From positions 1,796,001 to 1,860,000 of the forward strand of contig OX442319.1 in the NCBI GenBank assembly GCA_949358305.1: a stretch of DNA of 64,000 nucleotides. Reading direction: 5' to 3'. A program made the translations under genes and the position numbers. This DNA is from Strigamia acuminata. Its lineage: Eukaryota > Arthropoda > Chilopoda > Geophilomorpha > Linotaeniidae. Below are positions 1 to 64,000 of this stretch, piece by piece; positions within the stretch are counted from its first letter, which is position 1, and the number at the start of each line of letters is the position of its first letter. The notes under the pieces were generated by a model, which saw only the letters and a list, made by a program, of their open reading frames with translations, was not told where the DNA came from and did not search any database.

Positions 1-58
1 GGGAGTTTTGCCTGAATTTTTGTCCCGGATACATCTCTTACTTTTACTCGATCGCTAC

Positions 59-1374
59 CGGAAGCAGTTGTTGTGAAACGTGTTGTAACTGGCTAGAGTA
101 ATCAGTCCGCCCCAACATGGCGCCAGTGAAAAGAAAATCTGCACGGCAGCATCACCCCAAATCTGAGCAGTTAATAATTTTTCCCATTGTGGGGTTACGT
201 AATATAAAATTCCATTCATGTAACCCGGTAGAGTGGCTGCGCGGATTAGTAAAATAATGAGCACAACGTAGGGAAAGAATGCAGTAAAATACACAGCCTA
301 AAAAATTAAATATTCGGTTAAATGGTTGAACAATTTTCATGCGAAAATAACTCACCTTGCCAAAACTTTTGACACCTTTTAATAAAGCAATGTAACAAAC
401 TATCCATGCCAGAAGCAAACTTAAAGCTAGCTCCAATTTAACTTCGCCAATATCATTCACACCGCTCGATATGGATAACATGTAATTACTAAAAATGAGT
501 GGAAAGTATATTAGAAAACATTTACAAAGAAAATAAGTAAACGCACTGGAAATATTCATCGGATGGCATTTTTGGTTTAATACTGTTGGCTTTGAAGTTT
601 CTCCAATCTTCATCGCTTTTGCTTCCTCGCTTGATACAGGTGCCATTAAGAAGTAGGAAACCGGTGGGGGCTGTGCAATTTGTTGCTTCATACCGGCGAC
701 AAGCTATCGAAAGGAATTATCTATTCATCAAATTATTCGAATATCGTACGAGTAGGCCTATGTAAAATTACCATCAGTGTTCCAATCGTTGCCGCACGAA
801 TTCCACGGCAGGATGTCAGTAAATGAATTAAATAAATAATACCAAGTCCATCCGATGATCATGTTGTAATAAATGCCAACTAATGTTGACACGAAAAACA
901 TGCCGTATCCTAACCCTAAAAAATTGAAACGATATAGTGCGGAATTTTGTTTTTATTTTGCAAACAATTTACCTTGAAATAAAGGACTTATTTTCCAGAT
1001 GGTAATAGGTCCTTCACTCGCGTATTGACCAAATGCCAACTCTAAGAAAAACAATGGAAGCCCCGCCGTGAGTAACATGACGAAATAAGGAATGAGAAAA
1101 GCTCCTAAATAAATAGAAATGTTTAAGAAAACGTAAAATGCTACGTTGCGTAATAGTTCTCACCGCCACCATTCCTGTAGACTAAGTATGGAAATCGCCA
1201 GACATTTCCAAGACCGATGGCATAACTAAGACAACTAAGGAGGAATTCAACTTTGGATCCCCAATTGCCCCGTTCCTCGTTCTCGTCGGACGTCGAGATC
1301 TTTCTGATGGAGATGGTGGACACGGGCGTGGGCAACGACATGGCTGGGCACTTGGACGACCATTTCTGCTTCAT
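59..1374 (-). CDS. SLC6-family sodium/chloride-dependent neurotransmitter transporter, 5' exons (gene runs off left edge)
   Basis: Five exons read on the minus strand: 1374-1164, 1104-973, 915-772, 703-356 and 297-59, each with GT donor and AG acceptor and matching phase. Conceptual order gives the SLC6 hallmarks: TM1 with [20 protein letters not shown], then [21 protein letters not shown], a [20 protein letters not shown] loop, [13 protein letters not shown] (TM3), [14 protein letters not shown] (start of the large extracellular loop), a TM4-TM5 region ending in [21 protein letters not shown], and [19 protein letters not shown] (TM6) with [17 protein letters not shown]. The family couples Na+/Cl- to uptake of amines, amino acids or glycine at the plasma membrane. 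The loop resembles glycine/proline-type carriers, but substrate cannot be fixed. The start at 1374 is chosen because it opens the frame of the TM1 exon and is followed by a typical cytosolic N-terminus; an upstream exon is possible. The last exon seen ends in a GT donor at 58, so TM7-12 lie outside the window. Confidence 0.9.
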
Positions 1375-2906
1375 ATCCCGAATCGTTTTGACTGATCTGT
1401 TGGTGACGAGTTTGCTCCAAAATTGGACTCAAAACTAGACCATTCGCACTCCAAGTTTAATCCAAACTGGACACACGTGCAGAGAAAACTGCTGCGTGAT
1501 CTGAAACTCAATTTTAACGCAAGTTACTCCAAATTCATAGACCAAATTTTAAATAATTAAATTAAATTAAAGATGATTTCATACTTGTGTAAACATTTAT
1601 TAAATTCAAATAATTTGTTGAAATTTATTGGGTTTAAAAACAATGATTTAAAATTAAAATGCACAATTTTCATATTTCTTAATCGTGAGAACTGTGAGGC
1701 AGGGAATTCTAACTTTTCCCGTTGTATCGCTAAAAACGAAATTAACATATAGACAAATTAATTTAAAAATGAAACCTAAACTCCTTACCTCATTTCCACC
1801 TTCTATTAAACCGTTTTCTCGACCTCGTTCTCACTGCAAGAATAATTTGCAGTCATTGTCGCTACGCTGTTGCTTTTTTGAGCCGTCTGTTAATAGATAG
1901 CTTAAACTAACAACTTGTTTGTATCGTGAAATTTAACTGAAATTTAACCGAAATTATCGAAAACTAACAAGTAAATATTGAATTTTAGTTTAATTTTTTT
2001 TATTTATTACAGTATTATTTTACTGTGCTTAATTAACATTTTTCTTTGGAGAAAATGTGTGTAAATCTTTACTTAATTTACTTAATACTGTAGATTGGGA
2101 TGAATGGTCTTAGGAAATAGTAGCAGCTTTAAATACTTGTACCGTATGATTTTGGTGTTGTGGAGGAGGGCAAAGGAAACTTTTTTGTTTTCTTTTCTAA
2201 TACATCAATTTGTTTAATTATTTTTTCAGTCAAATCATTTTTTAAACCGTAGTAAAATTTGTGCTTTTTGCTTTAATTCTGGAATGTTTGTAGGTGATCC
2301 TTTAGTTCAGAGCTCGAGGATTTAGCGGGCCACTTCTTAAAATTAACAAGTAAATGGTTGATTCAAAAAAAAAAGTTATTTTTAATAAAGGCAATTGTTA
2401 AAAGTGTAAACTAAATTGCAATTCTTGACTAGAGAATGGCTAAACAAAAAGTACCGCGCTCATTTATCGTCCGGCGGTTCAAATAAACAACCACAGCATA
2501 ATTACATACGTCGCGGGTCGCTTCTACGGATGGGCTTCTCTTTTATACAGTAGTTTGGAAAGCTGATGATAAACTGCATTTTGAACTTTATAGTTCCTCC
2601 ATCTCCACGGCCATTTAGGAACAGGATTTCTCATTTTTTTGGCCTGTAAGAAAATCGTGGAGGTGAAAAATTACTCAAGTGAGATCCTGATTCGAAAAGG
2701 GATCGCAGAAATGAATTAGTGCAAATCCGTGATCAATAACTGCATATTTTTTCGGCGCGCTATTCCACGCGTGATATGCCGTTGCGCAACGTCGCACTCG
2801 GTCGAACTACTTCGCGTATGACCGAGTGCGACAGACGCGAAGCATTGTTTTTTGATTGATTGGGGCACAGTCAGGACCGGCTCAAGATAGGATCGAGTGG
2901 TGCTAC
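1375..2906. other. intergenic DNA upstream of the SLC6 gene
   Basis: AT-rich non-coding sequence holding the presumed promoter of the minus-strand SLC6 gene. I see no conserved coding frame, RNA gene or clear core promoter motif. Confidence 0.5.
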
Positions 2907-2914
2907 CGCAAAAG

Positions 2915-3031
2915 CACGGCTGGACTGGGTACTAGTTTAGTACCGGAAAATATGGATGGGTTGGGCGTTGGGCCACAGGGATATGCTACGGTGGGCCATT
3001 CCCGGTAGCCGGCCGGGCCAGTCCAGCACTG
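2915..3031. mobile_element. short hAT-like MITE (117 bp)
   Basis: The ends are inverted copies of each other: CACGGCTGGACTGG at the left and CCAGTCCAGCACTG at the right. Flanking 8-mers CGCAAAAG (2907-2914) and CGCACAGG (3032-3039) agree at six of eight bases, fitting a decayed 8 bp target duplication. A CAG/CTG-type terminus with an 8 bp duplication is the hAT signature. A related short element lies at 60050-60140. No coding capacity. Confidence 0.5.
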
Positions 3032-3039
3032 CGCACAGG

Positions 3040-3929
3040 GCGCCAAAACAAAAGGGATGCAAAAATTCATCGAAAACGTGTTGCGTCACGAGATCAAATT
3101 GAATACAACGTATTCAAACTGATCATGAAAATTTCCTACCTTGGTAATGGACGATGAAAACGAACCTGATAACATTTTAAAGTTCAGCATAAAGCAAACC
3201 CAACGTGCTTTTTAAATTTTAAATATTTATCTAGATTGTAAAAAGTGAAGTCTCCATGATGCAGGAAAAAAGACAGATGGCTCCAACAAATCTCCGTAGT
3301 CGTCGGATTGTTTTCTTTTCTGCGCATGGGCAGAAGAACCATTTTCAGCGGGAGACGCTAAACAATAATCTGTCACGTAATTTCGTCTCGTTCAGCAGAA
3401 GGCGAGATGAACAGCAAGATTTTGCTATTCGACATGCGGTGTTCGTTTTTCACGTTATTTAACTCTGGTTTGATTTCAAAAAGGTTGGTTGGTTTCATAA
3501 GCATGGGATTTACATTTCTGCAAATTTCTCAGCAAGTTTGAATTCGTATTTCTACATGATCCATTTATTTTCTTACATATGTTCTTTTGATATTGTTTGG
3601 CGCCATTTTAAGCCTACTATAGGCCTAGTTCGAATTGTATTTTCTTCTGTATTTCTTCAGTTGTGTGGCGATTGAGTCTTTCTTTGGCAAGAATATTATT
3701 TGATGCGCTTTTTGGAGCTTTTTGATGGTTTTTGGTGGTTTTTCAAAGTTTGGTTTGAATTTTTCATTTGAAATTGAATTTGTCTTGTCATGATTGGTAA
3801 TGGCATTTGCCATTTTTCGTGATATCAAGTGTTTAGTTTAGGATTTGAATTCCTGAACCTGGTTTTTATTTTCAAAGTGATCAGTGGCTCAGAAGATGGT
3901 CATAAACTTCAAAAATGACATTTTCAAGC
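3040..3929. other. intergenic DNA, no gene seen
   Basis: AT-rich sequence with only short chance frames. Nothing recognisable. Confidence 0.5.
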
Positions 3930-4100
3930 AAAAAGATGTATTTTCAGATGAAAAAAAATGTATTTTCAGATGAAAAAAAATGTATTTTCAGATGGAAAAA
4001 ATGTATTTACAGATGGAAAAAATGCATTTACAGATGGAAAAAATGCATTTACAGATGGAAAAATGCATTTACAGATGGAAAAAATGCATTTGCAAATGGC
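3930..4100. repeat. minisatellite, about 20-22 bp unit
   Basis: Seven to eight tandem copies of a unit close to ATGCATTTACAGATGGAAAAA. Left-hand copies carry GTATTTTCAGATG and longer A-runs, right-hand copies CATTTACAGATGG, so the array shows an internal gradient of variants. No function can be read from it. Confidence 0.8.
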
Positions 4101-4852
4101 TTTTGTAGGTGTACTGACATTCCATCAATTTTTTGTGTTTGATTCTCTTATTTCTGTATATGAATGTCTATTTTTCTATTTCTTGAGTAGTAGTATGGGG
4201 CGTAGTTCTTAATCTCTTTCATGCTTTGTATTGCCACATGGGCTGACATTCCAACTGAAAAGATTTCTCTGAAATCACATCTTTGATTTATAAAACTGAC
4301 TTATCTCTTCAACCTGGCATCCTGTATTTTCCTCAACCTAACCTAGCTTAAAGGTTGCACTTTATCTTTCGTGGTTTTCTATTCAGTCAACCCCTCTTAC
4401 TGGCCATTAACCCTCCTTCCTGGTCCTAATGGCACCTTTAAGAGTGTCAGAAGTTGAAATATAAGTTTAGGAAACAAGATTGCAGTATAGAGAAAGTAAT
4501 GAAAGTCCCAAAAGTCGGAGAGTAGACTAAAAGTCAAACTTTATTGAGGATCTTTTCTCTTCCATCTTCAGGTCATCTCCTCCTTTAGTTGCTTGCAGTG
4601 AATTTTTATTCTGTAATTACTGTACAGTTCTGGAAGACTGATAGATAGAGATGGTGAACAAAGCAAAATAATTAATTTTAAAAAAAGTGAATATGAAGTT
4701 TGATAATATAAACCAATTCTATTTTTTTGCATTTAATAATTTTAAATTCACCTTTAAAGGCCAACACTTAAACTGAACACGAACTTTTAAAATGTTTGCA
4801 CACAATTATCAACGTAGAGAATTGAACACAATGATAGCATTAATGTTATACT
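4101..4852. other. intergenic DNA up to the retroelement insertion site
   Basis: Non-coding AT-rich sequence. It ends in TACT, which is repeated after 58621 as the target duplication of the large LTR element. Confidence 0.5.
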
Positions 4853-4996
4853 TGTGGTGACCCAGTTGGATAAGTGTCCCCCCAGGGCGGATACTTGTCC
4901 TATGAGTCACTATGATTAAAGAGTCGTTCCCCCCCGAGTTGGCTCCACCTCCCCATGGCAGGTGTGTGCCCCGAGGGGGAGGAAGCGGCTGGTGGT
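4853..4996 (+). repeat. 5' LTR of the large element, left fragment (LTR bases 1-144)
   Basis: Identical to 57801-57944 of the 3' LTR. It holds the upstream U3. It is cut by the nested gypsy element immediately after GTGGT, about 40 bp before the LTR TATA-like sequence, so upstream U3 and core promoter are now 4.7 kb apart. Confidence 0.93.
4992..4996. repeat. left GTGGT target-site duplication of nested gypsy element
   Basis: GTGGT here is repeated at 9659-9663. The uninterrupted 3' LTR carries it once, at 57940-57944, confirming it as the target. Confidence 0.93.
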
Positions 4997-5129
4997 TGTA
5001 GAATAGTGAAATAAAGGAAACATCCACACCGGTTCAATGCTAGCTAGCAAGTAACTTTATTACACTTAACGACCTTCAACTCGGCCTTGAACTCCGCGCC
5101 ATCTAACGGCGCATTTACACAATACTACA
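4997..5129 (-). repeat. 3' LTR of nested gypsy element (133 bp)
   Basis: TG...CA-type LTR, minus-strand TGTAGTATTG...ATTCTACA, identical to 9526-9658. It carries AATAAA on the minus strand, a likely poly(A) signal. Confidence 0.95.
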
Positions 5130-5144
5130 TCCCTCCCTTATCCC
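5130..5144 (-). promoter_or_regulatory. polypurine tract of nested gypsy element
   Basis: Minus-strand GGGATAAGGGAGGGA directly precedes the 3' LTR, the usual site of plus-strand DNA priming. Confidence 0.75.
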
Positions 5145-5184
5145 AAAATGAAAAACCTCAACAATTAGAAAAAACAAAAACAAA

Positions 5185-8100
5185 TCACTTCCTCTTCCTA
5201 GCACACATGTCATAGTCCTGCTGCCACGACGGCTTCTTTTTGTCTCTTTTTGATCTTCGCGGTGTAAAGGGAATATCCACGGGGCCCGCCGCAACCGGAG
5301 CCATCACCGGCTCCACCAGCGCTGGAGCCGTCACCGGCTCTATCCTCTCCTCCTCCTCCGACTCGGACATCTCACTCTCATCACCTTCATCTCCCTCACC
5401 CTCCTCCGCTCGGCTCTCTCCCACTCTCTCATCCTCCTCCTCCTCCTCGCCACGACAATCCGATCTCACCTCCTCCTTCGAACGCATCTTTTTAAAGAAG
5501 GACGAATTTCGTATCACACTCTGTCCTCTCCTATCTGCTGTCACCTGTGATCCCAGCACCGACGTCACCACGAACGGCTCCGGGTCGTATGGCGTGGTTA
5601 GTTTGTTGATTTTCCTTCTTTTCAACAGTACCACATCACCCACCGCCAACCCGTGTCCTCGCGTGTGTCTCCTTCCGTCAGCCAATCTTTTCATTTCCGC
5701 TTTCTTATTCCTGTCCCTTTGTCTCATTACTTCATCATCTAATTTTGCGAACTGCTGTGGCAGTCTCGTTTTGATTGGCCGACCATATAACGCATCGGCC
5801 GGCGGGACCCCCGTCGTCGTATGGGGAGTTGCCCTGTAATTCATCAAAAATTCATATATTTCATCATACCACTTGCGCTCCTCTGTAACTGCTGTCAAAA
5901 TGGCCTTATTAAGTGTCTTCATTAGGCGCTCAACTTCTCCGTTTGCCTCGGGCCATAGCGGCGTGACCCGGTGATGTCGCACGCCCATCTCGCCCAAAAA
6001 ATCCGCGAACTCGTTAGACGAAAACGGCGGCCCGTTGTCGGACTTCACGACCTCCGGGATGCCCAGCTCCGAAAAACGCTTCCTGAGTATCGCCACTACG
6101 TTCCGCGCCCCCGTCGACGACACGCCGTCAACGAAGGGGAACCGCGAATACTCGTCGACCACGACGAACAGTATTTTTCCGTCGGGAAACGGTCCCAAAA
6201 AATCGACTGCTATCTTTTGCCATGGGCGATCTGGCAAATCAGACATCTCGAGCGGAGTCCTCGCCTTTACCGGCACACTCGCCTGGCAAGGAATGCAACC
6301 CGCAATGAGTCTTTCCACTTGAGTGTCTAAGCCCGGGTACCAGACTTTCTGGCGCAATAGCATCTTGGTTTTCACCACGCCCTGGTGCCCACGATGCGCG
6401 ATTTTCACTACCTCGTCTCTCAAGGACGTTGGCACCACAATACGGTCGCCTCGGAGAATAATCCCGTCCTCAGCAATCGTGAATTCGTCACGCAGCATCC
6501 TAAAAGATTTTAAACAGTCATGCTTCCATAATTTTTCTGACTCACCATCGTGCTGTCTTAAAGCTCGCTGTAGCATTCTCAAGCTGGCATCCTCTTTCGT
6601 GCACTCTGCTATTCTCGCCCGTGTTAACGACTTAGGTACTCGTGTCCTCACCACAAAATTAATATAGTTTTCCAAAGTCCTCGACATCACGCCGTCACTC
6701 TTCCTTTCACTGCCCGCATGGCGCGACATGTAGTCGCTCGGATTAGAGCTGCCCTTTGTAAATTTTACCTCGAACACGTACTGTTGTATCCGTAAGCAAA
6801 GTCTCTCTATCCTAGCTGAGGGCCGTGCTTTCCTGTTACCAAATATGCTTATCAACGGCTTGTGATCTGTAAATAGAAGGAAATTCACTCCGTACAAGTA
6901 CAAGTAGAAATGTTCAATGGCCCACACGGCCGCTAAAGTTTCACGCTCAATTTGCGAGTATCTGCTCTCCACATCGGTTAATGCTCGGCTGGCATATGCC
7001 ACGACTCGCGGCTCGACCTCGCCGCTCCTAACTTGGGCCAAAATGGCCCCCAGTCCATTCGGCCCCGCATCCACCGTCACGTGTGTCACCGCCGCCGGGT
7101 CATGGTACGCCAGAATGTTCTTATTTCCCAGCTGTTTTTTAATGCTGGTCCACGCCTTTTGGTGCTTCTCCTCCCATTGGAACCTCCCACTCGAACGCCT
7201 AGTCAAGTCTCTCAGCGGCTTCAAGGTCTCCGCCATATTCTCGATGAAACGTGCGCAATACACTACCATGCCTAGCAAGCTCTTTACTTCCGTCACCGAT
7301 TTTGGAATCCCCATCCTTTCTATCGCTTCTACCTTTCGCGGGTCGATTGCCACCCCGGCCGCTGAAAACACGTGACCAAAAAACACGATCTCGTCCCGGC
7401 GCACCTCACATTTGTCCTCATTCAGGGTCAAACCCTTTTCTTCTAGCCGCCGCAAAACAGCGTGTATCGCTGCATCGTGTGTCTCCACCGTCTTGCCTAC
7501 AATAAATATATCATCGACAATGTTAATACAGTTTGACAGCCCCTCGATTACTTGTCGAACGGTGTCCTGAAATAATTCAGAAGCCGAATTAATGCCAAAT
7601 AACAGTCTTTTAAACCGGAATAGTCCCACATGAGTCGCGAAAACAGTATATTTCCGCGACTCCTCGTCCAGTTCGACCTGGTTAAAACCATGGTTCAAAT
7701 CCAACTTAGAAAAATATCTTGCCCCTTCTGCAAGCGCCACTACGTCTTCTAACCGAGGCGAGGTATGGCGCACTCTTTTAATGGCCTTGTTAACCTCTCT
7801 TGCGTCGACGCACATACGTATGGCGTTGGGGTCCGGATCTTTCGGTTTATCGACGCAGTGGATCGGTGAGACCCAGGGCGTCGGACCCATCCCCTCGTCA
7901 ATCCGCTCGATCACATCCATACGTAAAAGTCTTTCAAGTTCGTTTTCAACCTTCTTCCTTAACCGAAACGGCAGCGGGCGGTAGCGTTGGGCGACCGGAG
8001 CCACTTCCTCATCTACATGCAAATGAATCTGATAGTCTATTAGCTTACCGACCCCTCGAAACAGCTTTGGATACTGTCGTTTAATTTCCTCCTCGATCGT

Positions 8101-9408
8101 TGACTTTTCCACGTTGTTCACCATCTTCACGATCCCCATCTGCTTCGCCGTGTCATAATTCATCAACGATGCGCCCGGGCGATCCACCACGTACGCTGTT
8201 ACGCACATTTGCTGTCCCTCGTAATGGAGCATCAGCTCCGTACGCCCGAGAAGTGGCAACGGCTCATCCGACCCGTATGTCAGCAATTTCGCACGACTTT
8301 CCGTCAATGTCGGTCTCCGCTGCATGGCTCGGTAATCCTCCCTGCCCAAAATATTCACCGACGTCCCGGAATCCACGACGAACCTTGTGCACTTATTCTC
8401 CCCTCCTATCGTTAGACGCACTTCCGGCATCTTTGACCTTCCTCTCTCTCTCTCCGCACACATTCCGATGGTGAACAGTTCCTCATCATCGCTCTCCTCG
8501 TTGTAAATACGCCCCACAATGTTTGTTTTCTTATCGGCGCCTCCCCCGTCGCTCCTCTTCCCTCGACAGAACCGCACGAAATGTCCCACCTTTCCACATC
8601 CCCGACACGTCACGCTCCTCGCCGGGCATTCCTGTGGGGGCGCGTGGGGCCACGCGCGCCCGCAATTAAAACACTTCCTATTTCCGAAATTTCTGAGCCC
8701 ACCTGATCCGCTCTGAGCCGCTGTCACCATTGGCTCATTCCGTCGAGTTTCCGCGTTGCTATTAGCCCTCTTCCTCGCTTCAATCGGCGCCCGGACCCAA
8801 TTAACGTCACCTGTTGTTTCCTTCTCGCCTCCCTCCATTTGCTTTGCCTGGTATTCTGACGCCTCGTAACCTCGGCCTAAATCCAACAATTGTTTTAAAG
8901 TCAACGTATCGTCCCGTAGTCCTTGTCGCCGCAACCGATTCATGTTCGTGCCCAAAATCAGTTGGGACTTTATCTCCCGGTCATCATCATGGAACTCGCA
9001 ACCCACAGCCAGTTGTCGGAGTCGCATTTGGTATTTGTCCAGGGATTCTGTCACTTCCTGGCGGGATACACGAAAAGTATAAATACAGAACTGCATGTTC
9101 TTACCCGGGACGAAATATTTCGTCAACGCCTCCTTAACCGAATCAAAATTCCTATCTTCCTCCTCTATCGCGAGCGTCTCGTAAATAGAGAAAACCTCTT
9201 CACCTGCTTGATGAAGGAGCGTCGCCATTTTCCTCCCGTCGTCCTTAATTCCAGCCGCGACTAAAAACATTTCGAGTCTACTTAACCATCTCTTCCACCT
9301 TTGGGATTGTGTGGTTGCTTCACCATGTACGTCAAACGGCGGGATCCCCGCCGTGCGTAGAAAACCTGCCACGCCTCCCGTTTCGTCCGCCATGACACCA
9401 CCACTCAC
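5185..9408 (-). CDS. gag-pol polyprotein of nested Ty3/gypsy element (1407 aa)
   Basis: A single open frame starts at ATG 9408, about 100 bp after the putative primer-binding site. In order: a gag-like N-terminal region (about residues 20-200); two zinc knuckles near residues 246-282, one irregular (CFNCGRAWPHAPPQEC) and one canonical CX2CX4HX4C (CRGCGKVGHFVRFC); an aspartic protease with FVVDSGTSVNILG; reverse transcriptase with KLDLNHGFNQVEL and LFRFKRLLFGINSASELFQ; RNase H beginning VTVDAGPNGLGAILAQ and including FTDHKPL; integrase with an HHCC finger (RGHQGVV...CIPCQ) and a DDE core (AVDFLGPF, VKSDNGPPF, ANGEVERLMK); and an acidic C-terminal tail. The RT catalytic box reads IVDD instead of the usual (Y/F)xDD; both aspartates are kept. 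Gag and pol are fused in one frame, so no frameshift is needed. Confidence 0.95.
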   Translation of the reverse strand: MSGGVMADETGGVAGFLRTAGIPPFDVHGEATTQSQRWKRWLSRLEMFLVAAGIKDDGRKMATLLHQAGEEVFSIYETLAIEEEDRNFDSVKEALTKYFVPGKNMQFCIYTFRVSRQEVTESLDKYQMRLRQLAVGCEFHDDDREIKSQLILGTNMNRLRRQGLRDDTLTLKQLLDLGRGYEASEYQAKQMEGGEKETTGDVNWVRAPIEARKRANSNAETRRNEPMVTAAQSGSGGLRNFGNRKCFNCGRAWPHAPPQECPARSVTCRGCGKVGHFVRFCRGKRSDGGGADKKTNIVGRIYNEESDDEELFTIGMCAERERGRSKMPEVRLTIGGENKCTRFVVDSGTSVNILGREDYRAMQRRPTLTESRAKLLTYGSDEPLPLLGRTELMLHYEGQQMCVTAYVVDRPGASLMNYDTAKQMGIVKMVNNVEKSTIEEEIKRQYPKLFRGVGKLIDYQIHLHVDEEVAPVAQRYRPLPFRLRKKVENELERLLRMDVIERIDEGMGPTPWVSPIHCVDKPKDPDPNAIRMCVDAREVNKAIKRVRHTSPRLEDVVALAEGARYFSKLDLNHGFNQVELDEESRKYTVFATHVGLFRFKRLLFGINSASELFQDTVRQVIEGLSNCINIVDDIFIVGKTVETHDAAIHAVLRRLEEKGLTLNEDKCEVRRDEIVFFGHVFSAAGVAIDPRKVEAIERMGIPKSVTEVKSLLGMVVYCARFIENMAETLKPLRDLTRRSSGRFQWEEKHQKAWTSIKKQLGNKNILAYHDPAAVTHVTVDAGPNGLGAILAQVRSGEVEPRVVAYASRALTDVESRYSQIERETLAAVWAIEHFYLYLYGVNFLLFTDHKPLISIFGNRKARPSARIERLCLRIQQYVFEVKFTKGSSNPSDYMSRHAGSERKSDGVMSRTLENYINFVVRTRVPKSLTRARIAECTKEDASLRMLQRALRQHDGESEKLWKHDCLKSFRMLRDEFTIAEDGIILRGDRIVVPTSLRDEVVKIAHRGHQGVVKTKMLLRQKVWYPGLDTQVERLIAGCIPCQASVPVKARTPLEMSDLPDRPWQKIAVDFLGPFPDGKILFVVVDEYSRFPFVDGVSSTGARNVVAILRKRFSELGIPEVVKSDNGPPFSSNEFADFLGEMGVRHHRVTPLWPEANGEVERLMKTLNKAILTAVTEERKWYDEIYEFLMNYRATPHTTTGVPPADALYGRPIKTRLPQQFAKLDDEVMRQRDRNKKAEMKRLADGRRHTRGHGLAVGDVVLLKRRKINKLTTPYDPEPFVVTSVLGSQVTADRRGQSVIRNSSFFKKMRSKEEVRSDCRGEEEEEDERVGESRAEEGEGDEGDESEMSESEEEERIEPVTAPALVEPVMAPVAAGPVDIPFTPRRSKRDKKKPSWQQDYDMCARKRK

Positions 9409-9510
9409 AACACACGATGCAAAGTCACAAAATCCAAAATGAACCGTCCATTCACCATAAAATGTTCACTCGCACCCGCATATCATATACAAAGTCCGAT
9501 AAAATAAAAT

Positions 9511-9524
9511 TTCCCTCGTCGCCA
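9511..9524 (-). promoter_or_regulatory. putative primer-binding site of nested gypsy element
   Basis: On the minus strand TGGCGACGAGGGAA starts two bases after the 5' LTR. TGG is the expected complement of a tRNA CCA end. The tRNA cannot be named by eye. Confidence 0.6.
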
Positions 9525-9525
9525 A

Positions 9526-9658
9526 TGTAGAATAGTGAAATAAAGGAAACATCCACACCGGTTCAATGCTAGCTAGCAAGTAACTTTATTACACTTAACG
9601 ACCTTCAACTCGGCCTTGAACTCCGCGCCATCTAACGGCGCATTTACACAATACTACA
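9526..9658 (-). repeat. 5' LTR of nested gypsy element (133 bp)
   Basis: Matches 4997-5129 throughout and is followed by the GTGGT duplication (9659-9663). Confidence 0.95.
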
Positions 9659-9663
9659 GTGGT
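9659..9663. repeat. right GTGGT target-site duplication of nested gypsy element
   Basis: Second copy of the 5 bp duplication (first at 4992-4996). Confidence 0.93.
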
Positions 9664-10340
9664 CAGCCCCCATTGGTTGATCGCCGGCCCTTCACCCCAC
9701 TGCATAAAAGGCTGTGTTTCCCGCCTAAAGACAGAACTTACACAAACGACACCAAGAACACAGCAACTACCTCACCGTCAGGCCAACTTCAACTACAAGT
9801 TAGGATTGATCGAGGATCGCTGAGTAAAGTGCAAACTGTAACTCTCACGAAGTCACTTGCGAGCTATTCCTGCGAAAGCACGAGAATAGCCCTTGTGAAA
9901 TCACCCAGAATAATCGCCCAGACGATTATTCGCCGAAGTAAGTGTCCGAGTGCTTTGTAGGGAACCCCAAAGTTCCTAGACGAGGCCTCTGCGACGCTAA
10001 ACCAAAACCTAGACAACAGGCACGGATAGAAGACTCGAAAGAGCATTCCACCGCGTCCGTGAAGACGAATCCGTGACGAATTAACGACAACTCGAGACGC
10101 CGCCTTTGTTCCGCCGACCACGCGGAATCGACGACGCCATCTTGAGAAATCCTTTGTTCGACGCTGACCACGTCGACTCTAGAATTATTACTGAGTGTAT
10201 TTTAAAGGCATAAAGCCTGGTGAATAAATTACCTGTTTATTTACATACATTTAGTATTCATTTGGGTATTTGCATAATTGATCACAGGTAAAGTATTACA
10301 CGTTAGCGCTATTTAAACCTATACAGAGTAGGACGCGACA
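9664..10340 (+). repeat. 5' LTR of the large element, right fragment (LTR bases 145-821)
   Basis: Matches 57945-58621. A TATA-like ATAAAA lies at 9704-9709 within GCATAAAAGG. An AATAAA occurs further on in a GGTGAATAAATTACC context. These fit U3 core promoter, R and U5. The fragment retains the core promoter but has lost contact with upstream U3. Confidence 0.93.
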
Positions 10341-10342
10341 CG

Positions 10343-10360
10343 TGGGGGCCTGTCCGGGAT
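10343..10360 (+). promoter_or_regulatory. primer-binding site of the large element, tRNA-Pro-like
   Basis: TGGGGGCCTGTCCGGGAT begins two bases after the LTR. It differs at only two adjacent positions from the well-known retroviral proline-tRNA primer site (TGGGGGCTCGTCCGGGAT). Minus-strand DNA synthesis would start here. Whether the host tRNA-Pro matches the two differences is unknown. Confidence 0.75.
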
Positions 10361-10434
10361 TTAGAAATAAATCTCAAATCTGAACTTGTGATCTCTCAAT
10401 AAGATAACCCAAACCGTAGAATTACCGAAAGAAA

Positions 10435-10696
10435 ATGTCAGACAAAGATGAGCAATCCACGTCTGACACCGAGCAGAGAATGCCCGAGAAGGGAAAAAGG
10501 ACCTCCGACTACCACCTAAGGTCGGATGGTCCCGTCCCTGAAATGTCCGCAAAGGCGAAAGCCCGAGCGAATAAAAGGAGAGCGAAGGCGCAGAAAGAGG
10601 AGCAAGCTGCATCGCTCGCGGCCCTAGACGGGCCAGAGCGAGAGCGGGTTCCCTTGAATATGCAACCCTTCGAAGATACCGATCCGGAAGCCATAG
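10435..10696 (+). pseudogene. gag of the large element, 5' fragment (first 87 codons), split by the 36 kb insertion
   Basis: ATG at 10435 opens a lysine/arginine/glutamate-rich N-terminus. The frame is interrupted after the ATAG at 10693-10696, where the palindromic insertion begins. The reading frame resumes exactly, with codon ATA re-used, at 46924-46928. The undisrupted gag would be about 1046 residues. After the junction the frame here runs on for a further 38 codons into insertion sequence and stops at 10812, so this copy cannot make full Gag. Confidence 0.85.
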
Positions 10697-11037
10697 CCTT
10701 TTCGCGGATTGGCTTCCGTGAAATCCGCATTTCGGGGGCGACTATTCTGGGGATTCCGGGTGGACCAAACTCTTCCGGAAAACGTCCGGGGTGGTGTTGG
10801 GAGTGTCAATAGACTGTTTTGTGTCAAGGTTGTCAATTTTCATGTGAGTATTGGAAGGTTCATTTCTGCACATTCTCATGTATTTTTTTTCACAGGAGCG
10901 ACAAGGAGCGATGAAGCGGGATCGAGCGAGAGTGGGTAAAATAAACTGGTTTACGTCTCCAATGCGCGTTCAAGATGGAATACGAACTCGGAATCGACTC
11001 CAACACGCGTTCGCGTGACATACGGACGCATTCACGA
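10697..11037 (+). repeat. left terminal repeat of unit A
   Basis: About 340 bp starting CCTTTTCGCGGATTGG and holding GCGGATT...AATCCGC inverted repeats. It recurs in the same orientation, with roughly 90% identity, at 15092-15430, and again at the left end and inside of unit B. Confidence 0.8.
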
Positions 11038-11041
11038 CCCA

Positions 11042-14000
11042 GATCAAAAAATGATCTCGTATTCGACTCGTTTTCGAGTCGAATGCAAATTTTGCCCTTC
11101 TTTGACGCGAAATCGTATTCGACTCGTTTTCGAGTCGAATGCGAGTTTTGCCCTTCTTCAACGCGAAATCGTATTCGACTCGTTTTCGAGTCGAATGCGA
11201 ATTTTGCCCTTTCTCAACGCGAAATCGTATTCGACTCGTTTTCGAGTCGAATGCGAGTTTTGCCCTTCTTCAACGCGAAATCGTATTCGACTCGTTTTCG
11301 AGTCGAATGCGAATTTTGCCCTTCTTCGACGCGAAATCGTATTCGACTCGTTTTCGAGTCGAATGCGAAATCGTATTCGACTCGTTTTCGAGTCGAATGC
11401 GAGTTTTGCCCTTCTTCAACGCGAAATCGTATTCGACTCGTTTTCGAGTCGAATGCGAATTTTGCCCTTTCTCAACGCGAAATCGTATTCGACTCGTTTT
11501 CGAGTCGAATGCGAGTTTTGCCCTTCTTCAACGCGAAATCGTATTCGACTCGTTTTCGAGTCGAATGCGAATTTTGCCCTTCTTCAACGCGAAATCGTAT
11601 TCGACTCGTTTTCGAGTCGAATGCGAATTCGTATTCGACTCGTTTTCGAGTCGAATGCGAATTTTGCCCTTCTTCAACGCGAAATCGTATTCGATTCGCT
11701 TTCGAATCGTATACGAGATGGTCGATTTTTGTTTCCCGGACTTTGATTTGTATTCGAGTTGTTACGAGTTCGTATTTTGATCGTATTCGTATTCGAATCG
11801 AATTCGAATCGTATTCGAATCGAATACGAATCGAATTCGAGTCGTATTCGAGATGGTCGATGATTTCCACTCGCTCGTATACGCGTTGTATACGAGCTCG
11901 TATTTTGATCGTAATCGTAAACGAATCGTTTACAAGTCGTATACAAGTCGTATACGACGTGTATACACCTCGTATACGAACGAAGTTTGTGAAAACACAA
12001 TTTCCAAATAAGACGTATGTGACTACTATGTGTTTTCATGTCGTAGTAAGTGTCCGGTGGATTTTCCAAACTTCGTTCGTATACGAGGTGTATACACGTC
12101 GTATACGACTTGTATACGACTTGTAAACGATTCGTTTACGATTACGATCAAAATACGAGCTCGTATACAACGCGTATACGAGCGAGTGGAAATCATCGAC
12201 CATCTCGAATGCGACTCGAATACGATTCGAATACATCTCGAATACATCTCGAATACGAGTCGTACGAGTCAAAGTCCGGGAACGGGTCATCGACTATCTC
12301 GTATTCGAGTTGTTACGAGTTCGTATTTTGATCGTATTCGTATTCGAATCGAATTCGAATCGTATTCGAATCGAATACTAATCGAATTCGAGTCGTATTC
12401 GAGATGGTCGATGATTTCCACTCGCTCGTATACGCGTTGTATACGAGCTCGTATTTTGATCGTAATCGTAAACGAATCGTTTACAAGTCGTATACAAGTC
12501 GTATACGACGTGTATACACCTCGTATACGAACGAAGTTTGGAAAATCCACCGGACACTTACTACGACATGAAAACACATAGTAGTCACATACGTCTTATT
12601 TGGAAATTGTGTTTTCACAAACTTCGTTCGTATACGAGGTGTATACACGTCGTATACGACTTGTATACGACTTGTAAACGATTCGTTTACGATTACGATC
12701 AAAATACGAGCTCGTATACAACGCGTATACGAGCGAGTGGAAATCATCGACCATCTCGAATGCGACTCGAATACGATTCGAATACATCTCGAATACATCT
12801 CGAATACGAGTCGTACGAGTCAAAGTCCGGGAACGGGTCATCGACTATCTCGTATTCGAGTTGTTACGAGTTCGTATTTTGATCGTATTCGTATTCGAAT
12901 CGAATTCGAATCGTATTCGAATCGAATACTAATCGAATTCGAGTCGTATTCGAGATGGTCGATGATTTCCACTCGCTCGTATACGCGTTGTATACGAGCT
13001 CGTATTTTGATCGTAATCGTAAACGAATCGTTTACAAGTCGTATACAAGTCGTATACGACGTGTATACACCTCGTATACGAACGAAGTTTGTGAAAACAC
13101 AATTTCCAAATAAGACGTATGTGACTACTATGTGTTTTCATGTCGTAGTAAGTGTCCGGTGGATTTTCCAAACTTCGTTCGTATACGAGGTGTATACACG
13201 TCGTATACGACTTGTATACGACTTGTAAACGATTCGTTTACGATTACGATCAAAATACGAGCTCGTATACAACGCGTATACGAGCGAGTGGAAATCATCG
13301 ACCATCTCGAATACGACTCGAATTCGATTCGTATTCGATTCGAATACGATTCGAATTCGATTCGAATACGAATACGATCAAAATACGAACTCGTAACAAC
13401 TCGAATACGAGATAGTCGATGACCCGTTCCCGGACTTTGACTCGTACGACTCGTATTCGAGATGTATTCGAGATGTATTCGAATCGTATTCGAGTCGCAT
13501 TCGAGATGGTCGATGATTTCCACTTGCTCGTATACGCGTTGTATACGAGCTCGTATTTTGATCGTAATCGTAAACGAATCGTTTACAAGTCGTATACAAG
13601 TTGTATACGACGTGTATACACCTCGTATACGAACGAAGTTTGGAAAATCCACCGGATACTTACTACGACATGAAAACACATAGTAGTCACATACGTCTTA
13701 TTTGGAAATTGTGTTTTCACAAACTTCGTTCGTATACGAGGTGTATACACGTCGTATACAACTTGTATACAACTTGTAAACGATTCGTTTACGATTACGA
13801 TCAAAATACGAGCTCGTATACAACGCGTATACGAGCGAGTGGAAATCATCGACCATCTCGAATACGACTCGAATTCGATTCGTATTCGATTCGAATACGA
13901 TTCGAATTCGATTCGAATACGAATACGATCGAAATACGAACTCGTAACAACTCGAATACGAATCAAAGTCCGGGAAACAAAAATCGACCATCTCGTATAC

Positions 14001-14760
14001 GATTCGAAAGCGAATCGAATACGATTTCGCGTTGAAGAAGGGCAAAACTCGTACTCGACTCGAAAACGAGTCGAATACGATTTCGCGTTGAAGAAGGGCA
14101 AAACTCGTACTCGACTCGAAAACGAGTCGAATACGATTTCGCGTTGAAGAAGGGCAAAACTCGTACTCGACTCGAAAACGAGTCGAATACGATTTCGCGT
14201 TGAAGAAGGGCAAAACTCGTACTCGACTCGAAAACGAGTCGAATACGATTTCGCGTTGAAGAAGGGCAAAATTCGTACTCGACTCGAAAACGAGTCGAAT
14301 ACGATTTCGCGTTGAAGAAGGGCAAAACTCGTACTCGACTCGAAAACGAGTCGAATACGATTTCGCGTTGAAGAAGGGCAAAACTCGTACTCGACTCGAA
14401 AACGAGTCGAATACGATTTCGCGTTGAAGAAGGGCAAAATTCGTACTCGACTCGAAAACGAGTCGAATACGATTTCGCGTTGAAGAAGGACAAAATTCGC
14501 ATTCGACTCGAAAACGAGTCGAATACGAATTCGCATTCGACTCGAAAACGAGTCGAATACGATTTCGCGTTGAAGAAGGGCAAAATTCGCATTCGACTCG
14601 AAAACGAGTCGAATACGATTTCGCGTTGAAGAAGGGCAAAATTCGTACTCGACTAGAAAGCGAGTCGAATACGATTTCGCGTTGAAGAAGGGCAAAATTC
14701 GTACTCGACTAGAAAGCGAGTCGAATACGATTTCGCGTTGAAAAAGGGAAAAACTCGTAC
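11042..14760. repeat. palindrome P1 of unit A: hairpin arrays flanking inverted blocks
   Basis: The left flank (11056-11700) holds twelve intact hairpins and one degenerate one, mostly with a 56 bp period. Each has arms ATTCGACTCG and CGAGTCGAAT around TTTT, followed by GCGAATTTTGCCCTTCTT and CAACGCGAAA. The right flank (about 14000-14745) is the reverse-oriented array. Between them, about 550 bp blocks full of CGTATACGA/TCGAATACGA palindromes alternate with a 79 bp unique core. Cores occur in order forward (centre 12,030), reverse (12,578), forward (13,132), reverse (13,680), symmetric about 12,855. The arms are therefore near 1.8 kb. The frames crossing it are repeat translations, not genes. 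Confidence 0.85.
11989..12067 (+). repeat. 79 bp core flanked by inverted CGAAGTTT/AAACTTCG
   Basis: The only non-palindromic sequence in the blocks. It starts GTGAAAACACAATTTCC and ends GGTGGATTTTCC, and contains TGAAAACACA...TGTGTTTTCA inverted repeats. The same core recurs four times in P1 of A, five times in P1 of B, and at the exact centre of P2 in both units, in either orientation. Confidence 0.85.
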
Positions 14761-15091
14761 GCGATTCAGTGAAACTAAATTTACATGTGCGCGTTGACGC
14801 GCGCGATTCGTGTGTTCTACGTGAGTAAATAGAGTGCGCGTCACATATGAATACAAAATGTCGACCATGCGTCGCCACGATGCCAGTGGACGAATTCTGC
14901 GAATTCGTGCAAACGCAGAAAGTTAAAAATATTCAAATTTGACGCCCACGATGACTCGTTCGTAGTAGACGCCTCCACAACTGCTTTTGAAAAGAATTTG
15001 ATAAATGTTTGGAAATAATATTTAGGATTTTCTTTAATCATATCAGGAAACTGAAAACAGAAATAAAGTTTATACATTGGAAATTTTTTAT
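14761..15091. other. spacer between P1 and internal terminal-repeat copy, unit A
   Basis: Short unique stretch with GCGCGTTGACGCGCGCG near 14800. No gene seen. The same sequence follows P1 in unit B. Confidence 0.5.
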
Positions 15092-15430
15092 CCTTTTCGC
15101 GGATTGGCGTCCGCGAAATCCGCATTTCGGGGGAGACTATTCTGCGGATTCCGGGTGGACCAAACTCTTCCGAAAAATGTCCGGGGTGGTGTTGGGAGTG
15201 TCGATAGACTGTTTTGTGTCAAGGTTGCCAATTTTCATGTAAGTATTGGAAGGTTCATTTCTGTGCATTCTCATATATTTTTTTTCACAGGAGCAATGAG
15301 GCGCGATAAAGGGGGATCAAGCGAGAGTGAAAAAGATAAACTTGTTTACGTCTCAAATGCGCGTTCGCGATGGAATACGAACTTGGAATCGACTCCAATA
15401 CGCGTTCGCGTCGCATACGAACGCATTTAC
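15092..15430 (+). repeat. internal copy of the left terminal repeat, unit A
   Basis: Starts CCTTTTCGCGGATTGG and follows the 10697-11037 sequence with scattered substitutions. The hairpin TTCGCGGA/TCCGCGAA is perfect here but degraded at the outer end, so this may be the older or more functional version. Confidence 0.8.
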
Positions 15431-18400
15431 AACTCGTTTTCGACTTTGATTAAAAAGGAACAAATATGATTAAAAATCAACAAAAATATACAAAACTTGA
15501 TAAGAAATGTATAAACATTGATTAGAAATCGACAAAAATCGACTGAAATCTGACAATAATCGAATAAAATCGGACAATAATCAATTCAGAATGACAAATA
15601 ACAATTACAATTGGTAAAAATTGACCAAAAATACAGAAAAATCGATTAAAAACCAGCAAAAACAAACAGAAAACGATTAAATCAATTAAAAATCAACAAA
15701 TAACCAAAATTGCCCTCAACACACCCCAACAACCTTCCACCACTCAAATTACACCGGAAAAAAACAAATTCAAACCGAAAAATCAACAAAGAATGCCAAA
15801 AAAAATATTGCAAACAAAGAGATAAGATCAATTCTCGAGGCAAATTCTCACCACAAAACAACGCATCGCCGCCGACATCAACTTTTTAAATTTGAGAAAC
15901 TCGCGTTTTTACGTGTACCGGTGCAGTACCGGGACCGCGGTACTTGTACTGCGGTATACATTTAAGTGTACAGTGCACAACACTACTGTTTATTTTTAAT
16001 GATCCAATAAATAAAATTTGAAACAAAGTTGAGTGGAATTGTACGTTTCTCGTATATTAAAGTTTTTATTTTTTAATTTTTTTTGTTCCATACTAGAATG
16101 GCGATTCGATACTTTTGTAGCTCGAATTCACTGATATAAACGTGGTCGGTTTTCATCACGCGTCAATGCGCTCGTGCAATAGTATAGGCGCGCATGGCTT
16201 GATGCGCACAAAACTTGCAAAACTTGCACGGAATTTGGTCAATTTTTGACAAATTTCAGCAGATTTTTGCCTATATTTGACAAATTTCCACTGATTTTTG
16301 ACAATATTTGACCCAACAACTGCGCCACGTTCCAGGCGCCGGTTTAGGCATTTTAGACCCGTTTTAGACCGTTTTAGATGGCGAAAACGTTCTCTCCATC
16401 ATTTTCTACCCCTGGGTGAGGTTTTCAGCGTTCATGATTGATGAAAAAGCTGTTTTCTAACTAGCTGTCCCATTGCTAGTTTTGGCGTCAGGTTTTAGCA
16501 ACCTTCCGATCCGACTCTGTCGTCTGCACGACCTCCAAGACTGTTTTAGGGTTAATTTGAGTCAAATAATTCATTCTGGGGGTTGTTTTGGGTTTTTTAC
16601 AAGTGTGTTTTTGTAGTTTTTATTGGTTTCAAACATTGTCAATTCTTTATACAAGTGTAACTTTCATTTCTCTGTATTTTGAGAACTTTGCATTGCAGCA
16701 AAGTTCATTTCTTGCCCCTTAATTATTGTGTAATTGTTGGTTTTGAAGCCCGTTTTTTAACAATAACTTTATTTGAAGTGCCTATTGTTTCAGGCACGTG
16801 CTTCCACGTGCCTTTTATTGTTGAGCAATTTCTTGGGCAGTTGCGCTCCTGTTGCTAGCATTGCCGCGCGTTCTCCGCGCGCGTACTCGCGTTTCGCATC
16901 ACACACATTCGGATTCGATGGCCTATCGCGGCGGCACATTGTGTGGCATAGCGCGGCACGTTGCAATTGCTAATGCTACGGTCGACGGCGATTCGCATGC
17001 GCTATCCGCTGCATCAAACCCCAAATACCGATAAAAAATCGCTGAAAACACTAATCCCGACCCAAAAACCGCCAAAATTACCCTCAACACACGCAACAAC
17101 CTTCCACCACTTAAATTACACCGGAAAAAAACAATTTCAAACCGAAAAATCAACAAAAAAGGCCAAAAAAATATTGCAAACAAAGAGAAAAGATCAATTA
17201 TCGAGGCAAATCCCCACCACAAAACAACGCATCGCCGGTATACACTTAAGCGTACAGTGCACAACACTACTGTTTATTTTCAATGATCCAATAAATAAAA
17301 TTTGAAACAAAGTTGAGTGGAATTGTACGTTTCTTGTATATTAAAGTTTTTATTTTGTTTGTTTACACTTAATTTTTTTTTTCCATCATAGAATGGCGAC
17401 TCGATACTTTTGTAGCTCGAATTCACTTCGTAAACGTGGTCGGTGTTCATCACGCGTCAATGCGCTCGTGCAATAGTATAGGCGCGCATACAATTTGATG
17501 CGCGCAAAACTTGCAAAACTTGCACGGAATTTGGGCAATTTTTGACAAATTTCAGCAGATTTTTGCCTGTATTTGACAAATTTCAGAAGATTTTTGCCTA
17601 TATTTGACAAATTTCAGAAGATTTCCTCAATCCTCAAACATTTGCTGAAATTTCTCATAAAATTTCTAAAATTAATTGAAATTTGTCTGAAATTTGTCTG
17701 GAATTTGTCAAATATTGTCAAAAATCCGTGGAAATTTGTCAAATACTGGCAAAAATCCATGTAAATTTGTCAAAAATTGCCATAATTCGGTGCAAATTGT
17801 GTTAGATATTGGAAAAATTTATTTTAACGCTTCCAACGCGCCAGTAAATCGCGCGTGCACACGCATGGATTTTTCGTCATAGTTGGATGCGCGCAAACCT
17901 CACGTAACTTGCGCCAAAATTTGGCAATTTTTGACAAATTTCAGCAGATTTTTGCCAGTATTTGACAAATTTCCACTGATTTTTGACAATATTTGACCCA
18001 ACAACTGCGCCACGTTCCAGGCGCCGGTTTAGGCATTTTAGACCCGTTTTAGACCGTTTTAGATGGCGAAAACGTTCTCTCCATCATTTTCTACCCCTGG
18101 GTGAGGTTTTCAGCGTTCATGATTGATGAAAAAGCTGTTTTCTAACTAGCTGTCCCATTGCTAGTTTTGGCGTCAGGTTTTAGCAACCTTCCGATCCGAC
18201 TCTGTCGTCTGCACGACCTCCAAGACTGTTTTAGGGTTAATTTGAGTCAAATAATTCATTCTGGGGGTTGTTTTGGGTTTTTTACAAGTGTGTTTTTGTA
18301 GTTTTTATTGGTTTCAAACATTGTCAATTCTTTATACAAGTGTAACTTTCATTTCTCTGTATTTTGAGAACTTTGCATTGCAGCAAAGTTCATTTCTTGC

Positions 18401-21400
18401 CCCTTAATTATTGTGTAATTGTTGGTTTTCAAGCCCGTTTTTTAACAATAACTTTATTTGAAGTGCCTATTGTTTCAGGCACGTGCTTCCACGTGCCTTT
18501 TATTGTTGAGCAATTTCTTGGGCAGTTGCGCTCCTGTTGCTAGCATTGCCGCGCGTTCTCCGCGCGTGTACTCGCGCGTTTCGCATCACACACATTCGGG
18601 TTCGATGGCCTATCGCGGCGGCACATTGTGTGGCATAGCGCGGCACGTTGCAATTACGTGACGTGGCACGTTGCTGTTACGTGACGCGATAGCCAGTATT
18701 TAAGCAGGGGATTCCATCATCGTTTACACAAATGCGCATTGCAACGTGGAGGCGCATTCGAGTCCTTTTCCCAAGCGAAATCGTATTCGATTCGCTTTCG
18801 AATCGAATACGAGTTTTGTCCTTTTTCAACGCGAAATCGTATTCGATTCGCTTTCGAATCGTATACGAGATGGTCGATGATTTTTGTTTCCCGGACTTTG
18901 ATTCGTATTCGAGTTGTTACGAGTTCGTATTTTGATCGTATTCGTATTCGAATCGAATTCGAATCGTATTCGAATCGAATACGAATCGAATTCGAGTCGT
19001 ATTCGAGATGGTCGATGATTTCCACTCGCTCGTATACGCGTTGTATACGAGCTCGTATTTTGATCGTAATCGTAAACGAATCGTTTACAAGTCGTATACA
19101 AGTTGTATACGACGTGTATACACCTCGTATACGAACGAAGTTTGGAAAATCCACCGGATACTTACTACGACATGAAAACACATAGTAGTCACATACGTCT
19201 TATTTGGAAATTGTGTTTTCACAAACTTCGTTCGTATACGAGGTGTATACACGTCGTATACAACTTGTATACGACTTGTAAACGATTTGTTTACGATTAC
19301 GATCAAAATACGAGCTCGTATACAACGCGTATACGAGCGAGTGGAAATCATCGACCATCTCGAATACGACTCGAATTCGATTCGTATTCGATTCGAATAC
19401 GATTCGAATTCGATTCGAATACGAATACGATCAAAATACGAACTCGTAACAACTCGAATACGAATCAAAGTCCGGGAAACAAAAATCATCGACCATCTCG
19501 TATACGATTCGAAAGCGAATCGAATACGATTTCGCGTTGAAAAAGGACAAAACTCGTATTCGATTCGAAAGCGAATCGAATACGATTTCGCTTGGGAAAA
19601 GGACTCGAATGCGCCTCCACGTTGCAATGCGCATTTGTGTAAACGATGATGGAATCCCCTGCTTAAATACTGGCTATCGCGTCACGTAACAGCAACGTGC
19701 CACGTCACGTAATTGCAACGTGCCGCGCTATGCCACACAATGTGCCGCCGCGATAGGCCATCGAACCCGAATGTGTGTGATGCGAAACGCGCGAGTACAC
19801 GCGCGGAGAACGCGCGGCAATGCTAGCAACAGGAGCGCAACTGCCCAAGAAATTGCTCAACAATAAAAGGCACGTGGAAGCACGTGCCTGAAACAATAGG
19901 CACTTCAAATAAAGTTATTGTTAAAAAACGGGCTTGAAAACCAACAATTACACAATAATTAAGGGGCAAGAAATGAACTTTGCTGCAATGCAAAGTTCTC
20001 AAAATACAGAGAAATGAAAGTTACACTTGTATAAAGAATTGACAATGTTTGAAACCAATAAAAACTACAAAAACACACTTGTAAAAAACCCAAAACAACC
20101 CCCAGAATGAATTATTTGACTCAAATTAACCCTAAAACAGTCTTGGAGGTCGTGCAGACGACAGAGTCGGATCGGAAGGTTGCTAAAACCTGACGCCAAA
20201 ACTAGCAATGGGACAGCTAGTTAGAAAACAGCTTTTTCATCAATCATGAACGCTGAAAACCTCACCCAGGGGTAGAAAATGATGGAGAGAACGTTTTCGC
20301 CATCTAAAACGGTCTAAAACGGGTCTAAAATGCCTAAACCGGCGCCTGGAACGTGGCGCAGTTGTTGGGTCAAATATTGTCAAAAATCAGTGGAAATTTG
20401 TCAAATACTGGCAAAAATCTGCTGAAATTTGTCAAAAATTGCCAAATTTTGGCGCAAGTTACGTGAGGTTTGCGCGCATCCAACTATGACGAAAAATCCA
20501 TGCGTGTGCACGCGCGATTTACTGGCGCGTTGGAAGCGTTAAAATAAATTTTTCCAATATCTAACACAATTTGCACCGAATTATGGCAATTTTTGACAAA
20601 TTTACATGGATTTTTGCCAGTATTTGACAAATTTCCACGGATTTTTGACAATATTTGACAAATTCCAGACAAATTTCAGACAAATTTCAATTAATTTTAG
20701 AAATTTTATGAGAAATTTCAGCAAATGTTTGAGGATTGAGGAAATCTTCTGAAATTTGTCAAATATAGGCAAAAATCTTCTGAAATTTGTCAAATACAGG
20801 CAAAAATCTGCTGAAATTTGTCAAAAATTGCCCAAATTCCGTGCAAGTTTTGCAAGTTTTGCGCGCATCAAATCGTATGCGCGCCTATACTATTGCACGA
20901 GCGCATTGACGCGTGATGAACACCGACCACGTTTACGAAGTGAATTCGAGCTACAAAAGTATCGAGTCGCCATTCTATGATGGAAAAAAAAAATTAAGTG
21001 TAAACAAACAAAATAAAAACTTTAATATACAAGAAACGTACAATTCCACTCAACTTTGTTTCAAATTTTATTTATTGGATCATTGAAAATAAACAGTAGT
21101 GTTGTGCACTGTACGCTTAAGTGTATACCGGCGATGCGTTGTTTTGTGGTGGGGATTTGCCTCGATAATTGATCTTTTCTCTTTGTTTGCAATATTTTTT
21201 TGGCCTTTTTTGTTGATTTTTCGGTTTGAAATTGTTTTTTTCCGGTGTAATTTAAGTGGTGGAAGGTTGTTGGCGTGTGTTGAGGGTAATTTTGGCGGTT
21301 TTTGGGTCGGGATTAGTGTTTTCTGCGATTTTTTATCGGTATTTGGGGTAACGCATGCGAATCGCCGTCGATGCGTCGACCGTAGCAAGTGTGGTTGAAG

Positions 21401-22830
21401 TGATTTCGTTCATTCGTTATTTTAATGAAAATTAGGTATTTATTGTGACCACACGAGCACGTAGCAAGTGCGCGCGCAAGTTAAATGTGTAGAGGCCTGT
21501 GAGAAAATAAAACGTGCGTGGAAGCGGCGTAAATATTCTTTGGTGACTGCCATGGGTTTGTGCTTTGTCGTGGGCGCGATATGTCTGCGATATATATATG
21601 CGTTAGGGATGAGAACGGGACCAATTTTCGGGTCCCGACCCGTCCCGGGTCCATTACGTTAGCGTAATACGCGCGTATGATTGCATAATTGAAATAAATC
21701 AGTATTAAGCCTAATATTAGGCCTAATAATGCTAAAATAAAGTAAAGAAACAACAATATTTTGGTCATACAGTGTAATTTACTTTTAATAATGAGTTTGT
21801 TGTTGTTGTTTATTTACTTTATTTTAGCATTATCAGGCTCAATATTAGGCTTAATAGTGATAAATAACAACTGGAATTAGAAAATTGTCTCCGCCTCGCA
21901 GTACGAATTTAGCAACTGTAATCCCGTCCCGTCCCGTATCCGCATAGGGCAAACATTACCAGTCCAGTCCCTATCCCGGTCTGTTCTTATCCCTAATATG
22001 CGTGATGTAGCGCGTTTGCGCGCGCGATCTAGTGCGTTTGAGCGCGCGATGTAGCACCTTGAGCGTGTCCAAATGTGTACAGGTGCTCAAAAGATGTGCG
22101 AGGGCTTCACGTGCATACACGAAGCATAAACGTGAAGAAAACAGCAGAAGCAGTTGTGTGTGATATTTATAAAACCACATCACACAAGGGAATACTACTA
22201 ATGATACAAAAAGCAATAAACTTTATGAATATTGAAATAAACTTACAAAATGGTGGAAAAAACATGGCGTACTGCCTTGAATATATGCCGGGATGTTATC
22301 AATCTTCCGGGCCCCATGTGTGTTTGATTTTAGTCCTAATTTTGGTGTATTTTTTTTTTTTTTGCCTTGGTTTTTCTCGTTTCTTGGAGAGTGCTGAGGC
22401 ATGCCGAGGTGTTCTCGGGCGTGTGCGCCTGTTGAAGATCGAGCGTTTCATATTTTGTGTTTAATAAGCCTACCGTGGTGCCTCGAGCGTTTATTAATTT
22501 CTCCACTCGAGGCACTTCACTAACACCTCCCCGGTGTTTAAACGAGTAGCGGCGCTTATTTGATCCCGGTGTTTACTGTTTAAAATTGTCGTGTGTTTTC
22601 AAAGTTCTTAATTTGTTTAAAAGCAAACAAAATGGATATTTGTTAATTTTTATTTGATTTTATCAATTTCTATTGGTTTCTTGCTGATTTTTAATCGGTT
22701 TTTCTCTATTTGTGACAATTTTTGCCAATTTTAATCGTTATTTGTCATTCTGAATTGATTATTGTCCGATTTCAGTCGATTTTTGTTGATTTTTAATCAT
22801 GTTTGTTCGTTTTTAATCAATTTTTGTCCC
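15431..22830. repeat. palindrome P2 of unit A with outer inverted flanks
   Basis: Near-perfect inverted arms of about 2.17 kb (17012-19183 and 19183-21355) meet at 19183, where the 79 bp core sits. Matching segments are equidistant from this point, for example 18458-18661 against 19705-19908 and 17386-17610 against 20756-20980. Outside, AT-rich flanks are again inverted: GACAATAATCAATTCAGAAT at 15573 pairs with its reverse complement ending at 22766. A module of about 1.3 kb is also present as a direct repeat (about 15730-16990 and 17050-18655). Tandem variants of TTTGACAAATTTCAGCAGAT occur at about 16230-16310 and 17530-17990. No convincing gene. Confidence 0.85.
21604..21995. mobile_element. 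hAT-type MITE inside unit A (392 bp)
   Basis: Termini TAGGGATGAGAACGGGACC and, inverted, GGTCTGTTCTTATCCCTA. ATATGCGT flanks both sides exactly (21596-21603, 21996-22003), an 8 bp target duplication typical of hAT. An inner inverted repeat of about 45 bp (TAAGCCTAATATTAGG and its complement) makes it foldback-like. No coding capacity. Confidence 0.85.
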
Positions 22831-25800
22831 ATGCCTTACGATCAGTTCGAATAATTGACACCATACTGTGCTGTTACTCGTATTCAAGATGGCGTCGCAA
22901 ACTCAAGGCCGAATTCCGCTGATTTCATTTATTGCGACTGTTTGCGCTCCATACGTGTGAAAAGGATTATGGGAAAAATCCTCAATGCAGGCCATTTTGG
23001 TGTTAAATGAGCGAGGAAGGCAGGAGATGAGAAAAATTTGTAAAATTTCAAAAAAAAGCTAAACAATCAAAATTTACATGAAGATCAATATTTCTGGCTC
23101 GAAATGCATGTATCAGCAATTTCGGGATATTTTCGGGGTGAAATTGACTCGTTCGGAACACTGGGAAGGAACCCCACCCCGCATTCCCCATGCGTCGGCG
23201 CGCGCGTAGACGAAAATTCAAATCCAGGTGTTCAGACGGCCCCACGTTATTTTCGGGTTCCAAGTTGGGTTTCACAAATGTACCGTATTGCCTCGAATAA
23301 ACGCCGGGACGTTTATTAAACTTCTCGTGTGTGTTTAATTTTGATCCGCATTTAACTGTTTTTTTTTTCACCGAAAGTTACTTCATTTTTTATTAACATG
23401 GAAAAAGAATGAACCTTTACAAAATACTAATAATAACGTTATAATAAGCAGTTACAATTGAAATTAAAACAACATTTTTTTTTTAATTAGAAACCAAAGC
23501 AGAATCATCCCTAAATTCTGACACGGCGTTGTCAAACAAACAGTTGGCGCCAAAACGAGAAATTAGGCAACAAAACATTTTGAATGCTACAAAAACACAT
23601 TAAATAACCATAAAACAAATAAAAATAAATACAACAGCTAAACCAAATTGTAATAAACAAGACAGCAAAGTGTGGGAGTGAGTGACAACGCCAAAAAAAC
23701 GCCCGAAAACGCCCCAAGAACGCACCAAAACGCCCCAAGAACGCACCAAAACGCCAGATAACCGTGCAACTTGAGGCAAAAAACATGCGAACATAATTTT
23801 TTGCTTTGAGTGGCACGATTTTCAGGCTTTTTGGAGCATTTTGAAGCGTTTTGGGGCGTTTTAGAACGTTTTTGCTTATTTTTTAGCATTCTCATGCGAG
23901 CTCGCGCGTGCAGGCGAGAAAAAAACAAACTTATTTCTTCAAGAGTTAAAAAAAAAATAACCCTAACCAGGAAATTACTGTAAAAACAACGGCTTGCCTC
24001 GAATAAACGCCGGGGCGTTTACTAATTTTCAAGACTGGAAGTGAGGCGAGATGTTGTTTGCTTTATTTGTTAAAACAAATTAGGCGTCACTAATTCACCT
24101 GTATTAGGGTTTCGGTTCTGAGAAACCGGACGAGGAGTCACAATAACGGGACACGGGAAATTTCAAAACTTACCGGTTCCGTCAAAACGCCATTGAAACG
24201 TTACATTTTTATAGCGTGTCAATGATAAAAATGGTCATTTTGGATGAAAAACGGCCATTTTGGATGAAAAATGGCCATTTTTACTATAAAAAATGGCTGA
24301 AAATGGCCATTTTTACTATGACAAATGGCTGAAAATGGCCATTTTAATAAAAAAAGGCCATTTTTACTTCGAAAATTGGCTAAAAATGGCCACTTGAGTG
24401 AGTGACAACGCCAAAAAACGCGTGCAAACGCCTGCGAACGCCCCAAAACGCCCCAAAACGCCAGATGACAATGCAACTTGAGGCATAAAACTTGAAAACA
24501 CAATTTTAAACGTCACAAAAGTTGAAACAAAGATGAAAAATTAATTTTTTGCCTCAAGTTGCGCGATTTTCAGGTCTTTTGGAGTGTTTTTGAGCATTTT
24601 TTGGCGTTCTCAGCGGCGTGTTTGCCTCAAATAAACGCCGGTTTAAACAAAAAATGACGTCATTTTTGGTTTAAAATTGAAGTAAAACACAAAATATTTT
24701 AGTTTTTAAATGCAACTGGTCTAAATTTTGTCAAATGTTGTCATACTTCTTGAAAGTCATCATTTATTGATAAAAAATTTGAAAATTTACCTAATTGTAG
24801 CATGTATTTGTGGTTAGTTTTGATTTGAATTCAAACTGTAATTTTTTGCTTCGAGTTGCGCGATTTTCAGGCGTTTTGGGGCGTTTTTGAGCTTTTTTTG
24901 GCGTCCTCAGGCGAGCTCGCGCGTGCACGTCACAAGTAACCCTAATCAGGAAAGAACCTACAAAAACTATGGCTTGCCTCGCATAAACGCCGGGGCGTTT
25001 ATTCATTTTCAAAAAGACAAATGAAATGGATAAATAAAGAAATTAGCGGGGAAATCCAACATGGCGCCCACTTCAAATCCGCTAGAGCGGCAAAACACGA
25101 CATTTGAATTTCAACACAAGAATAAAATCAAGAATACACACTGTATTGAATAAAATAACATTAGGAAATGTAATTTCCTACAACAAAAGCACTATTTATT
25201 AAAAGAACACTTGAAAATAATCGTTTGCCGAACGGAATGAACTCGGTCAGCAGCGCACAAGTGCGTACCGACAACAAACGCTCGAAACGACAAAACGACC
25301 GTTCCGGGACAAAAATAAAGCAAACCAATCGACAGATCACCCCCAAATTAGTCTAAATCAATTCTAAAACCTATCCATAACACAAGAATAAGGTCCAAAC
25401 AAAAGGTTAGAAGTTTGAACACAACCGAACTAGATTAAGAAATATGACGTCACGCGTCTTACGCAAGTGATCTGTAAATCGACGGATGCACTAAAAATCA
25501 TCCAAAATCACACAAAATGAGCAAGAATTAAAGAAATAAGACACAGAGAAGTAATAAAACTTTAAATAGCAATGAATAAAGATAATATCAATATCATAGA
25601 CACTAAAATTCATGAAAACACTGTAACTTTTAATAAATCACAAAAAATGAAAGTTTAATATGTAAAAATATCTAAAAAGCTGAAATTCAAGAAAAGCAAA
25701 AATTAAAGACACTTTGTTAACTTTAATTAAGACAATAAATGACATAAAATCCGGACACAACAATTATTCCATTTTGGATGAAAAACGGCCCTTTTGGATG

Positions 25801-27480
25801 AAAAACGGCCATTTTGGATGAAAAACGGCTAAAAATGACCATTTTTCTATGAAAAATGGGTAAAAATGGCTAAAAATGGCTATTTGATTGAATGACAACG
25901 CCAAAAAACGCCCAAGAACGCCCGCAAATGCCTAAAAATGCCTAAAAACGCCCCAAAACGCAAAATGACAATGCAACTTGAGGCAAAAAACATGAGAACA
26001 CAATTGTAAACGTTACAAAAGTTGAAACAAAAATAAACAATTAATGTTTTGCCTCGAGTTGCACGATTTTCAGGCGTTTTGGAGTATTTTTTGGCGTTCT
26101 CAGGCGTACTCGCGCGTACACGTCACTGCCGAGTAAAAAAAACATACTTATTTCTTCAAGAGTTAAAAAGGAAGTAACCCTAATCAGGAAAAAAAATGCA
26201 AAAACAATGGCTTGCCTCGAACAAACGCCAGAAGTGAGGCGAGATGTTGTTTGCTTTATTTATTAAATCAAATTAGGCGTTGCTAATTCACCTGTATCTC
26301 TTAGTTCGACGTAAGAACACGCGCTTTTTTTAAAATGAAAGCCCAAGTTGGGTTTCATAAACGTACCGTATTGCCTTGAATAAAAGCCGGGGTGTTTATT
26401 AATTTTTAAGACCAGAAACGAGGCGAGATCACGACTCAAGATTAAGCGAGAAGAAATAAACGTGTTTCTTCTAAAGGAAGTAACCCTAATCAGGAAAAAC
26501 TTACATAAACAATGGTTTGCCTTGAATAAACGCCGGGGCGTTTATAAATTTTCAAGACGGGAGGCAAGGTGAGATGATGATGCGGTGCGACGCGAATAAA
26601 AGCCCAAGTTGGGTGTTGCCTCGAATAAACGCCGGGGCGTTTATTAATTTTCAAAACCGGAAATGAGGCGAGATCAAAACGCCATTGAAACGTTACATTT
26701 TAATAACGTTTCAACGATAAAAACGGCCATTTTTGATTAAAAAAACGACTAAAAATGGCCATTTTACTATAAAAACGGTGAAAAAAAAACATTTTTACTC
26801 TGAAAAATGGCTAAAAATGGCCATTTTGACGAAAAACGGCCATTTTTACTACGGAAAATGCTAAAATTGGCCACTTGAGTGAGTGACAACGCCAAAAAAC
26901 GCCTGCGAACGCCTGCGAACACATAAAAACACTCCAAAACGCCAGATGACAATGCAACTTGAGGCAAAAAACATGAGAACACAATTTTAAACGTCACAAA
27001 AGTTGAAATAAAGATGAAAAATTAATGTTTTGCCTCGAGTTGCGCGATTTTCAGGCGTTTTTGAGCGTTTTTTTAGCATTTTTTGGCGTTCTCAGGCGTG
27101 CTCGTGTGTACACGTCACTGCCGAAGAAAAAAACAAACTTATTTCTTTTAGTTAAAATGTATTTCAAGCTTTAACAGGGGTTTAAACAGAAAATGACATC
27201 ATTTTTAGTTTAAAATTGAAGTAAAACACAAAATATTTTAGTTTTTGAATGCAACTGATCCACGTTATGTCAAATGTTTCCATTACTTCTTGAAAGCCAA
27301 AAAATTTGAAAATTTAGCTAATTTCAGCATGTATTTGTAGCTAGTTTTGATTTGAATACACACTGTAATGTTTTGCCTCGAGTTGCGCGATTTTCAGGCG
27401 TTTTGGGACGTTTTGGAGCAAAAAAAACAAACTTAATTCTTCAAGAGTTAAAAAGGAAGTAATCCTAATCAGGAAAAGCC
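22470..27480. repeat. degenerate palindrome-rich module array, unit A
   Basis: Several diverged copies of a compound module. Components are: GCCTCGAATAAACGCC followed by GGGGCGTTTATT (a palindrome, arms AATAAACGCC/GGCGTTTATT), near 23290, 24000, 24970, 26520 and 26625; runs of AACGCC (near 23690, 24410, 25900, 26890); TGCAACTTGAGGCAAAAAAC facing its inverse GTTTTGCCTCGAGTTGCGCG; and minisatellites of GGATGAAAAACGGCCATTTT (24225-24400, 25770-25880, 26715-26870). TAACCCTAATCAGGAAA recurs between modules. Looks like an old tandem array broken by divergence. No gene. Confidence 0.75.
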
Positions 27481-28490
27481 CACAAAAAACAATGCAAGAT
27501 CACGCGGTACGACGCACGGACTCCCAGCGCACGGAATGCACGGACTTTCTGTGGACTTCCCGTGCACGGAAGACCGGCGCGGACATTTCCATTGGAGACC
27601 AGCGCAGAATTACCTACAGGCAATTCCGAATCAAAGGCTTCTTTATGGTTTATACATTACTTTGCAGTAGGTATGCCTGGCCTTGATTTGAAAGTGCAGT
27701 AAATTCTGCTGAATGCAGTGTTTTAAACTCGCAGCAATTGCGATGGTGCCAACTATTGGAAAATAAATTTAAAATGTAAAACCAAAGAATTTGTAAAAAA
27801 AATTTGTTTTAATCAATTGCAATAATGATATTCTACTTAATTGTTGGATTATGAAACGTGAAACCAATCCCATGATTAGGAAATATAAATTTTATTAAAT
27901 TCATCGTGTATCTCACATCTCACATTCACTGCCATTTACTTAGTGTCATCCAAAAATCAGGTTTTATCAAATCCTGAGGTTATTCTAGTACGTCTTAACT
28001 GCCCGGCAGGTCGCGCAACCTGTGGAGCAACAATTGATGTAAATAGTGCAAGCAGCACGCACGGGAAAGTGCGCACTGATGGGTCCATGCCAGTGCAAGT
28101 ACATTGGGTAATGTATTATTGCGAGCGCGCGTGTTTTCACACGATTACAATGTGCTGATTAAACCAACAGCATTATAGAAGCATTATAGACTGATTATAT
28201 TGTATAATTTTTATTTTAACAAAACCCTGAATTTCATTTCTAATCGGTTTTTTTTTTATTGACGCGCACAGAAGCGTTGTAGCATGTTCACACAATGTGG
28301 AATTTGCAAATTTGAGAAAGCGGCTTTCCCAAGGTTGATAAAACGCGCGCGATCGTGCGGAATATACAAATAAGTGAAATCCGCAAAATCAGCCATGAGA
28401 CTGCGAACAGGGGGTCAAGGTATAGGCCGCCGTAATGTTAAAAATAGGGTCCCTTTCGCACTCCGAGAAATCCGCATGCGCGCCATAAGG
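27481..28490. other. right tail of unit A
   Basis: Mostly unique sequence ending GAGAAATCCGCATGCGCGCC then ATAAGG. GAAATCCGC occurs twice near the end (28376, 28469) and also in the left terminal repeat, the only shared terminal motif. The short frames here show no family likeness. Confidence 0.6.
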
Positions 28491-28544
28491 TTAAGCTCTC
28501 CAGACGGGCGTGGCGGACGCGTCGGCGCGCCGCTAAAAACATAT
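28491..28544. other. 54 bp spacer between units A and B
   Basis: Begins TTAAGCTCTCCAGACGGG, is GC-rich in the middle (GCGTCGGCGCGCCGC), and ends AAAAACATAT. It is absent at the outer ends. It could be a trapped strip of a previous host site, or element sequence lost from the outer termini. Confidence 0.7.
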
Positions 28545-28885
28545 CCTTTTCGCGGATTGGCTTCCGTGAAATCCGCATTTCGGGGGCGACTATTCTGGGG
28601 ATTCCGGGTGGACCAAACTCTTCCGGAAAACGTCCGGGGTGGTGTTGGGAGTGTCAATAGACTGTTTTGTGTCAAGGTTGTCAATTTTCATGTGAGTATT
28701 GGAAGGTTCATTTCTGCACATTCTCATGTATTTTTTTTCACAGGAGCGACAAGGAGCGATGAAGCGGGATCGAGCGAGAGTGGGTAAAATAAACTGGTTT
28801 ACGTCTCCAATGCGCGTTCAAGATGGAATACGAACTCGGAATCGACTCCAACACGCGTTCGCGTGACATACGGACGCATTCACGA
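28545..28885 (+). repeat. left terminal repeat of unit B
   Basis: Copy of 10697-11037 at an offset of 17,848; begins CCTTTTCGCGGATTGG directly after ACATAT of the spacer. Confidence 0.8.
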
Positions 28886-28889
28886 CCCA

Positions 28890-31800
28890 GATCAAAAAAT
28901 GATCTCGTATTCGACTCGTTTTCGAGTCGAATGCAAATTTTGCCCTTCTTTGACGCGAAATCGTATTCGACTCGTTTTCGAGTCGAATGCGAAATCGTAT
29001 TCGACTCGTTTTCGAGTCGAATGCGAGTTTTGCCCTTCTTCAACGCGAAATCGTATTCGACTCGTTTTCGAGTCGAATGCGAATTTTGCCCTTTCTCAAC
29101 GCGAAATCGTATTCGACTCGTTTTCGAGTCGAATGCGAGTTTTGCCCTTCTTCAACGCGAAATCGTATTCGACTCGTTTTCGAGTCGAATGCGAATTTTG
29201 CCCTTCTTCGACGCGAAATCGTATTCGACTCGTTTTCGAGTCGAATGCGAAATCGTATTCGACTCGTTTTCGAGTCGAATGCGAGTTTTGCCCTTCTTCA
29301 ACGCGAAATCGTATTCGACTCGTTTTCGAGTCGAATGCGAATTTTGCCCTTTCTCAACGCGAAATCGTATTCGACTCGTTTTCGAGTCGAATGCGAGTTT
29401 TGCCCTTCTTCAACGCGAAATCGTATTCGACTCGTTTTCGAGTCGAATGCGAATTTTGCCCTTCTTCAACGCGAAATCGTATTCGACTCGTTTTCGAGTC
29501 GAATGCGAATTCGTATTCGACTCGTTTTCGAGTCGAATGCGAATTTTGCCCTTCTTCAACGCGAAATCGTATTCGATTCGCTTTCGAATCGTATACGAGA
29601 TGGTCGATTTTTGTTTCCCGGACTTTGATTTGTATTCGAGTTGTTACGAGTTCGTATTTTGATCGTATTCGTATTCGAATCGAATTCGAATCGTATTCGA
29701 ATCGAATACGAATCGAATTCGAGTCGTATTCGAGATGGTCGATGATTTCCACTCGCTCGTATACGCGTTGTATACGAGCTCGTATTTTGATCGTAATCGT
29801 AAACGAATCGTTTACAAGTCGTATACAAGTCGTATACGACGTGTATACACCTCGTATACGAACGAAGTTTGTGAAAACACAATTTCCAAATAAGACGTAT
29901 GTGACTACTATGTGTTTTCATGTCGTAGTAAGTGTCCGGTGGATTTTCCAAACTTCGTTCGTATACGAGGTGTATACACGTCGTATACGACTTGTATACG
30001 ACTTGTAAACGATTCGTTTACGATTACGATCAAAATACGAGCTCGTATACAACGCGTATACGAGCGAGTGGAAATCATCGACCATCTCGAATGCGACTCG
30101 AATACGATTCGAATACATCTCGAATACATCTCGAATACGAGTCGTACGAGTCAAAGTCCGGGAACGGGTCATCGACTATCTCGTATTCGAGTTGTTACGA
30201 GTTCGTATTTTGATCGTATTCGTATTCGAATCGAATTCGAATCGTATTCGAATCGAATACTAATCGAATTCGAGTCGTATTCGAGATGGTCGATGATTTC
30301 CACTCGCTCGTATACGCGTTGTATACGAGCTCGTATTTTGATCGTAATCGTAAACGAATCGTTTACAAGTCGTATACAAGTCGTATACGACGTGTATACA
30401 CCTCGTATACGAACGAAGTTTGTGAAAACACAATTTCCAAATAAGACGTATGTGACTACTATGTGTTTTCATGTCGTAGTAAGTGTCCGGTGGATTTTCC
30501 AAACTTCGTTCGTATACGAGGTGTATACACGTCGTATACGACTTGTATACGACTTGTAAACGATTCGTTTACGATTACGATCAAAATACGAGCTCGTATA
30601 CAACGCGTATACGAGCGAGTGGAAATCATCGACCATCTCGAATGCGACTCGAATACGATTCGAATACATCTCGAATACATCTCGAATACGAGTCGTACGA
30701 GTCAAAGTCCGGGAACGGGTCATCGACTATCTCGTATTCGAGTTGTTACGAGTTCGTATTTTGATCGTATTCGTATTCGAATCGAATTCGAATCGTATTC
30801 GAATCGAATACTAATCGAATTCGAGTCGTATTCGAGATGGTCGATGATTTCCACTCGCTCGTATACGCGTTGTATACGAGCTCGTATTTTGATCGTAATC
30901 GTAAACGAATCGTTTACAAGTCGTATACAAGTCGTATACGACGTGTATACACCTCGTATACGAACGAAGTTTGTGAAAACACAATTTCCAAATAAGACGT
31001 ATGTGACTACTATGTGTTTTCATGTCGTAGTAAGTGTCCGGTGGATTTTCCAAACTTCGTTCGTATACGAGGTGTATACACGTCGTATACGACTTGTATA
31101 CGACTTGTAAACGATTCGTTTACGATTACGATCAAAATACGAGCTCGTATACAACGCGTATACGAGCGAGTGGAAATCATCGACCATCTCGAATGCGACT
31201 CGAATACGATTCGAATACATCTCGAATACATCTCGAATACGAGTCGTACGAGTCAAAGTCCGGGAACGGGTCATCGACTATCTCGTATTCGAGTTGTTAC
31301 GAGTTCGTATTTTGATCGTATTCGTATTCGAATCGAATTCGAATCGTATTCGAATCGAATACTAATCGAATTCGAGTCGTATTCGAGATGGTCGATGATT
31401 TCCACTCGCTCGTATACGCGTTGTATACGAGCTCGTATTTTGATCGTAATCGTAAACGAATCGTTTACAAGTCGTATACAAGTCGTATACGACGTGTATA
31501 CACCTCGTATACGAACGAAGTTTGTGAAAACACAATTTCCAAATAAGACGTATGTGACTACTATGTGTTTTCATGTCGTAGTAAGTGTCCGGTGGATTTT
31601 CCAAACTTCGTTCGTATACGAGGTGTATACACGTCGTATACGACTTGTATACGACTTGTAAACGATTCGTTTACGATTACGATCAAAATACGAGCTCGTA
31701 TACAACGCGTATACGAGCGAGTGGAAATCATCGACCATCTCGAATACGACTCGAATTCGATTCGTATTCGATTCGAATACGATTCGAATTCGATTCGAAT

Positions 31801-33195
31801 ACGAATACGATCAAAATACGAACTCGTAACAACTCGAATACGAGATAGTCGATGACCCGTTCCCGGACTTTGACTCGTACGACTCGTATTCGAGATGTAT
31901 TCGAGATGTATTCGAATCGTATTCGAGTCGCATTCGAGATGGTCGATGATTTCCACTTGCTCGTATACGCGTTGTATACGAGCTCGTATTTTGATCGTAA
32001 TCGTAAACGAATCGTTTACAAGTCGTATACAAGTTGTATACGACGTGTATACACCTCGTATACGAACGAAGTTTGGAAAATCCACCGGATACTTACTACG
32101 ACATGAAAACACATAGTAGTCACATACGTCTTATTTGGAAATTGTGTTTTCACAAACTTCGTTCGTATACGAGGTGTATACACGTCGTATACAACTTGTA
32201 TACAACTTGTAAACGATTCGTTTACGATTACGATCAAAATACGAGCTCGTATACAACGCGTATACGAGCGAGTGGAAATCATCGACCATCTCGAATACGA
32301 CTCGAATTCGATTCGTATTCGATTCGAATACGATTCGAATTCGATTCGAATACGAATACGATCGAAATACGAACTCGTAACAACTCGAATACGAATCAAA
32401 GTCCGGGAAACAAAAATCGACCATCTCGTATACGATTCGAAAGCGAATCGAATACGATTTCGCGTTGAAGAAGGGCAAAACTCGTACTCGACTCGAAAAC
32501 GAGTCGAATACGATTTCGCGTTGAAGAAGGGCAAAACTCGTACTCGACTCGAAAACGAGTCGAATACGATTTCGCGTTGAAGAAGGGCAAAACTCGTACT
32601 CGACTCGAAAACGAGTCGAATACGATTTCGCGTTGAAGAAGGGCAAAACTCGTACTCGACTCGAAAACGAGTCGAATACGATTTCGCGTTGAAGAAGGGC
32701 AAAATTCGTACTCGACTCGAAAACGAGTCGAATACGATTTCGCGTTGAAGAAGGGCAAAACTCGTACTCGACTCGAAAACGAGTCGAATACGATTTCGCG
32801 TTGAAGAAGGGCAAAACTCGTACTCGACTCGAAAACGAGTCGAATACGATTTCGCGTTGAAGAAGGGCAAAATTCGTACTCGACTCGAAAACGAGTCGAA
32901 TACGATTTCGCGTTGAAGAAGGACAAAATTCGCATTCGACTCGAAAACGAGTCGAATACGAATTCGCATTCGACTCGAAAACGAGTCGAATACGATTTCG
33001 CGTTGAAGAAGGGCAAAATTCGCATTCGACTCGAAAACGAGTCGAATACGATTTCGCGTTGAAGAAGGGCAAAATTCGTACTCGACTAGAAAGCGAGTCG
33101 AATACGATTTCGCGTTGAAGAAGGGCAAAATTCGTACTCGACTAGAAAGCGAGTCGAATACGATTTCGCGTTGAAAAAGGGAAAAACTCGTACGC
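28890..33195. repeat. palindrome P1 of unit B
   Basis: Left hairpin array 28904-29583 with one additional 34 bp hairpin lacking its spacer, near 28980-29015. Cores are centred near 29912, 30463, 31014 and 31565, all forward at a strict 551 bp period, and then one reverse near 32113. The right hairpin array is about 32433-33180. The array is thus expanded and lopsided compared with the symmetric version in A. Confidence 0.85.
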
Positions 33196-33524
33196 GATTC
33201 AGTGAAACTAAATTTACATGTGCGCGTTGACGCGCGCGATTCGTGTGTTCTACGTGAGTAAATAGAGTGCGCGTCACATATGAATACAAAATGTCGACCA
33301 TGCGTCGCCACGATGCCAGTGGACGAATTCTGCGAATTCGTGCAAACGCAGAAAGTTAAAAATATTCAAATTTGACGCCCACGATGACTCGTTCGTAGTA
33401 GACGCCTCCACAACTGCTTTTGAAAAGAATTTGATAAATGTTTGGAAATAATATTTAGGATTTTCTTTAATCATATCAGGAAACTGAAAACAGAAATAAA
33501 GTTTATACATTGGAAATTTTTTAT

Positions 33525-33863
33525 CCTTTTCGCGGATTGGCGTCCGCGAAATCCGCATTTCGGGGGAGACTATTCTGCGGATTCCGGGTGGACCAAACTC
33601 TTCCGAAAAATGTCCGGGGTGGTGTTGGGAGTGTCGATAGACTGTTTTGTGTCAAGGTTGCCAATTTTCATGTAAGTATTGGAAGGTTCATTTCTGTGCA
33701 TTCTCATATATTTTTTTTCACAGGAGCAATGAGGCGCGATAAAGGGGGATCAAGCGAGAGTGAAAAAGATAAACTTGTTTACGTCTCAAATGCGCGTTCG
33801 CGATGGAATACGAACTTGGAATCGACTCCAATACGCGTTCGCGTCGCATACGAACGCATTTAC
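33525..33863 (+). repeat. internal copy of the left terminal repeat, unit B
   Basis: Counterpart of 15092-15430 at an offset of 18,433. Confidence 0.8.
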
Positions 33864-36800
33864 AACTCGTTTTCGACTTTGATTAAAAAGGAACAAATAT
33901 GATTAAAAATCAACAAAAATATACAAAACTTGATAAGAAATGTATAAACATTGATTAGAAATCGACAAAAATCGACTGAAATCTGACAATAATCGAATAA
34001 AATCGGACAATAATCAATTCAGAATGACAAATAACAATTACAATTGGTAAAAATTGACCAAAAATACAGAAAAATCGATTAAAAACCAGCAAAAACAAAC
34101 AGAAAACGATTAAATCAATTAAAAATCAACAAATAACCAAAATTGCCCTCAACACACCCCAACAACCTTCCACCACTCAAATTACACCGGAAAAAAACAA
34201 ATTCAAACCGAAAAATCAACAAAGAATGCCAAAAAAAATATTGCAAACAAAGAGATAAGATCAATTCTCGAGGCAAATTCTCACCACAAAACAACGCATC
34301 GCCGCCGACATCAACTTTTTAAATTTGAGAAACTCGCGTTTTTACGTGTACCGGTGCAGTACCGGGACCGCGGTACTTGTACTGCGGTATACATTTAAGT
34401 GTACAGTGCACAACACTACTGTTTATTTTTAATGATCCAATAAATAAAATTTGAAACAAAGTTGAGTGGAATTGTACGTTTCTCGTATATTAAAGTTTTT
34501 ATTTTTTAATTTTTTTTGTTCCATACTAGAATGGCGATTCGATACTTTTGTAGCTCGAATTCACTGATATAAACGTGGTCGGTTTTCATCACGCGTCAAT
34601 GCGCTCGTGCAATAGTATAGGCGCGCATGGCTTGATGCGCACAAAACTTGCAAAACTTGCACGGAATTTGGTCAATTTTTGACAAATTTCAGCAGATTTT
34701 TGCCTATATTTGACAAATTTCCACTGATTTTTGACAATATTTGACCCAACAACTGCGCCACGTTCCAGGCGCCGGTTTAGGCATTTTAGACCCGTTTTAG
34801 ACCGTTTTAGATGGCGAAAACGTTCTCTCCATCATTTTCTACCCCTGGGTGAGGTTTTCAGCGTTCATGATTGATGAAAAAGCTGTTTTCTAACTAGCTG
34901 TCCCATTGCTAGTTTTGGCGTCAGGTTTTAGCAACCTTCCGATCCGACTCTGTCGTCTGCACGACCTCCAAGACTGTTTTAGGGTTAATTTGAGTCAAAT
35001 AATTCATTCTGGGGGTTGTTTTGGGTTTTTTACAAGTGTGTTTTTGTAGTTTTTATTGGTTTCAAACATTGTCAATTCTTTATACAAGTGTAACTTTCAT
35101 TTCTCTGTATTTTGAGAACTTTGCATTGCAGCAAAGTTCATTTCTTGCCCCTTAATTATTGTGTAATTGTTGGTTTTGAAGCCCGTTTTTTAACAATAAC
35201 TTTATTTGAAGTGCCTATTGTTTCAGGCACGTGCTTCCACGTGCCTTTTATTGTTGAGCAATTTCTTGGGCAGTTGCGCTCCTGTTGCTAGCATTGCCGC
35301 GCGTTCTCCGCGCGCGTACTCGCGTTTCGCATCACACACATTCGGATTCGATGGCCTATCGCGGCGGCACATTGTGTGGCATAGCGCGGCACGTTGCAAT
35401 TGCTAATGCTACGGTCGACGGCGATTCGCATGCGCTATCCGCTGCATCAAACCCCAAATACCGATAAAAAATCGCTGAAAACACTAATCCCGACCCAAAA
35501 ACCGCCAAAATTACCCTCAACACACGCAACAACCTTCCACCACTTAAATTACACCGGAAAAAAACAATTTCAAACCGAAAAATCAACAAAAAAGGCCAAA
35601 AAAATATTGCAAACAAAGAGAAAAGATCAATTATCGAGGCAAATCCCCACCACAAAACAACGCATCGCCGGTATACACTTAAGCGTACAGTGCACAACAC
35701 TACTGTTTATTTTCAATGATCCAATAAATAAAATTTGAAACAAAGTTGAGTGGAATTGTACGTTTCTTGTATATTAAAGTTTTTATTTTGTTTGTTTACA
35801 CTTAATTTTTTTTTTCCATCATAGAATGGCGACTCGATACTTTTGTAGCTCGAATTCACTTCGTAAACGTGGTCGGTGTTCATCACGCGTCAATGCGCTC
35901 GTGCAATAGTATAGGCGCGCATACAATTTGATGCGCGCAAAACTTGCAAAACTTGCACGGAATTTGGGCAATTTTTGACAAATTTCAGCAGATTTTTGCC
36001 TGTATTTGACAAATTTCAGAAGATTTTTGCCTATATTTGACAAATTTCAGAAGATTTCCTCAATCCTCAAACATTTGCTGAAATTTCTCATAAAATTTCT
36101 AAAATTAATTGAAATTTGTCTGAAATTTGTCTGGAATTTGTCAAATATTGTCAAAAATCCGTGGAAATTTGTCAAATACTGGCAAAAATCCATGTAAATT
36201 TGTCAAAAATTGCCATAATTCGGTGCAAATTGTGTTAGATATTGGAAAAATTTATTTTAACGCTTCCAACGCGCCAGTAAATCGCGCGTGCACACGCATG
36301 GATTTTTCGTCATAGTTGGATGCGCGCAAACCTCACGTAACTTGCGCCAAAATTTGGCAATTTTTGACAAATTTCAGCAGATTTTTGCCAGTATTTGACA
36401 AATTTCCACTGATTTTTGACAATATTTGACCCAACAACTGCGCCACGTTCCAGGCGCCGGTTTAGGCATTTTAGACCCGTTTTAGACCGTTTTAGATGGC
36501 GAAAACGTTCTCTCCATCATTTTCTACCCCTGGGTGAGGTTTTCAGCGTTCATGATTGATGAAAAAGCTGTTTTCTAACTAGCTGTCCCATTGCTAGTTT
36601 TGGCGTCAGGTTTTAGCAACCTTCCGATCCGACTCTGTCGTCTGCACGACCTCCAAGACTGTTTTAGGGTTAATTTGAGTCAAATAATTCATTCTGGGGG
36701 TTGTTTTGGGTTTTTTACAAGTGTGTTTTTGTAGTTTTTATTGGTTTCAAACATTGTCAATTCTTTATACAAGTGTAACTTTCATTTCTCTGTATTTTGA

Positions 36801-39800
36801 GAACTTTGCATTGCAGCAAAGTTCATTTCTTGCCCCTTAATTATTGTGTAATTGTTGGTTTTCAAGCCCGTTTTTTAACAATAACTTTATTTGAAGTGCC
36901 TATTGTTTCAGGCACGTGCTTCCACGTGCCTTTTATTGTTGAGCAATTTCTTGGGCAGTTGCGCTCCTGTTGCTAGCATTGCCGCGCGTTCTCCGCGCGT
37001 GTACTCGCGCGTTTCGCATCACACACATTCGGGTTCGATGGCCTATCGCGGCGGCACATTGTGTGGCATAGCGCGGCACGTTGCAATTACGTGACGTGGC
37101 ACGTTGCTGTTACGTGACGCGATAGCCAGTATTTAAGCAGGGGATTCCATCATCGTTTACACAAATGCGCATTGCAACGTGGAGGCGCATTCGAGTCCTT
37201 TTCCCAAGCGAAATCGTATTCGATTCGCTTTCGAATCGAATACGAGTTTTGTCCTTTTTCAACGCGAAATCGTATTCGATTCGCTTTCGAATCGTATACG
37301 AGATGGTCGATGATTTTTGTTTCCCGGACTTTGATTCGTATTCGAGTTGTTACGAGTTCGTATTTTGATCGTATTCGTATTCGAATCGAATTCGAATCGT
37401 ATTCGAATCGAATACGAATCGAATTCGAGTCGTATTCGAGATGGTCGATGATTTCCACTCGCTCGTATACGCGTTGTATACGAGCTCGTATTTTGATCGT
37501 AATCGTAAACGAATCGTTTACAAGTCGTATACAAGTTGTATACGACGTGTATACACCTCGTATACGAACGAAGTTTGGAAAATCCACCGGATACTTACTA
37601 CGACATGAAAACACATAGTAGTCACATACGTCTTATTTGGAAATTGTGTTTTCACAAACTTCGTTCGTATACGAGGTGTATACACGTCGTATACAACTTG
37701 TATACGACTTGTAAACGATTTGTTTACGATTACGATCAAAATACGAGCTCGTATACAACGCGTATACGAGCGAGTGGAAATCATCGACCATCTCGAATAC
37801 GACTCGAATTCGATTCGTATTCGATTCGAATACGATTCGAATTCGATTCGAATACGAATACGATCAAAATACGAACTCGTAACAACTCGAATACGAATCA
37901 AAGTCCGGGAAACAAAAATCATCGACCATCTCGTATACGATTCGAAAGCGAATCGAATACGATTTCGCGTTGAAAAAGGACAAAACTCGTATTCGATTCG
38001 AAAGCGAATCGAATACGATTTCGCTTGGGAAAAGGACTCGAATGCGCCTCCACGTTGCAATGCGCATTTGTGTAAACGATGATGGAATCCCCTGCTTAAA
38101 TACTGGCTATCGCGTCACGTAACAGCAACGTGCCACGTCACGTAATTGCAACGTGCCGCGCTATGCCACACAATGTGCCGCCGCGATAGGCCATCGAACC
38201 CGAATGTGTGTGATGCGAAACGCGCGAGTACACGCGCGGAGAACGCGCGGCAATGCTAGCAACAGGAGCGCAACTGCCCAAGAAATTGCTCAACAATAAA
38301 AGGCACGTGGAAGCACGTGCCTGAAACAATAGGCACTTCAAATAAAGTTATTGTTAAAAAACGGGCTTGAAAACCAACAATTACACAATAATTAAGGGGC
38401 AAGAAATGAACTTTGCTGCAATGCAAAGTTCTCAAAATACAGAGAAATGAAAGTTACACTTGTATAAAGAATTGACAATGTTTGAAACCAATAAAAACTA
38501 CAAAAACACACTTGTAAAAAACCCAAAACAACCCCCAGAATGAATTATTTGACTCAAATTAACCCTAAAACAGTCTTGGAGGTCGTGCAGACGACAGAGT
38601 CGGATCGGAAGGTTGCTAAAACCTGACGCCAAAACTAGCAATGGGACAGCTAGTTAGAAAACAGCTTTTTCATCAATCATGAACGCTGAAAACCTCACCC
38701 AGGGGTAGAAAATGATGGAGAGAACGTTTTCGCCATCTAAAACGGTCTAAAACGGGTCTAAAATGCCTAAACCGGCGCCTGGAACGTGGCGCAGTTGTTG
38801 GGTCAAATATTGTCAAAAATCAGTGGAAATTTGTCAAATACTGGCAAAAATCTGCTGAAATTTGTCAAAAATTGCCAAATTTTGGCGCAAGTTACGTGAG
38901 GTTTGCGCGCATCCAACTATGACGAAAAATCCATGCGTGTGCACGCGCGATTTACTGGCGCGTTGGAAGCGTTAAAATAAATTTTTCCAATATCTAACAC
39001 AATTTGCACCGAATTATGGCAATTTTTGACAAATTTACATGGATTTTTGCCAGTATTTGACAAATTTCCACGGATTTTTGACAATATTTGACAAATTCCA
39101 GACAAATTTCAGACAAATTTCAATTAATTTTAGAAATTTTATGAGAAATTTCAGCAAATGTTTGAGGATTGAGGAAATCTTCTGAAATTTGTCAAATATA
39201 GGCAAAAATCTTCTGAAATTTGTCAAATACAGGCAAAAATCTGCTGAAATTTGTCAAAAATTGCCCAAATTCCGTGCAAGTTTTGCAAGTTTTGCGCGCA
39301 TCAAATCGTATGCGCGCCTATACTATTGCACGAGCGCATTGACGCGTGATGAACACCGACCACGTTTACGAAGTGAATTCGAGCTACAAAAGTATCGAGT
39401 CGCCATTCTATGATGGAAAAAAAAAATTAAGTGTAAACAAACAAAATAAAAACTTTAATATACAAGAAACGTACAATTCCACTCAACTTTGTTTCAAATT
39501 TTATTTATTGGATCATTGAAAATAAACAGTAGTGTTGTGCACTGTACGCTTAAGTGTATACCGGCGATGCGTTGTTTTGTGGTGGGGATTTGCCTCGATA
39601 ATTGATCTTTTCTCTTTGTTTGCAATATTTTTTTGGCCTTTTTTGTTGATTTTTCGGTTTGAAATTGTTTTTTTCCGGTGTAATTTAAGTGGTGGAAGGT
39701 TGTTGGCGTGTGTTGAGGGTAATTTTGGCGGTTTTTGGGTCGGGATTAGTGTTTTCTGCGATTTTTTATCGGTATTTGGGGTAACGCATGCGAATCGCCG

Positions 39801-41263
39801 TCGATGCGTCGACCGTAGCAAGTGTGGTTGAAGTGATTTCGTTCATTCGTTATTTTAATGAAAATTAGGTATTTATTGTGACCACACGAGCACGTAGCAA
39901 GTGCGCGCGCAAGTTAAATGTGTAGAGGCCTGTGAGAAAATAAAACGTGCGTGGAAGCGGCGTAAATATTCTTTGGTGACTGCCATGGGTTTGTGCTTTG
40001 TCGTGGGCGCGATATGTCTGCGATATATATATGCGTTAGGGATGAGAACGGGACCAATTTTCGGGTCCCGACCCGTCCCGGGTCCATTACGTTAGCGTAA
40101 TACGCGCGTATGATTGCATAATTGAAATAAATCAGTATTAAGCCTAATATTAGGCCTAATAATGCTAAAATAAAGTAAAGAAACAACAATATTTTGGTCA
40201 TACAGTGTAATTTACTTTTAATAATGAGTTTGTTGTTGTTGTTTATTTACTTTATTTTAGCATTATCAGGCTCAATATTAGGCTTAATAGTGATAAATAA
40301 CAACTGGAATTAGAAAATTGTCTCCGCCTCGCAGTACGAATTTAGCAACTGTAATCCCGTCCCGTCCCGTATCCGCATAGGGCAAACATTACCAGTCCAG
40401 TCCCTATCCCGGTCTGTTCTTATCCCTAATATGCGTGATGTAGCGCGTTTGCGCGCGCGATCTAGTGCGTTTGAGCGCGCGATGTAGCACCTTGAGCGTG
40501 TCCAAATGTGTACAGGTGCTCAAAAGATGTGCGAGGGCTTCACGTGCATACACGAAGCATAAACGTGAAGAAAACAGCAGAAGCAGTTGTGTGTGATATT
40601 TATAAAACCACATCACACAAGGGAATACTACTAATGATACAAAAAGCAATAAACTTTATGAATATTGAAATAAACTTACAAAATGGTGGAAAAAACATGG
40701 CGTACTGCCTTGAATATATGCCGGGATGTTATCAATCTTCCGGGCCCCATGTGTGTTTGATTTTAGTCCTAATTTTGGTGTATTTTTTTTTTTTTTGCCT
40801 TGGTTTTTCTCGTTTCTTGGAGAGTGCTGAGGCATGCCGAGGTGTTCTCGGGCGTGTGCGCCTGTTGAAGATCGAGCGTTTCATATTTTGTGTTTAATAA
40901 GCCTACCGTGGTGCCTCGAGCGTTTATTAATTTCTCCACTCGAGGCACTTCACTAACACCTCCCCGGTGTTTAAACGAGTAGCGGCGCTTATTTGATCCC
41001 GGTGTTTACTGTTTAAAATTGTCGTGTGTTTTCAAAGTTCTTAATTTGTTTAAAAGCAAACAAAATGGATATTTGTTAATTTTTATTTGATTTTATCAAT
41101 TTCTATTGGTTTCTTGCTGATTTTTAATCGGTTTTTCTCTATTTGTGACAATTTTTGCCAATTTTAATCGTTATTTGTCATTCTGAATTGATTATTGTCC
41201 GATTTCAGTCGATTTTTGTTGATTTTTAATCATGTTTGTTCGTTTTTAATCAATTTTTGTCCC
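33864..41263. repeat. palindrome P2 of unit B with outer inverted flanks
   Basis: Arms 35445-37616 and 37616-39788 meet at 37616 on the same core. Paired segments include 36891-37094 with 38138-38341. Same layout as P2 of unit A. Confidence 0.85.
40037..40428. mobile_element. hAT-type MITE inside unit B (392 bp)
   Basis: Same element, same site and same ATATGCGT duplication as 21604-21995. It was therefore in the ancestor of both units. Confidence 0.85.
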
Positions 41264-44200
41264 ATGCCTTACGATCAGTTCGAATAATTGACACCATACT
41301 GTGCTGTTACTCGTATTCAAGATGGCGTCGCAAACTCAAGGCCGAATTCCGCTGATTTCATTTATTGCGACTGTTTGCGCTCCATACGTGTGAAAAGGAT
41401 TATGGGAAAAATCCTCAATGCAGGCCATTTTGGTGTTAAATGAGCGAGGAAGGCAGGAGATGAGAAAAATTTGTAAAATTTCAAAAAAAAGCTAAACAAT
41501 CAAAATTTACATGAAGATCAATATTTCTGGCTCGAAATGCATGTATCAGCAATTTCGGGATATTTTCGGGGTGAAATTGACTCGTTCGGAACACTGGGAA
41601 GGAACCCCACCCCGCATTCCCCATGCGTCGGCGCGCGCGTAGACGAAAATTCAAATCCAGGTGTTCAGACGGCCCCACGTTATTTTCGGGTTCCAAGTTG
41701 GGTTTCACAAATGTACCGTATTGCCTCGAATAAACGCCGGGACGTTTATTAAACTTCTCGTGTGTGTTTAATTTTGATCCGCATTTAACTGTTTTTTTTT
41801 TCACCGAAAGTTACTTCATTTTTTATTAACATGGAAAAAGAATGAACCTTTACAAAATACTAATAATAACGTTATAATAAGCAGTTACAATTGAAATTAA
41901 AACAACATTTTTTTTTTAATTAGAAACCAAAGCAGAATCATCCCTAAATTCTGACACGGCGTTGTCAAACAAACAGTTGGCGCCAAAACGAGAAATTAGG
42001 CAACAAAACATTTTGAATGCTACAAAAACACATTAAATAACCATAAAACAAATAAAAATAAATACAACAGCTAAACCAAATTGTAATAAACAAGACAGCA
42101 AAGTGTGGGAGTGAGTGACAACGCCAAAAAAACGCCCGAAAACGCCCCAAGAACGCACCAAAACGCCCCAAGAACGCACCAAAACGCCAGATAACCGTGC
42201 AACTTGAGGCAAAAAACATGCGAACATAATTTTTTGCTTTGAGTGGCACGATTTTCAGGCTTTTTGGAGCATTTTGAAGCGTTTTGGGGCGTTTTAGAAC
42301 GTTTTTGCTTATTTTTTAGCATTCTCATGCGAGCTCGCGCGTGCAGGCGAGAAAAAAACAAACTTATTTCTTCAAGAGTTAAAAAAAAAATAACCCTAAC
42401 CAGGAAATTACTGTAAAAACAACGGCTTGCCTCGAATAAACGCCGGGGCGTTTACTAATTTTCAAGACTGGAAGTGAGGCGAGATGTTGTTTGCTTTATT
42501 TGTTAAAACAAATTAGGCGTCACTAATTCACCTGTATTAGGGTTTCGGTTCTGAGAAACCGGACGAGGAGTCACAATAACGGGACACGGGAAATTTCAAA
42601 ACTTACCGGTTCCGTCAAAACGCCATTGAAACGTTACATTTTTATAGCGTGTCAATGATAAAAATGGTCATTTTGGATGAAAAACGGCCATTTTGGATGA
42701 AAAATGGCCATTTTTACTATAAAAAATGGCTGAAAATGGCCATTTTTACTATGACAAATGGCTGAAAATGGCCATTTTAATAAAAAAAGGCCATTTTTAC
42801 TTCGAAAATTGGCTAAAAATGGCCACTTGAGTGAGTGACAACGCCAAAAAACGCGTGCAAACGCCTGCGAACGCCCCAAAACGCCCCAAAACGCCAGATG
42901 ACAATGCAACTTGAGGCATAAAACTTGAAAACACAATTTTAAACGTCACAAAAGTTGAAACAAAGATGAAAAATTAATTTTTTGCCTCAAGTTGCGCGAT
43001 TTTCAGGTCTTTTGGAGTGTTTTTGAGCATTTTTTGGCGTTCTCAGCGGCGTGTTTGCCTCAAATAAACGCCGGTTTAAACAAAAAATGACGTCATTTTT
43101 GGTTTAAAATTGAAGTAAAACACAAAATATTTTAGTTTTTAAATGCAACTGGTCTAAATTTTGTCAAATGTTGTCATACTTCTTGAAAGTCATCATTTAT
43201 TGATAAAAAATTTGAAAATTTACCTAATTGTAGCATGTATTTGTGGTTAGTTTTGATTTGAATTCAAACTGTAATTTTTTGCTTCGAGTTGCGCGATTTT
43301 CAGGCGTTTTGGGGCGTTTTTGAGCTTTTTTTGGCGTCCTCAGGCGAGCTCGCGCGTGCACGTCACAAGTAACCCTAATCAGGAAAGAACCTACAAAAAC
43401 TATGGCTTGCCTCGCATAAACGCCGGGGCGTTTATTCATTTTCAAAAAGACAAATGAAATGGATAAATAAAGAAATTAGCGGGGAAATCCAACATGGCGC
43501 CCACTTCAAATCCGCTAGAGCGGCAAAACACGACATTTGAATTTCAACACAAGAATAAAATCAAGAATACACACTGTATTGAATAAAATAACATTAGGAA
43601 ATGTAATTTCCTACAACAAAAGCACTATTTATTAAAAGAACACTTGAAAATAATCGTTTGCCGAACGGAATGAACTCGGTCAGCAGCGCACAAGTGCGTA
43701 CCGACAACAAACGCTCGAAACGACAAAACGACCGTTCCGGGACAAAAATAAAGCAAACCAATCGACAGATCACCCCCAAATTAGTCTAAATCAATTCTAA
43801 AACCTATCCATAACACAAGAATAAGGTCCAAACAAAAGGTTAGAAGTTTGAACACAACCGAACTAGATTAAGAAATATGACGTCACGCGTCTTACGCAAG
43901 TGATCTGTAAATCGACGGATGCACTAAAAATCATCCAAAATCACACAAAATGAGCAAGAATTAAAGAAATAAGACACAGAGAAGTAATAAAACTTTAAAT
44001 AGCAATGAATAAAGATAATATCAATATCATAGACACTAAAATTCATGAAAACACTGTAACTTTTAATAAATCACAAAAAATGAAAGTTTAATATGTAAAA
44101 ATATCTAAAAAGCTGAAATTCAAGAAAAGCAAAAATTAAAGACACTTTGTTAACTTTAATTAAGACAATAAATGACATAAAATCCGGACACAACAATTAT

Positions 44201-45913
44201 TCCATTTTGGATGAAAAACGGCCCTTTTGGATGAAAAACGGCCATTTTGGATGAAAAACGGCTAAAAATGACCATTTTTCTATGAAAAATGGGTAAAAAT
44301 GGCTAAAAATGGCTATTTGATTGAATGACAACGCCAAAAAACGCCCAAGAACGCCCGCAAATGCCTAAAAATGCCTAAAAACGCCCCAAAACGCAAAATG
44401 ACAATGCAACTTGAGGCAAAAAACATGAGAACACAATTGTAAACGTTACAAAAGTTGAAACAAAAATAAACAATTAATGTTTTGCCTCGAGTTGCACGAT
44501 TTTCAGGCGTTTTGGAGTATTTTTTGGCGTTCTCAGGCGTACTCGCGCGTACACGTCACTGCCGAGTAAAAAAAACATACTTATTTCTTCAAGAGTTAAA
44601 AAGGAAGTAACCCTAATCAGGAAAAAAAATGCAAAAACAATGGCTTGCCTCGAACAAACGCCAGAAGTGAGGCGAGATGTTGTTTGCTTTATTTATTAAA
44701 TCAAATTAGGCGTTGCTAATTCACCTGTATCTCTTAGTTCGACGTAAGAACACGCGCTTTTTTTAAAATGAAAGCCCAAGTTGGGTTTCATAAACGTACC
44801 GTATTGCCTTGAATAAAAGCCGGGGTGTTTATTAATTTTTAAGACCAGAAACGAGGCGAGATCACGACTCAAGATTAAGCGAGAAGAAATAAACGTGTTT
44901 CTTCTAAAGGAAGTAACCCTAATCAGGAAAAACTTACATAAACAATGGTTTGCCTTGAATAAACGCCGGGGCGTTTATAAATTTTCAAGACGGGAGGCAA
45001 GGTGAGATGATGATGCGGTGCGACGCGAATAAAAGCCCAAGTTGGGTGTTGCCTCGAATAAACGCCGGGGCGTTTATTAATTTTCAAAACCGGAAATGAG
45101 GCGAGATCAAAACGCCATTGAAACGTTACATTTTAATAACGTTTCAACGATAAAAACGGCCATTTTTGATTAAAAAAACGACTAAAAATGGCCATTTTAC
45201 TATAAAAACGGTGAAAAAAAAACATTTTTACTCTGAAAAATGGCTAAAAATGGCCATTTTGACGAAAAACGGCCATTTTTACTACGGAAAATGCTAAAAT
45301 TGGCCACTTGAGTGAGTGACAACGCCAAAAAACGCCTGCGAACGCCTGCGAACACATAAAAACACTCCAAAACGCCAGATGACAATGCAACTTGAGGCAA
45401 AAAACATGAGAACACAATTTTAAACGTCACAAAAGTTGAAATAAAGATGAAAAATTAATGTTTTGCCTCGAGTTGCGCGATTTTCAGGCGTTTTTGAGCG
45501 TTTTTTTAGCATTTTTTGGCGTTCTCAGGCGTGCTCGTGTGTACACGTCACTGCCGAAGAAAAAAACAAACTTATTTCTTTTAGTTAAAATGTATTTCAA
45601 GCTTTAACAGGGGTTTAAACAGAAAATGACATCATTTTTAGTTTAAAATTGAAGTAAAACACAAAATATTTTAGTTTTTGAATGCAACTGATCCACGTTA
45701 TGTCAAATGTTTCCATTACTTCTTGAAAGCCAAAAAATTTGAAAATTTAGCTAATTTCAGCATGTATTTGTAGCTAGTTTTGATTTGAATACACACTGTA
45801 ATGTTTTGCCTCGAGTTGCGCGATTTTCAGGCGTTTTGGGACGTTTTGGAGCAAAAAAAACAAACTTAATTCTTCAAGAGTTAAAAAGGAAGTAATCCTA
45901 ATCAGGAAAAGCC
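40903..45913. repeat. degenerate palindrome-rich module array, unit B
   Basis: Counterpart of 22470-27480 with the same modules in the same order. Confidence 0.75.
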
Positions 45914-46923
45914 CACAAAAAACAATGCAAGATCACGCGGTACGACGCACGGACTCCCAGCGCACGGAATGCACGGACTTTCTGTGGACTTCCCGTGCAC
46001 GGAAGACCGGCGCGGACATTTCCATTGGAGACCAGCGCAGAATTACCTACAGGCAATTCCGAATCAAAGGCTTCTTTATGGTTTATACATTACTTTGCAG
46101 TAGGTATGCCTGGCCTTGATTTGAAAGTGCAGTAAATTCTGCTGAATGCAGTGTTTTAAACTCGCAGCAATTGCGATGGTGCCAACTATTGGAAAATAAA
46201 TTTAAAATGTAAAACCAAAGAATTTGTAAAAAAAATTTGTTTTAATCAATTGCAATAATGATATTCTACTTAATTGTTGGATTATGAAACGTGAAACCAA
46301 TCCCATGATTAGGAAATATAAATTTTATTAAATTCATCGTGTATCTCACATCTCACATTCACTGCCATTTACTTAGTGTCATCCAAAAATCAGGTTTTAT
46401 CAAATCCTGAGGTTATTCTAGTACGTCTTAACTGCCCGGCAGGTCGCGCAACCTGTGGAGCAACAATTGATGTAAATAGTGCAAGCAGCACGCACGGGAA
46501 AGTGCGCACTGATGGGTCCATGCCAGTGCAAGTACATTGGGTAATGTATTATTGCGAGCGCGCGTGTTTTCACACGATTACAATGTGCTGATTAAACCAA
46601 CAGCATTATAGAAGCATTATAGACTGATTATATTGTATAATTTTTATTTTAACAAAACCCTGAATTTCATTTCTAATCGGTTTTTTTTTTATTGACGCGC
46701 ACAGAAGCGTTGTAGCATGTTCACACAATGTGGAATTTGCAAATTTGAGAAAGCGGCTTTCCCAAGGTTGATAAAACGCGCGCGATCGTGCGGAATATAC
46801 AAATAAGTGAAATCCGCAAAATCAGCCATGAGACTGCGAACAGGGGGTCAAGGTATAGGCCGCCGTAATGTTAAAAATAGGGTCCCTTTCGCACTCCGAG
46901 AAATCCGCATGCGCGCCATAAGG
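45914..46923. other. right tail of unit B
   Basis: Counterpart of 27481-28490. It ends GCGCCATAAGG and is followed directly by ATAG and resumed gag sequence. An open frame from 46807 runs through this end into gag; the part before 46924 is element sequence, not gag. Confidence 0.7.
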
Positions 46924-49806
46924 ATAGAAAATCGAGAAGAAATTCGCGAGGTATCACCAGGACGAGTATCGATATTGATGACCGAGGAGACGGATGAAGC
47001 TCCGAAAAGAACGGTCACGATCGGCACAGACCCATCGCCACCAACGGCTCAGACGTCCGTAAAACAAACCCCACGGAAAAACGACGGCGGGACCCCGATA
47101 ACCCCCCGAGTTACGGCGAGTCCTGCAGTTGTTTCCTTCGAAGTATCTCACCTAATTCGGTTGACGCAGCAAGCTGCCCAGCTAAAAGCGATGATAGACA
47201 TTCCAGTAGGAACGTCAGTCTGGGAATCGATTACCCTACTCACTGACGCTATCTGTGCGGCACAAGCCCCGACGCCGGTCGCAAGACCAGCAGCGGAGAC
47301 GCCCATGCCCCAGGTAACGCCCAGTGACACCGGAGGTTTCGCGCCAGACCCCAACCGAACACTTCACGAATCCAGAGAGAAGGCCCGCGAGGAAGCCAGA
47401 CAAGAAGCGACTAGTCGCCAACGAAGGCTGAGCGCAGAGCGGCGAGAACTCTGGAAGGAAGAGGAAGAAAGGGAGCAACGCGAGAGAAGAACCACCGAGA
47501 GAACAGAGAAACTGGTCCAAAAAATGAGGGAAGAACGAGAAGCTAAAATTCGAAAAGAATGGAACGCAACAGTAGAAGGGCGACATCGAGAAGCTCAAGA
47601 GTACGAGGACCAATTTCAAGCGCTAATAGCTCAAAGAAAAACAGAAAAACTACAAATGTTGCGAAAAGAGGCCATTCTACAACATCAGAAATGGGAAGAA
47701 CAACATCGCGAGAGGTTGAGAGAAGAGGAAGCCAGAAAAGAAAAAGAACAGTTTCTGAAAGAGAAAGAAGAGTGGGATCGAGTCAGATGGACCGAAGAGT
47801 ACAAAGCGAAGAAACAAGCTATAATAGATGAGCAAAAAAGATGGGAAGCCGAAAACTGGGAGAAGGAGACAGAAAAGTTCCAGAAAGAGTACGCACAAGA
47901 CGTCTCGGACAGGAAGAAAAATGAAGAAAACCTGAAACGGAAACCAGAACCCCCCAGCGGCTCTGATACCGACACAGGAGAAGGTGCAACAAAGCCGGCA
48001 AAAACGGCGAAAAGGGGGAAATCTCAAAAGAGAGACGAGTCGGTCCCAAAAACAAAGGACCGTCACCCCTCAAAAAGATCCGAGACGGGAGCAGCCATCG
48101 ACGCGTTACTCGAAAAGAAAAACGCAAATAGAAATCGGGAACGCCCCGAAAGCGAGGAAAACAGATGGCATTCTTTTTACGAGAACAACGACGGAGGGGA
48201 GCCGCCGCCATCCGGAGGCTCGAAACAGAAGAAGGCTGGCGGAGAGACCCCACCGAGAGGGCCGAGGTTTCACCCCCAAGGAGATCCCTCCGAGCCCTCC
48301 GATTCGTCGGACGACGACCATCCGAGTCGACCGTCTACAGGGAGGAGTCAAGAAGACAGCGATGGGGACCGGTCGAACCGGCCGAATGCTTCAGACCGCT
48401 CCTCCCGGAGCTCCAACCCTCGTTCGGAGGAAGGGAACTTTCAGGACTCATCTGGCCGACATTACACGATGTCTGAGCTAGGCCGAGCCCTGCTGAACTC
48501 TTTCAGAAGAGAAGGAATCGATCTAGGCCATCCAGGCGACGAACATAATCGCGCTGGAGAGAGGGTTAAGCGTAAATATGGCGTACGAAACGAACCAAGC
48601 AGCGAAGCCACGGGTAACATCCGTTGGCAACACTACATACAAACACGATTCGACGGTTCGTGGAAGGCCGGAGACCGCTTCCTAGACGAAGTAATGCGTA
48701 TCAAGAAAGCGACAAAAGCCACCGTCGCCGACATGCTAACCCACGGTCTAGTGGAGCTAACCACGGGGTCAGCTCGAGAATGGTATCAGGGACTGAAAAA
48801 CCCAACCTGGGACGATTTTCTCGTCCGTTTCGATCTCCGATACGGCGAGACTCCAGACGAGATCAGTAACAAATTACGTGGTCTACGGCAAGCCCCAGGA
48901 GAAACATTAGCCGACTACGACGCCCGAGCGAAACTCCTGTTTGCAAGAGCGCCGTACGAAATAAACCCCGCTGGTTTTACGATGATCTTTTACGGAGGAT
49001 TATCGGCCCACTCGCAAAGAATTCTGCTAGACATGCGTGCACCCCGCACTGGCGATTACCAAGATGTCAGTAACTATCTTCTAACAAACACGTTAGAAAT
49101 AGAACAGCGGTATTACGCCACTCTGCCCCCGGAGGAAGCTGACGCGCACGAGAAACGGTTGCAGACGAGCGCCGAACGTCACAAGACCTCAGAGAAATTA
49201 ATGAGGCCAAGTGAATATTTGAGCGGCATAATGAGTCTCACCGAAGCATCCTTCGGACGAATGCTGACGCCTAAAGCAGGCAGTATTCTTCCAGCCAACC
49301 CGATAGCTGCCCCAAAGAAAGCACCGGCAGCAACGGCGATGCAGGTGACCTCGACGGACTCCACCCAGATGGAGAAAGTCGAAGAGACAACACCTCTCGC
49401 CACGGCTAAAGAAGAGGAGCCAGCATCAAGCGACGAGGAAGCCCTAAATGAGCACCTCGAAAACTTGTCGACGGGATGCGACGATCAAGGTCCCTATTTG
49501 CACCATGCACACCGGGCCTTAGCAATCGCACAATTCAGAGCACACGTGCAGGCAACAAAAGCGAGAGGGGCATTGGGAGGAAAAAGACGATTCCCGACGC
49601 CCTTCGTCCCGAAAAAACCGGGATTCACTCCCACAGGGGATAAAAGTAACATCAAATGTTACAGCTGCGGAGAATACGGTCACTACTCCGACAAATGCGA
49701 AAAAACCGTCAAAGAAAAAGGCATCATGCAAACCTTGATGAAAATGATGATGGAGTTAAATACTAATCTAGCAAAAAACTCCCAAGCGCAGGCGTCGCCG
49801 AAATAA
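46924..49806 (+). CDS. gag of the large element, 3' fragment (main Gag region)
   Basis: Continues the frame broken at 10696. From left: a region rich in threonine and proline; a very long charged helix (about 47370-47960), mostly Glu, Arg, Lys and Gln and probably coiled coil; a disordered Ser/Arg/Pro segment; a retrotransposon gag (capsid-like) domain at about 48640-49110 with WKAGDRFLDEVMRIKKATKA, AREWYQGLKNPTWDDFLVRF and LRQAPGETLADYDARAKLLF; and a zinc knuckle CYSCGEYGHYSDKC (CX2CX4HX4C) near 49658, the nucleocapsid RNA-binding motif. It stops at TAA 49804-49806. The pol frame overlaps its 3' end at -1. An ATG in the flanking insertion (46888-46890 or 46897-46899) could start a hybrid protein, but normal Gag is lost in this copy. 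Confidence 0.88.
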   Translation: MENREEIREVSPGRVSILMTEETDEAPKRTVTIGTDPSPPTAQTSVKQTPRKNDGGTPITPRVTASPAVVSFEVSHLIRLTQQAAQLKAMIDIPVGTSVWESITLLTDAICAAQAPTPVARPAAETPMPQVTPSDTGGFAPDPNRTLHESREKAREEARQEATSRQRRLSAERRELWKEEEEREQRERRTTERTEKLVQKMREEREAKIRKEWNATVEGRHREAQEYEDQFQALIAQRKTEKLQMLRKEAILQHQKWEEQHRERLREEEARKEKEQFLKEKEEWDRVRWTEEYKAKKQAIIDEQKRWEAENWEKETEKFQKEYAQDVSDRKKNEENLKRKPEPPSGSDTDTGEGATKPAKTAKRGKSQKRDESVPKTKDRHPSKRSETGAAIDALLEKKNANRNRERPESEENRWHSFYENNDGGEPPPSGGSKQKKAGGETPPRGPRFHPQGDPSEPSDSSDDDHPSRPSTGRSQEDSDGDRSNRPNASDRSSRSSNPRSEEGNFQDSSGRHYTMSELGRALLNSFRREGIDLGHPGDEHNRAGERVKRKYGVRNEPSSEATGNIRWQHYIQTRFDGSWKAGDRFLDEVMRIKKATKATVADMLTHGLVELTTGSAREWYQGLKNPTWDDFLVRFDLRYGETPDEISNKLRGLRQAPGETLADYDARAKLLFARAPYEINPAGFTMIFYGGLSAHSQRILLDMRAPRTGDYQDVSNYLLTNTLEIEQRYYATLPPEEADAHEKRLQTSAERHKTSEKLMRPSEYLSGIMSLTEASFGRMLTPKAGSILPANPIAAPKKAPAATAMQVTSTDSTQMEKVEETTPLATAKEEEPASSDEEALNEHLENLSTGCDDQGPYLHHAHRALAIAQFRAHVQATKARGALGGKRRFPTPFVPKKPGFTPTGDKSNIKCYSCGEYGHYSDKCEKTVKEKGIMQTLMKMMMELNTNLAKNSQAQASPK

Positions 49807-52800
49807 ATTCAGCTTCGTCTGCGCCAGCCGCGGAAATTAAAAAGAAGAAATATCACACTGGACCCGCAGGTCATGCCTTGGCAGAAGCACAGATCAAAGA
49901 TCGCATGCAGACCATTCCGAAGAAGGAAGAAACAGTGACGCTGACAAGTATGCAAGTGAGAACGAAGCCGGAGGTCGACATAGATTGGACGGACCTCCCG
50001 TTCAATCTGGAGGTTGAGCCCCAAACATTACGCGTTTTTCACTGCAATGTCACGAAAACACATTGCGAAACTCTGTGTATGCTGCCAGTGGAGATCGAAA
50101 ACCAAAAATTGTTCGGTCTGCTGGATTCAGGAGCAGATCGTTCATTCATATCCGAAGATATAGTAAAGGACTTGGATATTGAAAAAAAGGTGGCACAAGT
50201 GAACGCGAACGTAGAATTGCTCACCGCCAACGGCTACGTCAAGCCGAGGGGCGTAGTTCGCATCATGATCGACTGGAAAGGGGGGAACCTGTCCCACCCC
50301 TTCATAGTCTTGCCATCCCACGACAAAGTATTCCTCTTAGGGATGGATATCATGGCAAAACTGAAAATTCAGCCAAACCCGATAACCCGTTCATGGAACT
50401 GGATAAGTCCCGAGGGAGAACGGCCAGTCCCCGTAGTTCCCCAAAAATTACTGGACGAAGCCAAGGACAAAGAGGAATACGGAAGAGGATTGCGAAAATT
50501 CGTCCAAGATTACGATTTCGCAGCCTTCACTCTGGAATTACAGAGGAGTAACGTCGTGGACACACTGGTCGAGGAGGCAGCACTGCGTGTTAACGAGGCA
50601 TCGCTACTAAGGCGAGTGCTTCGAAAACATGAAAGAATTCTGACCAAGACACCTGGTCGAACGACGGAAGCAACCCACGAAATAGTCTTAACCACAGACA
50701 AGCCGATTCGAGTGCCTTACAAGGGGATGAACCCCCAGAAAAGAGACATTGTGACGCAGATGTGCCAAGACATGCTCGACAAGGGCATAGTAACTCAAGC
50801 GCTGGGCGAATACGCGATGCGGATCGTCCTGGTAATGCGTCCAGGCTCGGAACCTCGACTATGCATTGATTATCGCCCCCTGAATGCGATAACAGTTATA
50901 GACCCGATTCAGATGCCGTCTATAGACTCGATCCTCCGGGAACTGAGCCCGTTCAAGTGGGTAACCACGATGGATCTGTCAAAGGGGTATTGGCAAGTGG
51001 AGCTAAAACCCGAAGACAAACTAAAAACGGCTTTCTACTCCCCGATAGGAAGATTAATGTTCAACGTGATGCCGTTCGGGCTTGTAAACGCCCCGAGCAC
51101 GTTCCAGAAATTGATCGAAAGCGTGCTGGGAGATATGCTTCACGACTTCGTGTGGGCATATCTCGACGACATAATAATAACGTCGGACACATTCGAAGAG
51201 CATATAGACCACATCGACAGAGTGGTCTCTCGCCTAGCCAAGGCGGGACTCCACATCCATCCAGGGAAGAGCAAGTTTTGCAGAAAAGAGCTTGCCTTCC
51301 TAGGATATCGAATAGGAGTCGAGGGAATCGCGATTGACCCCGAAAAGGTCAAAGCAATAAACGGATTCCCCGCCCCCGAAGATATAAAAGGTGTCCAAAG
51401 ATTCATGGGCATGGTCAATTTCTTCGGCCGACTACTCTCTGGTCTGGCTGAGGTGGCCGCGCCTATAACGGATCTCTTACGAACGGATAAAGAGTTTGAG
51501 TGGACGGTCCAGTGCGAGGCCGCATTTAGCACTATCAAGCAAATGCTGGCTGACGTCGAAAAGATGCCATTGCCGGACCTAAACCGACCGTTCGTGTTGC
51601 ACACCGACGCGAGTAAAATCGGACTGGGTGCAGCCCTTCTGCAGACCCACGTGTACAACGGAATCTCGCAAGAAGTACCCTGTATGTTTATAAGCAGGAA
51701 AATACAGGGCGCGGAGAAAAATTACACGGCAACGGAACTAGAATGCCTAGCCGTAATTTGGGCAGTTCGAAAATTTCGCGACTATCTGGAGTACACGAAC
51801 TTCGAGGTTCAGACAGATCACCAGGCACTAAGCTGGTTGATGAAGCTCAAGGAACCTTCCGGCCGACTCGCAAGATGGCAACTGGAGTTAATGGCGTGCG
51901 ATATAACAATTACGTACCGCCCCGGGAAGTACAATCATGTGGCCGACGCCCTCTCAAGAGCCCCAGCCTCTGACCCCCAGGGACCAGACGACGACGGCGA
52001 GGACGACACCCACCTCTTGTACTGCCCAACTCCACGCAGAATATGGCGCTTACGAAAAGCAAACGAACTGCCGGTGATGGAGCCCGAAGATAGAACGTTT
52101 TGTGGTTTTTGGACTCGAACGTACCAGCCAGCTGGGACGAGCGATTCAACGTCCGCAATTCAACCTCCGCCCCCCGGAGAAACCCACAAAACACTACTAC
52201 GCGCCTTCACAGCAAAAATTGAAGAAAAAACGCAATATGCTCCACCCACGAGACGTGAGTTCGTCGAACACCAGGCAGCAGACACAAAATGTCAAATTAT
52301 AACGCAATATTTGCTGAACGGCGAATTTCCGGAAGGGATGACAAACCCACACCGCCGGAAACAGTTCGTCAAAGAAGCAACAAGCTACCTCATAGATGAT
52401 GAACTCCTGGTAAAATACCACCCGACATTTCAAGATGACCTCAGTGGAGCGGGAAACTCGGTGAAAGTGGTCGTACCGGCATCACTGCACAACCGACTGT
52501 TGTGGCTGATGCACGGACACCCGCTCGCCAGCCATTCCGGCATAGCGAGAACCCTTTATCGAGTAAAGCAACTTTTCTTCTGGCCGGGCGCGCGGCAAAA
52601 GATAACGAAATTTATCCGACACTGCCCCCGGTGCCAAGCATGCAGACCGCGAGATAAAGTAGCCAGAAACGCCATGTCTCTCGGACCCTACGCACCGTTT
52701 GACTGCTTAAGCATAGACTTGATGGGCCCCAAGCCCACAACAGGAAACAAGAACATGTATATTCTCGTAATTATGGACGTGGCCACCCGATGGCCGGAGC

Positions 52801-53909
52801 TGTACGCCCTCGCGAAGCCCTCGGCTGAAAACATAGTCGAGTGCCTTTACGACGTGGCAATGCGATTTGGGTTTCCCAGAAAACTCATTTCGGATAACGG
52901 CCCCCAATTCCGATCAAGAATATATAAGGACTTCTGTAGGAAATTTAAAATGGATGCATCGAACACCTCCACATATAATCCTCAGACAAACCCAGTCGAG
53001 AGATTAAATAAAGATATAAAATATGCGCTGACAGTATTCACCGACATTCACAATCGATGGGACGAATACCTGCGAGAAATCGCTTTCAGCATTCGCTCAA
53101 CCGTGTCACGAACACGCGAATTCTCACCGGCGTACCTCAACTTCGCCCGCGAATTAAGGATGCCATGGGACCCACGCGTTGCCGAAGCTGTTAACGTATT
53201 AGACCCGTCGAGCCCACATGAGTACGTGTGCCGGTTGGAACAGACTATATCCGACACGTACCAGCATATGATGGCGCATATTTTCAACATGAGAGAGAGA
53301 ATCGCAGATAAAGAAGGCGATCTCGCTTTCGCGAACTTTAAAGTGAATGATCTAGTGTGGAAGGAGGCACACACGTTGTCCAATGCAGCGAGGGGCATCG
53401 CCGCCGGTTTAGCCGACAAGAGGGACGGTCCCTACGTAATTGTGGCCGAACACGGAGGCAACGCATACCAACTACGCCGCCTAGAGGACAACAAAAATTT
53501 TCAGTCAATACATGGCCGAGATTTAAGGCCATATCTGCCAGAATTTCCACAGGAAATTTGGCTGGAAGGTCAGACACACAGCGGCCAAGGGGGCACCGTG
53601 GTCGACACGTTCCAAAAAACAAATGAAGCTGAAAATATAGCGGAGAACGAGGATGAATTCTTCGACGCCGAATCCCCAGCCGACGAGGCTCCAGCTCAGC
53701 CGGAGCAAGCAATTTCGGAGAGGGAGGAAGCAGAAGAATGTACTTCTGAAATGGAAAATAAAAAAATTAATAATGAGAAAAATGCCAACACATCGGAGAT
53801 GAACGAGCAAGTAGAGTCACGATCTACGAGCACGTCGAAAATCAACCTTCGACCACGACGAAGCAATAATCCGTTCATTCGGGACGGCAAAGTCGTGGGG
53901 AAGAACTAA
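49767..53909 (+). CDS. pol polyprotein of the large element (protease, RT, RNase H, integrase)
   Basis: Open from 49767 with no ATG until 49878, so it is probably made as Gag-Pol by the -1 shift at 49773-49779. Aspartic protease with FGLLDSGADRSFI (about 50110). Reverse transcriptase with MDLSKGYWQVEL, MPFGLVNAPSTFQ and a standard YLDD box (about 51157). RNase H starting VLHTDASKIGLGAALLQ (about 51590) with ATELECLAVIWAVRKF and TDHQALSWL. Integrase with an HHCC finger (HGHPLASHSG...CPRCQAC, about 52510-52640) and a DDE core (SIDLMGPKP, ISDNGPQF, NPQTNPVERLNKDI), then a C-terminal domain and an acidic tail. All catalytic residues looked for are present and the frame is unbroken. RNase H before integrase is the Ty3/gypsy order. 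Confidence 0.95.
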   Translation, partial: SSKKLPSAGVAEINSASSAPAAEIKKKKYHTGPAGHALAEAQIKDRMQTIPKKEETVTLTSMQVRTKPEVDIDWTDLPFNLEVEPQTLRVFHCNVTKTHCETLCMLPVEIENQKLFGLLDSGADRSFISEDIVKDLDIEKKVAQVNANVELLTANGYVKPRGVVRIMIDWKGGNLSHPFIVLPSHDKVFLLGMDIMAKLKIQPNPITRSWNWISPEGERPVPVVPQKLLDEAKDKEEYGRGLRKFVQDYDFAAFTLELQRSNVVDTLVEEAALRVNEASLLRRVLRKHERILTKTPGRTTEATHEIVLTTDKPIRVPYKGMNPQKRDIVTQMCQDMLDKGIVTQALGEYAMRIVLVMRPGSEPRLCIDYRPLNAITVIDPIQMPSIDSILRELSPFKWVTTMDLSKGYWQVELKPEDKLKTAFYSPIGRLMFNVMPFGLVNAPSTFQKLIESVLGDMLHDFVWAYLDDIIITSDTFEEHIDHIDRVVSRLAKAGLHIHPGKSKFCRKELAFLGYRIGVEGIAIDPEKVKAINGFPAPEDIKGVQRFMGMVNFFGRLLSGLAEVAAPITDLLRTDKEFEWTVQCEAAFSTIKQMLADVEKMPLPDLNRPFVLHTDASKIGLGAALLQTHVYNGISQEVPCMFISRKIQGAEKNYTATELECLAVIWAVRKFRDYLEYTNFEVQTDHQALSWLMKLKEPSGRLARWQLELMACDITITYRPGKYNHVADALSRAPASDPQGPDDDGEDDTHLLYCPTPRRIWRLRKANELPVMEPEDRTFCGFWTRTYQPAGTSDSTSAIQPPPPGETHKTLLRAFTAKIEEKTQYAPPTRREFVEHQAADTKCQIITQYLLNGEFPEGMTNPHRRKQFVKEATSYLIDDELLVKYHPTFQDDLSGAGNSVKVVVPASLHNRLLWLMHGHPLASHSGIARTLYRVKQLFFWPGARQKITKFIRHCPRCQACRPRDKVARNAMSLGPYAPFDCLSIDLMGPKPTTGNKNMYILVIMDVATRWPELYALAKPSAENIVECLYDVAMRFGFPRKLISDNGPQFRSRIYKDFCRKFKMDASNTSTYNPQTNPVERLNKDIKYALTVFTDIHNRWDEYLREIAFSIRSTVSRTREFSPAYLNFARELRMPWDPRVAEAVNVLDPSSPHEYVCRLEQTISDTYQHMMAHIFNMRERIADKEGDLAFANFKVNDLVWKEAHTLSNAARGIAAGLADKRDGPYVIVAEHGGNAYQLRRLEDNKNFQSIHGRDLRPYLPEFPQEIWLEGQTHSGQGGTVVDTFQKTNEAENIAENEDEFFDAESPADEAPAQPEQAISEREEAEECTSEMENKKINNEKNANTSEMNEQVESRSTSTSKINLRPRRSNNPFIRDGKVVGKN
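49773..49824 (+). promoter_or_regulatory. -1 ribosomal frameshift signal at the gag-pol overlap
   Basis: The heptamer A AAA AAC (49773-49779) is in the correct gag phase (GCA AAA AAC TCC), matching the X XXY YYZ rule. Slipping back one base enters the pol frame, open from 49767. Six bases later GCGCAG (49786-49791) can pair with CTGCGC (49819-49824), a GC-rich stem spanning the gag stop. Heptamer, spacer and structure are what -1 frameshifting needs, and would set the Gag to Gag-Pol ratio. Confidence 0.8.
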
Positions 53910-54289
53910 AAATAAAAGAAAATGTGATAACATGGAGCGGAGGCCTTGTAAAATAAAAAGATTTACTTACGAGAGCTGCTGCACATGTTGAAACGCGAAA
54001 ATTTGGCTAAGTCCAAACTTCGCAACGAATTGTCGCAGTCACCACTAACAGACGAGAAGTTATGACGTATCGGGCGACCACGTGACAATGAAACCACGCG
54101 GTCGACCCCGTAGCGTCATTGCCAGCACGGCGGATCTCGCAAAATACGAGACGCGTTCGAGACCCACAATTCTCAGCGTCGATAGGCCCAGTTTCCGACT
54201 GTTTTTAACACGACGAGACGTGTTTTTGCTTCTCCCCCAAAGAGAAAGACAAAGACCTCTCAAACAAAACTTCATTTTCCTAAATTGAA
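53910..54289 (+). other. untranslated gap between pol and the third ORF
   Basis: 380 bp without a convincing frame. It may hold the splice acceptor or promoter for a third-ORF transcript, but no single site stands out. Confidence 0.4.
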
Positions 54290-57200
54290 ATGGCCGATCG
54301 ACGCAACCCACGATTAGAGCCGAGCGCATCGTCGAGAGACGAGAGCGACGGCCTAATCGTAAATGCAGAAGACGATGAGAATTGGGACGAACAACCGCCG
54401 TTGCAGGTAAATTAGTGTGATTTCCCCAGAGAAATCACATAATTCTTTGAATCTGTTGCATCCAACCCAGATTGGAGCGTGACTTGTGACTGATATATTT
54501 CTTTCTGTTTTATTATTGATTTAAGGCTGGCTAAAAACCCGAGAGTGGACCCAGATTCACCTCGGAGTCAAGGCCGCCAAAAAACTAGAACAAAGGAAGT
54601 GTTCGCGGAATGGCGTCGTGGCAAACCAAAACCAAAACTAAAGGTTTTCTTTCTTTTAAAATTAAACATCGTAATAAATTAAAATACGATTAGAGTTAAA
54701 ATAAAAAGTTTAACGTAATATTAAGAATTTAACGATCGGTTTTGCCTGCGACCCCTTCCTAAAAAGCGGATCACCTGAGTTCAAAGGTAGTGTTGGATCA
54801 GCGCTACGACGGCGGAGATCATCGCAGAACTGCGAAACAAGAAAATAAGACCGACGGCCGCAACAAAAGAAAGGAGTTGCTGCCACCGTCGATCTTGAGC
54901 ATATTTCTGATCCCCATCGTTAAACTGGGATTTATTATATTAATCTTGTGATCTAAAATTATTCAGGTCGACCCGCTAGAATCGTGGGACGCCCTGCCTT
55001 CGACGGTGTCAACCGCCAACAACATCTTTCGCGGAGCCCTGCCGATTTACCTGCGGCAGGCCTATCCTGCAGAGACCAGCGCCTGGAAAATCCGATTGAT
55101 GTACTCCAGGACCCTCGAGGAAAAATTCGAGCGATCGAAAACGCTGGTCGAGTGCATGACGAAGGAGATGAGGGAGCGAGTGGGGCCGCGGATCCCACCC
55201 GATGCGGATCCGCCGAGCCCCGTTTACTCCGGGTACCTGGAAGAGGCTTACCCAGGCACGGTGGCCGAGCTGCACACCTCCCACAGGTGGAGCGAGGCCC
55301 CGACCTTGGCAGCCCGCCAGAAAATAGTGGACGACGAGATCGAACGCTTAAAGCGCACCGAGACTCACGGAGTAACCCGAGTTCTCGAGAGAAACGGTTT
55401 CTCCCCCGAAGAAATCCGTAGATGGCTTCGCGACATCGAAGAAGACCATTTGACACCCAGATGGATACCACCGGCGAATTTTACGGCCACGCAGTCTGAG
55501 ATGTGGCAGTTATACCACGCTGGTATCCTGGGAAGTCGCCGCCATCACAGAAGATCGAAGCGTCCGGCGGAGTCCGCCCCACGCGGACCCGCACGAAGAA
55601 GACAGGCCGTCTCCCCAACAGAGGCCGGCCCGTCAACGAGTCGCGACTACCGCAGCCGCTCGAGCAGCTCCAGTTCCCGAACTCGAGTTGTCGTGCGCTC
55701 GGAGTGTCGCCGAGTAGTAACGCTCGAGCCTGCCTCGCCAGACGACGCGCAGGCTGAGCGAACGGTCGAATCTTCCGCCCACTGGGCTGCGAGGACCGAG
55801 ACACACCAAGATCGAGGAAAGAAAAGATCCTCGTTGTTTATGGCGATTACCACACAGTCGTCAGATCAATCCTCGTCGCGACGAACCGTCTCAAAACACC
55901 AGAGACCGGATTCCCCGACGGACGTCCCCCAGAGGACGGTCCAACGAAGATCCGTCGCAGCCAACACCAGGAGGAATCGGAAGCGTAAAGTACGACAGAA
56001 GACGCGTGCGCGGTCTCTGATCGCGAAAGGATTGGAGAAAGAGCGAGAGATGGCCGCCGCAAAAAGGTCCGAACCCCGAAGTCTCGGATCCGCGGCTGGG
56101 CCGTCCAGGCTCCAGGCAGAGATTGATTTGGGAGAATTGACGGAAGAACAAATATCCCAAGAAGAGTCGGACAAGGATGGACCGGTCACGAAACAAGATC
56201 TGGCCATGGCATTGAAGAACGCCTTCCGAGGATACGCGGCCAACCGGCCGTCGGGCTCAACACCGGCTGTGCCCACCGCGCTTGTGCCCCCACAGGTGCA
56301 ATCGCGATGGCCGCCACTCCTCGAGGGTACAAACCCAGCAGTGACCACGTGGACCCCTCCCCGGATGATTCCGGTGGGAGATCCAACTCCCAAACGGGTC
56401 AGATACGACGACCTACCAGGGATGGGCCGTCCACCGTCACCCCCGACGCCACGAGTGTACCATCCTCATCGCAACGCCGAGTGGTACGCGCAGCGGGAGA
56501 TGGACGCCAGATGCCGGCGTGAAGCGGCCTATCCCCCACTCAGCGAGTTACAAGAATATCTGGCCGAATACGAGAACCCCGCGATTGCCGAGTTGGCCAT
56601 ACGACAGGCCGACGCCGCCCAAACTCACCACATCAACTGGGCGATCGAACAGATGCGGACGTTGTCACAACAATTCAGTGACAATCCGGACCGCGCTCAC
56701 CCCTGCCATCGGAGCAGTTTGAATTTGGCTGTGACGAACGTACTGGCCCAGCTGCTATCCCTGGGCGTCTTCTTGGACAGTCGGCAAGCTATGGCGGCCT
56801 GGACAATCGTCGACCGTGAGGGAGTTCACCTTCCTCGGGCGTTGTACCAGGTATGGGCCGGATGGACTCCTGAGCCCGCCTCGCTGCGCTTCGACCTGGC
56901 CAGAAATACGGAAAACCCAGGCCTACAGTTTTCAAAGATGCGTTTGTTAGCATTCCGCTACCGGAACCCCGGAGTCCACCCTTCCTTGTTGCGAACAATT
57001 CGGGAGGTTCCGGAGATACCGGGAACGGCGGCGAGCCTTCCACAGGCCATCGAGACCGCCCCCCCAGAGGCGGCGGTCCAACCATACATACCGACCCCAA
57101 AGCCGGTATTCCCGAAGGAGAAGCGACACGCGAATCGACCCATATTGATTCCGAAGCGTTCCAAGCGAGGACCCCGAACTCCTCCGCTGCCCTCTCCTTC

Positions 57201-57753
57201 ACCACCAGCGGCAGGGCTGGCCGCTCTCTCTGCAGAGCCGGCTACGCCACCGTTGGAGAGCCCAATGGAGATTCCGCTCCCACCATCGCCTCCGCCGCCC
57301 CCAGCAGCGCAGCTTTACTTGAGGCTGGGAGTGGAATACCCCTTCCTTCAGATGTCGGAGTTCACGCGACAACGCATCATTGACTCCGACGATCACGGCG
57401 AATCAATCCTCAAATGGCTAAACAGAGAAGCCCGATCCACCATGGACGCCGTCTTCCATCGCCGTATCCTACGGGCCCACAGGAAACCCGGATCGAGCGC
57501 CGAGTCGCGAAGGATCCGACTCGTCCCCGATCGATTCCCCGCGTCTACCCGGATTTGGATCCATAAGCGTACGGGGTTGGTTGGCGAGCCAGCCGGCAGT
57601 CACCCGCAGTACTTCATCAACGAGCGACAAAATCCTGCGGATCTGACAACCTCTCTGCCCCCGGATTTACCACCGCCGCCACCGGCAGTGCCACCCGTGA
57701 TCCTCCGCCCATGCAGAGGAGTGCTGCCGGCTCTTCGCAGAGGAGAGCGATGA
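54290..57753 (+). CDS. third ORF of the large element, probably spliced (exons 54290-54406 and 54967-57753)
   Basis: The main frame is open from 54952 to TGA 57751-57753, but its first codons have no ATG; a good acceptor (AAAATTATTCAG/GTC) lies at 54966. Upstream, ATG 54290 opens a 39-codon acidic exon ending in CAG/GTAAAT at 54406. Both borders are phase 0, so a 560 bp intron joins them in frame, giving about 967 residues. The protein is rich in Arg, Pro and Ser: a helical N-terminal region, a basic/SR-like stretch (about 55550-55700), a mid region with LQEYLAEYENPAIAELAIRQ, and proline-rich runs (PLPPSPPPPPAAQ) near the end. I see no signal peptide, transmembrane helix or envelope-like motif, and recognise no family. 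Another possible exon (54526-54643) would shift the frame. Position downstream of pol is where env lies in errantiviruses; the content does not support env. Confidence 0.6.
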
Positions 57754-57800
57754 GAAAATTGAGATCGCTCCGATCCGAGATCGAAGCTGGAGGAGGGACG
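57754..57800 (+). promoter_or_regulatory. 3' leader and polypurine tract of the large element
   Basis: The purine-rich stretch GGAGGAGGGA (57789-57798) ends two bases before the 3' LTR, the position expected for the plus-strand primer. Confidence 0.65.
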
Positions 57801-58621
57801 TGTGGTGACCCAGTTGGATAAGTGTCCCCCCAGGGCGGATACTTGTCCTATGAGTCACTATGATTAAAGAGTCGTTCCCCCCCGAGTTGGCTCCACCTCC
57901 CCATGGCAGGTGTGTGCCCCGAGGGGGAGGAAGCGGCTGGTGGTCAGCCCCCATTGGTTGATCGCCGGCCCTTCACCCCACTGCATAAAAGGCTGTGTTT
58001 CCCGCCTAAAGACAGAACTTACACAAACGACACCAAGAACACAGCAACTACCTCACCGTCAGGCCAACTTCAACTACAAGTTAGGATTGATCGAGGATCG
58101 CTGAGTAAAGTGCAAACTGTAACTCTCACGAAGTCACTTGCGAGCTATTCCTGCGAAAGCACGAGAATAGCCCTTGTGAAATCACCCAGAATAATCGCCC
58201 AGACGATTATTCGCCGAAGTAAGTGTCCGAGTGCTTTGTAGGGAACCCCAAAGTTCCTAGACGAGGCCTCTGCGACGCTAAACCAAAACCTAGACAACAG
58301 GCACGGATAGAAGACTCGAAAGAGCATTCCACCGCGTCCGTGAAGACGAATCCGTGACGAATTAACGACAACTCGAGACGCCGCCTTTGTTCCGCCGACC
58401 ACGCGGAATCGACGACGCCATCTTGAGAAATCCTTTGTTCGACGCTGACCACGTCGACTCTAGAATTATTACTGAGTGTATTTTAAAGGCATAAAGCCTG
58501 GTGAATAAATTACCTGTTTATTTACATACATTTAGTATTCATTTGGGTATTTGCATAATTGATCACAGGTAAAGTATTACACGTTAGCGCTATTTAAACC
58601 TATACAGAGTAGGACGCGACA
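57801..58621 (+). repeat. 3' LTR of the large element (821 bp, intact)
   Basis: TGTGGTGACC...GACGCGACA. TATA-like ATAAAA at 57985-57990; AATAAA in GGTGAATAAATTACC near 58502. Matches both halves of the 5' LTR wherever compared. Followed by TACT. Confidence 0.95.
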
Positions 58622-58851
58622 TACTTATAACTAAGTAACAAAATGTCAGGGACATAACACCTTTTGGAATTTTCTCCTAATGGCATTCACTGAACGTTTC
58701 TTGTTGCATAACCCCAGGTCACGTTCTTAATTTTGTCAACTGCAGTGACAACTGGAGAATTTATTGAGGAGACAACAAAAGAGTTAACAAAACCAACTAT
58801 TTACTACATTTTTTTAATTTTCAGCAGCCACTACTCGTGGAAACATTCGTT

Positions 58852-59019
58852 TTAATTTTTCAGATTTAGTGCATTATCTGTTGGTCTGTTTCCTAGCGCA
58901 AAAACTCTTTTGCGTAGTCGTTTGATATCGTCCATGGAAATTGGCTTCTCCGCTTTCTCTGCCGCTCGATCCAAGTTCGTCAGCTGATTTATCTCTCCTG
59001 AAGTATAGATGTGATGTAT
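58852..59019 (-). CDS. C-terminal exon of an unrecognised host gene (copy 1)
   Basis: On the minus strand an acceptor (CATTTTTAG) at 59020 opens a frame to TAA at 58852-58854. Its peptide contains HHIYTSGEINQL, AAEKAEKPISMDDIK, RLRKRVFALGNRP and DNALNL. A clear paralogue lies at 60461-60671, with about half the residues identical and changes that keep the frame, which argues for real protein coding. An upstream exon candidate ending at a GT donor at 59083 encodes, in one frame, a hydrophobic helix (TWFLIIAAIILTTVFCYLLY), but phase does not join cleanly. Family unknown. It ends about 230 bp from the large retroelement. Confidence 0.45.
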   Translation of the reverse strand: MHHIYTSGEINQLTNLDRAAEKAEKPISMDDIKRLRKRVFALGNRPTDNALNLKN

Positions 59020-59082
59020 CTAAAAATGAAAATTCTAGATAAACACTATATTTGAAAGAATACAAATTAAAAACAACATTAC

Positions 59083-59236
59083 CCATATAAGAGATAACAA
59101 AACACCGTAGTTAGAATAATTGCAGCAATTATCAAAAACCATGTTTGTTTGTAAAACGGTGATTTTGTCTGTGACTGGAAAATTTTTCTGGATGACCCAT
59201 GGAGTGGTTCTTTCTTTTCATATTTGTTGGGGACGC
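59083..59236 (-). other. candidate upstream exon of the same host gene, with membrane-helix frame
   Basis: Bounded by a plausible acceptor (CCTTGAG) and donor (TATGG/GTAATG). One frame gives FYKQTWFLIIAAIILTTVFC, a possible transmembrane segment. The homologous stretch near 60726-60820 has a stop in this frame (FYKQTWFLVVF then TGA). Another frame stays open in both. Coding status is unresolved. Confidence 0.3.
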
Positions 59237-59239
59237 CTC

Positions 59240-60049
59240 AAGGTGTTTCTGAATTTAAAACAAATAAATTTGACGCCAAAACATTGAATGCAGTCGTTCT
59301 GGGTTAATTCTCTTTTTTTTATTCTCGTTTAAGAAAAATGCCAGTTTGCTGATTTATGATGTAAAGCATAAAAAAACACTATTGGAAACCCATTGTGGCA
59401 TTTTGACCAGTCTAGCTGTTCTAGTGTTAAACTAAAATATTTGTAAACCTTTGAGAAGCTTTCACTTTTTTGAAAATGACTTTCTCCAGAGTTGCAAAAA
59501 TCCTCATAAGATTAACAAATACAAGAAAATTTTTTTGCTGTTGGAAAACAACAACATGGTGGAAAGTTGTTTTCGTAAACAACAACATGGTGGAAAGTTG
59601 TTTTCGTTTCTTGTGTGTTCAGTTTGGTTAATATCCAACTTTTTATTGTCTCTTATTGGAATCCTTTTATCACTTTCTCTTGACTATTTCCACAATTTCT
59701 CCTGACTGTGCTTGTGTTGAGTTACCATAGAATAGCTAGCAACTTTGGCAACAGCAATGAAGTTAAATTAGTTCTTAATTTCAACTTCTTCATATTGTTT
59801 GTGATAATTTCAGCCAATGGCAGTGTTTTATGATGTTAAACTCCATGACTCTGTTTAGGGACCTGTGTTTGTTTGTAATATCTGTTAACGGTAAAAGGGA
59901 TACATGGACAGATAAAAAAGAATCTTTCAACAATTTTCATTCCTTTAAAACTTCTTGGGCTAACCTTCCGATTGTCTTTCTGTTTTTATTTATATTTCTT
60001 GTTCAATATTAATTACTTGTTCTACTATTGCCTTTCTGATACAAAACCC
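59240..60049. other. intergenic or intronic DNA
   Basis: AT-rich. A unit of about 30 bp around AACAACATGGTGGAAAGTTG is duplicated in tandem at about 59550-59610. No gene seen. Confidence 0.4.
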
Positions 60050-60140
60050 CAATGCTGGACTGGCCAAGTGGCAGGTGACAACGTGAAATTTTTTTTATAC
60101 CCTATGGCCCGGTACTAAATTTCTTTCCAGTCCAGCACTG
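60050..60140. mobile_element. short hAT-like MITE (91 bp)
   Basis: Ends CAATGCTGGACTGG and, inverted, CCAGTCCAGCACTG, the same terminus family as 2915-3031. The flanks do not show a clear duplication. Confidence 0.45.
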
Positions 60141-60460
60141 AATATAACACAGTACACAGTAAACAGGCTGAAATAGATCAACGTTGTGGTGGTTTTGAGT
60201 ATAGTAACATTTATTCAGTGTATTTACATAGTTGTCAAGTCAAGTTTTGGAGCGGAATAATGACGACTAAACTCGGCGACCGAATGTTGTCAAAAATATC
60301 CAGATTGTTTTATGGAACCAGGATGGGAAAGTGCAAGTTGTTTGTTAGAAAAATGTCCATTATAACACAAAACCAAGTTTGTTTGTACCAGAGGTTTTGT
60401 GTCCCTACACCAGTGAAATAGATCAACGTTGTGGTGGTTTTGAGCATACTGACCACATTT
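60141..60460. repeat. host DNA with a local direct repeat
   Basis: TGAAATAGATCAACGTTGTG followed by GTGGTTTTGAG occurs at about 60169 and again at about 60415. AACCAAGTTTGTTTGTA near 60370 resembles the exon region near 60785, so this may be a third decayed copy of the duplicated segment. Confidence 0.45.
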
Positions 60461-60671
60461 TTAATTTTCAGTCACCACTTTCGAAAACATCCTTTTCAGT
60501 TTGAGGTATAAAGCATTCAAAGAGGGTCGATTCAAAAAGCCGAACACACGGGTTCGGAGCGCTTTGATGTCATCCATTGTGATGAGTTTTCTGGCTTTTC
60601 TTGCGGCTTCACCTAACTTGCTGAGCTGTCTAATTTCGTTTGACGTGTAGATATGATGTTTAGTTACGAAA
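60461..60671 (-). CDS. C-terminal exon of an unrecognised host gene (copy 2, paralogue)
   Basis: On the minus strand an acceptor (ATTTTTATAG) at 60672 opens a frame including VTKHHIYTSNEIRQLSKLGE, ITMDDIKALRTRVF and NRPSLNALYLK, ending at TAA 60461-60463. It parallels 58852-59019. An upstream exon candidate ends at the donor ACACCG/GTAATG (60726) but carries a TGA in the phase-compatible frame, so this copy may be a pseudogene. Confidence 0.4.
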
Positions 60672-60826
60672 CTATAAAAATAAAAATATTAGATTTGGAA
60701 GAATAAAAATTAAACACGACATTACCGGTGTAATAAATAACAGAAATATAAGGTGGCAATAATTCAAAACACAACCAAAAACCAAGTTTGTTTGTAAAAC
60801 GGTAGTGGTTTTGTCGGAGGTTTTGG

Positions 60827-61613
60827 AAACAGTAGGGGAATTACACGGTCGACGATAAAATCGTAGAAACCGTAGAACCGATGTCAATTGGAAAACAAAC
60901 AGCAATGAAACTGCTTTACACTTGGCATGCCGACAAAATTGTGGGCAAAATGGCTGCCAGCTGCCAAACCGTAATTCTAGCAGGTGAAGTACCCCACCAA
61001 AAAAGCAGAATTGTGTTGAATCAAGTGGGCCATAATTTGTTGATTGGGTGAAGATAAAAAAGTTTTAATTAGCAATTTCTTATAAAACTCCAAAATACTG
61101 TATAAAAATACACCTTAATAATTCAGCATTTTCTAGTCTTCTGTTTCCACGTAAACAAACTTTGAATGCATCTTGAAGAGAACAAAACAACAAGCACAAG
61201 CAATATTAACTGATTGGGAATCACAAAGTAAACTGTCTAAACATGTTGAACTTTAAACTCGGTGAACTGCCTCAGCACGCCAAAATGACAAAAACATAAC
61301 TTTTAGCAGCATTTAGCTGGTAACTGGGTTTAGGAGACACTCGATCAATGTTTTTGTTCACAGTGCACAGCGACGTCGGAAAATAGCACGATCCAGAAGC
61401 GATATTATCGACAAAAGCAGATCAATGGTGAATTTACCAACTCGAGCGAATTCAGAAGTAGATACTGATGGCATATCTGCCGACACAAACGACTCTGATC
61501 CTCAAATTCCCGTAGATGTATTAATTAATCAAGCAGACACATCACAAAGCAGAACGGATCAACAAGCACATTTTAAAATTTCTCCTTTTTCTTTACTGCG
61601 ACCCATTTTGATA
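60827..61613. other. host DNA, no gene seen
   Basis: AT-rich non-coding sequence. A 72-codon frame at 61425-61643 has no recognisable features and runs into the MITE that follows. Confidence 0.4.
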
Positions 61614-62272
61614 TACAGAGTAGGCTGCGTAGCCCGGACATAGGACGGGACCCAGAAACTTGTCCAGTCCGGACAATGTCCATTCTGTAGGGCATATACA
61701 CTCTCTGGTCTGGACAAATGCCACATGTCCGGACTAGAGAGTTAAAGAAAATAAATTTCTGCTACATTAAAACAATTCAAAAATGCCGATTTTCTGATGC
61801 AAAAAATTAGAAAAAAAATTAAAAACACTAAAATTTAAATGAAATTTTAATTTATTGCAGGTTCACAAGGGTTGGAAAAGGAAATTTGCGTTAAAGGTAT
61901 TGTTGCGCCATGTGCACATAAGTTACGTCATGTCTACGTTCGTGAACACGTGCACATGGCGCAACAGTACCTTTTCCAACCCTTGTAAACATGCAATAAA
62001 TTAAATTTTTATTTAAATTTTTGTGTTTTTAATTTTTTTTCTAATTTGTTTCATTAGAAAATCGGCATTTTTGGTTTTTGTCCGGACTACACAGCGATTT
62101 TTCCCTATACGGGACGCGTCGCTTAGTCCGGATTCCGGAAGGGGGAGCTGTCCGGACCACAGAGCAAATTTAGCATTGCTCCTTATTGATTGGGTCCGGG
62201 CCCCGGCAAACTTGTCCGGACCACACAGCTGTCCGGTCGGTACTATGTCCGGGCTACGCAGCCTACACTGTA
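61614..62272. mobile_element. palindromic hAT-like MITE (659 bp)
   Basis: Termini TACAGAGTAGGCTGCGTAGC and its inverted near-copy ending GCTACGCAGCCTACACTGTA. Flanks TTTTGATA (61606-61613) and TTTTGACA (62273-62280) match at seven of eight bases. TGTCCGGAC-type motifs repeat through both arms. The centre is a tighter foldback (about 61858-61998; GGGTTGGAAAAGG against CCTTTTCCAACCC, GCGCCATGTGCAC against GTGCACATGGCGC). No coding capacity. Confidence 0.75.
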
Positions 62273-62399
62273 TTTTGACACATTTGCACCGTTCAAAAAT
62301 GATATCTTTCATGGTTATTCCCGCTAAAGGGCCCATTGATCTCTTGCTAAAGATTGTTATTTTGTTAGTGTAAACTTATTAAAGCTGACTCCAAATAAA

Positions 62400-62640
62400 C
62401 AAAATGGCGGACCCGCTGGTCCGCGACGCACACACTAGCTTGTTAAATTCAAAGTGATCTTTATTACAAATTATTACATTTAAATATGAGACTGGTCAGC
62501 CCTGATTGGCTGACCACAAGGAACAGCCCCCAATTGGCTGTCTACCCCCAAAACGTCTATCGGACATATTCGCGTATGTCCGCCCGCCCTCTGGCGACCG
62601 TTGTCGCCTGTCGAAACCCCAAAACTCCACACTCGGTCAT
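62400..62640 (-). repeat. putative 3' LTR region of a third LTR element
   Basis: Lies just downstream of the polyprotein stop. On the minus strand it contains AATAAA in GTAATAAAGATCACTTTG. Borders cannot be fixed because the other LTR is outside the window. Confidence 0.5.
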
Positions 62641-62644
62641 CCGA

Positions 62645-64000
62645 CTAAATGTCGGCGCCCCCGCCGACACCTGTTAACTCGTCTTCGGCTCCCGATGCTG
62701 CGTCGTCCTCGAATGTCCACTTCTTCATCTGGTCGATTGGTGCGGTCGTTTTGTATCGAGGCGGGTTCTCAAGACTCGTAACCTCGTACACCGTGCTCGA
62801 AATCCGCCGACTTACTCGCAAAGGTCCCCGGTACAGATTACTGAGTTTTCCCGCTTTGCCTTGTATTGCGATCGCTTTCCTTCGTACGACGACCACATCT
62901 CCGACCTCGTATGTCCGACTTGGTCCTCGATGTCTATCGAACGCCTTTTTCTGCTTGATCTGGTTTTCTGTAAGTGTTTCGTACGCCTCGTTCCTTACGT
63001 CCTCGATTTCCGTCTCGTTTTCATCGTTTTCCTCGACTACTATCGCTGATAATCTTGGCTCGATGATCGTCCTCGGCTGGAATCCATACAACACCTCCAA
63101 TGGTGTTTTCTTGGTCGATTGGTTGATTCTTGAGTTGATCGCGATTTCAACCTTGTCAATCCCTTTGCTCCAATCGCTCCCGTCGTCCTTCGTCGTTTGG
63201 CTCGCCAACATTGGAACTATCGTTCGGTTCATCCTTTCCACTTGTCCGTTCGCTCTCGGATTTTCTGTCGAAGTCAGCACGTGTCGAATCTCGAGTTCCG
63301 TGCACATCTCTGCAAATAATGCGTTGGTGAACGCAGTTCCTCGATCTGTAATAATCCGCGTCGGGATCCACATTCGTGCACACAGCTTCCGAATCTCTTT
63401 GCACGTAGTCGTTGCGTTCGTTGATTTCACTGGCATCAGAAAGACCAATTTCGAAAAATTGCATACCGCCACCAGAATGTGTCGATACCCAATGCCGCTC
63501 TTCGGAAAGGGGCCCACATGATCCAGGTGAACAGTGTGGAATGGCACCCTTTGTCTCTCGATAATATTCAACTCGCCGGCCCGTTTTCCTCCTGGTTCCT
63601 TCCTCATCAAACACTCGACACACGTTCCTACGGCTGCCTTTACGTAACTTCGCATCCTGGGGAACCAAAACCTCTTCCGAATCGCCTCAATTGTTGCGTC
63701 GACTCCTGGATGCGCGTGTCCAATATGTACTTCGTTCGTGATCTGTCTCCGCATCATCTTGGGCAAATACAATACATCCCTTCGCCGTCCATTTGCCGTC
63801 AATTCGAAATAAACGTGTCCCTTCTTGATTCTGTATCCTCGGCTCTTGTGCTGCATTCGTTCGTTCAATAAACTTTTATCTTCTATCAACAGCGCGTCCT
63901 TCAACTCTTTACACTCGGGATCGCTTTCCTGCGCAGCCACGAGCCAGTCGCCTTCTGTAAATTTAATTTGGTTAACTTTGAACCGTCGTTCCATCTCCGT
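62645..64000 (-). CDS. Ty3/gypsy polyprotein, C-terminal part (integrase), runs off the right edge
   Basis: Open to the window edge at 64000 and ending at TAG near 62645. Integrase HHCC finger (HIGHAHPGVDATIEAIRKRF, then CVECLMRK), DDE core with HLDHVGPFPKSG, ITDRGTAFTN and ANGQVERMNRT, and a C-terminal GPY/F-type module (GKLSNLYRGPLRV). This is an mdg1/412-like integrase, clearly different from the two other gypsy elements here. Protease, RT and RNase H would lie beyond the window. The visible frame has no breaks. Confidence 0.9.
   Translation of the reverse strand, partial: TEMERRFKVNQIKFTEGDWLVAAQESDPECKELKDALLIEDKSLLNERMQHKSRGYRIKKGHVYFELTANGRRRDVLYLPKMMRRQITNEVHIGHAHPGVDATIEAIRKRFWFPRMRSYVKAAVGTCVECLMRKEPGGKRAGELNIIERQRVPFHTVHLDHVGPFPKSGIGYRHILVAVCNFSKLVFLMPVKSTNATTTCKEIRKLCARMWIPTRIITDRGTAFTNALFAEMCTELEIRHVLTSTENPRANGQVERMNRTIVPMLASQTTKDDGSDWSKGIDKVEIAINSRINQSTKKTPLEVLYGFQPRTIIEPRLSAIVVEENDENETEIEDVRNEAYETLTENQIKQKKAFDRHRGPSRTYEVGDVVVVRRKAIAIQGKAGKLSNLYRGPLRVSRRISSTVYEVTSLENPPRYKTTAPIDQMKKWTFEDDAASGAEDELTGVGGGADI

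Follow-up and report, generated by a model that had tools for sequence, protein, structure and literature searches.

Elements of the piggyBac superfamily usually carry perfect terminal inverted repeats of 12-19 bp, while non-autonomous DNA transposons are usually short, as are the non-coding MITEs (under ~1 kb). Polinton/Maverick elements have long inverted terminal repeats and make 6-bp duplications, Terminons and Polintons have enzymes and target duplications unlike those of the piggyBac type, and Helitrons are not known to make target-site duplications. According to the available parts of the sources, piggyBac termini start with CCYT, as do the ends of Teratorn, a giant piggyBac-herpesvirus element of medaka that targets TTAA and in which 'internal TIRs' border long inverted repeats (PMC10175614, PMC5601938).

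Here, we analysed a 64,000-nucleotide stretch of Strigamia acuminata DNA (the window), in which a 36-kb block belonging to a family termed E lies within a retrotransposon. Similarly to piggyBac elements, E has CCYT-type termini (CCTT) and a 4-bp, TTAA-type target duplication, and its partner element, G, encodes a transposase (DDE_Tnp_1_7) that has a DDD triad and whose C-terminal segment is rich in Cys. In contrast to them, E is gene-free at 11.5 to 18.4 kb, has no long perfect terminal inverted repeat, resides at NTAN targets that are often unequal on the two sides, and forms arrays with a constant spacer. E resembles MITEs in being non-coding, probably mobilised in trans, high in copy number and equipped with the ends of an autonomous element, but at 11.5-18.4 kb it is many times longer, palindrome-rich and arrayed, and thus falls outside their size range. 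As far as the available parts of the descriptions go (PMC5601938, PMC10175614), G is like Teratorn in being giant and piggyBac-encoding, with TTAA targeting and CCYT ends, and the internal left end that follows the first palindrome of E recalls the 'internal TIRs'; unlike Teratorn, the sampled parts of G show only PHD-like and RTC4-like domains in addition to the transposase, no gene was found in E, and spacer-linked arrays such as those of E and G are not mentioned for Teratorn there. Large size is common to E, Terminons and Polintons, and head-to-tail arrays to E and Terminons (PMC6431247, in its available part). Neither group is known to combine a 4-bp NTAN duplication with piggyBac-type ends as E does. 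Assignment to Polinton/Maverick was rejected on the 4-bp NTAN duplication and the missing long terminal inverted repeat, and assignment to Helitron on the ATAG duplication with its perfect empty sites. In open-access titles and the beginnings of abstracts, neither the E family nor any piggyBac array linked by a spacer was seen to be described.

A dimer within a retrotransposon gag gene

A single ATAG duplication encloses the whole block inside gag (Table 1), confirming the borders and the flanking tetramers given in the preliminary description. The reading frame continues over the joined flanks, also as described there, and of 267 first-look candidates for an empty site, 40 were scored: the joined 240-bp flank was matched over its full length at 98% identity or more in all 40 places and perfectly in seven, which are other copies of gag. 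A second, one-sided empty-site case came from a comparison of L116 with L118 (ATAA).

The block had been taken for one giant insertion. Self-comparison ruled out a single 36-kb element, since 11750-28490 and 30183-46923 are 99.77% identical over 16,744 bp; the block is a head-to-tail dimer of two ~18-kb units with a 54-bp spacer between them. Palindromes and tandem repeats assemble poorly, and array lengths may be wrong; yet the precise target duplication, the seven perfect empty sites and the constancy of the junctions in many copies at different loci make it very unlikely that the dimer is an artefact of collapsed or chimeric palindromes or of false duplication.

Table 1. Features of the dimer and of the interrupted retrotransposon (window coordinates)
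Feature	Position	Strand	Remarks
Host retrotransposon 5' LTR	9659..10340	+	682 bp at 100% to 57940-58621; identical to 3' LTR
Interrupted gag gene, start	10435..10696	+	ATG at 10435; frame resumes at 46928
Target-site duplication ATAG, left	10693..10696	.	single copy in 7 perfect empty sites
Unit 1 of dimer	10697..28490	+	17,794 bp
Left end, unit 1 (CCTTTTCGCGGATT...)	10697..11056	+	first 364 bp 362/364 identical to G left end
Palindrome 1, unit 1	11057..14674	.	composed of 56-bp and ~550-bp repeats
Older internal left end, unit 1	15092..15427	+	90.5% identical; TTAT just before
Palindrome 2, unit 1	16974..21387	.	98.4% arms
Right end, unit 1 (...GCGCGCCATAAGG)	28311..28490	+	last ~180 bp common to G (~90%)
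Spacer TTAA...ATAT joining units	28491..28544	.	54 bp
Unit 2 of dimer	28545..46923	+	18,379 bp
Palindrome 1, unit 2	28905..33163	.	array longer than that of unit 1
Internal left end, unit 2	33525..33860	+	counterpart of 15092-15427; start located, end inferred from unit 1
Palindrome 2, unit 2	35407..39820	.	
Right end, unit 2	46744..46923	+	
Target-site duplication ATAG, right	46924..46927	.	
Remaining gag and pol (protease, reverse transcriptase, RNase H, integrase) of host retrotransposon	46928..53909	+	
Host retrotransposon 3' LTR	57940..58621	+	from self-comparison

Inverted repeats of at least 100 bp cover 9,848 of the 17,794 bp of unit 1 (55%), while in a shorter C4 unit of 11,527 bp they cover 2,719 bp (24%), so that the earlier wording, by which the block was made almost wholly of inverted repeats, was too strong. 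Large palindromes do exist (four were mapped), but the upper size of 7.4 kb in the range of 3.7 to 7.4 kb given before could not be confirmed, because the largest one found measures ~4.4 kb. As the palindrome content varies between the units read, it is not a fixed requirement. A novel type of self-folding element had been considered. Palindromes would then drive its movement, and both units do contain large ones; however, the C4 unit with its inverted-repeat content of only 24% sits in an NTAN-flanked dimer (ATAT left, TTAT right), and ends and targets are consistent with piggyBac chemistry, which leaves this explanation hardly plausible.

The long ORFs of the block translate into low-complexity repeats. 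Four of eight block ORFs scanned against Pfam gave matches, which we read as repeat artefacts, as no stretch passed alone; protein genes in E were accordingly rejected, in agreement with the earlier statement that the block holds no plausible one. Between 10600 and 47000, no Rfam family reached its gathering score.

Ends, target sites and a giant piggyBac-encoding relative

Further copies, for which a search had been proposed, are numerous: with E and G pooled, the first 21 bases of the left end occur 219 times and the last 17 bases of the right end 249 times as exact matches in the genome (237.5 Mb). Only CCTT is identical at the two tips of E, and GCGGATT follows at position 8 on the left and at position 16 on the right. 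Both motifs named in the preliminary description are thus common to the two ends, the second at different offsets, and perfect terminal inverted repeats of 12-19 bp were not seen in E, whose ends have only CCTT and the offset GCGGATTT motif in common. The units read are gene-free and range from 11.5 to 18.4 kb, and coordinate spans from left to right end in dimers range from 6.8 to 36 kb. All distinct outer flanks at the fetched loci read NTAN (43/43 left and 44/44 right, with some rearranged junctions and the ends of G at L119-L123 among those counted), the commonest being TTAA with 18 left and 24 right. Different borders or missing 4-bp duplications in other copies had been named as evidence against a mobile element. 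The borders proved constant and the fetched flanks were NTAN throughout, which leaves the proposal standing; the tetramers on the two sides, however, were equal in 12 of 22 other arrays (8/11 dimers, 4/11 monomers), as in the window dimer, and unequal in 10, monomers matching less often than dimers.

The same genome contains G, an element of about 55-66 kb with an intron-split piggyBac transposase inside. The left ends of E and G are almost identical (Table 1), the right ends agree in 163 of 181 aligned columns (~180 bp, ~90%), and, in the G pieces compared, the one internal link is a stretch of ~83 bp at 78% identity, present at two places in E. The search for transposases gave 131 matches to PF13843. 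Transposase Y, spliced to 641 aa with no internal stop and with D299/D388/D500, matches the structures of piggyBat (9c0f, 4.8e-18) and piggyBac (6x67, 8.7e-17), and four of its exons match DDE_Tnp_1_7. A giant right-end region lies at most 100 kb downstream of 19 of 43 Y matches, co-oriented in 18 of the 19, and a giant left end at most 100 kb upstream of eight, co-oriented in all eight and at 14.8-16.8 kb in seven; exceptions are one Y match whose nearest right end is oppositely oriented and three with a right end upstream. The copy at 25816626-25882486 on C1 has TTAA on either side. About 30 kb of G and of a sister family, X, was read, in pieces and partly masked; in the G parts so sampled, the domains seen were PHD-like, RTC4-like and the transposase, and eight ORFs from two G pieces gave no Pfam match above cut-off. 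ARAGORN (bacterial code) called no tRNA in the tRNA-like repeats upstream of transposase X at five loci.

The view that the block has no recognisable relative was rejected in the light of G, with its common ends and the co-oriented Y matches, and a relative of the kind sought earlier, with the same ends and a transposase, is present in the genome. Because its ends are those of the transposase-bearing G, the E pair would seem to be a passenger that G mobilises, and a passenger that is often mobile as a dimer is the best reading of E. In our view, the block probably consists of two joined units of a giant, gene-free non-autonomous DNA transposon on which the transposase of G or of X acts in trans. 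The mobilisation in trans proposed before fits the NTAN/TTAA duplications, the empty sites, the lack of any gene found and the relative with a transposase. Recognition of E ends by a G-type transposase is predicted from the sequences: the enzyme would cut CCTT.../...AAGG ends and join them to NTAN targets, with TTAA preferred, generating 4-bp duplications. Since the outermost ends could be used, arrays of the order right end (R)-spacer-left end (L) would be mobile as a single unit, and it is by its outermost ends that the window dimer would have entered gag. We infer that dimers move as units, and likewise infer how the first dimer may have formed. E itself might have arisen from G by deletion and repeat expansion. 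E, a young family whose gene-free units measure 11.5 to 18 kb, is co-resident with a ~55-kb piggyBac-encoding relative and appears to move precisely in 36-kb pairs.

Spacer-linked arrays

The last 25 bases of the spacer occur in 88 exact copies genome-wide, and the 68 end clusters of C1, C3 and C4 include 16 clean dimers, joined by one spacer at scattered loci. The E and G arrays are joined by the same spacer (in G by coordinates): it directly precedes giant-type left ends at C154:43349|43350 and C46:9727|9728, adjoins a giant right end at C1:66533294 (by coordinates), and on C154 forms part of the order Y-spacer-L-Y with a period of 55.2 kb. The constancy of the spacer could point to a circular or concatemeric form, and its presence in both passenger and giant provides a testable case for a replication step of that type in a cut-and-paste transposon. 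Circles of element plus 54-bp spacer might be copied head to tail, the transposase inserting whatever lies between any one left end and any one right end, and E would then be a satellite of G resembling a defective genome. Such an origin of the arrays, which would refine the passenger reading and is compatible with it, is possible but rather unlikely in our view. It is favoured by the scattered loci and the giant-type junctions, by unit lengths that agree within 1 bp in four of the 16 dimers and differ between dimers, and by left-end haplotypes that are closer within arrays (mean 85.2 vs 174.2; 4/5000 shuffles as low), with 4 of 13 within-array pairs identical. However, the other nine pairs are non-identical, several having closer relatives elsewhere, and gene conversion or mobile pre-formed dimers account for the pattern too. 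Similarly unlikely is an extension in which the piggyBac element G would be episome- or virus-like, replicating as a circle or concatemer that contains the 54-bp spacer. E would be its gene-free satellite, reduced to the spacer and the ends that act in cis, and would have spread genome-wide by being copied and then inserted as a monomer, a dimer or a longer array.

We lean towards a chromosomal origin, in which one founder double insertion, its two elements separated by 54 bp, was propagated as a composite, followed by unequal exchange and gene conversion. A fixed spacer and movable dimers would be obtained without any circle, and the window dimer combines two left-end repeat patterns. On the other hand, E and the ~55-kb G have the same spacer, and the founder junction must therefore have passed between very different elements. 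At one place, three spacers with a 50-bp period lie between R and L, which fits a chromosomal array that has lost its units by precise excision, or else a native minisatellite.

The inserted block and its host retrotransposon

The preliminary description had placed the block at 10697-46923 within a retrotransposon gag gene with ATAG on each side, and this was borne out, the gag frame being retained across the joined flanks. A comparison of the 240-bp joined flank with the same genome gave 267 first-look candidates; all of the 40 that were scored matched over the full length at 98% or more, seven of them perfectly, so that the empty site looked for was indeed found. Thus, given the ATAG duplication, the intact frame and the perfect empty sites, the block represents a precise insertion into a known site. 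The two LTRs of the host retrotransposon are 100% alike, indicating that this element inserted recently, and the block within it would be of still lower age. The reading of the block as one 36-kb element was rejected, as self-comparison revealed a 16,744-bp direct repeat (99.77%) and a second left end; the block consists of two head-to-tail units of the gene-free element E, joined by a spacer.

Features of the window
Feature	Start	End	Length	Remarks
Gag-pol-like frame (-)	5185	9465	1426 aa	second retrotransposon, adjoining the host retrotransposon
First LTR	9659	10340	682 bp	host retrotransposon
Direct repeat, copy 1	11750	28490	16,744 bp	in block
Unit 1		28490	17,794 bp	right end at 28490
Spacer			54 bp	between right end 28490 and left end 28545; first bases TTAA, last ATAT
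Unit 2	28545		18,379 bp	left end at 28545
Direct repeat, copy 2	30183	46923	16,744 bp	in block
Open frame	54952	57753	933 aa	3' of pol in host retrotransposon; no Pfam match at E 0.001
Second LTR	57940	58621	682 bp	host retrotransposon

Each unit runs from its left end through a palindrome whose building blocks are repeats of 56 bp and ~550 bp, an older, internal copy of the left end (90.5% identical, TTAT directly before it), a second palindrome (arms 98.4%) and a less repetitive right part to the right end, and two repeat patterns are mixed within the dimer. The internal left end parallels the internal TIRs described for Teratorn at the edge of long inverted repeats (PMC10175614, PMC5601938). 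Inverted repeats of at least 100 bp cover 9,848 of the 17,794 bp of unit 1 and just 2,719 bp of an 11,527-bp unit on contig C4; the palindromes are therefore variable among units. The long ORFs of the block are translated repeats, and no Rfam family matched it at gathering score.

Copy number, target sites and ends shared with a larger relative

The genome containing the window (237.5 Mb, 157 contigs) holds 219 exact copies of the left-end 21-mer and 249 of the right-end 17-mer, and none of the reversed control patterns of either. As these short ends are common to E and its larger relative G, the counts cover both jointly. To count E by itself, a 424-bp query was taken from the right end and extended past the common part; it gave at least 41 full-length matches, with 40 of 546 candidates scored. 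Contigs C1, C3 and C4 together have 68 end clusters; counted by eye, 16 of these are clean dimers (left end, right end, spacer, left end, right end) and 12 clean monomers, the others being longer, partial, single-ended or rearranged. The family was not found described in the titles and abstract beginnings of the literature searched.

Elements of the piggyBac type have CCYT termini and target TTAA (PMC10175614, PMC5601938). At the fetched loci, a set that takes in a few rearranged junctions (e.g. L113, L115) and the G-type ends of L119-L123, the outer flanks read NTAN in 43 of 43 distinct left and 44 of 44 distinct right cases, most frequently TTAA (18/43 and 24/44). Both outer flanks were read in 22 arrays; the 4-mers on the two sides are the same in 12 of them, less frequently in monomers (4/11) than in dimers (8/11). 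Where the 4-mers are unequal, TTAA stands at the right end in seven of ten arrays, as if the overhang of an earlier site might have come along with the element. At L115 (C1:66500848) the left end occurs three times at a 382-bp period, preceded by ATAC in the first and CTAG in the second and third instance.

Only the last ~180 bp are common to E and three right ends downstream of Y, the transposase within G (163, 164 and 163 of 181 aligned columns), and the two compared further diverge from E inward; one Y has upstream of it a left end that agrees with that of E at 362 of 364 positions. Pairing of Y with nearby ends used 40 scored of 354 right-end candidates and the best 28 of 545 left ends, and the counts are therefore lower bounds. 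A giant-specific right-end region, that is, one of G type, lies within 100 kb downstream of at least 19 of 43 Y matches, co-oriented in 18 at distances of 6.7 to 96 kb (many ~40-50 kb; one right end is common to two Y matches), and upstream of at least three, two of them co-oriented. At least eight Y have a giant-type left end (100% class) within 100 kb upstream, all co-oriented and seven at 14.8-16.8 kb; a left end downstream of Y was seen once, on C154. The resulting left-to-right spans are about 55 (C3), 58 (C5), 66 (C1) and ~23 kb (C26), and the C1 copy is flanked by TTAA on both sides.

Arrays, their spacer and the possible origin of dimers

The last 25 bases of the spacer have 88 exact copies, and at C154:43350 and C46:9728 such copies stop precisely where giant-type left ends start. 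By its coordinates on C154, a Y at 2965 is followed by a spacer at 43325-43349, a left end at 43350 and a further Y at 58198, which gives a head-to-tail period of 55.2 kb. At L113 (C3:6607000-6607500), left ends flank the spacer head-to-head on both sides, showing that it is able to join either end. At L127 (C8:182040-182260), a right end is followed by three spacers at a 50-bp period, with ATAT from one spacer to the next, and then by a left end, which would be expected after precise excision of two units; alternatively, the spacers might be a native minisatellite. At L032/L080 (C1:45735132-45751652), a copy of E continues into the initial part of the spacer, after which other sequence takes over; this may point to the spacer's source.

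For 39 left ends with 13 within-array pairs, the mean haplotype distance was 85.2 within arrays versus 174.2 between them, a value as low being reached in four of 5000 shuffles; four of the 13 pairs are identical, and several are closer to relatives at other loci. Dimers may have arisen from a founder junction that spread as a composite, or from a circular or concatemeric form comprising element and spacer. The latter would account for the occurrence of one spacer in both the ~55-kb element and the gene-free E, and for unit lengths that are equal to within 1 bp in four of 16 dimers. Rolling-circle concatemers are named as one source of integrations in published work (PMC10175614, PMC5601938).

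Candidate transposases

The piggyBac transposase domain PF13843 has 131 matches in the genome, among them two families, X and Y, both high-copy and intron-split. Spliced Y comprises 641 aa with no internal stop and has aspartates at 299, 388 and 500; it matches piggyBat (9c0f, 4.8e-18) and piggyBac (6x67, 8.7e-17) in the PDB. Its protein database matches are six unnamed proteins, 41-52% identical to it, and one more at 23%. The gene upstream of Y has PHD-like and RTC4-like matches under the curated cut-offs. No viral genes were recognisable in ~30 kb of G and X, read piecewise and partly masked, with some exons and ORFs scanned. On C74, an X gene is preceded at ~140 bp by a left end of E, which is bordered by ATAA and was read on this one side only; the C137 copy has the same site without E.

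The best-supported reading is that E is moved in trans by cut-and-paste, with G or X supplying the piggyBac-type transposase, which would use the outermost ends of an array and thus move the whole array as one unit. Recognition of E by this transposase is predicted from the shared ends and the choice of target.

Upstream of X, L118 (1-1150) carries repeated tRNA-like stretches (GGGTGGCCGAGCGG...GTTCGAGTCCCGC), in which ARAGORN calls no tRNA. The usual open frame of the Y domain is 255 codons, and at C9:2744343, C5:13633158 and C94:27083 the domain lies in open frames of 1931-1950 codons.
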